NCBI GenBank assembly: GCA_963971425.1
Contig: OZ020517.1
Location: 15,838,904 to 15,902,903, forward strand
Length of the DNA stretch: 64,000 bases
Origin: Bryoerythrophyllum caledonicum
Taxonomy: Eukaryota; Streptophyta; Bryopsida; Pottiales; Pottiaceae
Reading direction: 5' to 3'
Both the position numbers and the translations under genes were made by a program. The notes beneath the pieces are model-generated. The model searched no databases. It saw only the letters and a list, made by a program, of their open reading frames with translations, and was not told the DNA's origin. This document shows positions 1 through 64,000 of this stretch, piece by piece. Position 1 is the first letter of the stretch. Every line of letters begins with the position of its first letter.

Positions 1-3000
1 CCAGCGCGTCAAAGGAGAATGCTGATCAACCCTCTTAGGGTTTGCTTCGGACCTCGATCGATCACTACCCACCGAGCTTGTTTCCAGTAGATCATCTGAT
101 TCCTTTGCGTCGGGGAGGATCGAAACTCCACACCGTCGTTCTCGTGTTAATTACTGCTGCTACAAAATAGTGACCTGCTGACGACGTTGTTGCCACTCAG
201 TTCCTGCTGTACTGACAATCGCAGATCCATTCGGTGAGTATCTCTTCGGACCAGCTTCTGGTTGTCAAGATTCTTGCTATTGTATAGCTTCTAGTCCCGG
301 CATATTGACTTGTAGTACCTGCTCAGCTTCTCAGGTTCAGTCTGCGGGGTTTGGCTGGTGAGAGCAGTGAATCGATACGGTCACCTTGGCAAACAGAGCC
401 CGGGTGTGGATAAGTTCAGAGTTAGTCCAACTATGATGCTAGAACGCTGTTGAAATGCTCAGCCCCATTGCAAACTCAAAGTCAATCTAGTGTCCAGTTT
501 GGAAGTTGTTAATCCTGTGTTGTGGAGGTGATCGGAGTGTTTCTCCGGAGCCGACCTCTTTGTGTCGTGTCCAGTTCCAGTTTAGAATTTGGATCGAAAC
601 GGAAGTGCTCAACATGATTTGATTTGTGGAAGGAATCCAGAAATTGACCGTAAGTGCACCTGTTTATGTCTAGAGATAGAGAGCCCAGTGTGCGCCGTGC
701 GGTGACCGACAACTCTGGCGAGGTCCGGCAAGAGGTCACGGAGAATCTCAGAATTATGTGCAGCTCGTTTTTGACGCAGGTCCAGTTTTCTCCAACGTTT
801 AAATAAAAGGTCAACCTTGAATCATTTGGTGGTGGACGGAGTTGTGTTCCAGGTGCTGAGTTGCTATGAGCAGGAAGCTCTGCATTAGTTTTAGGTGCCC
901 GGTCGATGGCGTTCCTCTCTAGGTTGAACAACCGGTTCTTCTCAAAGGCCGAGTCTTCATCTGCCACTTCATCTGCCACTCCCTCTGCTATTCCAGACGG
1001 TAAATTCTTGTTGGGCATTTTGAGTTATTTGTAAAATCAGGTAAAGATACCAACAGTTTGACCATTTTTCTGATCTAAATTCTTGAAATCAGCTCCATAG
1101 AGCTCGAGATTTCTGTAGTAAGTAGTTCAAGCAGAAGGCAGCTAAGTTTACTGCGTACTCAAATTTAGACATCACCAAGGTCTTCCATATATATCTAATA
1201 GCTATTGAGAGTAAATAAATAGTAATATTGAAATAAAAAGCACGGGTGTCTTGTTGAGACTTCTCAATGATATTGCAGTTTGATGTGTGCTTTGACCGTC
1301 AAATTAGCATTTGGGGGTCCAGCCCACGATTGTTTACTTGTACCAGGTACAGCGGTCATCGGCGTCTGATTTTTCCTTCGCATATGAAGAAGATCTCTTT
1401 AGAAGAGTGTGAGAATCCAGTCTGATGCAATATAATTGCACATAATAACGTCTTGACGTGTGCTCTTTATTCAGCTACCACGCCGGAGCAGTTCTTGGAC
1501 CGAACGAAAGCATGCGAGGACCGAGTGCAAGGGAAGCTCAACGGAAATGTGCACGGTTCCATGACGAATCTGAGAATCAACTACGAGCAGTGCAAATATG
1601 AAGCTGAAAAATTGAAGTTGCCTGTTGAAGAGGCAGAGATGTTTCTAAGGCATCTCCAGAGAAGTCCAAGTTCACAGAGGGGAAACTGGACAGATTGTCT
1701 TTATGAGTTCGAGCTGCTTTATGATGTTGCCTGCGCAGTAGAAAACTTTATCGAAAATTGTTGCAAAGATGAATGGGTCGCAGCCGCCTTCAGGATGCCG
1801 AATATGGCACAGGATGTTTTGCCGTTAACTTTTGATCTGGCGTTGCTGGCATTTTTCTTTTCTGGGGACTATATGATTCATGTTGAGGGTGTCTATAGAG
1901 ATGAAGCTTCCGTCGTGACACAGAAAGCAGCAAATGATAGAGGTCTGTTATCAAAGAATGTGGAGGCATTTCTGCGGACAGAGGAGAAAAATAGCTCAAA
2001 GTATCAGCTGGCGGAACTTCTGCTGAAAGGACTTGAAACCCCAGGAGCACATTGCACAGACAATGCGAGCTTCAAGAAAGTAAAGAAACTGGGAAAAGGG
2101 GCCTCTGCTAAAGTGTACGAAGCAACGTGGTTGGGACTTGATGTTGCTTTGAAGACATTCAATTCTGTGAAGACGGATGATGATCCCAGTTCCCCATTGG
2201 AATTTCAGGCGGAGGTGTCAATCGTGGGAGGCTTATCCCATCCCAACCTCGCATCCATGTTTTGTTATGCAGAAGATGATCGGGAGTGTTCCATCGTGAT
2301 GGAATTGATGGATGATGACCTTTCTGAAATGATAGGAAAGGTCATGGAAGATAGGTCCAGGACACATCCCTTCAGTATCATTGAAGCGGTGAACATCATG
2401 CTTGAAGTTGGCAAAGGCGTAGAGTACCTGCATGAGAAGAAGATTGTTCACCGGGATTTGAAAGCAGCAAACATCCTTGTGAAGCAACTTGGGAGTTGGC
2501 GAGATGGTGAAAGCAGGAGTATGTTGGTCAAAGTGGCAGATTTTGGATTGTCAAAAACGAAAGAAAAGAGCACGACTTATAGCATGCAAACTTCTAATAC
2601 GGGTACAACACGGTGGATGGCTCCAGAGGTGATACAAATGAGAAGCAATGACGGGCAAGAAGAGGTTTCCAGTGACACCGATGTCAAGAAGCCAAATTAT
2701 CCTCACCAAAGTGACGTGCATAGCTTTGGCATGGTGTGTTATGAGATTTTAACCGGGAGACAACCGTACTTTGAAGTTGATTCTCTAATTCAAGTATAGA
2801 AGAAGATACTGAGAGGTGATCGCCCCAAGTTACCTCAACATTGTTTCGCCGCATTAAAGGATTTGATCGAGAGGTGTTGGAGCGAAGATGCAAGCAAACG
2901 GCCTCGCTTTAGCGAAATTTGTGCGAAGTTGAGAGATTTTAGATTTCAACTTTTGTTGTTAGGTAAGCCTCGTCGTCTGATGATGTTCTTGCTATCTACT

Positions 3001-3378
3001 GTCTTGAGCGTTTTCAATGTGGAAGTTTAGCAGGAAGTGCTAAGCATTCTTGAATTGAAATAACAGATCTGCAACAAAGGATTGGTCCTCAAGTAGCAAT
3101 CAAACTTTACGGTGAAGTGCAGATTGTGGTGGGGTTGGATATTGGGCCGAGGCATTCCGGATATGCATTTGCTCATAGATCGAAGCCCCAGGAAATTCTG
3201 ACGTTCTGGGATTGGCCTGAGCCGATGAAGCCGTATTGCAAGACGGCAACGGCTATCTACTACGAGCCGGGAGATCCGACGACCGCCAAGGTGAAGTCGT
3301 GGGGGTGGGAGGCGGTGCGCGCCTATCTGCAGGTCATGGACAAATTTGAGAAGCTGAGAGCGGAGTCGGCGGCGGATC
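1..3378 (+). pseudogene. TKL kinase/HSP70-like fusion gene, copy 1 (broken)
   Basis: This copy aligns base for base with 10449-13796. Coding exon 1 is 906-999, starting MAFLSRLNNRFF. The intron is 1000-1474, and the kinase exon starts at 1475. Kinase motifs are present: LGKGASAKVYEA (glycine loop), ALKTF lysine, HRDLKAANIL, ADFGLSK and MAPEV. An in-frame TAG replaces a lysine codon at about 2797, before the last kinase helices. The HSP70-like part begins after an intron near 3065. Its phosphate-binding motif reads DIGPRHSG instead of DIGTTHSG, and similarity to copy 2 stops at about 3378 in unrelated AT-rich DNA. It is therefore a 3'-truncated paralogue. The left end may continue outside the window. 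A truncated kinase product is possible but unproven. Confidence 0.85.
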
Positions 3379-3933
3379 TTCTCTTTTTGCCATCTCCTCT
3401 TGTTGCCATCTCCTCTTCATGCTAAGGGTTTCCATGATGCACCAGACTATTCAGGAATGCTTGGATCAAGGATTAGAATCAATCAGGCTTCTCAAATTAA
3501 ATTAGCGATTAATTTATATATTATTGATTATCAACTTTCATTTCTTCAGTTTTTGTTTATTTAAAATATACATTATTGCAACATACGACATAAATCATAA
3601 TTTTCAACTTCGTAATGTTATAATCTTGAGTGAGATTGAAAGATTTTGTAAAATTGGTTTATATGGTTAGTGATGAAGTAAAATTCGTACGTAAGGAAAA
3701 AATTCATGAATTTTTTTAAAATGGTGAAGGTCTTGAGAAAATTCCATTTGATAATAGAAAACAGGTGACAATAGAAATCTATATGATGATATATCACATT
3801 AACAAATTAAAGGAACAATATCATCATTTTTATAATTTTTAGGTGTAGTATTTAGCTATTTTTTATCAATTTACAACTATATAATATATTTATTTGTTCA
3901 AATCTTTAACATTTAAAACCTATCATTAAATAG
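3379..3933. other. AT-rich junction, no clear gene
   Basis: The stretch lies between the break of the kinase/HSP70 pseudogene and the first supported exon of the next gene. A short direct repeat (TGCCATCTCCTCTT) sits at the breakpoint, near 3388-3417. A possible upstream exon, roughly 3723-3764 and ending in a GT donor, encodes a GEGLEKIPFDNRKQ-like piece but is too short to support. Confidence 0.4.
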
Positions 3934-6386
3934 GTGAAAGAAATGTTTTGTCTACTTAAAGAAGCTCAAATTTCTTTACAAGTTGAAGTAAGTATTTACA
4001 AACACATTATATTATTACTTTACCAGAGGATAAATACGTTTTTCAAATTAAATACCAAATGTAAAAAATACGTTGCATCAACATTTAGAAATAGTTCAAT
4101 TTTATATATTAAAAAAATTATGATAATAATTTTATTTACTACGAAGAATTCAGCTTGATAGTATTCTTCAATTCTACGGTGAAGTACCTCTAGTTGAAGA
4201 ACCACCTCTTGAAGAAGAACCAGGAGTAGAACTTACCAATCACGTACGTTACAATTCAAATTACATTATCAAAGGAAAATCTGAGTATAATGTAACACAA
4301 AAAGTGATAAATTTGAAATTTCAACCAAAGATGATATATAATATACAACATATATGATATACAATATACAACATGAATGTTTTTTTATTTGAGTTTTTCA
4401 ATTTTAAAAATTTTAGAAGTGTATAATATAAACTTGATATACAATATTTCATATTTAGTAGCTTTGTATAATTAAAACTATCACCATCAATAGGGATTTG
4501 AAATTGGCATTGCTCTGCCAATTGAAGATCCCAACAATCCAAGCACATCTAAAAAACTTAATCCAGACGTAAAAAGATGTGGAGTCACAATGTTGGAATA
4601 TAAAGAAAGAGATCCAGTTGATGAAGTTTGGAAATCTAGATACAATTTCCGAAATAAGGTAAATTATACTAATAAAATTATATGATATTTTTGCTTCTAG
4701 ATATCATGATGATGGTAATTGTTTTGATGAATATAAAAATTATTTGAAAACATGAATAACATATTTAAATCATTTCAGATACACTTTTCCCCTTTGTACA
4801 ATAGGTGAAAGTTGTAAAATCATAGGATATAATTTTAGCAACCACTTACAAATTATAAAATATATGCAATTTCAGGCTTTTGATGAATTCAAATGTACAA
4901 CACAAAGGGGTAAAGATCAAGAAGAAATGATAAAGAGAAAAAAAGTAGAACTAAAGTATGAGTGATATCCATACTAGAATAAATTACCATAACGATTTAT
5001 GTTGGCATAAATAACCACATGCATTACCACATAGATGTTATATGCTTATTTATATATTTTTTCAAATTTTCGTTTTTAATCCAAGCTATATTTATTTTAA
5101 AAACAATAAGCCTTAGTTTTTTAATCACAATGCTAATATAAATTTACTTTTCTCTTTACAAAAACATTTCTTAATCTATCGAAAAAAGAAAACTCTAAAT
5201 ATTTTACAAAGAAAATCTCACATTTTGCATGTTTAATATGAAGAGAAAAGCGTAAATATGCTCGCGATCTGTGTGTATCATGTAATGGTTTGAAGGAAGA
5301 AATACAAAGAATAAAGGTATTAATCTTTGCTTATTTTTTCAAAAGTGAGTAAATTAATCAATGAAGTTGTTATAGTAAGTCTATTTGGACTATGTATCTA
5401 ATTTATCAAACTGAAACTTTTAAAATTAAATGTTAAAAACTTTTATACTTATAGTAATATATTCTATTAATAATACATAGAAAAATCTACTTCTTAATGA
5501 AGATTTTAAAATTATTGTAAAACTCATAATGTTCTACATTTTTCAGAAAATTATTAATGAATATCGAGGAAATGATGATTTTGAAACAAATGTTTTTAAT
5601 AATATTAGAATCAAGCTACTTTACAGGTTTTTTTTTTAGTTTTATGATTGACTATTATTTCCATTTGATTTTAGTTCATCATTTCAAGTTGAAGAAAGCT
5701 TTCACAGTTAGATGAAATTTTTAGAAGGCTTGAAATCCTATGCATTTGATACTTGAAGCAAATTATAATATTGGCATAATTAATATTTGCATTTTTCTGA
5801 ATATAAACTATATGTTTTATTCATTATATGATTGTATATAATATATGTTTATAGTGATAATTTATATATACATTGCTTTGAACGTGTTCTATACATAAAT
5901 ATATGTTTGTATTTAATTACGAAGAAAATATTTGAAATTCGTACTTTGATGAGGATTTGAATCAAATAGATTATGTGAACTGGATGTATAGATTAAAAAC
6001 TATTAAGGCTGATTATCAATCAAATTTTAAAGAAGTTCAGTCAATGAAAGATATTGTTGAAAAACTTTCACTAGAGGTAGAATTTGTTAGATTTGAAATA
6101 AATCAACCTAAATAAGATAATCTGTAAATTCATGCACCAATTAATTTATGGACATTTCTATAAACAATACTTAACCATACATACTCAACTTTTAGTCTCA
6201 AATTTTATAAGAAATATTTTTTATTTTTTGAAATGCATAATTTAAACTTGATGCCTTAATCAGATTCGAGATCGACAAAATGTTCCTTTAGAATCATTTA
6301 ATTTCTGGTATAATGCACAAGATAAATTTCGAGGACAACCAACGGAGAGCTTTTTGGTAGACTTGAGTAAAAGATTCAGTACATAG
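3934..6386 (+). CDS. Small-exon AT-rich gene, kinesin-9 (KIF6/KIF9)-like tail, partial
   Basis: No long frame exists here, but short exons with good GT/AG sites join in phase: 3934-3987, 4154-4243, 4494-4658, 4876-4955, 5244-5316, 5547-5626, about 5695 onward, 5942-6076 and 6264-6386 (ends TAG). The first six junctions keep one frame; the junction around 5740-5942 is unresolved and may be broken. The joined product is acidic then coiled-coil. Pieces include EVWKSRYNFRNKAFDEFK, KEKRKYARDLCVSCNGLKEE, LKTIKADYQSNFKEVQSM and ESFNFWYNAQDKF. The order AF..F, coiled coil, Y...F.., F..WY recalls the C-terminal half of kinesin-9 motors of axonemes. That assignment is from memory of the family and uncertain. 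No motor domain is in the window, so this is a 3' fragment or a truncated gene. Confidence 0.5.
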
Positions 6387-9300
6387 TAGGTTTTGACTTG
6401 GTTAATATTGATCAAAATCTCATAAATGTACTACTTGTATCTCTAAGAAAATCATTAAGATTCATTAACTTTGATTTTGTTATGCATTTTAAAAGTATAA
6501 ATATATTAATCTTCAAAGATGAATCTAGTTTTAAAAAATATCAATAAGGTTCATTATACATGTCATTTAATGATATATGCATTAAATTACTTCTTTTTGT
6601 AGCCAACAATGGTTTGTTCATGAATTTTTTTCATTTTTTTTCATTTTTTTTCATTTTTCTCATCTCTATCAAACTATAAGTCTAAGAATTTCTATCAAAT
6701 TTACGAATATTTGCATACTGATTAATCTTTGCATGAAATGTTGTTTCAATCTACATAAATTAAAAAACTTGCTTGATTTATAATTACTTAAAATAATCAA
6801 TGTAGTCACTTCTTTATTATCTTTTTTTTTAAAGCTCAATAGAATATTATGTTAATATTCAAAGAAAATAGAAGACAAAAAATAAATGTACATTGTTGTA
6901 TTAACTATGAAACTACTAAACTCCCATTGCTCTATGCGCTCCTTCTCTTTTTTAGTGTCCATCCTCAAAAGGGAGAAGTAGTCCCATGCTACTAATCCTT
7001 TGTCCGGTGGACATTCAATTTAGTGGTGGATCAAACAGACACTCTATTCACGCTCGACTCTCCTGAGATACCGGAGTTCTTCATCTTCTTGTCTTGTGCA
7101 TTCATCATTGGCTTCTTCATGTGCGTGTAAGTGCCATGTTTTCTTAAATTTTAGTGTGCAAGAGACACCAATGTCGTAATATATTATTACCCAAGTGAAT
7201 TTGTTGTTACACAACATACAATGTTTTTATTTGAAATGAGTTGTAAGGCAAGATGTACATTTGACAATTTCCTCTTTTGACAAAAGAGTAAATCATGAAT
7301 GCATCCAAAATGACTTCTAAAGATCTAATATCTACTACTTAAACAATATGCCTACGCTGCTATGGTATAACTCTAGTGCTCTCATCATCATCTAGCCATG
7401 TGCTTCCATAAACATGCTTGATTGCAATTCCTACCATAGCGGACAATTCCTGGTCCTGCATTGAAATTTCATAACTGCTAAGTGAAAATTTTAATTTAAA
7501 AACCTTGTAATTTAAATCTTGAATCAAGTCTATGCCAAAGTCTAGTACCCAAATGAACATGGAATTCGCTAAATATGCACTTGGTCAATTTTACTTCACT
7601 CCTTCGCTGCATTTGGTTCACTCATCCAAATCAATGTAACAATGTTTTTTTTTTGGGAGTGCGAAAATATAGGACATTGTTAACCACATACATAAAAGCC
7701 ATTATTTAATTTAAGGTAAGACACAATATCACTTTTTTCAATTTTTCTCCATACATCTTGCAACTTATGCAACCACTTTCATGTCATTTTTTATATTATA
7801 TCATTGCATACAAAAAAAATTACAACTTTGATCTGCTCTTCCTAAAACTAAGATAAATCCACAATCAGGAACTAAACATCGCTAGATTCTGTCTTATATA
7901 TGATACGTAGATTTCTATTTCCTTATATATATATATAGATATGCATAACTTCTCGTCTACATACCATTTTCTATATCCTTCAAAATACTATTTTCTTCTC
8001 TATTTTTCTATGTCTCACCCTCCAAGATCACACCCGGCTATATTTCTGCCATTATAATGCCACAACCCACATGCTCTTTAGTCTCCCCCAATAGCAGCAC
8101 TCGATGATCCGCATCCACTTCAGACGATGCTGACGCTTTGAACTGTTGAGTTGATGGAGCCCTTCCACACAAAGAACACACTCTGCAATTAAGAAGGAAT
8201 GGCCATCTCCCAATGTCGTGCCTCGCACACAACTTGGCTAATTTGTTGACGGACTACCCTTGACCCCTAAATTACCAAGATTAACCTTGAAGGACCGGGC
8301 AGGTTCCTCTTGTGTCAATCTTTAGCATTCTCTTTCCAAAAAAATATTGTAGATGGACATTACTAAAAGCTTTGTGTGACTCCAAGTTTTTCCCCAATCC
8401 GACATTTAATGAAAAAGTTATACGGTTTTGAAGTTCAAATGGGGAGAGCGGGCCCGTCGGGCAACTCCAAAAACTTTTGCTAAGACACTCTATTATTATG
8501 ATGCATTGATGGAATATTACCAATGAAAAATTTGGAAGAAAATGTAATGGGATTGCGTGACATTGTCCACTTAATATGATAAATTTTCCATTGATTTGCC
8601 ACAAAAATGAACCCTTAATAGTCTGTGGGGGACCATATATATGGTCACGTATTTTACTTTTAGAATATAAAAAATGTCAGATAATGTAGCAAGACATACA
8701 CCTTTGGAATGCAACTTTTTCAACTAACATCTTTCATTTGAAGGTTGTTTCAATATTTGAACCTTACCATGCTCAAATATAACACCACAACATGTAGAAA
8801 ACATGGCCATTTTGCAACTTCTCAAATATGTAGTAGGGGCAATAATGATCTAAATATTAAATGCCATGTGTCGACACAAATACAGACTTCTGTAAGTATA
8901 GTATACATCAATTCTTACACCTTGTATGTCAAATACACAGAAAACATCATGTTGCAACCCAAATGTGACTTCTCAAACGATGGTGTAAATCATCTGCATG
9001 TTTGAGAGCAATTAGATATTACATAAGGCGCAACATGTGGGTCCAGATACAGAACATGGCCTAAACTATTTCCACTTTACAATTTTGTAATTTAGGTTCA
9101 TTTTTATGAAGCTCGAGTTCGTTGGAGATTCAAGATTTTATTATACATGGGCTCAGATCATAACATTCTCTACTTCTCTCGGCATGCTCTCATGATTGCA
9201 ACATTTACATCACGAATGAAATAAATATAAAGCCTATAAAAGATTGACGCAATTCAAGTAGTAGAGGATGCTAGAGTTCAGCAACCTCAGATGTGTGCAT

Positions 9301-10448
9301 TGTTTCCGGCCTAGTAAGCCATACAATAGCATGTGTAGGGTATCTTCCAATTAGTGCAGATCAATAACCCTTAAATGTAAGAAGGTGCCACCAGTAGCCA
9401 TAGTATTCTGCATGTATGGTGTCGTTTTCGAACATGATAAGGATGAGATTGATTGATATGACCTCCAAATGAAAGATCATATAGTTGAACAATCTTCAAT
9501 CCAAAGGTGTAAGTCTTGCTCCACTTCAATGTATTTTTGTAGTCTACAAAGTAAAATATGTGCCTGTATATACGGTTCTCGACTCACATAAACCCTTCAG
9601 TGCCAATGAGACCCAAAATGGGACTGTGGAGGTGTTAAAACTCAATTTGCATGAAATCAATGAGGTATTAGGTTGTGAAATTTGAAGATTAGATTTGCGC
9701 GCACATTACATGAGCACTCTCCAAAAATCGGATCATGATTTGGAGTTATAGAACTCATGGAAAAGAACAAAAAAATACATCAAATACACTCAAATACAAT
9801 GAATACCATGCCATGTCCTACATTGTATCTCATACCCATGCAAAATGATTTTGGTCTTGAATTTTGATTGAAATTTTTCTTTCAAAGATTCTTCATTGTT
9901 TTGTAATTGTTGGTCTCTCTCATTGCATACATAACTTCCATTTTACTTGCATAGGTTTGAAACATTTTTGTACACAATCAAGTAGACAAAAGTAAAAAAG
10001 TCATCAATAATCATATATAAATGTTTTCTTCAAGTATGATATGTCAATGCAAAGCTATCGACCTCGTGCACATGCAAACCTCTTTTATTCAAAGTACAAA
10101 ACTATTGCAAGAATCTATCGATAGATAAAGTAGTATACCCTCCGAAGTCCAAAATTTTCAATACCAATATACGGTATCTTTAAACACTACAATCTCCTCC
10201 ATCAACGGTTGGATGTTGTGCAAATTTTCCCCAAAGTTAGGTCATGGTTTAAGTTCAATTTTGTAAGGATGGATACTAAAACGAGGCATTCTATTCCCAT
10301 TAAAGTTAGTTCAATAATCAGCACATATCTTGGTTCTGGTGAAACATGACCTGAGCACTAAAGGGTTAGGTGCAAGGGCTAAATCTCAAGGACCTTTGAC
10401 CCGATCTACGTCGAGAAATGAGATCCACCATCGACGGCGAGGATTTTA
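6387..10448. other. AT-rich intergenic DNA with decayed repeats
   Basis: I see no supported gene. Short frames at 7360-7560, 8038-8232 and 9485-9685 carry no motif. The stretch contains an inverted fragment of dispersed repeat R1 (8394-8505) and, at about 9790-9835, a CAATGAATACCATGCC block that recurs near 15033-15105 downstream of gene copy 2, as expected if the duplicated unit included this flank. Confidence 0.5.
8394..8505 (-). repeat. Repeat R1, inverted fragment
   Basis: The stretch containing AAATGGGGAGAGCGGGC and CTCCAAAAACTTTTG is the reverse complement, with some mismatches, of 63360-63450, the R1 tail at the right flank of element B. Confidence 0.65.
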
Positions 10449-11346
10449 CCAGCGCGTCAACGGAGAATGCCGATCCACCCGCTTAGGGTTTGCTTCGGAC
10501 CTTGATCGAACACTACCCACCGAGCTTGTTTCCATTAGATCATCGGACTCCTTTGCCTCGGGAAGGATCGAAACTCCACGCCCTCGTTCTCGTATTAACT
10601 ACTGCTGCAACAAAATAGTGACCTGCTGACGACGTTGTTGCCACTCGGTTCCTGCTGTACCGACAATCGCAGATCCATTCGGTGAGTATCTCCCCGGACC
10701 AGCTTCTGGTTGTCAAGATTCTTACTATTGTATAGCTTCTAGTCCGGCATATTGACTTGTAGAACCTGCTCAGCTTCTCAGGTTTAGTCTGCGGGGTTTG
10801 GCTGGTGAGAGTAGCGAATCGACACGATCAGCAAGGCAAACAAGGCCCGGGGTGTAGGTAAGTTCAGAGTTCAGTCTAACGATGATGCTAGAACGCTGTT
10901 GAAATGCTCATCCCCATTGCAAAGTCAAAGTCAATCTAGTGTCCAGTTTGGAAGTTGTTGATCCTGTGTCGTGGAGGTGATCGGAGTGTTTTTCCGGAGC
11001 GGACCTCTTTGTGTCGTGTCCAGTTCCAGTGTAGAATTTGGATCGAAAGGAAAGTGCACAGCATGACGTGATTTGTGGAAGGAATCCAGAAATTTACCGT
11101 AAGTACATCTGTTTATGTCTACAGATTGAGAGCCCAGTGTGCGGTGACCGACAACTCTGGCGAGGTCCGGCAAGAGGTCACGGAGAATCTCAGAATTATG
11201 TGCAGCTCGTTTTTGACGCAGGTCCAGTTTTCTCCAACGTTTACATAAAAAGTCGACATTGAATCATTTGGTGGTGGACGGAGATGTGCTCCAGGTGCTG
11301 AGTTGCTAAGAGCAGGAATTCTGCATCATTTTTAGTTGCCCGCTCG
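10449..11346 (+). promoter_or_regulatory. Leader region of the kinase/HSP70 gene
   Basis: About 900 bases upstream of the start codon are conserved between the two gene copies, including GGTGAGTATCT near 10680 and CGTAAGTACATC near 11099, which look like splice donors. This suggests a spliced 5' untranslated leader. Transcription start not determinable. Confidence 0.35.
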
Positions 11347-13796
11347 ATGGCGTTCCTCTCTAGGTTGAAGAACCTGTTCTACTCAAATGCCGAGTCTTCA
11401 TCTGCAGACGGTAAATTCATGTAGGACATTTTGAGTTATTTGTAAAATCAGGCAAAGATACCAACAGTTTGACCATTTTTCTGATCTAAATTCTTGAAAT
11501 CAGCTCCATACAGCTCGAGATTTCTGTAGTAAGTAGTTCAAGCAGAAGGCAGCTAAGTTTCTTTTGTACTCAAGTTTAGACATCACCAAGGTCTTCCATA
11601 TATATCTAATAGCTATTGAGAGTAAACAAATAGTAATATTGAAATAAAAAGCACACTGGGGGTCTCATTGAGACTTCTCAATGATATTGAAGTTTGATGT
11701 GTGCTTCAACCGTCAAATTAGCATTTGGGGGTCCAACCCTCGTTTGTTTATTTGCACCAAGTACAACGGTCATCGGCGTCTGATTTTTCCTTCGTATATG
11801 AAAGAGATCTCTTTAGAAGAGTGTGAGAATCCAGTCTGATGCAATATAATTGCACATAATAACGTCTTGACGTGTGCTCTCTATTCAGCTACCACGCCGG
11901 AGCAGTTCTTGGAGCGAACGAAAGCATGCGACGACCGAGTGCAAGGGAAGCTCGCGCGAAATGCGGACGGTACCATGTCGCATTTGAGAATCAACTCCAC
12001 GCAGTGCGAATATGTAGCTGGAAAATTGAAGTTGGCTGTCGACAAGGCATCGATGTTTCTAAAGCATCTCCAGGGAAGTCCAATTTCTCGGAGGGGAACC
12101 TTGACAAATTCTCTTTATGAGTTCAAGCTGCTTCATAATGTTGCCTGCGCAGTAGAAAACTTTATCGAAAATTGTTGCAAAGATGATTGGGTCGCAGCCG
12201 CCTTCAGGATGCCGAATATGGCACAGGATGTTTTGTCGTTAACTTTTGATCTGGCGTTGCTGGCATGTTTCTTTTCTGGAGACTATATGAATCATGTTGA
12301 GGGTGTCTATAGAGATGAAGCTTCCGTCGTGACAAAGAAATCAGCAAATGATAGAGGTGTGTTATCAAAGAATGTGGAGGCATTTCTGCGGACAGAGGAG
12401 AAAAATAGCGCAAAGTGTCAGTTGGCGGAACTTCTGCTGAAAAGACTTGAAACCCCAGGAGCACATTGCACAGACAATGCGAGCTTCAAGAAAGTAAAGA
12501 AACTGGGAAATGGGCCTTCTGCTAAAGTGTACGAAGCAACGTGGTTGGGACTTGATGTTGCTTTGAAGACATTCAATGCTCTGAAGACGGATGATGATCC
12601 AAGTTCCCCAGTGGAATTTCAGGCGGAGGTGTCAATTGTGGGAGGCTTATCCCATCCCAACCTCGCATCCATGTTTTGTTATGCAGAAGATGATCGGGAG
12701 TGTTCCATCGTGATGGAATTGATGGATGATGACCTTTCTGAAATGATAGGAAAGGTCATGGAAGATAGGTCCAGGACACATCCCTTCAGCATCATTGAAG
12801 CGGTGAACATCATGCTTGAAGTTGGCAAAGGCGTAGAGTACCTGCATGAGAAGAAGATTGTTCACCGGGATTTGAAAGCAGCAAACATCCTTGTGAAGCA
12901 ACTTGGGAGTTGGCGAGATGGTGAAAGCAGGAGTATGTTGGTCAAAGTGGCAGATTTTGGATTGTCAAAAACGAAAGAAAAGAGCACGACTTATAGCATG
13001 CAAACTTCTAATACGGGTACAACACGGTGGATGGCTCCAGAGGTGATACAAATGAGAAGTAATGACGGGCAAGAAGAGGTTTCCAGAGACACCGAAGTCA
13101 AGAAGCTAAATTATCCTCGCCAAAGTGACGTGCATAGCTTTGGCATGGTGTGTTATGAGATTTTAACCGGGAGACAACCGTACTTTGAAGTTGATTCTCT
13201 AATTCAAGTAAAGAAGAAGATACTGAGAGGTGATCGCCCCAAGTTACCTCAACATTGTTTCGCCGCATTAAAGGATTTGATCGAGAGGTGTTGGAGCGAA
13301 GATGCAAGCAAACGGCCTCGCTTTAGCGAAATTTGTGCGAAGTTGAGAGATTTTAGATTTCAACTTTTATTGTTAGGTAAGCCTCTTCGTCTGATGATGT
13401 TCTTGCTATCTACTGTCTTGAGCGTTTTTAATGTGGAAGTTTAGCAGGAAGTGCTAAGCATTCTTGAATTGAAATATCAGATATGGAACAAAGGATTGGT
13501 CCTCAAGTAGCAATCAAACTTTACGGTGAAGCGCAGATTGTGGTGGGGTTGGATATTGGGACGACGCATTCCGGATATGCATTTGCTCATAGATCGAAGC
13601 CCCAGGAAATTCTGACGTTCTCGGATTGGCCTGAGCCGATGAAGCCATATTGCAAGACGGCAACGGCTATCTACTACGAGCCGGGAGATCCGACGACCGC
13701 CAAGGTGAAGTCGTGGGGGTGGGAGGCGGTGCGCGCCAATCTGCAGGACATGGACAAATTTGAGAAGCTGAGAGCAGAGTCGGCGGTGGATCTGCC
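10449..13796 (+). repeat. Tandem-duplicated unit (matches 1-3378)
   Basis: Leader, intron 1, kinase exon, intron 2 and the first HSP70 segment repeat the start of the window with an offset of about 10.4 kb. The kinase part is almost identical; the leader and N-terminal exon differ more. Small indels in exon 1 (CATCTGCC repeats present only in copy 1) show divergence after duplication. Confidence 0.9.
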
Positions 13797-14874
13797 CGAG
13801 TTTGGGACGTTCTGTTGGTTAGCCGAGCCCTGGGATGTGGGTTTCCTCACTTTTTCGGAGGCGCTGAGTATGAATCAAAACTGGGTGATGCCCTGGGAGG
13901 AAGTGCCTAAGGCTAGGTTTACTATGACGAAAGTGATTGCTGATTACCTCCGGGAGATTGGTGCCAGCATCCTGCGCCACGCGCGGACCAAGTTCAGCGT
14001 TGACATCACCATGGCGGATGTGCAGTGGTGCGTGACGGTGCCCTCTTACTGGAACGATGATGCGAAGAACGGAATGCAGGTGTGCATGGCGCGGGCGGGG
14101 TTAGTCCGAAGTTGGAACTCGGCGGTGGGAAGCCCGCATCCTGTGAGCATCGTGCTTGCGCCGGAAGCAGCTTCATGTTACTGCCACCGCAACATGCCTG
14201 ATCTAGAGCTCAAAATTGGTGACCGGCTCTTGGTGGCAGACATTGGTTGGATGAAGACTGATATCACTGTGCAGGAATGGATGAGTGAGACACCGGACGA
14301 TTTCAGAGTGAAGGAGGTGAAAGACTATTCCGGTGGTTTAGGTGTAACGCTCACAACCCATTTTCCCAGGTTGCGGTATTCTGACAATCCAGAATTGGTA
14401 TTGGACCTTTTAAGAGTTATTGGCTACGACGTAGGTTCTCGGGAGATGTACAATGAATGGGAGATGTACAAGCAATGGGAGGAAATCAAGTGCAGCTCCG
14501 TCAACCGGGTAAGAACGGGTGAGAGCTTCAAGATTCTGGTGCCAAGCAAGCTGGCTGCCGAATGGGAGGAGTTCGATAAAAAGCACGCCAAGTTGCCTCG
14601 CTCTTCATACAAGCAAGTGGAGGTGAGTCATGCGGATATCGAAGCCATTTTCAAGCCTTATGTGACAAAGATCCTTGACGGCATCGACTCTGTGATTTCA
14701 AAAAGGACCAATATCAAGGTGATCTTGGTGGTGGGTGGGATTGCCGGCTCGCCGTATTTTATGACCAAAATCAAGGAGAGGTTTGAGGGGACCATAAAGA
14801 ATGTGATGAGTCCTATGCAACCTGAAAGTGCTTCTTGCACGGGTGCGGTGATGCTTGAATTGAAGGGTAGATGA
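11347..14874 (+). CDS. TKL-type protein kinase fused to HSP70/HSPA12-like ATPase domain
   Basis: Three coding exons join in phase: 11347-11410, 11889-13376 and 13481-14874, giving 981 residues. The ATG at 11347 is chosen because no ATG opens the long kinase frame, and a clean GT (11411) and AG (11888) link it. Residues about 20-215 form a helical N-terminal region. The kinase domain is about 221-515, with glycine loop LGNGPSAKV, lysine in ALKTF, HRDLKAAN, ADFGLSK and MAPEV. From about 535 an actin-like/HSP70 ATPase half follows: DIGTTHSGYAF (phosphate 1), VADIGWMKTDI (phosphate 2, the usual glycines altered) and VVGGIAGSPYF (adenosine site). The substrate-binding half of HSP70 is absent, as in shortened HSPA12-like proteins. 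Predicted cytosolic signalling kinase; the fusion depends on the 104-base intron 13377-13480. If that intron is retained, the kinase ends at 13444. Confidence 0.8.
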
Positions 14875-15032
14875 TGCATGCGGATATGAAGGCCATTGTT
14901 AACCCTTATGTGGGATGGATGGTGTCTTGCCTAATCTAGTCATTACGATCAAGAATAGGTTTATTGTAGGGATGGTGAAGAATGGCATCCATATGGTGCT
15001 TGATGGAAGCTCCGTTTGCACGGATGCCTAGT
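14875..15032 (+). other. 3' flank of the kinase/HSP70 gene
   Basis: The sequence after the stop still resembles HSP70-type coding DNA: GCGGATATGAAGGCCATTGT at 14880-14899 echoes the segment at about 14633-14656. A duplicated C-terminal fragment of the same gene is likely here. Confidence 0.4.
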
Positions 15033-15203
15033 CATACAATGAATACCATGCCACATCCTAGTCATACCATACACTAAAATACAATGAATACCATGCCACA
15101 TCCACTGAGCTTGTTTCCAGTATATCGTCTGGCTCCTTTGCCTCGGGAGAGATCGAAACTCCACGCCCTGAGCTTGTTCTCGTATTAATTACTGCTGCAA
15201 TGC
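15033..15203 (+). repeat. Partial third copy of the leader segment
   Basis: Two CAATGAATACCATGCCACAT blocks (like 9797-9817) are followed at about 15104 by a copy of the leader stretch found near 10512-10605 (GAGCTTGTTTCCA, GATCGAAACTCCACGCCCT). It is the remnant of a further tandem unit. Confidence 0.75.
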
Positions 15204-16959
15204 GATGCCATTCAAGCATGAATATGAGTTGTGTTTTGATTGTACATGTTCACGAGACCCGCAAAGGCCGGTGCTGATCTTATGAAGTAGAAAGGATGAT
15301 CTCAGGATTTGGGTTAACCGAATGCTCTACTGTAAACTGACCCGTTTGTAGCTCTTCTGCAGGTTTTTCTGGGAGCAGGGTCGTCTTTGGCTTCACTGTT
15401 GGGTGGATCGCTCAGATTTTCGTGTGACTTGCATTCTCCTGTGTTCGCGTTAGACTTTTCTGTTGCTACACGACTACTATCTGAGCCAATATTTATCGTC
15501 TGAGTTGTCGTATCATTGTGTGACCTCGTAGGAAACCAGCTCTTGGAGGCTTTAGTTTGTAACCGCCATATTCTTTGTTATCAGGCTTTCACCTGACTGC
15601 GGGTTATGACCAAGAAAAGATGAAGTTTTAACTAGATACTTTCTGAATTCTACGTGGAGTACATTCTGGAATTGAACAGATTTTCTCAATCGTCATCTCA
15701 GGTCGGCCATTCTAGTTGGTATGCTTCTTGCCATTGCTCATCCCAGTGGATGGACTGTATTACGGTTATCTCAGATGCAGGGCTTATTTTGATAGATCAT
15801 AGAACGTAATTTTTGACAACGCTGATTATTGAACCAAGTTAGAATTATTCGTGGTTTGCATGTCGTCAGGTGTTGACTTTCTGCTCAAGCTGCCCGAGCT
15901 TGGGTTTTTTACTTCGGGGTTGCGAAAATATACATATTCTCAGTTGCCGAGTTTTGAAGATGGAGGATCGGCTGGACGAGGGGTGGTGGATCACGGGTGC
16001 CAAGTGGTCCTACTGTGAAGAAGGTTAGCTTTGTGGCTTCTGTCAGATTATGCATGGCGGCCTTACTGTCCTATTCTTGTTGGTTTTCTTCTTGTGGCAT
16101 TCTTCGGCGCAATTTCTTACGTTGAGACAGGCTCCTTCATTAGGATTTCTGAAGCGGGTAGAGTCAAAGCTTTCAGGTGACACACTGTGCACAAGACTAT
16201 CTCAAATCCATATGCATGTGACGTTTCTGTTACGATATCATGAATGATGTTTCTCGCTCGCGAAGTTAAATAACGTGATTAGAAATATTGTGGGTGTGCT
16301 TGTCTAGAAGGACGGCCTCCATGACCCAACTCTCGCAGACGCTGAACCCGACCTGTTCTCCTGACGAAACAGTAGATCAAGATCCCTATTACCCTGAGGC
16401 GGTCCCGCAAGAGAGCCGCTCACATGGCCCGGTTTCAATCGTCTCTGACGGTGTTGATCCAGTGGATGGGAATCCTGGCGGTGCTACTGCTGAAGTGGTC
16501 CAGAGCCCTAGCAATATTGCTCCTGAAGTGATTTTAAACCGTAATGATGTTGCTGAGGCTGGAGTGGTCGGGATCTCAGCTATCGATGTTTCTCGTGGAG
16601 CGGTTTCCAACTCGGGTGATCTTGGTCCTGCAGCGATTTCGAACCCTGACGATGTTGCTCCATCGGTGCGGAACTCTGGTAATGTTGCTCCTGGAATGGC
16701 CGAGAACTTGGACGATGGTGCTCTTGGAGCCGTCTAGAAGCTCAACAACATTGCTCTTGGAGCGGATGTTTTGGACCCTAATGATGCTGCTCCCAATGTG
16801 GCGGAGAACCTAGTTGTTCAACAACCTACAAAAAGAATTATAACACATACAAAATAATTTGTGTTTGTGAAAGAACATGGTTTTGAAACAAACATGATTA
16901 TGAAGAAACATGATTATTAAAAACAATGATTCAGCCCTAAATGATAATAGTCTTAAGGT
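15204..16959 (+). other. Intergenic stretch with two weak frames
   Basis: A frame at 16050-16180 begins MHGGLTVLFLLVFFLWHSSA, a classic hydrophobic signal-peptide start, and ends at a possible GT donor. The frame at 16288-16737 is a low-complexity repeat protein. The splice phases I tried do not join them cleanly, so a single secreted protein is only a possibility. Confidence 0.3.
16288..16737 (+). CDS. Putative low-complexity repeat protein
   Basis: The 149-codon frame contains degenerate repeats of about 14-15 residues around NPDDVAP/NSGNVAPG/NLDDGALG. The same pattern continues past the stop in the same frame to about 16811, which suggests a premature stop or a decaying gene. No known domain is recognised. 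Confidence 0.3.
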   Translation: MWVCLSRRTASMTQLSQTLNPTCSPDETVDQDPYYPEAVPQESRSHGPVSIVSDGVDPVDGNPGGATAEVVQSPSNIAPEVILNRNDVAEAGVVGISAIDVSRGAVSNSGDLGPAAISNPDDVAPSVRNSGNVAPGMAENLDDGALGAV

Positions 16960-17460
16960 GTGCTTTTGCAAATCTGGGGTATGCTTTCATGGAGATAGAC
17001 ATTCAATCTAGAAGTACAAAAAACTATGCAACAAAACTTGAACATAGATTGAGGTTATTATAGTGTTTAAAGTTGAGAAAACAATTCACTTTCCTCTCTG
17101 CGTTGAGTGGAGCAACAGACTTCAGCTTCATTTGGTGTCAAATATTTGCTTCAAACAAGATTTACATTCATGACCATCATGTCAAGCATGATGTTAGCTC
17201 CTTATACACCAATTTTTACAGTACAAATGGAGTGTAGCATATTGAGTATAATGTGCACAGAGTGGAGGTTCAATCATTACCAAATCATGTTTCATTGTTT
17301 TTTGAACTTGATTTGTTTTAGAATGAAAATCAAAACCGTCAATCAGACGGTTTACATCACATCATCTTGTGGGAAAGATCTAAACTAATATAGGTGAAGA
17401 TCTCTAAGTTTTATGTGGAAAACTAGTCGCATATGTCGAGATGAAAAAAAGTTTTTTTTT
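16960..17460 (+). repeat. Repeat R1, copy 1
   Basis: This copy shares GTGGAGCAACAGACTT.., CATGATGTTAGCTCC, ACACCAATTTTTA and TTTTATGTGGAAAA blocks with 18400-18905, and more weakly with 35030-35400. It is a dispersed non-coding repeat; no protein motif is visible. Confidence 0.7.
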
Positions 17461-17799
17461 GAGGCGGTGGAGCAAGTGATATTAAAATCACCTTGCACTG
17501 GATCCAACTCTTTATGAGTAATTACTCACGACACGGTTGTGACAAATATTTACAAGAGGTGCTTTTATGATGACGGCTGAAGTCTATATTCAGCAAGTAT
17601 TGAAGTCGACATGTCCATGCTGAAGCAATGTGGCACGTACTTGATGATTGCAAAGTAGACCGTTAGTAAAACAACCAATGGAAGAAGACATTGATCTCTT
17701 ACTATTCACTCTAGTCTAAACTCTATAAAAGTTACCTCTATAAGTGTTATAATCTCATATATGTTATGAAAATTTTGCTCCCCTACAAAAACACACTTT

Positions 17800-18040
17800 T
17801 TAACACTACACTAAAGATGACATTTAGTGTAACACCTAGTAAATGACTTGTAAATGCGATAAGTTTTTACTCTTGATGCCAATTTTTACCAAGAGCACAA
17901 CTCTCTATAGTATTCAAATAAGAGGATCATTATAAACATAGTTGGTAAAAATATTCACTTAAAGTAAAAACTTATAGCATTTACAAGTCATTTACTGGGT
18001 GTTACACTAAATGTCATCTTTAGTGTAGTAAGTGTTATAT
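17800..18040. mobile_element. Foldback/MITE-like inverted repeat
   Basis: Arms at about 17802-17870 and 17965-18035 are near-perfect reverse complements built around ACTAAAGATGACATTTAGTG and AAATGACTTGTAAATGC. They enclose a spacer of about 95 bases. No coding capacity is present. A related ACATTTAGTGTAGTA motif recurs near 36970-37020. Confidence 0.75.
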
Positions 18041-18399
18041 GTTAAGTGTTATAACATGATTCACTCCCTCCTTTGTTAATTTCATTTGTGTAAGTGTTAA
18101 AGTTGGAGAAAAGAACATAATTATATGTAAAATTCATACATTTTAACATGTATTCACATATTATAGCATATCCTTTGAGCATAAGTCACATATTCGTTTT
18201 TTAATAGAAAATCTCCTCATGCACTTTGAAGCAAGGTTTTTGTATTGTGGTTTAGGGGAGGGAGTGAGAGTGTGAGAGCACTTAACCCCTAAGGTACCAA
18301 GACAGTTTTACACCAAAAACACTTCAAAATTAATGGATTCTAGTGCAATGAATAAAGAAGGTAACAAAAACTTTGATTTTTAGTTCTGACCATAGGATC

Positions 18400-18905
18400 T
18401 CAATAAAGGCTTATTAAGTAATACATGTACAAAATTTCATAAACTTTGACCCCACGGATTGAAAGATTATAGTGTTTGAAGTCAAGCAAATGGTTCATTT
18501 TCTTCCCTGCGTTTAGTGGATCAGCAGACTTTGACTTCAGCTAGTGTCAAAAATTTTCACTACACAATGTCTAAATCTATTACCATCTTGTTAAGCATGA
18601 TGTTAGCTCCTTACACACCAATTTTTAGAGGTAGAGACAGGGTGTAGCATATTCAAAACAAGTGTGCAAGGAGTGGAGGCTCGAAATTTGTTAATTCACA
18701 CTTTAATTTTTTTTGAACTTAATATATTGTTGATTGATGATCCGAATGGTTAATAAGAAGTTTTACATTACATATTCTTGTGGAAAAAATTAAAAGTGAA
18801 AAATATGAAGATCCCTAGGTTTTATGTGGAAAAGAAGAAGTTTTTTTGGTACCTTGCCCGACAATGAGTGACGATGTGTGAAAATGTTTGTCTTGGGTTG
18901 GTATG
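18400..18905 (+). repeat. Repeat R1, copy 2 (left half, split by element B)
   Basis: Homologous to 16960-17460 and 37480-37595. It stops at 18905 where element B begins, and its continuation is found at 63261 onward on the other side of B. Confidence 0.8.
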
Positions 18906-18933
18906 AACGGATATTTAACTAAATATGGACAAA
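18906..18933 (+). repeat. Element B left TIR
   Basis: Starts AACGGATATTTAACT and is identical over 28 bases to the reverse complement of 63233-63260. TATG lies immediately outside. Confidence 0.9.
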
Positions 18934-19302
18934 TCGATCAATTATGGACCAAAAAAAACTTAGACTCGGATTTCATTTCCCATATCATACAAAAAAACAA
19001 GAAAATATGGGCTAAATCCTAAACATATACATTCGAAATTGCATGCCACCAAACATTGTCCCACACAAAACTATAATAACTGTCTCATATCATAATAAAG
19101 TCTCTTCAAAACCACTAGAATCCTTAACTTTAAGCGTTGGCTGTCAATCCACAAAATCTAAAGATTCTCCAAAAACCTACAGATTCTCCGTAGACCCTAA
19201 ATACTCTCCCAGACCCTAAATATTCTTCCAGACCCTAAATATTCCCTTTGAACCCTAAAGAATCTCCATATGCCCTAAGGATTCTCGAAGACAGAATTAA
19301 AG

Positions 19303-22300
19303 GTCGGGGGCCAGCCGACAAAGAAAGAAGAGGAATCAGAATCACCGAATATTTTTATAGAAGAAATCTCATGATTAAAAAAGGTGAGTAAAAAAACTCC
19401 AATGATCAAACAATTTATTCAAAAAATGGGATGAAAAATAAGGTGATTATTTGGAAATTAAACCAAAAATATGAAGCAATGAGAGGTGGTCAACATGAAA
19501 ACGAAGAACGTGGTTTGTCCTACGAGTACAGACGTCGGCCAGCAGCCGACGGACAACAGAGACTTTAGTGGACTACAAACAAAGAAGGCTCCGGGTAGGC
19601 AGCTCGCAAAAATAGTAGCAGATGGCAGAATGATCTCCTGAAAAATTAGGGAAACACTAAGAGAGTAAAGGCCCAAGTAAGAAGGGCAAACAGATGATTT
19701 CCAAACTCGAAATAAAAAAAGGTTGTCGGCTGGCAGCCGACAAGAAGAACTTCAATGAAAAAGAATGAAATCCTGCCAACAGAATGTTGTGAAAAAAACA
19801 TCCATCAATTAAGTCCGGCAAAGTGGGTAAAGCAATACAAGTGATCAATCTGAAGACAGAAACAAAGAAGAGGAAGTGAGTTTCATAAAAAGATGACTGC
19901 CAATTGGCAGCACGTAAAATATTGAACATCCATAAACGACCATCAAGAGAATACATTGATAACAAAATTCTATTATACACACCATTCTACAAAGTACAAC
20001 ATCAAAACAGAAAGGTAAAAACAAGCTTGACTAAAATGAAGTACATCAAGGATAAGATCCGAATAGAGCACGATATTTTAGTCAAAATGAATGTTACATT
20101 TGGAGGTGCCCCATAGATGGCAGCAGTCCGGAAAATCGATTAGAGAAAAGCAACTACAGGGGACTATTTACAAGCTGAACTACACTTCACATCTACCAGT
20201 TCTTGCGCCATGCAGGAGCGTACATATTGGAGTCCATGTCCGAACCGGTGTCGCATCCGGTTTCAAATGGATTACACAAAAAGCTTGAAAACGAATCGCT
20301 GTCAAAGTTTCCGGTAGCCCACAAGTCCACCTCGTCCGATCCATTGCAGTGGAGGTCATCTTCATCAGAGCATCCCAACTGTGCATCGACAAACTGACCG
20401 CCATCGTCGTCTGAATCGACATCGTGGTTGGACTCCTCTTCGTCATCTTCCTCGTTCCAAATCTCCTCATGAATGTCACTCAACGAAACAGTGCTATCCA
20501 CAGAGTTTTCAGACACTATACTATTCTGAGACTCTGCCTCCCTGGCAACTCTGGCCTCATTTGCCTCCCTCTCCTCCCTTTCCTCTCTCGCTCTCCTGAC
20601 AAGCGCCATACTACGAGTCTCAACCATGTCGTCGGCTGGAAATAGAATCAGACTAAGAAAAGAAGAAATCACTCCAACCTGTAGCAAATAAAAACGAAGA
20701 TACACAAAAAGAACTGAACACAATGAGATACTTCACATACACTGAATCTGTGAATTTATAATTCACTTGCCGCAAATTGCACACCAACAATAATTACTCA
20801 TGTACAACTACCCATCTACTCGTCATTATGATACCGAGCAACACACGTGCCACAAATTTCAGTCTTTCCTTCACACGCACGAAGACTTTGACCACAAAAA
20901 ATGGATCGAACTGCATATGCAAAATACAGAGGCTGTCGGTTGGCAGCCGACAAGAATAACACCAACTACTCAGACTAAAATCATGTCAGATGAGTTACTT
21001 GAAAAATGTATCAATGGCCGAAAGATCAGCAGATACTACTGTTCCAGGCATCAATCAAATTAATATATGATGAACGAATTACATTGCAGAGAACATCAAT
21101 CCGTCGGCTGGCAGCCGACCAAGAAAATGCTATCATTCGCTACTGCCATGAACAACGACGCCACCTGCCTCCAAACAAGCCATTGCAGTGCTCGCTGCTT
21201 CAGGTGGGATACGGTGGGTCTTTGGAGGCCCACGCTTATTATGAGACGGGTAGCGATGCGAGAAGAGAACGATACTGCAGTTCTGAACATCTGGATCCCT
21301 TTACTCACGCTCCCACCGCCTATTCCAGCACTCCTTCCCGATGATCTTCTTAGAATCTTTCTTGGTCGTGAGTGGAACCTACCATTCAACCTTAAAGTTT
21401 CCGTAGAAATCCCCAGGACTGTGGTTGATACACTCCAGTACCCGGCCCATCCACATAGGAAGGTAATGCCCAGTGCAAGGTCGGCAGAGTACAAAATCAC
21501 CAAGAAGAACATCACGAAATGGATTGAAGGATAATTTCGGACGGCTCATCTCGGGGCCGCACAAAGGGTAAGCGTCGGGTTCATCTTCTGGTGTGACATC
21601 CAAGCCGGAAATAATTGCATCCGGTTGTGACGCTGCGCGAGCATGATCACGCATCCAGTCCGATTTTGGCCATAATCCTTCTTGCAGACAGTCGGGGTTT
21701 GGAGGGAGACGACCAGATATTAGTTGTAAAAGACGCTCCCAATAATCAATGAAAGGCTCCATATCCGCGGCATTTCGTTTGTCTCGAGCCATGCCCGTCC
21801 TCCAGAACTCAATATACTTTGCAATACCGTTCTTGATAAAGGACTGCTTCTCGTTGTTTCCAGTGGCTCTTGCAACCTCCTTCTCCTTGTTTTGCTTCGA
21901 TTCGTTGACATGAACGTCACCCCAAAGCGGCTTGAAGGGTACTGGTTTTGGATCACCAATTGGAAGGTTGGGATTCCCGAATTGATCCGCCGTCCACATC
22001 TTCACAGGCTTATCTGAATGCAATATACAAAAAAGTTAGACAAAAACAAGAAAGCAATGAAATGGAAGGAAAGAAGGACAAAAGAAGCTCAAAGGTAAAA
22101 TCCGTCGGCTGGTAGCCAACAAATAAGTAACAAGAAAATCGGCAGAAAATGAATGCAAACAGAACAATGACAAAAACAAATGAGCCTCACCCGGAGGGAG
22201 CCATGATGAATCCGTCGCACTTCTCTTGTATCTCATGACCGGCCATCCCGCATCTTCACCTTCCTCTTCAACGTAAAATTTGAAAAGGTGCATCTCACCA

Positions 22301-24207
22301 AGGCCAACAAGCTTATTCTTGCCTTCGTGATGGTAATCAGCAATGTAACTTTTGAAATCAGCAACCTCTTGAACAAGTTCAGGAATAAAGGCTACTATCT
22401 TCTGAGAGTCTATGAAAGATTTCATGAGGTCAGCTCAGTAGTAAATGTTTTTCCGTTTGATGAATTTTGAAAGGTAACTAAAATGCGCGTCAATGTCCTC
22501 ATGAGTGTGGCCGACAATCAAGAATCCCACAGTCACTTCTTTAAAAATTCGTCTGGTTGTGAGAAGCGAAGAGAAGGCCATGACGAACTTGTTCTTGTTA
22601 TCCTTTGCAGAGTTATCAAGTTGGAGATACAGCTTCCGAGGAAGCTTAACTTCTGGTTGAGCGAGCGAAGAAACAGGAAGGGGATCGCCCCTAGCTTCTA
22701 GAATCGACGAACTGTCCATTACATGAAATAGGAATCTGTCCAAGACCTGCGGTCGCCTTCGTAATCCACTGCATTCTTGGAATGGCCGTCTTTGAAGTGT
22801 CCATCTTGTTGTGAATAATGCAGAGAAACTCAGACGGGTAATTAATTGACTGAGATGTCCATCCGGAGTACACATTACCGCAAGCACTTTGGTAGTTGAG
22901 ATGCCTCGCCCGATCATCATGTAGTGCTTGCCATTCGTCAGACCCGCGAGGATATTTGGCTAGAAACTCAACCAGATAGTCACACTCGGTACATCTCGAA
23001 AAGTTGCTACCAACGGCCTTCACTTCAACGTTCCGAAAAAACTTCCGTTTCAATCGACTAACAGCAGATTGCGAAATCGGCTTGACACAGCAATCAAAGT
23101 TGACCTGGAATCAAAAGAGATAGCGATCAAGACTAATGAGGTAGAATTACTGAGATGCAAAAATAGACATGCATCGGCTGCTAGCCGACACAATGGGTTA
23201 TATGAGCAAATCAAATGTGCAAGTAGTAATAATGTTGAACCATACCAGGTTGGACATGTCACGGAGATGATTCCAGTCCATCGCAGCAGGAAGAACCATC
23301 AGAGATGCAACCCTCTTGTTGCCGATGACTCGAAATTCATTTGGCATGTGGTCTGCATTATCATTGATGATTCTGGAAATGGTCCTACGAGCCTGAACAG
23401 TCTGAGACCTGGGGTGCAGAATTCCCGTATTTCCATGACCACCATTTACGCGTCCATTCAATGAATCCGGTTTATACTTGTAGTATGCAGACTTGGAGAC
23501 GCCATGAATGCAAAACCACGCAACTTCGCAAACGTCGACACCATGCAGAGTTATGAAGGGTTTCCAGAAGCCAGGAACATCGTGGAGCTGGCCTTGAACA
23601 ACGTACGCAGTTTCACGCCGTTGTTCAAAGCTTGAGGAGTAGAACTGCTGGCGGATTTTACAAGTGTCCGCCCAAAGAAAAATCTGACAGCATCGTCTCG
23701 AACAACACTTTTTCGAACTAACAAGCTGAGAAGAACCTTTGGGCTGGAGGCGTCGAAACTTGGTAACAGAAACATCGCACTTCTGCTTAAGCTTCCGTTT
23801 CATACCTCTGTATGGATCCTTGGCCACCCCCTCAAGCCCGTCATCTTTACATGTGGCTTGATTGTGCTCAGAGCAGTAAATGAGGCAATCTCACAGCAGC
23901 GGACCACCTTCAAAGCGCGTGTGCGAAATCTTCCAGCGCAGCGTCGTCATCTGAAGATCCTCATGCTCAGAAACAAAGAGTACGCCAACGTCAGTGTCAC
24001 CCAAATTGTCCGCATCACATGCTTCATGCGGGAGACAAACTTGAATCATCGCCCGCCCAACTAAAGCGAGATTATTGTTGAGCAAATGGCAGTACTTGTT
24101 CCTCCTTTGTGGTCGATCCGGATACTGAAATTGATCACAATTGACCCCTGAAGGGAAGGTTGCTTCAATCGGTGGTTGATCAGTTGAACGTCGGCTGCCA
24201 GCCGACG
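19303..24207. repeat. B-type palindromes, left cluster
   Basis: Copies of GTCGGCTGGCAGCCGAC and variants occur at about 19303, 19533, 19723, 20625 (half), 20934, 21102, 22102, 23171 and 24189. Centres and flanks vary (GGG, CCAGC, TGCTAG) but symmetry is mostly kept. Several lie in introns of the transposase gene. The copy at 24189 is inside a coding exon and reads PSAGSRR on the minus strand. Confidence 0.85.
20193..20640 (-). CDS. Acidic, charged C-terminal exon or small ORF of element B
   Basis: Minus-strand frame starts MVETRSMALVRR, runs through an Arg/Glu-rich helix (about residues 8-30) and ends in an acidic region (WNEEDDEEESNHDVDSDDD). It is preceded by a half palindrome (TCCAGCCGACGAC). 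It may be the last exon of the transposase-like gene or a separate protein; no domain is recognised. The downstream stretch 19303-20190 holds only palindromes and repeats. Confidence 0.4.
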
Positions 24208-25033
24208 GAACGTCCTCATATCGCTCTCGAGATGCTTCGGAGTGGCTTCCTGAATCCGCATTGAATCCTGTGGACACTTGAAAAGTGTTGTCATCATAGA
24301 TCATGTCCCCACGATCGTCGTCATCCGAAGCGCCTGACATCTCACTCACTGAATATTCATCAGATGAGGAGTATCCAGTGTCGTCACCGACACGCATGGG
24401 ACAAACTCGATAGCCACTCCAGAGAACAAGGTTATCCACAGTGTCACCAAGCGTACTCACCTCAGGGAGCTCGCAGTATGCGGTATGAGTGAGGAACTTA
24501 ATATTTATTGTCTGGACTCAGACAACGAGAAAGAAGTTGTGAGGAATTAGGAACCCTTCCCACGATCCCTTTGGTGAGCACTTGTCGATAACTCCAACGC
24601 CTGCACAACAGTTGTGACCCATGACATCAACAAGGAGGGCAACCTTCATTCCGTCATGAAGGTTCAGAAACGACAGAACTGGTTTGATATCGTCAACGGG
24701 TTGCAATATGGATTCCGGTGGATCCTCAATGAGTTCGTCGATGATAGCAAATGGACAAAGGTCAGCCGCATCCCAATCGATTGACCGGCCAGAGCATTCG
24801 CGAAGCATGGATAGTCCATCAATTGGGAACGGAATGGGCATTTCCATCGAATCGGAAACATCGATTACCTTGACACAAATAATCCATGGATCCTTCAGAA
24901 TGATTTTTTGAACAACTGCGCGACCAGCATAATAGAGACCTGAGTGAGTTAGGGCGACTTGAACACCTTTATATGGCTTCCATCGACCTGATTTTCCGTT
25001 CTTCATAAACGATAAAATGGGTTCGCAGTCCAT
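21096..25033 (-). pseudogene. Element B DDE-type transposase-like gene (DUF7869-like), decayed
   Basis: The start codon is the ATG at 25033-25031, inside the CATG duplicated by element A. Order of pieces: paired small-barrel-like repeats (YKGVQVALTHSGLYYAGRAV), an acidic linker, a Cys-rich stretch with LIYCSEHNQATC, HGVDVCEVAWFCIHGVS, HGNTG.., then C-terminal FSRCTECDY, IIHNKMDTSKTA, LQLDNSAKDNKNKF and GHTHEDIDAHF, which would be the DDE-like acidic residues. Two introns, 23105-23248 and about 22020-22195, each contain a palindrome. Neither has a counterpart in element A's intronless homologue. One in-frame stop near 23910 and one frame shift near 22700 mark decay. The last coding part reaches about 21160. 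Confidence 0.75.
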
Positions 25034-25034
25034 G

Positions 25035-25063
25035 AACACCATATTCGTTATAATGGGAGATTT
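25035..25063 (+). repeat. Element A left TIR
   Basis: Starts AACACCATATTCGTTATA and matches the reverse complement of 43930-43958 at 28 of 29 bases. It abuts the CATG target duplication. Confidence 0.85.
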
Positions 25064-25326
25064 CCATGATTTTGAAGATATATGATCTTTAAAGTATCAA
25101 TATATATAGACAATTGTAGGTGCAAAGCATATCAACAATGCACCAAGAATACTATATACCATTACATGGATGGACCGAATTAGCCGAATGTCCCAAAAAA
25201 TGGTAACGCTAAAAGAAGCATGTACCATTATTCCAAGCTTTATTTAAAACTTCATGAAAAAAAATCACAAACAACACTCATTCACCCCGAGGCAAAACAC
25301 AATCGTCCTATCACTAATCAAATGGT

Positions 25327-26182
25327 CTACGGAGTTCCACCATAAGCTTCTATACGCGTCTTCAAAAAAGCCCTCTGACGTTGCCTTGTCCATGTTGCGC
25401 CATTCTCTTGCATTAATGGACTCTCTAGAAGACGCTGCAAACCGCGCCTACGCACCTCGTCACTGTTTGATTTGGGCAGCGAGTGCCGGCGGGCGGGGGA
25501 AGGAGAGCATTTGCCTCTAGTAGCATCCCCAGACAAAGTTCGAGGACGGAGATATTTACCGAATGGTCCCTGCACAATAGGCGCCACACACAATCCAAAG
25601 AAATACACTTTAGGTTGAATACCGCTACACAACACAGATGAAAATTTAATCATTGAGATCCATCCTAGCGCACATTAGGTCGGATGGAGCTAAAATGCAG
25701 AAGGAAAGATCCACAGAGCACATTTAACCCCCAACAAAAAAACAAGCTTAAATGAACCAAAACTACATTAGCGCAATGTAGCTCAACAACAAACCAAAAT
25801 TGTCTAGGCCAAAACATCGCAATAGTGCAATAAATTGGAGGTCATCATAACACGCACCGCAAGCGAGCGTTGGGAAGTACCATCCCTTAAACCATCGTAG
25901 AGAATACGCTTTGCTGGAGTACAATTATCCGGATTTAAAGGTGGGGACCCAGGAACTAAACGAGGCCACTGCGGCGAAGGCGAGTTGTTCCTATCATGAA
26001 TTGGCTCCCGCGCAATAGGGCTTTCAACAACTCCGTCGTCCACTGCCATGGTCGAATAATCCATGGTTGATTGCGCAGGTGCAGCAGAGTGCAACAAAAG
26101 CCCTTTACTCCGAAGAGAAAGGACGAACTCCTCTGGCCCTAGCAAGGAATCCACGGACGCCCGACAGTCACAGTCCTGTAGA
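25327..26182 (-). CDS. Candidate 3' exons of element A (unknown)
   Basis: Two minus-strand frames follow good acceptors. From about 26182 one reads DCDCRASVDSLLGPEEF and runs to 25804. From about 25573 another reads GPFGKYLRPRTLSGDATRG and ends at a stop at 25327 after a basic stretch. They could be alternative last exons of the FCP1-like gene, joined from a donor near 26570, or remnants of another gene. No domain is recognised. Confidence 0.35.
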
Positions 26183-26519
26183 AATTTCAACCACAGCGAC
26201 ACTCACATACCTTAGAACAATGGATGAAAATTCCAATCATTCAAAATAGCATGACATTCCATCAGCAGTAGATATCCTATTCCCACAACAAACAAAGCGG
26301 TGAAACATCTCAGTTTCATTTATAAAAAAATATATAGACAGAAAATGGTCCAACAAAATTTACAACATCGAGCTGCAGTCAATCGATACAGTTTAGCTCT
26401 ATGCGACCTAAAGTGTAAAAGGAATCTAAGCGTTCCCAACGGCATTAAGAGCGGAGATTTTGAAACGCTTGGATTGCGTTCCAGATACTCGCAGACTGAC
26501 CACACGTCTTCTGATCATT

Positions 26520-27239
26520 TTAAAACATCTCCCGGCTAGAGGGATGTTCGGCCCGGTACTGCGCTAGACCACCCGGAAACTGATGAAGGTCAGAGAGATA
26601 TGGCAGCAATTCCTCCAACAATACAGAGTCGTCTCTCGCGCCAACATGTTTGTGCGACCATGATGGAAGAAGAAGGACGTTCTCCGGCAAATTGAGCATG
26701 TGCTTAATCGGGCTGTCGTCAATGACAAGCGTATTTGCCGGAGTATACTCACGACCCAACCTATTGAAGAGATGGCTCGATAAGGTCTTCAAGAAGATGT
26801 CCTTCTGAGTGCCAGATTCCTTCATGTAGAATGTTCTGCTACCGACTCTATGCTCGGGAACCCTATCGCAACTCTCCTGACCAAAGATCCTGAGAGGGTA
26901 CGAAGAACTATGCTGAAAAAGATAATTACATATCTGACGCGTTGTAGATTCCATCATCGAACTCCAGATCGTGATGGTGGCAATCTCAGACAACTTTGTA
27001 AGGAACTCAGCACAACCAGGGCGCACTCGAACTAGTTTAGGGCCTACTTCGGCCGGCAGCAAAGCCGAGTGAATGGACGGGATAGAGTCCCTGGATCCTC
27101 TGGCCTGCCACGACGGCTCACACGTGCATAGAATCCCATTGAGGTCCAGCACAATGTTCAACCACCTGCCCTCGATATCTGAATGGACTCTAGGTATTTC
27201 GTCTAGATTATTGGCATCACTTATTGATGCCTCGCCGAC
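26520..27239 (-). CDS. FCP1/NIF-like HAD pseudo-phosphatase exon of element A
   Basis: The exon begins after an acceptor at 27240-27242 in phase 0. It continues from exon 27647-27385 (phase 1 in, phase 0 out), an acidic segment with a duplicated PVIEEVVQ. The domain has the FCP1/SCP order: LNIVLDLNGILC (motif I, normally DLDxTL), VRPGCAEFLTKLSEIATITIWSS (motif II), RTFYMKE, and LVIDDSPIKHMLNLPENVLLLPSW (the DD motif kept). The second catalytic Asp is Asn and Thr is Ile, so phosphatase activity is doubtful and a binding role is more likely. It is the last clear exon of the ParB-like gene. Family by motif; function inferred. Confidence 0.75.
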   Translation of the reverse strand, partial: VGEASISDANNLDEIPRVHSDIEGRWLNIVLDLNGILCTCEPSWQARGSRDSIPSIHSALLPAEVGPKLVRVRPGCAEFLTKLSEIATITIWSSMMESTTRQICNYLFQHSSSYPLRIFGQESCDRVPEHRVGSRTFYMKESGTQKDIFLKTLSSHLFNRLGREYTPANTLVIDDSPIKHMLNLPENVLLLPSWSHKHVGARDDSVLLEELLPYLSDLHQFPGGLAQYRAEHPSSREMF

Positions 27240-27384
27240 CTGGTTCGCAAATGCCAGGAGAACGACCAATATTACTACAGATTCATTAACAACGACGATT
27301 CAACAATACGTAGAACGAAAGAGATAAATGGGGGGGAGGAGTGATGGGGGAATGAGTGGAGTTCGAAAAGAGTTAGAAGAATAC

Positions 27385-28815
27385 CTCGAGAACTTCATCG
27401 TCCTGCAGCATTTCGTCTCGGGCACCCATCGATCCCAACGAACCCTGCATGCTGTCAAGGGGCCCGGAGTGCCCGACATCCATTTGGGGGCATGGTTCTA
27501 GGACAAGAAGAGGTGGCTCAGAATCATGATTGATCTCGTCTACGAGCACGGCTGAAACTTGGACGACCTCTTCTATGACTGGGACTGCAGTTTGGACGAC
27601 CTCTTCTATGACTGGTTGAGAAATCGCGTCATCACCGAAACTTAGATCTGGAAAAATTCAACAACTTCACCCTATCAGCGGATGGGCACAGAGGACACGG
27701 ATACAAGTCACAGTGGTTAGATGTGAAGCAGTTTAGCTTGAGTCGAGCTGAAGTGCTCGCCGTGCACTGTAATATGAACAAAAAAAATACTGGAGTACAA
27801 AATTGGACATTTACAAAATGTTCTGCCTCTATACACTCGCAACTACGTTACACTAACCTGACGATGACCTGGGGACATCTGCGATAGATTCGTCCCGATC
27901 GGGTGACTTCGGAGGGGAAGAGGGGCGGGCCGACGCGGAAGGGAGAACAGGAAGCAATTGAGCCCCACTGGAGACGGGGGAGGTAACCGACGGATATGGA
28001 AGCTGCAAATCGCGAGACGGACTCGCAGACCCGCCGTCCGGTGATGCGGGAGGCTGGGGGATTGCAGCAATAACTACGGGCGGTGATGTGGCGGAAGTAG
28101 GCAAATTAGCCGACATGAATCTCTGCATCATGAGCATCATCTCAGCATGCCTCTGATCTTGGTCTCTCTTCATTTCATCGTCACGCCTCCGCTGCAGATC
28201 CCTGAGCTCCTCGTCGCGCTCCGCAAGTCGCTGCTCCATCAACCTCATCCGGGTGGCCTCCTCTTCGAGCTTCTTCTCAAGGGAGATCAACCTGCTGTCA
28301 TCCTGAGTGCTGCTCGCGATAGACAAAGGAGAGCGCGTGCTGGCGCTAGCAACCTTCCTCTTCTTGGCCGCGGGACGAGCGGTTGAAGCACCCAAGGTGG
28401 GAGCTGAATGAGGCCTGTCGGAAATCTCCAACGAATCCAACTCCGGGAAGTCGAGTCGTTGTCGCGAGGAAGCGATTGTGTCTCCTGCTTCAGATTGAGA
28501 TGCACTCTGAAACTCAGGCGGAGTAGCGTCAACGAAGTCGTCCTGGGACTCATTATCCGGAGTGACGGTGCTCGAGATCGGGCACGCAACCACAGCGCTC
28601 GGCTCCGCATCTTCCTCCTCATCGACGAGGTCAATAATGGCTTTCCCCTTCCCCTTTCCAACGGCATCTCCAAGCTCGGGAAAGATCTCCAAGTTGACGT
28701 GATACGCAGAAATATCGAAATCGGCCCGATCCAACGTCAAGCCGACCTCAAAGGCGTCGTCGAGATCCTGCTCATTGGTGTCATGAGAAATGCAGAATGC
28801 TTCCAGGTCGAGCAT
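27385..28815 (-). CDS. Coiled-coil/low-complexity exons of element A ParB-like gene
   Basis: Exon 28815-27858 follows acceptor TGTGCAG and ends with donor GTTAGTG. Exon 27647-27385 follows. The first is acidic (DLVDEEEDAEPS), then basic (RPAAKKRKVASAST, a nuclear localisation-like signal), then a heptad-rich coiled coil (residues about 190-245; LEKKLEEEATRMRLMEQRL), then a Pro/Ser-rich tail. The phase-1 junction between the two exons agrees (G + AT gives Asp). Element B has a matching donor and basic tail at 58344. Confidence 0.65.
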
Positions 28816-29086
28816 CTGCACACCAATGGATTGAACAATATACAATTTAGGTCGAGTCGAGCTAAACTCAATACAAACAATTGCTGGTACTAAAACTTGG
28901 CTATTATAACTTCAAATGATACGAACGAAGTTAATGACATCCATAAAATCATACAAGAAAAATCCGACACTTTAGGTCGAGTCGAGCTAAAGTTTCACCA
29001 AACAGCATAGGCATGACCTCATTGAAACTATGCACGAGTCGGAAAGGGAATAAACAGTTTAGCTCGACTCGAGCTAAACTGCAGGG

Positions 29087-32000
29087 ATTCTTACCACACT
29101 TGCTGTCAGTAATTTCGTCCCGCCAAACAGTTGGACAATAGAAATCCCCCCTCTTGCAGAACAGCTCCAGGAGCTTGACGAAGAACTCCATCCTCATCTC
29201 GTTCATGTTCATGGAGTACGCCAGCTCGTTGTACTTGCGCAGCTTCGTGTACAACACATGCTCTGGAGCTGCGTAGATCTTCTTTACGGTTGGGATCACC
29301 GTAAGCTCCTTCTTGAAGAGAAAGAGGAGCCGAACCGGGTCTAGAGCGTTGTTGGTCTTCGGCGCGAATCCTCCGAGGCGCTCGTTCTCGGAGGGAAGAT
29401 ACTTCGACTGCAGCACATCGTATGCATGGCACAACGACGGGCCCTCAGCAAACGCTGTCACTTGAAGGTGTGACTGCTCGTTGCCGCAAATGAAGAGCCA
29501 GGCTGGAAGATCGGTGAGGGGAGGCTGCCCTTTCGATGCGAACATCGTCATGAACTCGTCGAAGAAGGGCCTCTCCAACGACGACGACGACGTCCCAGAG
29601 AACCCGGGGATGTTCCGGAAGTCGATGATGCCGAGCTTCACATTGCAGCCCAGGTTGCGCCATGAATCCAAAGGCCACGTCCCGAGCAAATTCGTTGCCG
29701 CCTTGTAAGAACGGAAGTGTAGGGCTCCCACTGGTGAAACGAACCGCGACCGCACATCGATGAAGACTCTGAAGACTTCCTTCGCGTACGGAGAGAGATC
29801 TTCACATTTGCAGTTGCGAAACTGCGTCTGCCTCGAGTTGGCGTAGTACGAATCCGGTGGACCCCAATCCAAGAGGGCACGCTTTGAGGCCTTGCTGATG
29901 TTGTAGTTCTTCTTGAACGTCCGCCAGTTTGAACGTCTGTACGCTCCAGTGCTGTTGAAGAAGGCCAGCTCCGGCCTGATTAGTTGAAGCTCCATCCGAG
30001 CGACCTCCTTCCTCTTCCTCCGATCCACCCAGTCCCGGGCTGTATAGCAATCCTCCAGCGCAGAATTTGGCAGCTTGATGACCACCTTAGGGTAGGGCAG
30101 TTTCCGAGATGGCCCTGATCGATTGAGAATGTGCTTGCACATTTTCGCGTGATCGGCTTCGGTCATGTTGCCGAGAAACTTGAAGAACTCGCGCGTCAGC
30201 ACCCCATCCTTCTCAGGAACCCAAGACTTCGCGTCCTTGAACTTTGCCAAAGGCGTCGAAGTTGAATCGACGTTGATGAGGTCGCCATGCGCCGCAGAAG
30301 AGATGACATCGGACCACAGCTCGAACATCTCATCTGTCGCGGTGATTATCTTCACCTCGTTCGTAATTGAAAGCTCCTTCGCCTTCCCGGCTTTCTTGAG
30401 CGCAGCCTGGCTCTTCGCAACGTTGATCATTGCAAAGCGCTCACGAACCGCGTTGAGAAATGGCTGGGCAGAACATAAAAGGGTCGTTTAAGTATACAAT
30501 AAAGCAGGAATATTATCATGTCTAGTAGGGTCCAAACACTGCAAGTTAGCTCGAGTCGAGCTAACTTGCAACGCAAAAGCAGACAATGAAAGCGATTTCA
30601 ATCAATACACATGACTATACAGATACAGAGCGAACTTGCACTTTAGCTCGAGTCGAGCTAAAGTGCATGACCTTGGTTAAGATATATTACCTCAAACCTC
30701 TTGTCATTGGCCATTTCAACTGCAGTTCTCCGACCTGACTTGTGAGACCCGCGAACGCCTGTGGCAGAGTGCTTCGGCATTGGTCTCCCAGCTTGGATCC
30801 ACAAAGCATGGGAGCCGAGGATATTTGTTGCCCACGTCGGCTTGAACTGGACCAAATGATTCACGCGATTATAATACGCGGAACTCTTCCTCAGCTTCTC
30901 CGGATCTTGCGTCCAGACAATGTAACATTGCCATGTTCGGAAGTGCCTCCTCATCACCTCCGGAACGTTGCCGTTAATCATCTCCTTTGAGGCAGCAACG
31001 CTGTGCTAGCCGTTGATGATGTAGAAGTCGCAGTTGCTGAGCTCCTCCACAGTCGTCGGCATACTGTCGAGCTTCGGCATGACGCAGAGAGTCTACTTCT
31101 GCGTCTTGTCTGGCATTTGGAGGTAGTAATGCTTCAACTCCTCCATGCCCCGAGGCTCGAACGCACGGATCGTCCACTCCGGCGGTGCATTATGCAACCT
31201 CATCACGTCAAGCTCGATCTTCATCTCTCTGTCGCCTTTGAAAAAACAGCTCTGACACTCCGTCCAGAATTTCTGGTAAATCTGTTGGACGTTGTTGTAG
31301 TCGATTGTCTCTCCGTATCCGAGCGCCTTGGGGAGCTCCGAGAGTGCAGAGGCCATCGAATTGGCTAGCTCATCCTGTGATACGAGCTTCGACTTCTTTC
31401 TTGAAGAGGTCTCCGGCTTCTTGGCAGCTGACCGCTTCTTGACGGGGGAAGCAGACAGCGTGTTGCGCAGAGTGCTTCGACTTGTTCTTGCACCTGGAGT
31501 TCTAACCGGTACCGACGCCTGACTCATGTCTTGGCTACCGGTCACGGCCCCCGAAACCGTTGAAAGTTCTATCGGCCGTCTTGCCGCAATATTCTTCGCC
31601 TTATCTAGAGCGGCAAAGGTACTCATTCTAGAGAGAATGACGCGCAGTTTATTAGCTATAGCCTTTGCTTTCAGCGGCTGTCCGGTACTAGACTCCCATT
31701 TCTTAAGGGAGATCTCATGCTCGACCTGAGTCACTATTTCCTCAAATTTGGATGACCTAAGAGAATCGACCAAATCCAAGATACAGAAGGGAGATGAACT
31801 ATTGTTTACTATTATAGTAAAGAAATACGGATCTAAGGACTCAGAGGTCGTCTCACACGACAACTTAACGTGATCGTTATCTTCGTGGACTACATCAGTA
31901 ACTTTGGTCTTGAAGTCGATGTGCTGGGGATCGACGATAGCACCAGCGAAGGTCTGACCAAACACTAAATGATCCGTATAGGTCGCCCACAGAAGCGTCC

Positions 32001-32121
32001 ACTTCAGTGTCATCGATGGGTCCTTGAGCTCCCAGCAGTCCAAGTGGTTGTTGTCGTCTCCATCGTCATCGTCAAGGTCGACAGGCTTTGGCTGGAAGAA
32101 GTGCTGCAGCTGCGACACCAT
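29087..32121 (-). pseudogene. Element A ParB/sulfiredoxin-like gene (main exons)
   Basis: The exon begins at acceptor 32138-32140; the first ATG is at 32121. It runs to the donor at 30690. Intron 30464-30690 holds two palindromes, and exon 2 is 30463 to about 29087. The N-terminal part is unassigned, with a basic Ser-rich linker (SPVKKRSAAKKPETSSRKK). Then comes a ParB-like segment: MKIELDVMRLHNAP, a helix, FYIING.HSVAASKEM (the GxHRxxA-type box) and FRTWQCYIVW. Exon 2 has VKLGIIDFRNIPGFSG and LPAWLFICGNEQSHLQVTAFA, an alpha/beta region of unknown role. Two in-frame TAG codons, each one C-to-T step from CAG, lie near 31090 and 31006; otherwise the frame is open. It could bind DNA like ParB; this is inference. 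Confidence 0.65.
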
Positions 32122-33188
32122 CCTGTCCCTCTCAGATCTGCACAAACACGAAACAGAGCAAAGATATTAGATTGCTCTATTGATCATCCGATTAGGACCG
32201 CGAGGTCACACATTAGCTCGACTCGAGCTAAAGTGTAACGTTATTCAAGTATGTGAGTAATTCTCTAAAACATAATTTAGTCATTTAGAACGTTCTCTTA
32301 GACGCTTACAATCAACTCATGCCTGCTTCTCGTTCAACTCTCAAAAATGTGGGAGAGCTTCAGGTCACGCTCAAATCACTCACGAACCTCACTCTTAGAG
32401 GTTCTCAAGTGGTTTAAGCGGGACTGAAGCTCTTGCACGATTTATGAGAGGTGAACAAAAAGTAGACGTGAGTTGAGTTAGGAGACTGCAATTACACCAA
32501 TGTATCAATGTTGTATTCAAGTTTTAGCTTCATCTTTAGCTCGACTCGAGCTAAAGTGCTCATGCATGGAATGCATAGCTGAACAGTTCTGACACTTACA
32601 ATATTCATTCAAACGAATTTCCTATACATCTATTTTCAAATCATGGCTACTTCTTGTTTAACTCTCAGAACTGCGAAAGAGCTTCAGTTCACCCTTAAAT
32701 CACTCACGAACCTCACTCTTTGAGGTTCTCAAGTGGTTGAAGCGTGATTGAAGTTCTTGCACGTATGTGAGAATTTAACGAGAAGTGGACATGAGTTGGG
32801 TCGTCGGTATCATTGGATTACTATACATTTGGAATGTTTAAAGTCCGAATAGTGTTGTGTTCCGGTTGTTGTTTTTGTTCATTCTCTCACACTTTAGCTC
32901 GATTCGAGGTAAAGTGTGTAGGCTTTACAGAGAGGCCATGTTTTATTTTAAACCCAGTGTTTAAGAGTTGATACTAAGATTTTATTTCGAGTAGTCTCTT
33001 TTAGCGCAACCGAAGACGCACGTAGTCGTACATTTTATCTCGAGTCGAGCCATTATGTGACCTCGATAGTGAATTATCGTCCACAATTTAGCTCGAGTCG
33101 AGCTAAGTTGGGACTTTTCTGTGCACATTTGGCACACTTACGCTCTTGTTGCGCCAAAGTGCAACTTTGTATTTTCTTCATTGATCAA

Positions 33189-33478
33189 ACTTTACCTCGA
33201 GTCGAGTTAAAGTGTGGCCAAATGTTCACAGAAAAGGTCCACTTTAGCTCGACTCGAGCTAAAGTATAGCCAAAGATGCACAGAAAAGGTCCACTTTAGC
33301 TCGACTCGAGCTAAAGTGTGGCCATATGTGCACAGAAAAGGCCCACTTTAGCTCGAGTCGAGCAAATGTGTGGATATTAGTGCACAGTGGGGGCACACTT
33401 TAGCTCGACTCGAGCTAAAGTGTGTTCAATAGTGCAAATATGGATTTCCCACATTAGCTCGACTCGAGCTAAAGTGTG
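33189..33478. repeat. Tandem array of A-type palindromes
   Basis: Six palindromes at about 33189, 33240, 33292, 33344, 33396 and 33451 repeat every 51-55 bases. Spacers resemble TGTGGCCATATGTGCACAGA. The array is in the divergent region between the ParB-like and transposase-like genes of element A. Confidence 0.9.
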
Positions 33479-33659
33479 TTCAATGAATAGCGTATTTATC
33501 GCAGATTGTACAGATTAGTCATTCGTTATATGATACTGAAGGCGTAGGGTTTAGGGCTCTTGGGTGAGAGTATGGATTTTACCTTTCAGCCATTGCTTAT
33601 GAACCTTAATCCCAGACAAATTCTGCTGGAACTAGACTTCCTGCAACAACAATTACAAA

Positions 33660-33970
33660 CCCACACACAAAATCAATCAAAGTAGCACATGGAAACCAAA
33701 ACATTGAAATCTTTCACATTGAAATCAACACTTTGAAATGGGCAAATTGAAATTCAGCACTTTGAAATAATCACATTGAATTCAGCACATTGAAACAATG
33801 ACATTGAAACCAGCACATTCAAACTAGCAGAAAGTAGCACACTTACACCAGTTCAAACCAACACATTTAAACTAGCACAGACCACCACAAATATCCACAA
33901 ACCACCACAAAACCACCACATTCAAATCACCACATTCAAACCAGCACATTGAAACCAATATACACTCTCA
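33660..33970 (+). repeat. Degenerate satellite, AGCACATTGAAA-type unit
   Basis: Short irregular units such as CAGCACATTGAAAC, CACATTGAAATC and CACCACATTCAAA repeat for about 300 bases. No coding signal. Confidence 0.75.
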
Positions 33971-34187
33971 TCTACGTGCTGACACATACATCAAAAGCAA
34001 TGCTACACATATATTATGTTTCAACACATCATATCAAAAGCAAAACTACACAAATATCAAAAGAAATGCAAGACTGAATGAGTGCACTTACCTTTAGAAC
34101 TGAGAAATCCGACTGGAAAAGCTGGAAGTCTTGTTACTTGATCACGTCAATCCTCCACGCACGGCCGTTTCAGACTCTACGTGCTCA

Positions 34188-34415
34188 CAGAAACTCACAG
34201 AAACTCACAGAAACTCACACACACTCACAGAAACTCACACACGCTCATAGAAACTCACACACACTCACAGAAATTCACACACACTCACACAAACTCACAC
34301 ACGCTCACAGAAACTCACACACTCGCAGAAACTCACACAAACTCCCCCAAACTCTCAGAAACTCACACAAACTCACACAAACTCTCACAAACTCACACAA
34401 TCTCACGCAAACAAC
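34188..34415 (+). repeat. Minisatellite, AAACTCACA[CG]-type
   Basis: Roughly 10-base units (AAACTCACAC, ACTCACAGA) repeat more than 20 times. The His/Thr/Ser-rich frames here are by-products of the repeat. Confidence 0.9.
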
Positions 34416-35029
34416 CCTAAACTCTGGCGCTGCAGTGTACACGAAGTCACACAACAACAAATCGCACGTCCTACAAACCCTATGCGCATGAAACCCTAGA
34501 CTCCAGTAAATTGCACACGGAAGCCTATACGAAGCGCTACACTGTACACAAACATAACAATCCCTGTAGATTACAAAACTAACACAAACCAACGCATCAA
34601 CTCACAAAACGCAGAAAACAACGACGCCTGGAAGTACACGGAAAACCTGGACTGCAACAAAAAGAATAGAAAAATGGCTCGCGCCACGACTTCGTGGGGA
34701 AGTTTTTGGGCCACCTATAGCCGTGAGGGTCGAAACCCTGTGGCCGTTTGGTGGTCCCGAGATACCCTCGGGATACCCTTTGCGATATTGGGGTGTAACT
34801 CCCGGGTATTATGCCGGATGCTCCACAAATCTTTCACCTTCATTACTGATACCCGGACTTTTAAGAAGCCAATTTAATTTTACCAGAATAAGTTCAAGAT
34901 ATTACGCGCCTGTAGTATTTGTGTACTCGTAAATTTCCAACACAATTTTTCGGAGCCACTAACACTACAATTTTGGATATTTTGGGGCAACGAACAGGTA
35001 GCAAAAGGAAAGTTATTATTTCCAATTTC

Positions 35030-37760
35030 TTTCGTATGATCTCAATTAAAACTTCTAAATTGACATTTTCTCAATAATACACAAATTTAAATTGGACGAA
35101 AGTGAACGTTTATAGTATTTAGTGTTTAGTTTTCTTTCATGGTTTTAGTGGATCAGCTGGCTTTCACTTCACTCGATTTCAATTTTTGCATTACACAAGG
35201 AGTAAATTCATTACCATTGATATATATAAGTTCCTCCTACACCAATTATTAGGTCAAGCACACTTAAGAGAGTTTTAAAGCTACGATTTTAAGATTCTAT
35301 TACTTTGAATTCAAGTTTTGTTTTTTTATGAGTTTGATATTATTTTCTATGACAATCGAATAGACAATAAGTATGTTAAGACCACATCTTGCAATTGTAT
35401 AATTATAAAATAAATGCCAGTGGACACTTTAGCTCTAATGGAGCTAAAGTGTGCGTATTAGCTTTATAGTTTCCTACATTTACTGATGGTGTACACTTTA
35501 GCTCTAATAGAGCTAAATTGTGAATTTTTTCTGTACTTTTCACTTCATTTTGCTTTTACTGTAACGGTACAAATACAGTTGTTAGAGCATCTCCCCCCCT
35601 GACGGAGAATTTTCCACGCCAGCGGGAAGGTGCCCAAGTTTGAGATGAAGTGGGGGGGTCACCCTTTTCCCCCCGCACCGTCCCCGAATTGGCCACTATG
35701 AGGGAACGCCAACGCCCAGCACTAACTCTATAGTAGGCTAATTTTTTTGGAGGTTTTTATTGATTTCTTTTAATTCCCTCGTGTAATTTCATGCTTGAAC
35801 ACATGCTCTCGGGGAACTTTGGTGTCCCCTGTACTTTTTGTAAATTTACTATTTAGAGGAACCGGCGCCGCCACTGCAGTGGGCCGGTACACCGGCCTAG
35901 GCCTCACGGAGTCGGCTTTACCGTGTTTATTCTTGCATTCCGGTCACTCAGTCCCGGTGGAGATTATCTTTTTCTAGTACACTATTTGTCAACAAATTGG
36001 CAACTAGTTTTAGCCACCATTGTCCTGAATATTATCCCTCATTCGTTCACCTACTACAGTTCATTTTGTAATAGCCCTCTATCAAAACTCTTCCCTAGCA
36101 CACAATTTTGATACTTGATAAATAGTATAAGCTCAAAGTCTTCAGCCTACCGGTCGCCATGCATTCATTCTTCGTCTCATCTTCAACCTCAATTTCTTAT
36201 CCTCTTATCCACAACTATTCTCATTCCCATCTCTTGCATTTTCTTTACATTATTTAATATTATCTAATGAATATTTAATGTGTAATCAAATATTTAGCCA
36301 ATAACTAATGACTTTGTAATGATTTTTTAGAGGATAATTCATGTATATTGGTATATCTGTAACTTTTATGCACAACTAAAGAATATTGGAATTTTATTTA
36401 TTGAATGTTGGAAGTTTTAAAAGTATATTTATGATAGTTTATTAATATTTATATATTTAATGATTATTTAAAGAGTATTTAATGCACTGTTAATGAATAG
36501 TTAATGAATAGTGCATAAATTTCTAATGTAAACTTAATGTGTATTTGAATATTTAATGAGTATTTAATTAATATTTACTAAATATGTAATGCACATTGAA
36601 TGCATATTATGTGATGGATATCTAATGAGTATTTTACTTGTATTCCTATATTTATTGTATGTTTAAGTTTTTTCCTTTTCCAATATTCCATTCTTTTCTC
36701 ATTTTCGTTTCCAGAAGAATGTTCTTATATTTCCAGTCTTCTACTTGTAGTTTCATTTTCCCTCCATATTTTACATTCTACTTTGTCCAAATTTTTATAT
36801 TTTCCTTTTGCTCCATACCTACGTCCGCTTATTTCCAAGCTCTTTCTTGCAAATTCTTCCTTTTCTACATGCACTCAACCCTTCTTTACTATGATGCTCA
36901 AGATGTAATCAAATCATGATTAAGGTTCCCTACAGTAATTGTCGACAAGTAAAAACTTTATGTTCTACTATTTACTAGGATTGACATTTAGTGTAGTAGT
37001 TGGCATTTAGTGTAATATAGTTTTGTCACTACACTTATTGTAAATTTTACAATTACTGTGTGCATTCCTATTCAGTTTCCACTTCTCTAGAAGCCATCTT
37101 CTGTATACTGGAGCTACATAGTGCATTTTTGCTTTCTAATCCACTCCATTTAGTGATGGTGCACAATTTAGCTCTAGGAGAGCTAATCTGTGCATATTAT
37201 CTTTTTAGTTCACTGCACCTAGTGATGAGGCACACGTTCGCACGAGTGGAGCTAAAGTGTGTGCCCACACTCCTTTTAGTTCACTGCATGTAGTGATGGT
37301 GCACACCTCTGCTAAAAACCGATCTGATGTATGTGCAATGTGTATTTCCACTTCTACAAACAATCATTTTGAACTCCGTACTTCTCTTTACGGATAAGTA
37401 TTTCACAAGTGGAATAGTAATCTTTTGAATTTTAAAAGGATTTTCATAATATGTGGATCTAAATCTCCAATAGTAATATTAAAAAACAAAAAAATATGAC
37501 GATCCCCTAGTTTTTAGTGGATATGAAGTCTAAGTATTCTTGGTACCCTAAATCAATAATATGTGACAATGTGAAAAATAGATGAATGAATATGTAATCT
37601 TATTTTTCACTAGAAAAATAACATATTTTTTCACAATATCATTTGTTCTAATATTACTTCTATGTATTGAAAATACCACATTCCATACTGTGTCATAGCA
37701 AAAGGTTTTTTAGGTTGCTCGATGTGCCGGCAATCGAGAAGTTTCTCTTTTGGCTCGCAT
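35030..37760 (+). repeat. Repeat R1, long copy with variant palindromes
   Basis: Ends at 35030-35400 and 37430-37760 match R1 copies at 17-18.9 kb and the right flank of B at 63265-63400. The middle carries palindromes with arm ACTTTAGCTCTA (about 35424, 35492, 37161, 37231). A segment at 37130-37460 is also similar to 43260-43610 near A's right end. It contains the uninterrupted version of B's insertion site at 37591. Confidence 0.7.
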
Positions 37761-38714
37761 AACTTTTAATGAAGACTTTCATTGAGAAAATAAATTACTT
37801 ATAAATATGCCTCTCATTGAGAAAATACATTACTTATAAATATCCCTCATTACTTTTATCATCCTTCTACAAGATTTTGAGAATTTTAAATATAATTTGC
37901 GACCACTAGAACGTGCTCAAAAACTAATTATTCCATTTTTGCATGTATAAATAAATTCAAAATTACTTACATTACGAACATTAAATTATGCCTGATGCAC
38001 TAAGTGATACACTTTGTATTAGTTATATTTTATATTTTGATTATCCTTTTTTTGTCATGAGGAGGTCTCTCCGTTTCTTATTTAAATCTTTTAATATTGT
38101 TCCACTCTCTATGTTTTACAAATGACAAAGTCTTCAATTTCACGTCTAAACATGAAATAAATTGTATATGGTCAAGAATTCTTCCATCTTTTATGTCATG
38201 CTTAGATTGCCACACCCTAAAGTCATGAAAATACAATGTGAACTCAAATATAAGATATTTCAATCCAAAATTAATATTAGTTTGCGCATATTTCAAGTCT
38301 TTGAGTACCTCTAAGTGGAAAGTAACCAATTTCAATTGCAAATCCAGACCATGGGGACATTGGGATTCTTGCCAAAGAATGCACATTCTAAATTGATGAC
38401 GAAATAGTTACATGACAAACATTTTTAAAACCCCAAAGAAATGATGTCCAAAGCATGTTTGAATACATTTGTTTTGGCTAAAAATACACGTGCACATATA
38501 ATATGTTTTTTTGTTTTTTAAAATGCTACTCGTCTGTTAAGGTCTTTGATTTAAACATAATAGATAAGTCCTATTTGGATTGTAATAAAAACTATTTCTA
38601 ATCATCTCAATATCTTCTCTACATTTCCCTATACCTTAGTTGAATTGTCAATATCATGAATCTTCACAGTATTATTATATTGAAATGAATTGACATCAAA
38701 AGATATCACCTAAA

Positions 38715-38880
38715 TCAAGGATTCTAAACCGTGAACCCTAAACCTGAACCTAAATTCCAAACCCTAAACCCGAAACTCCAAACCCTAAACCCGAAACTAC
38801 AAACCCTAAACCCGAAACTACAAACCCTAAACCCTAACCCTAAACCCTAAACCTAAACCTATCCAAAACCCTGAGCGTTA
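38715..38880 (-). repeat. Degenerate interstitial telomere-like repeats
   Basis: CCCTAAA units, mixed with CCCGAAACTACAAA variants, run for about 160 bases. The motif is the plant telomere repeat, here internal and diverged. Confidence 0.8.
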
Positions 38881-39496
38881 CCCTAAAACCGTGTATATAA
38901 CTCGCATGTGCGAGTATATTCGAGGTATTGACCTTTCCTTATTTTAGTCAACCGGGAAATAGTTGATTCAGTTTCCCGCTAAGATTTCGAATTTGCACTT
39001 TTTAGGGGCTGTGAAAAAGTCCCCCCCGGCCAATTCTGAAGTTTCATCCCGCCAATTCTGAAACGGTCGTGTGTCCGTGAGTGACCTCGCCGATACTCGA
39101 AAACTTTCTTCATTTGTTTCCTTCTCACTTTGGTTGTTGTGCAAGGTTGTTGTGGAGAGGCTTGGAGGTAGTACGACTGTCGGAGCTTGAAGAGGGCAAC
39201 ACCTATAGGTTGCGCACGGGTTGAGCAGGTAAGGCATCAACGTACCGGTTGTCTTCTTCATAAGGTACACAATGTATACTTCTTGGATTCTCCGTGCACA
39301 GTCTCTAGCAATTAGGATGTGACAGTGTGTAGGGTTATTGCGCTGGTTCCAGCTGCTACTGTGATTTTGAAGCATCAGTGAGAGTTTCTTGACGACTAAC
39401 GGAAAGATTTGGGTTGTAGTATACAGAGAGTCAGATTCATAGGCGGAAGAGTTTTCCCATACGAATCCCGACAAAGGTGCCGAGAATCACGGAAGG

Positions 39497-40005
39497 ACAG
39501 TTTAGCTCGACTCGAGCTAATCTGTCTTACGTTCTTTCGAAGGACAGTTTAGCTCGACTCGAGCTAAACTGTCGGTCAATATCATTATTGTCAGTTTAGC
39601 TCGAGTCGAGCTAAACTGTCCTTCGAAAGAACGTAAGACAGTTTAGCTCGAGTCGAGCTAAACTGTCGATTCAATATTGTAGGACAGTGCAGCTCGTATG
39701 TAGCTAAACTGTCCTACTATAATGTTTCGACAGTTTAGCTCGACTCGAGCTAAACTGTCTTACCTTCTTTCGAAGGACAGTTTATCTCGACTCGAGCTAA
39801 ACTGATCTACCCTATTTTCTATGCCTTTTTCTCTCGACTCGGGATAAAATTACATTGCGTCATATACTCATTAAATCAGGTCGGATCGGGCCAAATTGTC
39901 ACTGTCGAGGGGGAGATTATTTCATATTCGGATAAAAACTAATCGCATGAAATTTTCCACTTGTCATATAATACCGCATTAGTTTACCTCGAGTCGAGCT
40001 AAATT
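39497..40005. repeat. A-type palindromes upstream of the transposase-like gene
   Basis: About nine copies occur (39497, 39543, 39590, 39637, 39684 degenerate, 39729, 39775, 39829, 39979). Most have the arm GACAGTTTAGCTCGA. The four at 39497-39667 and their spacer (TTACGTTCTTTCGAAGGA) are arranged as one larger inverted repeat. Confidence 0.9.
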
Positions 40006-40162
40006 TGCCTGTTCTTCAATGTCAATTCACTTGTATCAAATGTATTTTCAAGCGCCAGACTTTACCTCTTCATATGCTTCTTCATTGATGTCTATTCCTA
40101 CAAGATATTCACCTATTATTATTTGGCAGGGTTCTTTAATGTTTACCTCATTAGAATGCAGA

Positions 40163-42994
40163 ATGTCGTCTTCGGAGGACGACGATGTTCATGTTGACGC
40201 TCCCGTGAACCCTGACCTTCCTGAGTTTGATGTTATTCCTCGCCGTCTCTGGGTCGGGATGACTGTTTCGCTTCACAATGGTTCGGGTGTTCGCGTTGCG
40301 GAGGGGTTGGTTCGCGATGTCCGGTCCAGTGCAATTCTAGGTTCCTCTGGTCCTCTCGGGGATTCGAATGTTGTAGTACAGGTGTCCAGTACTTTTGTTC
40401 TGGAGGAAGCTCCTGATGAGTGGAGGTACTCGTTTAAGTCCTGGCCCATTCAACAAGTTTTCTTAAACGGTGTGAGTCTCTTCCATCATTGCCTTAGGGA
40501 CGTTTACAATGTCTGGTTGGTTGAGCGTAACAAACCTCTAGGTGGGAGCTCCCGTTCTTACGACAATTCCTCAAGGAATACACGTCCAACAGTGTCCAGG
40601 AATGCTGAATTTCTCATGACCCCTCTTTCCATTAACGCAGTTGCGAGCAATAGTTGTTGCAGTGAGAACTGTGTACAACACTATCCTAGAGATAAAATAA
40701 AAGTCCTTCGGATGCGCTTGTACTGTGAGACCATTGTGCAGTTTAGAAATCATATCAAACTCGACGTTCATAGACAGTTTCATAGAAACTCTTCGGGTAG
40801 GAAGGTTGTGACCCTAGAGGGTGTGGACGTTTGTGCCCATGCTTGGATGAAAATCATGGGTGTAAGTTCGAGTACTTTCTATCGGAATGCGAAGGACGCT
40901 GCCGCTGGTCATGCGGCTCAACACCATGGGAATACCGGTTTGCGTAAGCCTAGAGGTCATACGGTTGTGGCTACTGCCGCTCTTGGAGCCATTCTCGATA
41001 GACATGCGGACCACATGCCTCACAAGTCCCGTGTTCTTCCATCTGGTGAGAAGGCTGTGGCAAAGGTCCTTCCTGCAAGTTTTAAGTGGAAGGATCAGAT
41101 ATCGCTTCTTGATGATCATCTCGCTGATTGTGGATTGCCGCCAATCTCAACCTCAAGCTTGAGTAAGATTCGGCGAGTGAGCTTTCCTGAGTACTATGCC
41201 AAGAGAGGTGGGGACAACTTCGCCCGTTGTTCTACATGTGACAAATACCAGGATCAGAAGAAGCTTACTCAACCCGGAACACAAGCATCGCTGCTATGGC
41301 AAAAGAAGATGCAGGTTCACATCGATTCTGCCTTCTCACATCGGGACTTGTACTACCTGAACCGATTTCGATCAAAGTCGTCGCCCCAGGAGGTTCTTAC
41401 CATCATGCATGATAAGATGGATCACTCAAAGACCGCGTCCCCGGTTTTTTCACATAAAACAAAGCACTTAGATGGGCTAATGAAGTTGCCTCTTGCAGTC
41501 ACAGGCATGCTTGCCCATGGTCATGTGGACCAACGTTACGCCCATTACGGCCTTGATTTATACTCCCATGATGCCAATTACACGGTTGGGTCGTTCGCAA
41601 AACTATTGCGTGACTTGGAGGCGCCTCCGAAGTCATCGTCCCGGCAACTCTTTCCTGAATCTTGCTCTCATCCATTGTATGCGGCCGTGTTACGGGGTGC
41701 AGAGATGTGTTTGGATCCATTAGGGCAGATTCCTGATATCCCAGTTCCTGGGAGGCCTTTGCCACCAATATTGAACGTGCAAATGGACAATGCTGTTGGT
41801 GATAACAAAAATAGATTTGTTTTCTGTTTTTGGTCTCTTCTTGTTGCAAAACGCATCTTCCGCGAGGTATATGTTAACTTTATGCTAGTTGGTCATACAC
41901 ATGATGATATAGATGCATTATTTGGACGTTGGAGTATGACACTGAGGAAGGAGAGTTTTCCAACCATTCCTTTGCTCATGAAGTCATTCATGAAAATTGA
42001 GAGTGTTCCCACAATCCCGCATCTCATTCAAGAGGTTCCTGACTTTAAGAAGTTCATTAAGGATATGATTGCGGATGGTGATGAAGCTTTGCAGGGTCAT
42101 ACGAAGGCTCATCAGTTCAAGTTTTATGTGGACTCAAGTGGTTGTCCGGTAATGAAGTATAAAATCCTTTGCCATGATGAGGATTGGCTTCCTAAGGGAG
42201 GAGAAGGTAGTGGCATCAAATTGTGGAAGGAGGATTCTGAAGGGAGGTCTTTATGGCCTCGCGGAGAACCTGATGCATTGAAGCCTTCTACGATGCGGCA
42301 TCTCTATGAGGTGGTGAAGGGACTTTCAGGATTCATCGATCACTGGGAGCAATCATCGCGGGAGTCTGTTGAAGCCCGTTCGCGTTTTGAGCCGCTATCG
42401 TATTATTGGCGCGATGTTAGAGATGCTCTGATACTTCCAATGGATACACCGATATCATTGGAAGACGGCTTTTGGCCAACGACGCGAATTGCCCATGCCA
42501 TTGAAGATGAGTTCTCAGCGGAAGGTGAGGTTCGTGAGGAGTACCGTGAAGATGAGCATTTTGTTGGCCAGAGACGCGATCGTCCACCTCCTTCTTTTAG
42601 AGTTTGCCGTGATCTTTTTGCTGGCTATTTTGTTGCATTGCGGCCTTGTGATGGGGACGAGCGCCCATTTTGGATTGCTCAAGCGATTTCAGATCCTAAT
42701 TCTAATCCGGATATGCCAAACACCGTGCGTATCCAATTCTACCGCCCTATATCGCGCGATCGTGATGTTGTGAAGTTCTACAAAGATTGGGATACTGATA
42801 GCAACCTTCGTTGGACAATTGAAAAGGGGATAGCCATAACGTGGGAGAGTACCGATTCAATCTTGACAGCATGGAAACCTAGGTCTTCAAAGAGGGATGG
42901 AGGTCATGTGCAAGATTCAACTACAAAAATTCCGAAGGGGCAAGTAGCGATTATCAAGGCCTCTTTAGAAGCACTTGCCAGGTCCGAGTCGTAG
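40163..42994 (+). CDS. Element A DDE-type transposase-like protein (DUF7869-like)
   Basis: Single open frame; ATG 40163 begins MSSSEDDDVHVD (943 residues). An in-frame ATG at 40019 would add 48 residues resembling spacer sequence. Residues about 27-50 (RRLWVGMTVSLHNGSGVRV) look like a small-barrel domain. A Cys/His cluster (SCCSENCVQHYP) and HGNTGLRKPRGHT with helices follow, then the zinc-like FARCSTCDKY (about 353). The likely RNase H-fold acidic residues are in IMHDKMDHSKTA (about 412), VQMDNAVGDNKNRF (about 539) and GHTHDDIDALFGRWS (about 578). The C-terminal part (VRIQFYRPISRD..) is unassigned. The same motifs occur in B's decayed copy. Presumed to cut and join the TIRs; family name from memory, activity inferred. 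Confidence 0.85.
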   Translation: MSSSEDDDVHVDAPVNPDLPEFDVIPRRLWVGMTVSLHNGSGVRVAEGLVRDVRSSAILGSSGPLGDSNVVVQVSSTFVLEEAPDEWRYSFKSWPIQQVFLNGVSLFHHCLRDVYNVWLVERNKPLGGSSRSYDNSSRNTRPTVSRNAEFLMTPLSINAVASNSCCSENCVQHYPRDKIKVLRMRLYCETIVQFRNHIKLDVHRQFHRNSSGRKVVTLEGVDVCAHAWMKIMGVSSSTFYRNAKDAAAGHAAQHHGNTGLRKPRGHTVVATAALGAILDRHADHMPHKSRVLPSGEKAVAKVLPASFKWKDQISLLDDHLADCGLPPISTSSLSKIRRVSFPEYYAKRGGDNFARCSTCDKYQDQKKLTQPGTQASLLWQKKMQVHIDSAFSHRDLYYLNRFRSKSSPQEVLTIMHDKMDHSKTASPVFSHKTKHLDGLMKLPLAVTGMLAHGHVDQRYAHYGLDLYSHDANYTVGSFAKLLRDLEAPPKSSSRQLFPESCSHPLYAAVLRGAEMCLDPLGQIPDIPVPGRPLPPILNVQMDNAVGDNKNRFVFCFWSLLVAKRIFREVYVNFMLVGHTHDDIDALFGRWSMTLRKESFPTIPLLMKSFMKIESVPTIPHLIQEVPDFKKFIKDMIADGDEALQGHTKAHQFKFYVDSSGCPVMKYKILCHDEDWLPKGGEGSGIKLWKEDSEGRSLWPRGEPDALKPSTMRHLYEVVKGLSGFIDHWEQSSRESVEARSRFEPLSYYWRDVRDALILPMDTPISLEDGFWPTTRIAHAIEDEFSAEGEVREEYREDEHFVGQRRDRPPPSFRVCRDLFAGYFVALRPCDGDERPFWIAQAISDPNSNPDMPNTVRIQFYRPISRDRDVVKFYKDWDTDSNLRWTIEKGIAITWESTDSILTAWKPRSSKRDGGHVQDSTTKIPKGQVAIIKASLEALARSES

Positions 42995-43259
42995 TGGACT
43001 TAGATCAATGGACTTTCCTTTTCCAAGATTTTGGATTCTGATGCGTAATACTTCATGTAGTATGGTTAGATCCATTGGTGCTGAGATTATAGACAATTGT
43101 ATGACTATTATATGTGATGCCAATGATTGCTATGAAATATTCTCTCCATTATTTTTGCGTATCCGTGATATTTTGCAGTATGTTTTATTTTCTTTTTAAA
43201 ATAACAATATGATAAATTGCTTCTAATCTTGAAACCAATAATACCAGTAATTGTCTTCA

Positions 43260-43929
43260 TGGTGAATGATAGAAAGTAGATGTTGAGTCGCACTTTAGCT
43301 CTAGTGGAGCTAAAGTGTGAGCAAATCTTCTTATTTAGTTCATTGTACTTAGTAATGGTGCGCACTTTAGGTCAAGTGGAGCTAAAGTGTGTGGAATTGC
43401 CTTTTTGAGTTCATTGCACCTCTAAGTGATGGGGACACTTTAGTTCGAAGAGAGGTAGTGTGTATGCAATTTTTTTCCCACTTCTGAGCACCATCATTTG
43501 AAACTCGTTATATATTTTTAGCCAATGTGTATTCCACAAGGAGAATTGAAATTCTTTTAAATAAAAAAAGGCTCATCAAAATGTGTTTAGCTAATTCTCT
43601 TACAAGTGGATATTTGTCCGTCATTTAGCTCACTTTTAGCTAAATTGGAGCATGGTGTTAATCCGGGTTAATAGGATCGAGTGTGAATATTTAGCTATTC
43701 ATATTCAATGAACACATGTGGTATAAAAGAAGTGTCGACTAATGTGTTCTTCTTTTCAATATTATAGTTAGATTCGTAATGCAATGTTATCCGTAGTACT
43801 TATTTTTCTAGGGGTTTTTGTAGAAAACATGACCTCCCAATTTAATGGAAACTCATATCCCTCCATATTGTAGAAATTAGATGTGCACTTTAGCTCTTAT
43901 GATCTACATGTGTTAATTTGGGAGTTGCT
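43260..43929. repeat. Element A right subterminal region with variant palindromes
   Basis: Palindromes with arm CACTTTAGCTCTA (43290) and degenerate forms (43367, 43434, 43880) are spaced by TTCATTGCACTTAGTGATGG-like units. The segment is similar to 37130-37460 of R1. No gene is seen. Confidence 0.7.
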
Positions 43930-43958
43930 AAATCTCCCAATATAACGAATATGGTGTT
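43930..43958 (-). repeat. Element A right TIR
   Basis: Reverse complement of the left TIR with one mismatch. It is followed by the CATG duplication and then B sequence, including a B-type palindrome at 43984. Confidence 0.85.
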
Positions 43959-43962
43959 CATG

Positions 43963-45711
43963 ATCCAGAATGCCAACTGGGCTTCGTCGGCTGGGAGCCG
44001 ACAAAATTTGTCGAATATATCAACCTATGAATCCTGCTCGAGAACAGCTCACAAATAGGGAGTGTGTGAATGCATGCGTCAGAGAGTCAAAGCTGATGCA
44101 TTAGGTTTTTGGATTAGGGTTCAAGATTAGGGTTTCGAGTTTTGGGTGAACTTCCAAAGGATTTCAGTGCTTTTGCATGAGACTTGGGAATTTGTGATTT
44201 GGAAAGAGCATGTGTGTGATTTCTTGGAATGCAGATACAAACTAGGAAGGAGCACTTTTGTACACACATTCGGTTTCCAGTGTTTAGGGTATCAAGACTT
44301 TAGGTAGTCAGGTGATCAACGCAGAATCAACGTTAAGGTGAGGCAACAAGGTCGACTTACACAGTATCAAATTGCTACTCAAAATCTGGAAAGCTGCAGG
44401 ACAATACATTGATTTTACTGAACATGGAATCTGAGCTCTAATCGGAGAAAGCATTGAACATAATTGAACCATACATGATCACCTACACCATAAATGAACG
44501 CCTACTTCCAGAAAGTGCTTGTCAACGCGCAACAGGTAGAATGCTTGAATGCTAAATACAGCCAGTGCAGAAAAGTGCAAAGCGGACGATCTAAGCTGAG
44601 ACAATAACTATACTACACGAAAGCGTGTGAGAGCAGGTGCAATAAAGAGAAGCAGACAAGAAATGACAGAGGATTCGGAGTAGATGCGTTGATATTCCTC
44701 TCTCAGCTGAACAATGTGCACGAAAGTCGATTTTGAAATTTCGCGCCAGAAACACCTTCGTGGATTCGCGCCTAGAAATTTGCGCGCGTTCATTCTCGGA
44801 CTTCAAATTCAAATTCGAACGGAATCGAATGTGAAATTTCAACAAGAAACTTCCTTGCGAAATTCGAAAAGATTTTATCAGAGAATCAAAAACAAAATAT
44901 AAATGACGAGGAAGAATGAGTCGAATCCGAAAGCCAAACTAAAAAGAAATTTCAAAAAATCAAAGAATATATATAAGAGACATTTAAGAAAATCTAAATT
45001 AGAATATTAAAAAGAAAGTTACATCAGATCAAAAAAACGACAAGTGAATCTCAATATTGGAAAATTAAAAAATAAATTTAAATGAAATTGAAAATGCCAA
45101 ATGTAAATCCAGCCGCTTGGATGAAAACTGTCAGACTACCAAGACTATCAGACAATTAGACTACCGAGACGCTTCGATGGCCTTTCGATTAAGGACAAAA
45201 GTTGATTGAACGGTCACGGCGTTCAGATTTGAGGACGTATAAAAGGTCAGGCTTCCACCAAACCGGATCATTTGCAATCTACTCTTCCTGGTTTAGTTAA
45301 GCAGCTTCAGGAATAGGCTGTAAGACTTTTCCTTGTTTAGAACTGAATCCGTCTGCGGCCAGCCGATGTAGTGTTTCCGGAAGTTGAAGAGAGCAGTGGA
45401 GGAGCACCCAGCAGGCGGAACAAGGCGGAGGAGCTCGAGCGCTAGACTCGAAGTCACCAGCCGTTGGGTTTTTTCCAGTAGCCGACAAAATGACGTCAGT
45501 CGATAGGTATAATTCTCTTTCACCGTCGGCTGCCAGTTTGTATATATTTTGGATTTTTCAATTCTTAATTCCATTGAATGTAGTAATGTTATATATTGTA
45601 GCAATTGTGCTCTGTTCCAATGGTAATCTTTAGTGTCAGCTGCTAGCCGACGGAATTCACTTGCGTCGGTTGCCAGCCGACGACGTTCTACTCGGATGTG
45701 GCTCACGAGCA
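43963..45711. promoter_or_regulatory. Element B divergent intergenic region
   Basis: Before A inserted, this stretch separated B's leftward transposase gene (start 25033) from its rightward ParB-like gene (first ATG 45712). It contains B-type palindromes at about 43984, 45350, 45533, 45634 and 45663. I see no supported gene; frames near 44600-44850 and 45293-45712 show no motif. Confidence 0.55.
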
Positions 45712-46893
45712 ATGCTCGCTATTTTGTTGCGCAGGTTGAGTAAGCTGAAGTGGCTGTTTGGGCCTTGTATTAGTGAGGACGAGGTAGTTTGGCTCGATAA
45801 TCAGGTACCGAATGCCACATACGAGGCTCGTCCTGAATTGAACGAATGGGGCATTACCTGGAGGCTTGGGGAGGTGACTGAAATGGGAATCAACGGGAAG
45901 CACTTGGGCAAGAGTTTTCTTGGTGGAAACCTTGTCGTCGTGATGGATATTATGGAAGATCCTGAGGACGACGAATGTATTCGACTCCTACTAAAGGTGA
46001 AGGTTCGAGTAGCCAACGACGACCCGGAGTCCTATGCTGTTCGAATTCGCTGGGCCCTCTGCTCACAGGAGCTCTGCACGTCAACACAGGAGGTGGGCAT
46101 GCAATTTACCGACTTGCACCCAGAAAGCCGCGCGGAATTGGTGGAATGCTTTATGAAGGCGAAGGACCAGAGAGTGGCACTCAATGGCGGATCTGAGGGG
46201 AATGGCAGACGTAAAGCTGCAAAGAAGCCTAGGGCCTCAAAAAAGGCTAGCAGTTCTGCGCTGACTATTGCTGCTGTGGCACCTGATCCGGCTCCAAAGA
46301 AGCGGGCGTCTAAGAAAACTGCGAAGGTGAAGACGGTGGCCGAAGCGCTGGTATGTCTGAACAACCTCTCATCCGATACCAACAGTAACGAGGTCGAAGA
46401 GATGTACAACACGGTCGAGAAAGGATTAGGGCGTTATTATCCGTTTGGGCAGTAGGTTCTGCCAGTAAAGATTCATTCGTGAAAGATCCACCTTGCACCC
46501 CATGGAATGGTTTACCGTGAACTCGTCGAAAGGCGCCTCGACCAGCTTCGAATCATCTACAAAGCTGTTGGTCCTTGGCGGGCAAAACCGACACTATAGT
46601 GCGTTCCTCTGCGTGCTCCACCAGGTTCTGCTCAAGATGGCAAGGAGTTAAAAGATATGGAACTTCTTCGCAAGAGCGTGCCAAAAATGATGGAGGACCA
46701 AGTTCATTTCGGCGGTCAGACGTACAAGTGATATGAAGAACCAAATTGTCATTGGTTCATCATTGGTGGGCAGCACACATACTCTGTGTGTAAAGAGCTC
46801 GGAGAGATGGAGGACCCCGAATCGTCGAGAGCTAAGTATTTCATGGAGTGGAACATTATCGTACTCTGGTCGAATACTCAAGACAAGGGGATT
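45712..46893 (+). pseudogene. Element B ParB/sulfiredoxin-like gene, 5' part
   Basis: The frame opens MLAILLRRLSKLKWLFG. An N-terminal region (MDIMEDPEDDECIRLLLKV) resembles the start of A's gene and is followed by a Lys/Ala-rich linker (KAAKKPRASKKASSS). Then comes the ParB-like segment: LPVKIHS.KIHLAPHG, MVYRELVERRLDQLRIIYKA, and WFIIGGQHTYSVCKELG (GGQHR-type box) with FMEWNIIVLW. Several in-frame stops, mostly one C-to-T step from Gln or Arg codons, show decay. Element C interrupts the gene directly after this segment; the gene resumes at 53443. Confidence 0.65.
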
Positions 46894-47833
46894 GCTATTT
46901 TGCGTGCCCAAATTTGCGAGCCCGAGCCGCGAGCCTAGGATTGCGAGCCTAGAAATAAAAAAGTTGTGTATTTTTTACAAAAGTAAAAGTTAAAGAGAAG
47001 CATAAAGTTAGGAAAAATATAATTTTAAAAAAAAAAGTTAGAAAAAAAATGAAGTTAAAAGTAAAAGTTCAAGAGAAGGGGCCCTATAGCCGTGGAAATT
47101 GATGAACCGTTGTCATATATATTAACCTAGTCCTTTGTTATTAGGGCTTTGGGTTATAAATGGAGGTGATCTTGACTGCTAAAATGGTTTAGGCACCCTA
47201 TGGCCGTGGGCGTCTGAACCTTGATTCAAAATAAACTGGTAAACCTGTGGATACACCATAGGTTTATAATCATTATATCACACTCCACATAAATTTTTAT
47301 TGGAGAGTGATTTAACATAAAGATTTCCTCACGCTCATATTATAGATAGCCTCCGGTAGATGTTTCCCCACACGTTTGTCATAGATAGTCTTGGGCAATA
47401 GAATGGACTCCTAAGTAGAATGATGGGCTTCATTATTCAAAGCTACCTTGTATTGAACTTTGTAGAGCAATTCTTGAGAGGCTTGACAGTTCAAGTTATG
47501 TTGTGGTTTAGAGTCATATTGTGGGACTTAGAAATTGTACTTTAAATTGATGCAGCTAGAAGTAGTGAGTATATAAGGGTGGAGAGAGCAGTAGGTATTC
47601 ATGAGCGTTATTCCAAAAGTCCTAAGAGTTGCGCAAGTGGATCATAGAGTCTTAGAAGTTTTGTTTAATTAATATGGATCTGCTTGATTGATAGAATCAT
47701 TTTGATTTGCTAGAAATCAAGTAGAGGTGACACAAATGGAGTAGATAAGTTTGAATGTGGACATCACAAAGCTCATTTGTTTGGGAAATGGTGAAAACTC
47801 AAAACTACCTTTTTTACTACACTATGACTTTTA

Positions 47834-48250
47834 ATGCAACTAGATGTGGGTGATAACACTGACATCACCTTCAATGCGGTTGGTAGTTCAGTGAAGGCAT
47901 ACAACTGTGTCCTTTTGATGTACTCTCAAGTATTTGAAACAATGTTCAAGAATAATATGAGGGAAGCAATCACTTTGGAGGTTGATGTGCTGGACATTTC
48001 AATTAAAGAACTGAAGTTCTTCATGGTGATCTTGTATATTCCTTGGAGGAATTTACTTTGATGGACCCGTTGAGTTGCTGATTATGCCGCCAGAGTTTCA
48101 GAAAGCCGTTGATATGCTATTTGATGAGCTATTTGTTGCATACATAAAGTATGAAGCGTGGGCACTAGAGGCCACAGTCATTGCCGAAATGAAAGACCAT
48201 TTGACGCGAGAAACTGCAATGTGTATTGGCGCCAGAGTACGACAATGACC
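47834..48250 (+). pseudogene. BTB/POZ-like fragment 1 in element C
   Basis: The frame from 47834 reads DITFNAVGSSVKAYNCVLLM, YSQVFETMFKNNMREA and LDISIKELKFFMVILYIPW. This is the beta strand, 'vlaarS.vF' and 'di....f...l.yiY' order of a BTB domain. It changes frame near 48060 and continues with FQKAVDMLFDELFVAYIKYE. BTB proteins are adaptor or dimerisation modules; this copy is broken. Confidence 0.6.
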
Positions 48251-48689
48251 CAGAACGCGAATGGAATGTGGATTTGCAAGAGCTATATCAAGCATTACGT
48301 TCTACACCACTAGTCAAGGTCGATAAAGGGAATGGACAGTGGTAGTGGTTTTACACCCGCACTTTTAAGCAAACTCCGAGAAGAGAATATGGATTTGTTT
48401 ATAAATGCGGGCAATTGAAATGATATCTTTGTCTTTCTGAATTTTAGAGTCTTAAGATTGGTTGTGGATCAATGCTAGGGACGAGAGTATTGAAGAGGCT
48501 GTGAGAGATGTGGTTTAAATTCTTTATAGCTATTGTAATTGTTGGCACTTGAGATTTGGATATAGTCAAACAATAGAATTCAAGATGAAGCAGACATGAT
48601 AGAAAACTCCGCGCTAAATTTGGACATCTCAGAGCTAATTAGCGTGGGAAGGGAGATTATTTGAAAGCTTCCATTTTGATGAAATTACA

Positions 48690-49030
48690 AGGTCCTCATC
48701 TAATTGGACATTGAAGATAATATAGATGTAACATTTCATATAATCGTAAGATTGGTGAAGGCACACAAGGAAGTTTTCTCGATGTATTTGGTGGTATTTA
48801 GAGCAATGGTGAAGCACAAGATGGAGGAAATAATTGCTTCCATGGACGGTCTATAGCTGTTCATTGTGTTGTATGTTCTTGATGGAATATACTTTGATTG
48901 GACTAGACAAGTTGCAGAAAACGCCAACGGAGTTTTCAGGAAGATATTGATGACCATTTTCATGAACTCTTTGATGCATGTATTAAGTATGGAGTGAGGT
49001 CGCTGAAGGCCACAATAATCTCTGGCATGT
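48690..49030 (+). pseudogene. BTB/POZ-like fragment 2 in element C
   Basis: A second diverged copy reads VRLVKAHKEVFSMYLVVFRA, MVKHKMEEIIASMDG, then VFRKILMTIFMNSLMHVLSM. It is interrupted by stops and parallels fragment 1 about 850 bases upstream, so the BTB segment was duplicated. Confidence 0.5.
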
Positions 49031-49297
49031 GAATTGGCGTTGATCAATGACCATGACCTTCAATATTAGTGGAAAAGATGACTACAAGCAATACTTTGTC
49101 AATCACAAGCACTTGCACCTTTCATTTTGGACAAAAGAAATAGACACAAGCAATGCATTTACGAGCCCTTATTTGAATCAAATTTGAGTAGATAAGGATT
49201 TGGAGTTAGCTAAATGGCGTGGTTGATTGATAAGATTTGATAAGATTCAATACAATATCATGCAATATTCTTCACAATCATCATACTTGTAAAAAGG

Positions 49298-50600
49298 GTG
49301 CCGACATCGGCACCCCCTAGGACGCTCTTCCCATATCCTTTGAGAGGAGTCTCCAAGGCAGGACACATTGACACTCATCCAAAAGATCCTTGTTATCTGT
49401 AAAAATGAAATCTTTAGAGGGAGTGCCGACATCGGCAATCCATAAGAGGGCCTTTTTTATCTTCAAAAAGGGATCCTCTAAAGGGGATGCCGACATCGGC
49501 AACCCCCTAGAATTCATATCCACGCTCTAGAAATTTTTGAGAGAATTCCAAAATGATATTTAACTTTATCATCCAACACTTTAAGAACAAGTTATCTACG
49601 GATGAAGTAGTGAATTCCAAGACTTCATCCGTAGATAACTTATTCTTTGAGTGTTGGATGATGAAGTGTGATACCATTCTGGAATTCTCTCAAAATTTTC
49701 TAGAGTGTGAATGTAAATTCCAGAGGGTGCCGATATCGGCACTCCCTTTTGGAAGTTCCATTTAAAAGATTGGATAGGCCTTCTTGTAGAGTGCCGATGT
49801 CGGCACCCCCTTTAGAGGTTCTCATTTTAAACAAAAGAAGAGTCCTCTAGTGGAGTGCCGATGTCGGCACCCCCTTTGAGGTTCTCTTTTTAACAATAGA
49901 AAAGATCTTTTTGAGGGATGTTAAATTTTAGTGTCAAAATTCTTTTTGAAGGTTTCTTTTAATAAAAATGTAAGGGCGTCCTAGGGATGCCGATGTCGGC
50001 ACCTCCTTTAGAGGTCTCAATTTTCCTTTTCAAAAATATAAAAGATCCTCTAGAGGAGTGCCGTTGTTGACACCCCTCTAAAGATTGATTTTTTAAAATG
50101 AGAAAGCTCCTTTAGACGAGTGCCGATGTCGGCACTACCTTTGGAGGTTTTTTTTCTAAATATAGGAGGAGCCTTCTAGAAGAATGTCGATATTGGCATC
50201 CACTTTAGAGGTTCCATTTTTAAATATAAGAAGGATCCTGTAGAGGAGTGCCAATGTCGGCAATCCCATTGGAGGTTCTCTTTCTTAAAATATGAAGGGC
50301 CTTCTAGTGGAGTGCCAATGTCCGTACCTTCCCTACAGATTCTTTTTTAAAAACATAGGAAAGGTGTTTTAGAGGGTGTTAATGTCAGCATTCCATTTCT
50401 AGGTTTTTTTTCTAAACATGCGAATGATCCTCTAGTTTGATGCCGATGTCGGCATCCTCTTTAGATGGTTTTTTTTCATATGTAGGATGGATTCTCTTGT
50501 AGAGTGCCGATGTTTGCACTTCCTTTGGAGGTTTTTTTTAAAAAATATAGGAGAGATTCTATAGAAGGGTGTCGATGTTGGCACCTCCATAGTGGTTGGA
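49298..50600. repeat. C-type palindrome array (GTGCCGACATCGGCAC)
   Basis: About 15 copies of the 16-base palindrome or decayed forms recur every 62-70 bases (49298, 49425, 49487, 49728, 49792, 49857, 49988, 50121, 50251, 50442, 50505 and others). They are followed by CCCCTTTAGAGG-like and TCCTCTAG-like spacers. Orientation of the spacers flips around the foldback at 49525-49706. Further copies lie at about 51180 and 51271. Confidence 0.85.
49525..49706. repeat. Foldback at the centre of the C-type array
   Basis: Arms of about 85 bases (from CTCTAGAAATTTTTGAGAG to its complement ending TCTAGAG) surround the small loop GTAGTGAATTCCAAGA. ACTTCATCCGTAGATAACTT and its complement are perfect. Confidence 0.85.
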
Positions 50601-53386
50601 GCGTGCAAGGATTAGCTCGGAAATTATTTTTATGTCCAAAAAATATTCTTGAGAAGACCCTTGCTTATAAGGAACTTGTCATTGTTTTGGTCAAGTTCAA
50701 GCAAATGTTCTACCCTAGTATTTGAAATGAAATAACCACTTTTAGATATCTGCGTTGTTTTGAAGTAATGGGCATTTTTATTAAACTGAGAAGCTTTAAT
50801 AATTGGGCCTTCATCTAGGAGAAGCGTTTCCCAGGACAAGCAATGAATCCAATAATGTTTTCATCTTCAAAATGGCAGAGATAGAACTTGAGATCAGGGT
50901 TGATTTAATTAAGACTATGCAACTTGGAGATGACTTAGAGGATGCGCGGATGATGTTTAATCATGTCGAAAGTGTCAAGTCTTGGACCACTATGGTTGCC
51001 TAAGTGTACAACTCTATTTATTGTCTCGTGATGACAATTGCGGTTTTTGATATGTACTCTAGAATGTGGTATTTGAGCAAGTGTTTTGGAGATGATGCAA
51101 TGCGATTTCAAGTAGGCATGACAATTCAAATCCAAATCTTAAAGAATTGATGTCCGACATCAAGATTCAACAACGGGATGCCGACATCAATATTACTTTA
51201 GAGTAGAATCGGTTTCGGCATCCCGTTGTTAGTACTACACTATTCATTGCTAGAAGTCACTCTCAAAGGAGTGCCGACATCGGCACTTTCTTTTGGCGGT
51301 TGTCATACTTATCTAATTATACTACCTTATGCCGCTACTAGCTATATTTTGTAACCTAAGTTCTTCTATCAGTTCGCCATGCCAAACGTTGTACTAATCA
51401 TAATTATTCATCAAACGATCTATCGGAAGCTATTCAAACAGGTCAAGATGTTGTCATATATTTTGACGGAATTGGTGCACATCAAGTGGTTCCAACAGTC
51501 AGGCAAAAAATTATCATATGTATGTTGCGGCTATGGATGATATGGTCTGGGTATGCATACGGATTATTGCCTATTACCAATATCTGAAAGGTGAAAAAAC
51601 TAGGCAATGATCTTGGAAAGAATTAACTCACTCTTTGCATTGCCTATCGCATCATTCAACGCTCTGGAAATCATGCTGCACTCGCCAATATGCTCGGTGC
51701 AGAGGAGTTCTGTACCTGCAATCTTCACTTAGAAGGTGAGGAAATTTTTGTATCTCTAAAAAGAAAAATAGTTTCTTCTCCAGGATTAGAATTTGACTAG
51801 CATCACCCCAACAAAATAAGGGCATCACGCTTCATGATGAAGGCTTGTCGTATTGATCCAATGATTGTTGACCTAACAATTGAAGAGCGACCACAACACT
51901 CTACTTGCTCTTCTGAAGCAACTGAAGTACTTCCATCGGTGTCACCTACAATTTATTTCCCGATTCAACACGTCAAAGTTGTGCAAGAGATTGTCTGTGA
52001 TGAGAAGCAATGGCACATTGGAAGGCTTCCTAAGACATCCAGTAAAACATGTTTATTTCTATAGGCCGATATAAGGAAGTAGTGTGTGGGTAGGATTGTG
52101 CAGCACGGAAGAAGTACATCTGCCTCAACATACATGGGACTGATGGACAATTTCAAGAAATTGAGAATGAAAAGAATACAATTCTTCTTTTGCAACAACG
52201 ACATTCATTGTTGTGTTATGGACACACGACAAAGGTGGATCCAATCTAAGCTACATATCCCAGACTTCTGACCAGTTGAGATGGGAACAAACTAGAGCAT
52301 GATGGAGATATTTGCCCTCAAAAACGTCGAGTACCGTCGCTTTGAGCGTAAGGCATTGTCCCCTCAAAACTTATATTGTGTCACTTCAATTCTACATAAA
52401 AGGCGGTAAGACTAAAAGGGCCACTTCCACCGTTTGTACTAGTTCTTGTCCATCACTCGTGAGTCTATACTTCGTAAAAATGACGGGATAGAGGGAGACT
52501 GAGATTGGAGATTTACACTTCCCTTGCAAGTATATAGTAGTCAAGTTTAATATCTCACTCTTCTAATGTCCCCCTCCAAGACTCTTTCTAATTTTTCCAG
52601 TTCCAAAAACTACATTCTGGGGTTGCAAATTGTCCCTAAACTATCCTTCATATCTCCCCACTTTTCTCCCTTATCTTTGGTTCTAACCACTTACTATTTC
52701 TCCTCTACCAATAGTTTCATACTTTAAATCATTTGCTCTCCCTTGCACTAGCTTTACCGCCAATACACCTTTTAAATCTCCCAAATTTATCGTGCCCCGG
52801 GTCATCATCCACCAAATTGAATCGTCTATCTCCTAATCGTCTACCTCTAAACCACTAATCCTAACTCTAAATCTTTGTTCTACAGTACCCTAAATTCAAC
52901 CAATATTTTTAGGTGTCCCACTCTCACTGTCCCCTACGCTCCATCTCTAAAACTTTCCAAACTATACTTGCCATCTCCTTAAATCGCACTATTCCCACCC
53001 CCTCCGATCCCCAAATTCCTAGAACCACTACCACTCTCCAAATTCTAAAACCTTCCTCCCCCTACTTCGTCCTCTCTCCCTCCCCTCTCTCCCTCTCACT
53101 GTCTTTTTATATATTCTAAATCATGCTCCAAAGCTTTATAACCTCAGAAATTCTATCTTCCCTTCATTGTAGAATCCTAGACTCCACGGTTATAAGTCCA
53201 TTTTAAAATTAAAAAATCAACAATATTGTCATTTTTAGATCCTTCTTGCATACAATTTCTCCACCCTTCCCCACGGTAATAGGCCCATTGATGTAATGCA
53301 TTTAATCAATGTCATTCTAAAAAAACCTTAAAACTTTTACTTTTTTATGCCCCTTTCAAATTAAGAACTCAATTTTTGCCAACAAG
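50601..53386. other. Element C right part, no gene supported
   Basis: AT-rich, with short frames (50803-51003, 51834-52064) that have no motif. 52560-53110 is C/T-rich low-complexity sequence. Confidence 0.45.
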
Positions 53387-53442
53387 GCTCGCAATCCTAG
53401 GCTCGCAGCTCGCGGCTCGCAAAATTACGCACGCAAAATAGC

Positions 53443-54540
53443 TTGGTCCTTTAAGACAACCTCGTGAAAATTTCGAACCTCCTGAACGTTGATGTTGCCG
53501 AGAAGAAAGCGGAAGAGACCTACGTTCCCCAGTTTCGTAGAATGAGGGAGAAGTGGATTGAGCTTGGTCGCGTTGACAAGCTTCAAGACCATGCTGCCTG
53601 GAAGGTACTTTTAGTGCTCACTTGTTTGTTCATGCTAATCGTGTTGTGTGGCTTCAGTGTATCTGACCGTCGGCTGGCAGCCGACGGCCTTAGATGTATT
53701 GGAACCTGACTCTATTCATCGTGATTGTTGCAGGATTTTTGCGAGAATCACCTCACTGTGAATATGAGTAAGGCTAAAGACGTGGAGATCTAAAAGCTAC
53801 CCCTTGTTTTCGTTCCTGATGATCTCTACAACAAGTGGCAAGTGGTTTTCACGGCTGGGCAGATGGATCAATTAATTGGGGAGAACGGTCAACCTCCTCT
53901 TCAGATTCCACGAATGCCGCAGCGGGACATCACGCACACGGACCTTTCGTACCTCGTCAACCTGCGTGATGAGGACTCCATGAAGCTGGCTGAGGCGATT
54001 CTGGATAAGAAGGTGTATATTATGGTGAACGCAGGAAAGGAGAAGGGGGCTATTGGTGTGTCGATGAAGTCGTGGGTAAAGGATGTAAAGATGAACTACA
54101 TCATCAAGAACGAATTGATGCTGAAGTACCGCGATTATCCACTAAAGAAGCCTAGAGAGTCCGCATATGTCCGATGGGCGTATGAGCAGTTTACGATGTT
54201 TGCCGCTGAGAAGGGTATCAACGATGAAACCCTTGATAATATCCGACGCGAATTGGAGCAGTCTGATGCTGGCTCAACATTCTTGAAGGGGAGGAACAAC
54301 GGGATTACTCCAACGACCAACGAGACGCCTCATGAAGAAGTACGCCGTTCTTTGTAATGAGGATCTGGCTGATGAGTTTGCTATTCGCTTTGATGTTCGT
54401 GTTGCGAAGGGGCTTGTCGAACTAGTGAAGAAAATCGACGACAAAGGAGACGTTGTCATGTAGAGAGGGGAGCGCTTTGAGAATTCACGGGGAATTTGGC
54501 TGCAACCGGAATAGATGGCAGGAGAGTCCAGTCGTGTCTT
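53443..54540 (+). pseudogene. Element B ParB-like gene, middle exons
   Basis: The frame resumes after element C as NLVKISNLLNVDVAEKKAEE and ends at 53604. Intron 53605-53733 holds a full palindrome at 53668. The next exon reads DFCENHLTVNMSKAKDVEI and, from 53842, MDQLIGENGQPPLQIPRMPQ to EEVRRSL (stop 54357). Just before that stop the frame shifts to KKYAVLCNEDLADEFAIRFD, RVAKGLVELVKKIDDKG, RGERFENSRGIWLQPE. The intron is at the same place and phase as A's 30464-30690 intron. Stops and frame breaks mark decay. Confidence 0.65.
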
Positions 54541-56744
54541 CAATTCTTCAAATCTTCATATCTTCATCTCTTCGACTCTTCAAACAGCTCTCCGTTGGCC
54601 TATCCTGTGGTGGCTCTAAACGGGTTAAGGGTAAAGGTAAGGTGATAAGAACCCACGGCCTCGAACGGGTAAAACGGGACGGCCAGACTACAAGCTGAAA
54701 CCGTCCGAAAGATTGGCTCCTAAAATTCAAATCCACGGTGACCAGCAATCGCGCCTCACCGGTGGGAACAACATAAATACGACCGTGTGGGTGATCAATC
54801 CCACTTCGCCGCAACAAAATTTACGAAGCAGAATTGAAAAGAACTAGCCTCCAAATCCGGCTGGGAATAACAAAAAAAAGACAACGAGCCTCCAAATCCT
54901 GCTAGGAATAACAAGCCACAAGCCACAACACACAAGTCTTCATGTCTTCTTACCTTCAAGTCTTCAAGTCTTCAAGTGTTCAAAAACACTAAGAAACTCA
55001 AAAGAAGTGTTCAAAAACACAATGGAAAAATTTCCATCAAGGCTGTAACCTTCAAACAAGTGCCACAGATGACTCATAACTCCAACTACTAAGTTTAATA
55101 ACTTTCTGGAAAGCTAACACAAATAACTAACACTCCTCCAAATTTCAAATCATTCTAAACTACTGTCCGAAAGTTATGTGAGTTCAAAGTTCTGCCCTTC
55201 TAGAAATTCAATCGCTCATAACTTCTTCTTCAAAGCTCCAAATTTTAATTGTAATAGCTTTTTGGAGAGCTATAACAATGGTGCACACACCTTTCAAATC
55301 TCAAACCATTCTAAACTACTGTCCATAAATTATGGCTTGTTGAAACCTCTGCCCTCTCAATGGATGGCCTCGGGTCTTTACAATTTCAAACCTTCATAAC
55401 TTTTGCAATTCAACTCTAATCAACTTGAATGATAAGTTTATGCAAAGCTAAACAAAAGTTCTATAACTCCTGAAATTTTCAAAGAAAGACGCAAAAACTA
55501 CAAATTTTGGTGGCCGCCCGAATCTCTGCTCCTCTTCGTTGGGTGGCAGCAGACCCTCCTCCACTCACACGCTTGTAACTTTTTGCCCACAACTCCAAAT
55601 CAAGCGAAATTAATCTCTCTGGAAGCGTATCTCAAAGAGAAAGAAACCCTCAAAATTTCATTGAAAATAATTGTTTACAACCAGAGTTCTCGCCCATCAA
55701 ACTCTCGGCTCTCTACACACACACACCCTTTTCTCTCAAAGCACACTAACTCTTTTTTCCCCCAAAACCCGACTAGGAGGGAGAGAGAAGATGCCTACCT
55801 ACCCTCTAGACCCCTAAGGTGGATAAGATCAGCCCATGTGCATATCACATGGGCCTCAAGACACCCATTGGCTCTAGGAAAACTCAAAAGATAAGTATCT
55901 ACTTATCTTAAAAGGCCAACAAACCTTTAGAGTTCTAGCTAGGAGGTCAACTACTTTCTATCTACCATCTTTTAACTTCTAACATTCAAATAAAACACAA
56001 AACACAAAAATTTAGTACAAAGCTTCAATCCAAAACAAGTAGAGGTAAAAACTAAAGTCAAAGAACAGTGCTACTCCATCTGCAAGAACTTGAGGATGCG
56101 CTTGATAGTACTTGCGATGTAATCTGCAAGTTGAGTCTTTGTCAAACGTTTCACTGGCCCTTCTAACCAACGATGGTGGCCAGTGCTTAGCTCGATTGGC
56201 CTAGGTATACAGAAATAATGGTCTTCGTTCAGGCCCTCGAAACTGCCTTCAAATGTCACTTCACGGGTGCCCGGTTCAACACATCCAGTTTGAAGTAAGA
56301 TTACTAAAACACGCGCGTCCTTTTGGAGATTACCATGCCAACGCTGCTCAACACGAGGCTGCTTTAGCGGACGAGAAGACCCAGCTTCATCTTGCGGGTG
56401 AAATGGCAATGGTGTAGAAATCGCCGGCTGGGATGGTTGAATTGGCAACTGAGACAAGGAAAGCTGTAAATCTACCTCCGGTTCAAACTCTAGATCTTGT
56501 GACTCCATAAAAACCCTCCAGTTCGACATATTAGTTCGAACTTCAAATCCAAACACAAACTCTAAGAATGTAAAGGAATACTTCAAATTGGTGAATATTA
56601 TTTACGGCTTTCGCCTTTTAAACAATTCCATGAGCAATAAGCGTCACCTTAAAGCTACTGGAAGCGTCACCAATAAGTTTCGTCCTCCTAATCAAAGATC
56701 TTTCCAAAAAGGTAAACAAGTAAATATTTTATACACTGAAAATA
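54541..56744. other. Probable insert or long intron in B, one minus-strand ORF
   Basis: Sequence style changes: repeated CTTCAAGTCTTC runs and AACTTTCTGGAAAGCTAAC / CATTCTAAACTACTGTCC blocks that recur. I see no clear terminal repeats. The only sizeable frame is 56071-56586 on the minus strand. The right end meets an acceptor (TTTACATCAG) at about 56756. Confidence 0.4.
56071..56586 (-). CDS. Unrecognised 171-codon ORF
   Basis: Reads FMESQDLEFEPEVDLQLSLS, a Pro/Ser-rich spacer, then a compact region EQRWHGNLQKDARVLVILLQ .. PIELSTGHHRWLEGPVKRLT ending in a helix (YIASTIKRILKFLQ). I do not recognise the family. It lies opposite the host element's genes within the insert-like stretch. Confidence 0.35.
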   Translation of the reverse strand: MKYSFTFLEFVFGFEVRTNMSNWRVFMESQDLEFEPEVDLQLSLSQLPIQPSQPAISTPLPFHPQDEAGSSRPLKQPRVEQRWHGNLQKDARVLVILLQTGCVEPGTREVTFEGSFEGLNEDHYFCIPRPIELSTGHHRWLEGPVKRLTKTQLADYIASTIKRILKFLQME

Positions 56745-56756
56745 TTTACATCAGGA

Positions 56757-58344
56757 CAACGTGCAACTTGAGAAGGGAGCTCGTGAGATATTCGTTGTAT
56801 TTGGATTCGACGAAGCCGGGGAATCGATCTTTATTGGCAGAGACGGGCTCAAAGTAGTTGTGCAGAGGGTGCTACGAGTGAGTGATGATGAACAGTCTGA
56901 GATTTTCGCTCCTACAATTCTTATTATCGACGACAACTCCAGTTTCCAAATCGAGTCGGAATGTCGCAGTTCGACAAGAGTATGTGCCGTCCACACAATT
57001 CGCTACCTCCCTGACAGTAGCCGGAAGTTCAAGGTGTCGGCCATGCACAACAGACCTCTGGCTAACGTCGGAATCCTCTACAACAAACCGAGTGATGAGC
57101 GTGAAAGATTCAGCCAGTTCAAGAAGGTGACGGGACTGACGAAGCCTCTTAATCATGTCTATGACGACGCTGCTTCGCCCTTGATCGAGAGCTGGTGTGG
57201 AGATGTGTGCAATCCATGCATGGGTTTGCTCACCGCAATATTGAATCCCACCTTAGCGGTGAAGGAATCAAACCTGACTGTCTTCAATGCCTGGGGTGGT
57301 GGGAATGTCACAACCTTGGCCTTGGTTGGTTTCCTTAACTCTTGTCGTACTTGCTCTTTTTTTTTGTCCTGCATTTACCGATTCATGTCATTGCATCTCG
57401 TCGGCTGGCAGCCAATAGTTTTTTGCAGCGAGTTTCTGACTTATCTTCTCGTATCTTTTCTCAGCGGGCGAAAGCAACTGTGATTGATTTTGTGCGCGAG
57501 GAAGCTGACATTGCTATCGCGAAGGAGCGCGTTAAGAACATGTCGTTTCTCCCGCAGCCGTCTGGTGTTCCTAATCGAATCACCTGGCCTCAGCCGTCGG
57601 ATTCGACATTTGGGGTTACCTAGCTTGGAGAGAATTCTGCGCCACCGCCAAAGGTTGTGGAAGACGATGAATTTTCTCGTGTTGCTCGGAAGGTTGTGGA
57701 TGAGTTTGTGGTTCAATCTACCCAAGCATCCATGTCACGGAATTCGTTGGATGTGTATGATTTATCGGACGACCACACTTCTGATCGTGATGTCGGGTTA
57801 AATGAAGAGAAGACCAGTCTTGACCATCTGATTACCCATATCGTCGAAGGACCTCAGTCAACCATGCCAGTTGTGTTGCCTACAATAGTGGAAGAGGCGA
57901 TGCCTTCCGGGTCTGTGGTCATCAATTTGGCCGAGCAACCGCAAGTCGAAATAGTTGTCCGGACTGGCCTCACATCTGTAGCGGGTACTAATGCAAAGAC
58001 TGTCCATCCTCCGAATCTCGCAAAGGACCTTGCTGCCCGAAGATCGATTACTCGAGATTCTCGAGTTGTCCCGCCGGGACCTAAGGATGAAGTTCCCGTA
58101 ATTTCAACAGGTACTGACGTCCTTCTTGGAAGCCCTAAAGCAAAGAAGGCAAAGACTTCCAACAAAATTTCAGGGAAGAAGCGGGCGACGTCTCCATCGG
58201 CAAAGACGAAGGGTTCTGCTGCAAAGCGCGGTTCAAGAAGCAATTCTTCTTCCAGACCGAACACCCCAATGACCCCCGATGGCGAAGATCTCCCAAACGA
58301 GTCCATGTCTCCTGTCGTGGATCGCGCAGGCAATCCATCTGGAG
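56757..58344 (+). pseudogene. Element B ParB-like gene, 3' exons (alpha/beta region and basic tail)
   Basis: After acceptor TTTACATCAG the frame reads VQLEKGAREIFVVFGFDEAG, IDDNSSFQIESECRSS, and KESNLTVFNAWGGGNVTTLA, matching A's LPAWLFICGNEQSHLQVTAF region. An intron from about 57330 to 57428 holds a palindrome (57399). The next exon starts RVSDLSSRIFSQRAKATVID. It has one in-frame TAG and ends in a basic tail (KAKKAKTSNKISGKKRATSP) with donor GTTAGTG at 58345, the same donor sequence as in A. Confidence 0.6.
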
Positions 58345-58580
58345 GTTAGTGTTACAATTAGCTTACTGTAGGTTCAGAATTTAGTGACCTAGCGTGCAAC
58401 TAATTTTCTGAAATATTTATAAATCCATCATGATTCTGTGCTGGAGTACACTGCTAATTTTATGTTTGATTTTCTGAATTATTCTCTAACCTTGTCTAAT
58501 CTTCTGAGTCGGTTTATCGGCTGGCAGCCGACCAGGGATCTAATGTCCTTTAATGGTCTTTCTTTAAATCAACTTATCAG

Positions 58581-59498
58581 AGGACTAGTACTCCTGTACT
58601 TGTTGCTTCTGATGCAGTGGAGCAGGTTGGTGCAGATCGAGAATCCGAAGCATTTGAGCACATGGTTCAGGTGGGTTTGACACCCCTTAAAGATTACTTC
58701 CTTGTACTTGAATTGAATGGTTTGGTTCTCACGCATGGCGCTGACCGTGTTACAAAGTTCCGGCCTCACACCCAATAATTTCTCAAGTATTGTGTTGATA
58801 ATTTTACTGTCGTGATTTGGAGTTCTGAAAGTCCGGCTGGAGTGGGGACTCTTCTTAACGACCTGCAAGATCAGTTCAAATTCATTCTTCAAAGAATCAA
58901 ACATGTCTTCGATAATACCCTTTGCGACGTAGCTCGGTATTCTATCAATGACAAGAAGTTCTACCTCAAGAGGCTATCAACGTTATTTCTTAGTTATGGG
59001 GATTTGATAGGGAAAGGAGCCAATAGCGCCAACACCCTCTTGATTGACGTTCATCCGTACTCGAACGTCAAGAATTCTCCATAAAACGCCATTCATCCCA
59101 TACCCTACACTCTCACTTCAACTGAGACTGCCAAACAGAGTAGGCAAGCCCTCTCAGTGATAACTTCCTTTCCGAGTGCGATGAAGGAAGTGGGCTGGAC
59201 TGTACCCTTGTACACCTCAACTGTGGACCACCTTATCTTGGTGAAGAAGTTCGCCTTGCCCTTTCAAAGTGACAAGCCTCGTCGTCCTCGTCCTCAAGTT
59301 GCGAATCCGGAGTTGAATGATGGGCTCTCAGTGAGTGTGGACACGGTCTTGCCTGATGCTGCCGTCGTCGAGTCTGATGTGCCTCTCGGCCGTAGGGTGA
59401 CCTTTCTTGAACCTAAGCCTGTCGACCCTTATAAGACTCGGCTGGTAGCCGTCCCGGGGAACCCTCGATTGCTTCCTGGAGAATCCGAGTGGAAGTAG
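58581..59498 (+). pseudogene. FCP1/NIF-like unit 1 of element B
   Basis: Starts after acceptor ACTTATCAG, in phase 0. The HAD-like order is DYFLVLELNGLVLTHG (motif I, first Asp now Glu), FLKYCVDNFTVVIWSSES (motif II), LYLKRLSTLFLS-type linker (FYLKRLSTLF), and ANTLLIDVHPYSNVKNSP (DD-region, one Asp left). There is a long C-terminal tail to TAG 59498. Two in-frame stops are visible. Catalytic residues are lost, so it is a pseudo-phosphatase even if expressed. Confidence 0.65.
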
Positions 59499-59766
59499 TT
59501 TGTTTGGTCCTTTCCAAGCGAGAAGCGTCCAAGGTCACTTCCAAGTAGACGTTAGATTAATCCGTCGGCTACCAGCCGACGCTTAAATTCATTACATTTC
59601 TTTTCATGACATTCGTCATGACTATGGAATTATATTTTTTGTTCGCACATTGATATTCTCTTTGTGTGAATGTTTACCCCTAATAAACATCGATTGTAAT
59701 TATTTCAACTTCCTATGCACTTGATGGGTTCTTAATTAGTGCATCGTCATCCATTCATTTCTTCAG

Positions 59767-60480
59767 GTTGACTCTGGAGTTGGCGACGCAAGTGAGTGGT
59801 CTTTATCGCTCCGCGCCGGACCATCCGAGAAGGTCAATACGTACTTCCTTGTCTAATCCTTGAACGGTCTCTTAATGGCGCAAGGTGTTGGAGCCGACAG
59901 GAAATGACATACCATCTTTCGGCCGATGCTGAAAGAGTTTCTCGAGTTCTGTGTTTCCAACTTCACTATGGCAGTTTGGAGTGACCAATCCAGCTCTTTT
60001 CTGAAATTACAAATGATAGCTCTCGAGGGACAGTGTGGCATCGTTAGAGAAATTAGACATCGTTTCCACAACAGTTTCTGCGACACAGCGACGACATCGT
60101 TCAACGGTCGGACTCTACATATTCGAAGGCTTTCTACTCTGTTTTTGCATCCGTCCGGCCTGTTAGGCACTAGAGCGAATAGCCTAAACACTCTTCTTCT
60201 CGACTGCTGTCGTTTTGCTAATGTCCGGAACAGTCCCCTCAATGTCACGCATCCCCTGACGTTCGATCCGACTTCAAAGGAGACCGTGAAGAATGTCGTT
60301 CTTCCTACTGTTGTTCTGTTCCTTTCCGGTTTGGTTTCATCGGGATTGCCTGTTCCTGAGTATGTTCGTGAGAATATCGATTCGACCGGATATTCTCGAC
60401 TCTGGCCCGATGACCCAAAGTGGGCGGAATACGTCGAAGCTTATCCCAGCTCGATGCGTCTAAGTATTTCTTCCTCTTAG
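59767..60480 (+). pseudogene. FCP1/NIF-like unit 2 of element B
   Basis: Begins in phase 0 after TTCTTCAG, with a palindrome in the gap before it (59563). NTYFLV.SLNGLLMAQG is motif I with the Asp missing, FLEFCVSNFTMAVWSDQS is motif II, and SLNTLLLDCCRFANVRNSP the late motif. It ends with YPSSMRLSISSS and stop. Two early in-frame stops. Confidence 0.6.
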
Positions 60481-60648
60481 GATTGTAGCGTCGGCTGGCA
60501 GCCAACGCCCTCGAATGTTCATTTTGTCAGACCTTTTTTGACTTGCTGTAAATACAATTTTTTTATAATAATACTCTTTTGTTTTTTGAACAATTATTTG
60601 TGATTAGTGCGTCACTGAATCTATGCATGTTTGCTTTATTGACTTCAG

Positions 60649-61848
60649 ATGCAAAATTTATTCCTTGAAGTCGGAGTTCTTGGGGATATTTCGCACCAAT
60701 TTGCCGTTGCGACTGATCCAGGAGACGTTGACTTGACGGATATCTCCCCGCGCTTCAGCGGCTTTCACTCACTGTTGGGAGATTACGAGAGACTGGAGCA
60801 TCAAGAATTACTTGTTGCCGCCAGCGGTCTTGGATTTCATGTCGATTCTGGCCAATGTTCACTTCATCGTGTCGGGGAGCCTGCAGTTGTAATCAAACTT
60901 GTTGTCGTAGTTGAGATCGTGTCACCGATGCATCCTGGGAATGTCGCTGTCGCTTCCGGCTCCACCCGCTGTCACATCGAGGTGGCAGACACCAACGATT
61001 TAGTTTCGGATGGTGCTTGTCCTATCGGTGTCAATGTCGTCGGCTCCCAGCCGACACCTTCGTCTGCTTCAGTTCCAACTGCCGACCTCAGCTCCAATTT
61101 GGTTCACAGGAACATTCAGGTGGGTCCTTCAAGCTACTACCTCGTCCTTGAACTAAGGGGGCTTCTCTTCGCCGAAAGTTTTCTTTGTCGTGGCAATGCT
61201 AAGAGGAAGAGCTTTTATCAGAAATCTAGGCCTGGGCTTCGAGAGTTCCTTGCTTTCTTCGAGTCGTCCTTTTCATTGGCCTTTTGGTCAACTGATAATT
61301 CCAGAGAGATCCATCGACACATGGATTACTTGTTCGATGTTTTCCCCGACTTGCGAAAGAACACAAAAGTGTTGGGCACTATCTATTGTGATTCCTCTGC
61401 GGCCAAGAATCCGTCGACTTCATCTGCGCCGCTGCTGAAGAGGTTGGCCCGAATGTTTTCTGATAGACGCTTTTTAATCGGGCCTGATGCAAATGAGCAG
61501 AACACGCTTCTTGTTGATCCCTTTCCTCTCCAGAATATCCTCAATAGCCCCTGTAATGTTGTTCATCCTTCTCTATTTAAGTATAATATTCCGGAGATCT
61601 CAGTTTCCGGGATGCAGCCTTATCTATTGAGTGCGTTAGTTCCCTTTCTCTCGGGACTTTTGAAGTCTCGAGTCAATGTTCAGGAGTACTACCATGCAAA
61701 TTGGGAATTTGGAACTTCTCGACTTTACCCTGGGTCATTTCAGCATCAAAAGTACAGGGAGGTCATCTATCCCCAGGCCTTGGGTTTCGACGCTCCATAT
61801 TGTCCCTATGAAGTGGAGTCGAAGCTATTAATAATCTACTTGAACTAA
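60649..61848 (+). CDS. FCP1/NIF-like unit 3 of element B
   Basis: The longest uninterrupted unit (399 residues) starts right after acceptor GACTTCAG, in phase 0. The first 150 residues are unassigned and include a B-type palindrome in frame (VVGSQPTPSSA). The HAD-like part is SSYYLVLELRGLLFAES, GLREFLAFFESSFSLAFWST, KRLARMFSDRRFLIGPDANE and QNTLLVDPFPLQNILNSP. Motif I lacks both Asp. The C-terminus (LYPGSFQHQKYREV..) resembles that of unit 2. Probably a terminal exon rather than an independent gene. Confidence 0.6.
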   Translation: MQNLFLEVGVLGDISHQFAVATDPGDVDLTDISPRFSGFHSLLGDYERLEHQELLVAASGLGFHVDSGQCSLHRVGEPAVVIKLVVVVEIVSPMHPGNVAVASGSTRCHIEVADTNDLVSDGACPIGVNVVGSQPTPSSASVPTADLSSNLVHRNIQVGPSSYYLVLELRGLLFAESFLCRGNAKRKSFYQKSRPGLREFLAFFESSFSLAFWSTDNSREIHRHMDYLFDVFPDLRKNTKVLGTIYCDSSAAKNPSTSSAPLLKRLARMFSDRRFLIGPDANEQNTLLVDPFPLQNILNSPCNVVHPSLFKYNIPEISVSGMQPYLLSALVPFLSGLLKSRVNVQEYYHANWEFGTSRLYPGSFQHQKYREVIYPQALGFDAPYCPYEVESKLLIIYLN

Positions 61849-62145
61849 ATATCCATCTATTCTCGAATGGGCTTTTTCGAGTTTCTATTCCTCTTTATTG
61901 CTACTGACAATCAGAAACTGATCCTTCCTTTCCTTGTAATTTTTGAATTTTTGTGATATTATGATATATTTTCTAATTCCAGCTTTCCTATGTGTATGTA
62001 TTGCCTTTATCACATGTCTGTGCTTCATCTCTGATGATGGTCATGTGCGTTGTTATGCCCCGTCGGCTGGCAGGCGACGGTACAGTGTTTTCATCCTTCC
62101 TTAATATTCGGCATCATGACGATTGTCTTCTTTTTGATTTTTCAG

Positions 62146-62802
62146 GGGTCATCCTTTTATTTCAAATGCTTATATGGAACCCCTTCACCGTATCGAAAGT
62201 GTGTTGTCCTCTGTGTCAATGGGCTCCTTTGCTTTGTAAAACCGCATGTGCCAACTTCTGGTTCTTGCACTCGTGAGAATATAGTTCGCCGGCCGGGCTT
62301 GAAAAAACTTTTTGATATGTTGCTCCCTTGCTTTAACGTCGCGCTTTGGTCAACGTTGCCGATGGAGGAGTTACAACTTGTCTTGCGGCATATTCTTCCG
62401 GTTGGTGTTATGGATAGGCTGTCATTTGTCTATAGCAGACGTGACTTAGCGCAGAGCATAAATTTTCCTTAGAGTTACAAAACGATGTCTATTCTTTCTA
62501 AGAAGAATCATTCGCGTTCTGTCTGCCTGCCTCATCAAGTTCTGTTCGTGGATGTGAACCCAAGGTCTCTCAGGAAAAACCTCGACAATATTTGTTATAT
62601 TCCCTGGCCGTTTCAGGGTCATTTGAGCCTTCGAGACAATGACCATGTTATTCCTAACGTGGTGACCGACATCCTTCCCTTCATCCATCCGCTCCACAAA
62701 TTTTCAAGCGTGCCTGAATATTTGGAGCAAGCACATCGACCTGATCAGTCTCATTGGGCGGTTTCAAAGGCGCGTGAGTGTGGGCGCACAGTTGTCCGAT
62801 AG
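62146..62802 (+). pseudogene. FCP1/NIF-like unit 4 of element B
   Basis: Begins in phase 0 after TTTTTCAG, with a palindrome upstream (62060) and another downstream (62833). It shows YRKCVVLCVNGLLCFVKP (motif I degenerate), GLKKLFDMLLPCFNVALWST (motif II), HQVLFVDVNPRSLRKNLDNI and a C-terminal tail. One stop at about 62470 splits it. Confidence 0.55.
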
Positions 62803-63232
62803 GACGAAATCGAATGGTACTAGGTCTTCTCCTTCGGCTGCCAGTCGATGGTCTTCAAATTAGTTTTTGTCCGTGATTTGAAGGATGCATTTTGTAAAGT
62901 TCATGAAAGTAAACATTTGTATTGTATAATTTGATTTTGAGGATTCATGTACGTGTCATTAGTTTCCGTTCAACTTTATTATAGGATGGTTTCTTCTAGG
63001 AAGTTGTATTTATTTGTTCTCGAGATGTTCACTTTTTGGTTGGCTACCAGCCGACACTGTAATTTGTTCTGATCAATAAACGTCTCTTTTTTGCAACTGG
63101 TATATGTTATTTTGGAACATCAGATTTGTCGATTGAGTTTTTCTTGCTTTATTACTTTTGGCCTCTGCTGCCCGCTGACTGAGTTTTTTCTCAGTGACTT
63201 GTTTTTGACTCGTTTTTATTTCTGGACTTTGT

Positions 63233-63260
63233 TTTGTCCATATTTAGTTAAATATCCGTT
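63233..63260 (-). repeat. Element B right TIR
   Basis: Perfect 28-base inverse copy of 18906-18933, followed by TATG. Confidence 0.9.
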
Positions 63261-64000
63261 TATGCTATTTTTCACTAAAGACAAGAACTTTTTTTTGACA
63301 ACATGAAGGGAAATAATATTACTTGCGAGTACTGAAAATCTCACTTTCAATAGAGTGTCCTATCAAAAGTTTTTGGAGGTGCCCGAGGTGCCCGCCCTCC
63401 CCATTTAAAATTCAAAACCCTATAACTTTTTCATCAAATGTCCAATTTAGGAAAAAAATGTTTTTCCACTAATGTCTTTCTATAGTAAAAATTTGAAAGT
63501 GGAATGTTGGAAATTGACACCGTAGGAACCTGACCGATTTTTCAAAAAGCCCTTTTTGGACACTTGGTCCTTTAGGGGTTAAGATAGAGTAGTTTGGGAA
63601 CTCAATTTAGGAACCTGGTTTAGAATTTGCATTAGTGACTACAACTGAGATCAATTTGGGCATTGGGACTCATGATTTGGCATCATTTAGCACTCACAAC
63701 TAGATCATTGGGTATTGGGCATCGGGCATTGAGTCACATATTCTCTATTTAATAGAAAATCCGCCCCCCTTCGTCACATGATTATCCGAGTTGCACATTT
63801 CATCGAAGTTGCTGGAGTTGCACTTTTCACCCAGGGTGCGTTTTTCTACAGTCAAGTTATAAATAGTAGTTCACTTTTACCCGTGCGTCCTTTTGCATCA
63901 TTTTAAGATTAGCAATTTACTTTTCATGTGCATGCTTTTGCATCATTTTGTCTCCAGGCTGATGATGTGATGGTTTTGGATCATTGGATTTTATAAAAAT
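63261..64000 (+). repeat. Repeat R1 right half and AT-rich flank
   Basis: 63265-63400 aligns with 37595-37740 (TATTTTTCACTA, AATATTACTT, TACTGAAAAT), the part of R1 displaced by element B. From about 63460 to the window end I see no gene. Confidence 0.65.

Follow-up and report, generated by a model that had tools for sequence, protein, structure and literature searches.

Element-specific families of short palindromes in three nested mobile elements of Bryoerythrophyllum caledonicum

A 64,000-nucleotide stretch of contig OZ020517.1 of B. caledonicum (the window) contains three mobile elements, A, B and C, and is dotted with short palindromes. We asked whether each element carries a palindrome family of its own, and what such a family could be for.

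The nested elements and their genes

Elements A and C sit nested within element B. A is 18.9 kb long with a CATG target duplication, B comprises 18.9 kb of its own DNA with a TATG duplication, and C (6.5 kb) has a TT duplication of 2 bp at most. After the target duplication, A and B start AAC, while C starts GCTATTTTGCG. When the empty A site is rejoined, its flanks are open in one frame with one CATG and equally with none, so that the reading frame is not decisive for the CATG duplication. The original prediction spanned 19303-63056, an interval bounded by the first B-type copy and by the end of one near the right end; the true extent of B including duplications is 18902-63264. The boundaries are as follows (strand is given where one applies).

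18902..18905, TATG target duplication, left of B
18906..18933, + strand, B left TIR (28/28 match with right TIR)
25031..25034, CATG target duplication, left of A
25035..25063, + strand, A left TIR (28/29)
43930..43958, - strand, A right TIR
43959..43962, CATG target duplication, right of A
46894..46950, + strand, C left TIR
53385..53442, - strand, C right TIR
63233..63260, - strand, B right TIR
63261..63264, TATG target duplication, right of B

A and B are distantly related, and each encodes a DUF7869 protein along with NIF/FCP1-like domains; C is another kind of element without recognised transposase.

21130..25030, - strand, B DUF7869 gene (in-frame stop; upstream part cut off by A)
26523..27280, - strand, A NIF/FCP1-like domain (Pfam)
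27850..32140, - strand, A left gene module comprising open frames E1-E4 as approximate exons
40163..42991, + strand, A DUF7869 protein in a single open frame (PF25273, E 2.6e-43), a probable transposase
56743..62810, + strand, B gene bearing NIF-like domains in tandem (three reach the Pfam cut-off, one below)

Against a curated PF25273 cut-off of 26, the scores are 148 bits for A, 105.5 bits for B and 128.6 bits for a related contig, C71; A and B are 23-45% identical in DUF7869. The NIF/FCP1 family has the motif DxDx, and the A domain reads DLNG at that position. Pfam matches of the scanned element proteins comprised DUF7869, NIF and weak matches, with no recognised DNA-binding domain. Searches of NCBIfam (four element proteins), of solved-structure profiles (A5 and A6), of PHROGs (three proteins) and by phmmer (P0001) gave no match. 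AlphaFold models of the DUF7869 core (5-row alignment) and of one A left-module exon alone had mean pLDDT values of 35 and 34, respectively. By eye, the left-module protein resembles ParB in the stretch INGQHSVAASK; a Pfam search gave no match to ParB, and the idea was set aside. A literature search for DUF7869, PF25273 and IPR057191 found no paper.

Distribution and structure of the palindromes

Palindrome scans were controlled by an order-1 Markov model, with a fixed mismatch threshold for each family. For the A-type motif TTTAGCTCGASTCGAGCTAAA, 36 matches were found at ≤6 mismatches, 35 in A and a single one in the flank (6352, 6 mismatches; 0.9 expected at 6); at ≤5 mismatches there were 34 in A and none in B's own DNA, in C or in the 19.6 kb of flank. 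All 24 matches to the B-type motif GTCGGCTGSCAGCCGAC (≤4 mismatches) lie within B's own DNA, with none in A, C or the flank. The C-type motif GTGCCGAYRTCGGCAC (≤3 mismatches) matched 15 times, always within C and never in A, B's own DNA or the flank; six extra matches at exactly 4 mismatches fell in C (1), A (2) and B (3), for a chance expectation of 2.4. The claim that each element has its own family thus held (A 34/34, B 24/24, C 15/15), and host DNA, represented by the 19.6 kb flank, gave zero copies at the fixed thresholds.

The families also change where the TIRs had been said to lie. Entering A, the final B-type copy at 24190 is followed by the first A-type copy at 25674; leaving A, the final A-type copy at 43624 (5 mismatches) is followed by a B-type copy at 43986, 24 bp past A's target duplication. 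These switch points therefore bracket the TIRs of A. A motif-free scan, set against 20 shuffles, found 25 palindromes in A (shuffle mean 1.9, max 7), 7 in B (mean 1.8, max 3) and 7 in C (mean 0.7, max 2); the flanks had 5 (mean 3.5, max 8). The copies from the motif scan are listed below.

19303..19741, B-type 19303, 19534, 19725
20935..21119, B-type 20935, 21103
22104..22120, B-type, probable intron of B DUF7869 gene
23173..23189, B-type, probable intron (best GT..AG candidate 23105-23245)
24190..24206, B-type within open frame, exception
25674..27752, A-type 25674, 26392, 27732
28846..29078, A-type 28846, 28971, 29058, probable intron E3/E4
30545..30662, A-type 30545, 30642, probable intron E2/E3
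32212..33107, A-type 32212, 32535, 32893, 33034, 33087
33189..33478, A-type 52-bp tandem array (33191, 33243, 33295, 33347, 33399, 33453)
35428..37256, A-type variant pairs 35428/35497 and 37167/37236
39492..39848, A-type 47-bp tandem array, upstream of DUF7869 gene
39983..40003, A-type, upstream of likely start codon (40163)
43294..43644, A-type 43294, 43366, 43624
43986..45681, B-type 43986, 45351, 45635, 45665
49298..51286, C-type, 15 at ≤3 mismatches, 16 at ≤4
53669..53685, B-type, gap separating open frames
55538..58532, B-type 55538, 57400, 58516 (58516 in GT..AG candidate 58345-58617)
59437..60506, B-type 59437, 59564, 60490 (59437 within coding mask)
61039..61055, B-type within open frame bearing NIF-like domain, exception
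62062..63179, B-type 62062, 62833, 63039, 63163

Placement is mainly non-coding. With coding masks drawn by hand, covering 40% of A and 56% of B, none of the 34 A-type copies is in coding sequence (binomial P 3e-8; 0/21, P 2e-5, once array copies are removed), and 3/24 B-type copies are (P 1e-5). In three related contigs, coding DNA holds 0/7, 0/8 and 0/8 copies. In B, each of the eight gaps 150-310 bp long that separate open frames has one copy and no more (P ~0.001, post hoc), and the three A gaps of 200-310 bp each hold one to three. The C-type copies lie mainly within a 64-bp tandem array starting at 49722.

The dyad behaves as the unit. Information content drops to ~0 directly beyond the B site (17 bp) and the A site (27 bp). 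Exact half-sites are found within palindromes (21 in B, 30 in A), with two lone ones in B (0.3 expected) and none in A. Among 21 isolated A copies, a set that includes some related through duplication, the two arms vary together at positions that are loosely specified: ext1 is paired in 14 copies (shuffle 7.6, p 0.002), arm2 in 15 (shuffle 9.3, p 0.0008), and ext4 and ext5 reach p ~0.02, all uncorrected for positions tested. No arm co-variation was found in B-type copies.

Palindromes in related elements

Relatives were found in contigs that are eukaryote-like though filed under a cyanobacterial metagenome-assembled genome (MAG, 4.8 Mb). One, C71 (CADCWO010000071.1), encodes a DUF7869 protein 76-77% identical to that of A, with 75% DNA identity across the ORF; it has three A-type copies at ≤1 mismatch and four at 4-5, in surrounding flanks that barely align. 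Two further contigs, C243 and C269, have A-like left genes (32-60% identity) and, at ≤3 mismatches with A or T as the outer base, 8 + 8 copies of TTCAGCTCGASTCGAGCTGAA. This D-form is the A motif with one base altered in each of both arms, and most of its copies are in gaps equivalent to E2/E3, E3/E4 and E4/NIF of A. At ≤1 mismatch, A-form and D-form counts are 18 and 0 in the window, 3 and 0 in C71, 0 and 6 in C243, and 0 and 5 in C269. The A copy at 27732 is a near-hybrid, with one outer arm of A-form, the other of D-form, and one more mismatch. Among the matches listed for the 4.8-Mb MAG, the A pattern (≤3 mismatches) is confined to C71, C243 and C269, and the reversed pattern is absent. 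In a relative, L009, two 29-bp copies, CATATTCAGCTCGAGTCGAGCTGAATATG, share a single intron.

The motif changes along with protein divergence, in three steps that compare different proteins: it is unchanged at 76-77% identity (DUF7869), has a single symmetric base-pair difference at 32-60% (left module) and is unrelated at 23-45% (DUF7869, A vs B). That relatives keep the same set, or a set changed identically in both arms, suggests a self-recognition tag whose reader is a paired protein.

No relatives were found in IMG/VR with protein queries (P0001, its core, A5, A6) or with the A-type and B TIR DNA patterns, and 386 cyanobacterial genomes queried with P0001 gave nothing besides the same MAG. 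A protein from C243 or C269 had a match to the DNA methyltransferase family PF01555 (E 0.033), below the cut-off.

A possible self-recognition tag and its alternatives

Family-by-element specificity, mainly non-coding placement, the dyad unit, its persistence in a relative and its symmetric change in others are seen directly; from these we infer a reader protein, its identity and an anti-silencing effect. On balance, we think the palindromes are probably bound by a dimeric protein that the element itself encodes and that marks the element along its full length, in the manner of VANC. Each element would carry many copies of one dyad-symmetric site in its introns, spacers and flanks, serving as the address of that family; a dimeric reader encoded by the element would bind these sites, mark its own element and no other, and keep it open by anti-silencing or activation. 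The reader may additionally aid transposition. The reader of C would have to come from elsewhere, because C is another kind of element without recognised transposase. The lack of a recognised DNA-binding domain in the scanned proteins, the near-hybrid copy at 27732 and the weak sense-strand G.U excess in A weigh against this reading. Selection on the sites is presumed from one copy each of A and B.

The original prediction offered either element-specific recognition sites or self-spreading palindromes. The former is favoured by the diagonal specificity, the avoidance of coding DNA, the sharp A/B edges, lone half-sites near background, recurrence in a related copy, and a symmetric change of both arms in other relatives. 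Self-spreading or mutation-driven palindromes, where each lineage amplifies a chance starting palindrome as hairpin-prone, functionless sequence copied by template switching, gene conversion or tandem duplication, seem unlikely to us, though they are the likeliest of the alternatives. A-type copies have been duplicated, in tandem arrays (periods of 47 and 52 bp, with a 64-bp array in C) and in segmental duplications that bear or adjoin palindromes (37164-37467 vs 43291-43599, 35420-35522 vs 37159-37261, 32312-32478 vs 32636-32801). The two copies in one L009 intron fit as well, as do some matches in A that resemble relics (6 with 7 mismatches vs 1.5 expected). Joint change of the arms in A, and perhaps in the D-form (arm10 and ext2, p ~0.04, uncorrected over 18 positions), is also in its favour; in A it counts against the preferred reading too, as it would not be expected of a plain protein site. 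However, B copies are scattered without a common flank and B relics are few (4 at 5 mismatches vs 1.4 expected; 6 at 6 vs 7.4); A and its relative share an identical motif in barely alignable flanks, and the intron-size B gaps hold one copy each. Nor do the copies look like insertions with target duplications of their own: flanking direct repeats of at least 4 bp are not in excess, either in B (3/24 vs 1.0 expected; permutation P for mean 0.32) or among isolated A copies (0/21 vs 0.5; P 0.51), and this part of the self-spreading idea is not supported.

We give a still smaller chance to cis-sites of transposition, bound by transposase or an accessory protein like CACTA subterminal repeats and spilled into the interior. 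Subterminal repeats of the CACTA element Tgmt* differ among related elements, can form palindromes and are proposed as sites for an element-encoded protein, according to excerpts of PMC2613891, and the outermost B copies lie ~370 bp inward of the left TIR and, for one with 4 mismatches, 54 bp inward of the right TIR. Against this, the copies do not cluster strongly towards the ends: those of B are spread over all 18.9 kb (spacing CV 0.68 vs 0.94 random, P 0.036), and the densest A arrays (33.2 and 39.5 kb) lie 4-8 kb from A's ends. In the same excerpts, Tgmt* repeats lie in end stretches of 159 and 732 bp, whereas here sites occur throughout. CACTA elements (En/Spm, Tgm) also differ in having CACTA TIRs and a 3-bp duplication, vs other TIRs, DUF7869 and duplications of 4 bp in A and B and at most 2 bp in C; the single loose match to CACTA ends, at 63196, is away from the element ends. 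A role in RNA, with pre-mRNA hairpins acting in splicing, stability or as a small-RNA source, is quite improbable. Copies are concentrated in introns, and perfect A-type inverted repeats of 27-31 bp are capable of folding, but copies are present too in spacers and past gene ends, and Rfam at gathering thresholds gave no match within the window. Sense-strand G.U pairs, the mark of selection for such hairpins, show no bias in B (11 sense vs 10 antisense), which argues against this role, and a weak excess in A (11 vs 5, 13 copies), which speaks for it.

The palindromes had also been called unlike ordinary subterminal motifs because they run through the whole element. This is so, although a precedent exists in the VANC targets of VANDAL (PMC5735166). 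Excerpts of PMC5735166 and PMC10398659 describe the latter as short element-specific motifs in non-coding DNA, introns included, with those of VANDAL21 and VANDAL6 having many copies and tandem-repeat expansion and differing among related elements, as do the families described here. The VANC21 and VANC6 motifs are given there as 9 and 8 bases and non-palindromic, with the VANC21 motif arrayed in a single orientation, whereas here the sites are dyads of 16-31 bp. The mechanism would resemble VANC anti-silencing of Arabidopsis VANDAL but be unrelated in origin. Pfam matches of the scanned frames, some short frames excluded, contained DUF7869 and neither a Mutator-type transposase nor a VANC domain. 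Mutator target duplications measure 9-11 bp, vs exactly 4 bp in A and B. Sola2 transposons share the 4-bp target duplication, described in PMC3627910 as AT-rich, vs CATG in A and TATG in B; a Sola1 element is tabulated for the moss Physcomitrella in an excerpt of PMC9033089. Titles and abstract openings from literature searches on palindromic or anti-silencing motifs in transposons yielded no report of element-wide palindrome families.

We tentatively raise the possibility, itself doubtful, of a new superfamily of ~19-kb eukaryotic transposons with a 4-bp YATG duplication, a DUF7869 transposase, genes with NIF-like pseudophosphatase domains, and dyad tags along the whole element whose reader is a homodimer that the element encodes. 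To our knowledge, VANC in Arabidopsis is the only known case of element-wide, sequence-specific self-recognition; if the preferred reading is true, this would have arisen also in a kind of transposon unrelated to VANDAL, using palindromes. Tag and reader would co-evolve, a change of reader forcing the identical base change in both arms at all sites, and elements would split into mutually blind lineages. Because the site is a dyad, such co-evolution would leave a readable trace, the both-arm change, and the split of transposons into non-cross-reacting lineages could be traced directly in sequence.

Palindrome families of the three nested elements

Three transposon-like elements, delimited by terminal inverted repeats (TIRs) and target duplications, form a nest within eukaryotic DNA, with A and C both lying inside B:

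18902-63264: element B; TIRs of 28 identical bases, exact TATG duplications
25031-43962 (duplications included): element A; TIRs of 29 bp, 28 of them identical, exact CATG duplications
46894-53442: element C; imperfect TIR of ~58 bp, duplication of at most 2 bp (TT)

With fixed consensuses, we found 34 A-type palindromes in A, 24 B-type in B's own DNA and 15 C-type in C, and none of any type elsewhere in the window, the 19.6 kb of flank outside B included. A consensus-free palindrome scan agrees, and the original prediction that each element carries its own palindrome family holds. In Markov-shuffled sequence (10 shuffles), the A-type was absent up to 4 mismatches and the B-type up to 3, and the C-type occurred 0.2 times per window at 3 mismatches.

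A and B are distant relatives. Both encode a DUF7869 protein (PF25273), alignable in three blocks at 45%, 30% and 23% identity, as well as NIF/FCP1-like domains, and in both the two gene blocks point apart. DUF7869 is a putative transposase, given the three Asp-containing blocks conserved between A and B (MDHSKT/MDTSKT, QMDN/QLDN and HTHDDID/HTHEDID) and the TIR and duplication structure. No mention of DUF7869 was found in the literature searched, and the transposon family of A and B may be undescribed. Element C contains two decayed BTB/POZ fragments, at 47828-48058 and 48704-48853 (E 1e-8 and E 0.0016, the second slightly under the Pfam cut-off), which suggests a non-autonomous, gene-capturing element; no transposase was recognised among the five frames scanned. 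The right gene of B (58600-62810) has tandem NIF-like domains, the second 44% and the third 34% identical to the first. Since the catalytic DxD motif of NIF domains reads ELNG, SLNG or ELRG here, these domains look like pseudophosphatases.

Other repeats and genes were also observed. The left flank carries protein kinase genes in a direct duplication (1-3379 and 10449-13793, 93.5% identical), and an open frame directly downstream of the second kinase copy (13468-14874) gives an HSP70-type match (PF00012, E 2e-5). Flank repeats 8287-8494 and 63349-63545 form an inverted pair (74%), and the segment 37601-37731 inside A resembles 63266-63395 immediately right of B (73%). To the left of B, 17805-18029 forms a hairpin whose arms measure 88 bp. 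A CCCTAAA-rich telomere-like tandem repeat is present in A at 38724-38859. Together with the introns and the matches to kinase and BTB domains, telomere-like repeats suggest that the DNA is plant-like.

Anatomy and placement of the sites

The A-type is a 27-31-bp dyad centred on TTTAGCTCGA-S-TCGAGCTAAA, the B-type spans 17 bp (GTCGGCTG-S-CAGCCGAC) and the C-type 16 bp. At the edge of the palindrome, information content drops almost to zero, both among the 24 B copies and among 23 A copies (one per array being retained); no such drop was seen in C, because most of its copies lie in one 64-bp tandem array. Exact half-sites occur mostly inside palindromes in B (21 within and 2 outside, with 0.3 expected by chance) and solely inside them in A (30 within, 0 outside), indicating that the unit is the whole dyad. 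When one mismatch was allowed, 13 B half-sites lay outside palindromes versus 10.1 expected. The hexamer GCCGAC/GTCGGC, which underlies both B-type and C-type palindromes in opposite polarity, occurs 35 times in B and 11 times in C; A holds 7 occurrences and the flanks hold 4.

According to approximate coding masks, hand-drawn from open frames, none of the 34 A-type and 3 of the 24 B-type copies are coding. Reading frames remain open across two of these exceptions (24190 and 61039), and the third (59437) is a copy with 3 mismatches. Between open frames of B, the eight gaps that measure 150-310 bp hold exactly one copy each, and two other gaps, of 57 bp and 2.3 kb, hold none and one, respectively; in A, gaps of 209, 309, 269 and 89 bp hold 1, 3, 2 and 0 copies. 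A GT-AG intron search at 14 junctions gave these good candidates, each with a palindrome:

58345-58617: candidate intron of B
23105-23245: candidate intron of B
27540-27857: candidate intron of A

One junction yielded no candidate, and three weakly scored candidates (near B 62401-62616, A 27105-27384 and A 30847-31432) are palindrome-free, so the rule of one palindrome per intron is an approximation with a post hoc P of 0.001.

Relatives with A-form and D-form palindromes

When contigs were scanned for the DUF7869 core of A, a 4327-bp contig filed under a cyanobacterial MAG matched, CADCWO010000071.1 (C71). It is apparently eukaryotic contamination of this public MAG, since the 385 other cyanobacterial genomes among the 386 searched have no match and two more contigs of the MAG, C243 and C269, contain interrupted genes resembling those of A. 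Three transposon contigs of this MAG, uncultured Synechococcales AVDCRST_MAG81, are eukaryote-like (L001, L009 and L010; L009 is one of C243 and C269).

C71 is 75% identical to A across a 2.8-kb ORF, and its flanks score little above shuffled sequence against A (5', 272 vs at most 220; 3', 354 vs at most 334; 8 shuffles). A-type palindromes lie in these flanks at 34, 114 and 489 (at most 1 mismatch), with degenerate copies at 3573, 3750, 3821 and 4071 (4-5 mismatches); three additional matches at 6 mismatches were left out of the count. The ORF has none, and C71 contains no C-type at up to 4 mismatches and no B-type at up to 5.

C243 and C269 encode the left gene module of A (approximate exons E1-E4) with 32-60% identity by exon, and the NIF domain of C243 is 44% identical to that of A. 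Each contig carries 8 copies of WTCAGCTCGASTCGAGCTGAW at up to 3 mismatches (one further match per contig, at 6 mismatches, was not counted), and none of the 8 in either contig falls in the hand-drawn coding spans. In C243, gaps matching E2|E3, E3|E4 and E4|NIF of A account for seven, and the eighth is outside them; in C269, two are in E2|E3 and E3|E4, the stretch running from E4 to the end of the contig contains three, and another three precede the first exon. This D-form differs from the A-form by T to C in the left arm and the matching A to G in the right, a symmetric change present in 16 of 16 copies, which were found with that very consensus.

Across the whole 4.8-Mb MAG, the A consensus at up to 3 mismatches gave 14 listed places, of which C71 has 3 and C243 and C269 together have 11, and the reversed pattern gave none; the B-type appeared only at 3 mismatches, in 12 places versus 7 for the reversed control. 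At up to 1 mismatch, no contig has both forms and no exact A/D hybrid was found; the A copy at 27732 is a hybrid plus one further mismatch. The unbiased scan recovered one dominant family per contig (palindromes in that family: C71, 2/2; C243, 7/9, one being a double; C269, 6/9).

The outer arms of the A-type, TTTAGC...GCTAAA, are identical to those of the operator of KorB, a ParB relative, in IncP-1 plasmids. This likeness is possibly a coincidence, because the D-type breaks the match. The operator itself is given as TTTAGC(C/G)GCTAAA (PMC2680271).

A putative reader and possible copying of sites

A dimeric reader protein would co-evolve with its palindromic sites. The graded change that we observed is as expected of such a reader, although its three steps do not all compare one protein: the site is the same at 76-77% protein identity (DUF7869), shifted symmetrically by one base at 32-60% (left module) and unrelated at 23-45% (DUF7869, A vs B). 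Since the A, D and B sites differ, the reader is probably element-encoded. The predicted left-module product, which lacks a recognised DNA-binding domain, is a candidate. Its protein is conserved at 4400-5793 of L009, 3000-4420 of L010 and 29105-30487 of the window, with no confident family; a weak N6_N4_Mtase match in L009 (E 0.033) and a ParB-like stretch, INGQHSVAASK, in the exon preceding the conserved region are both unconfirmed.

The location of the sites in non-coding DNA all through an element matches the precedent of VANC, a protein described as freeing elements of its own family from DNA methylation once bound (PMC5735166, PMC10398659). However, loosely specified arm positions co-vary in A, which does not sit neatly with this picture and suggests that each palindrome is also copied or corrected as a unit. 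One route of such copying is seen in the duplications within A, and function and copying are compatible.
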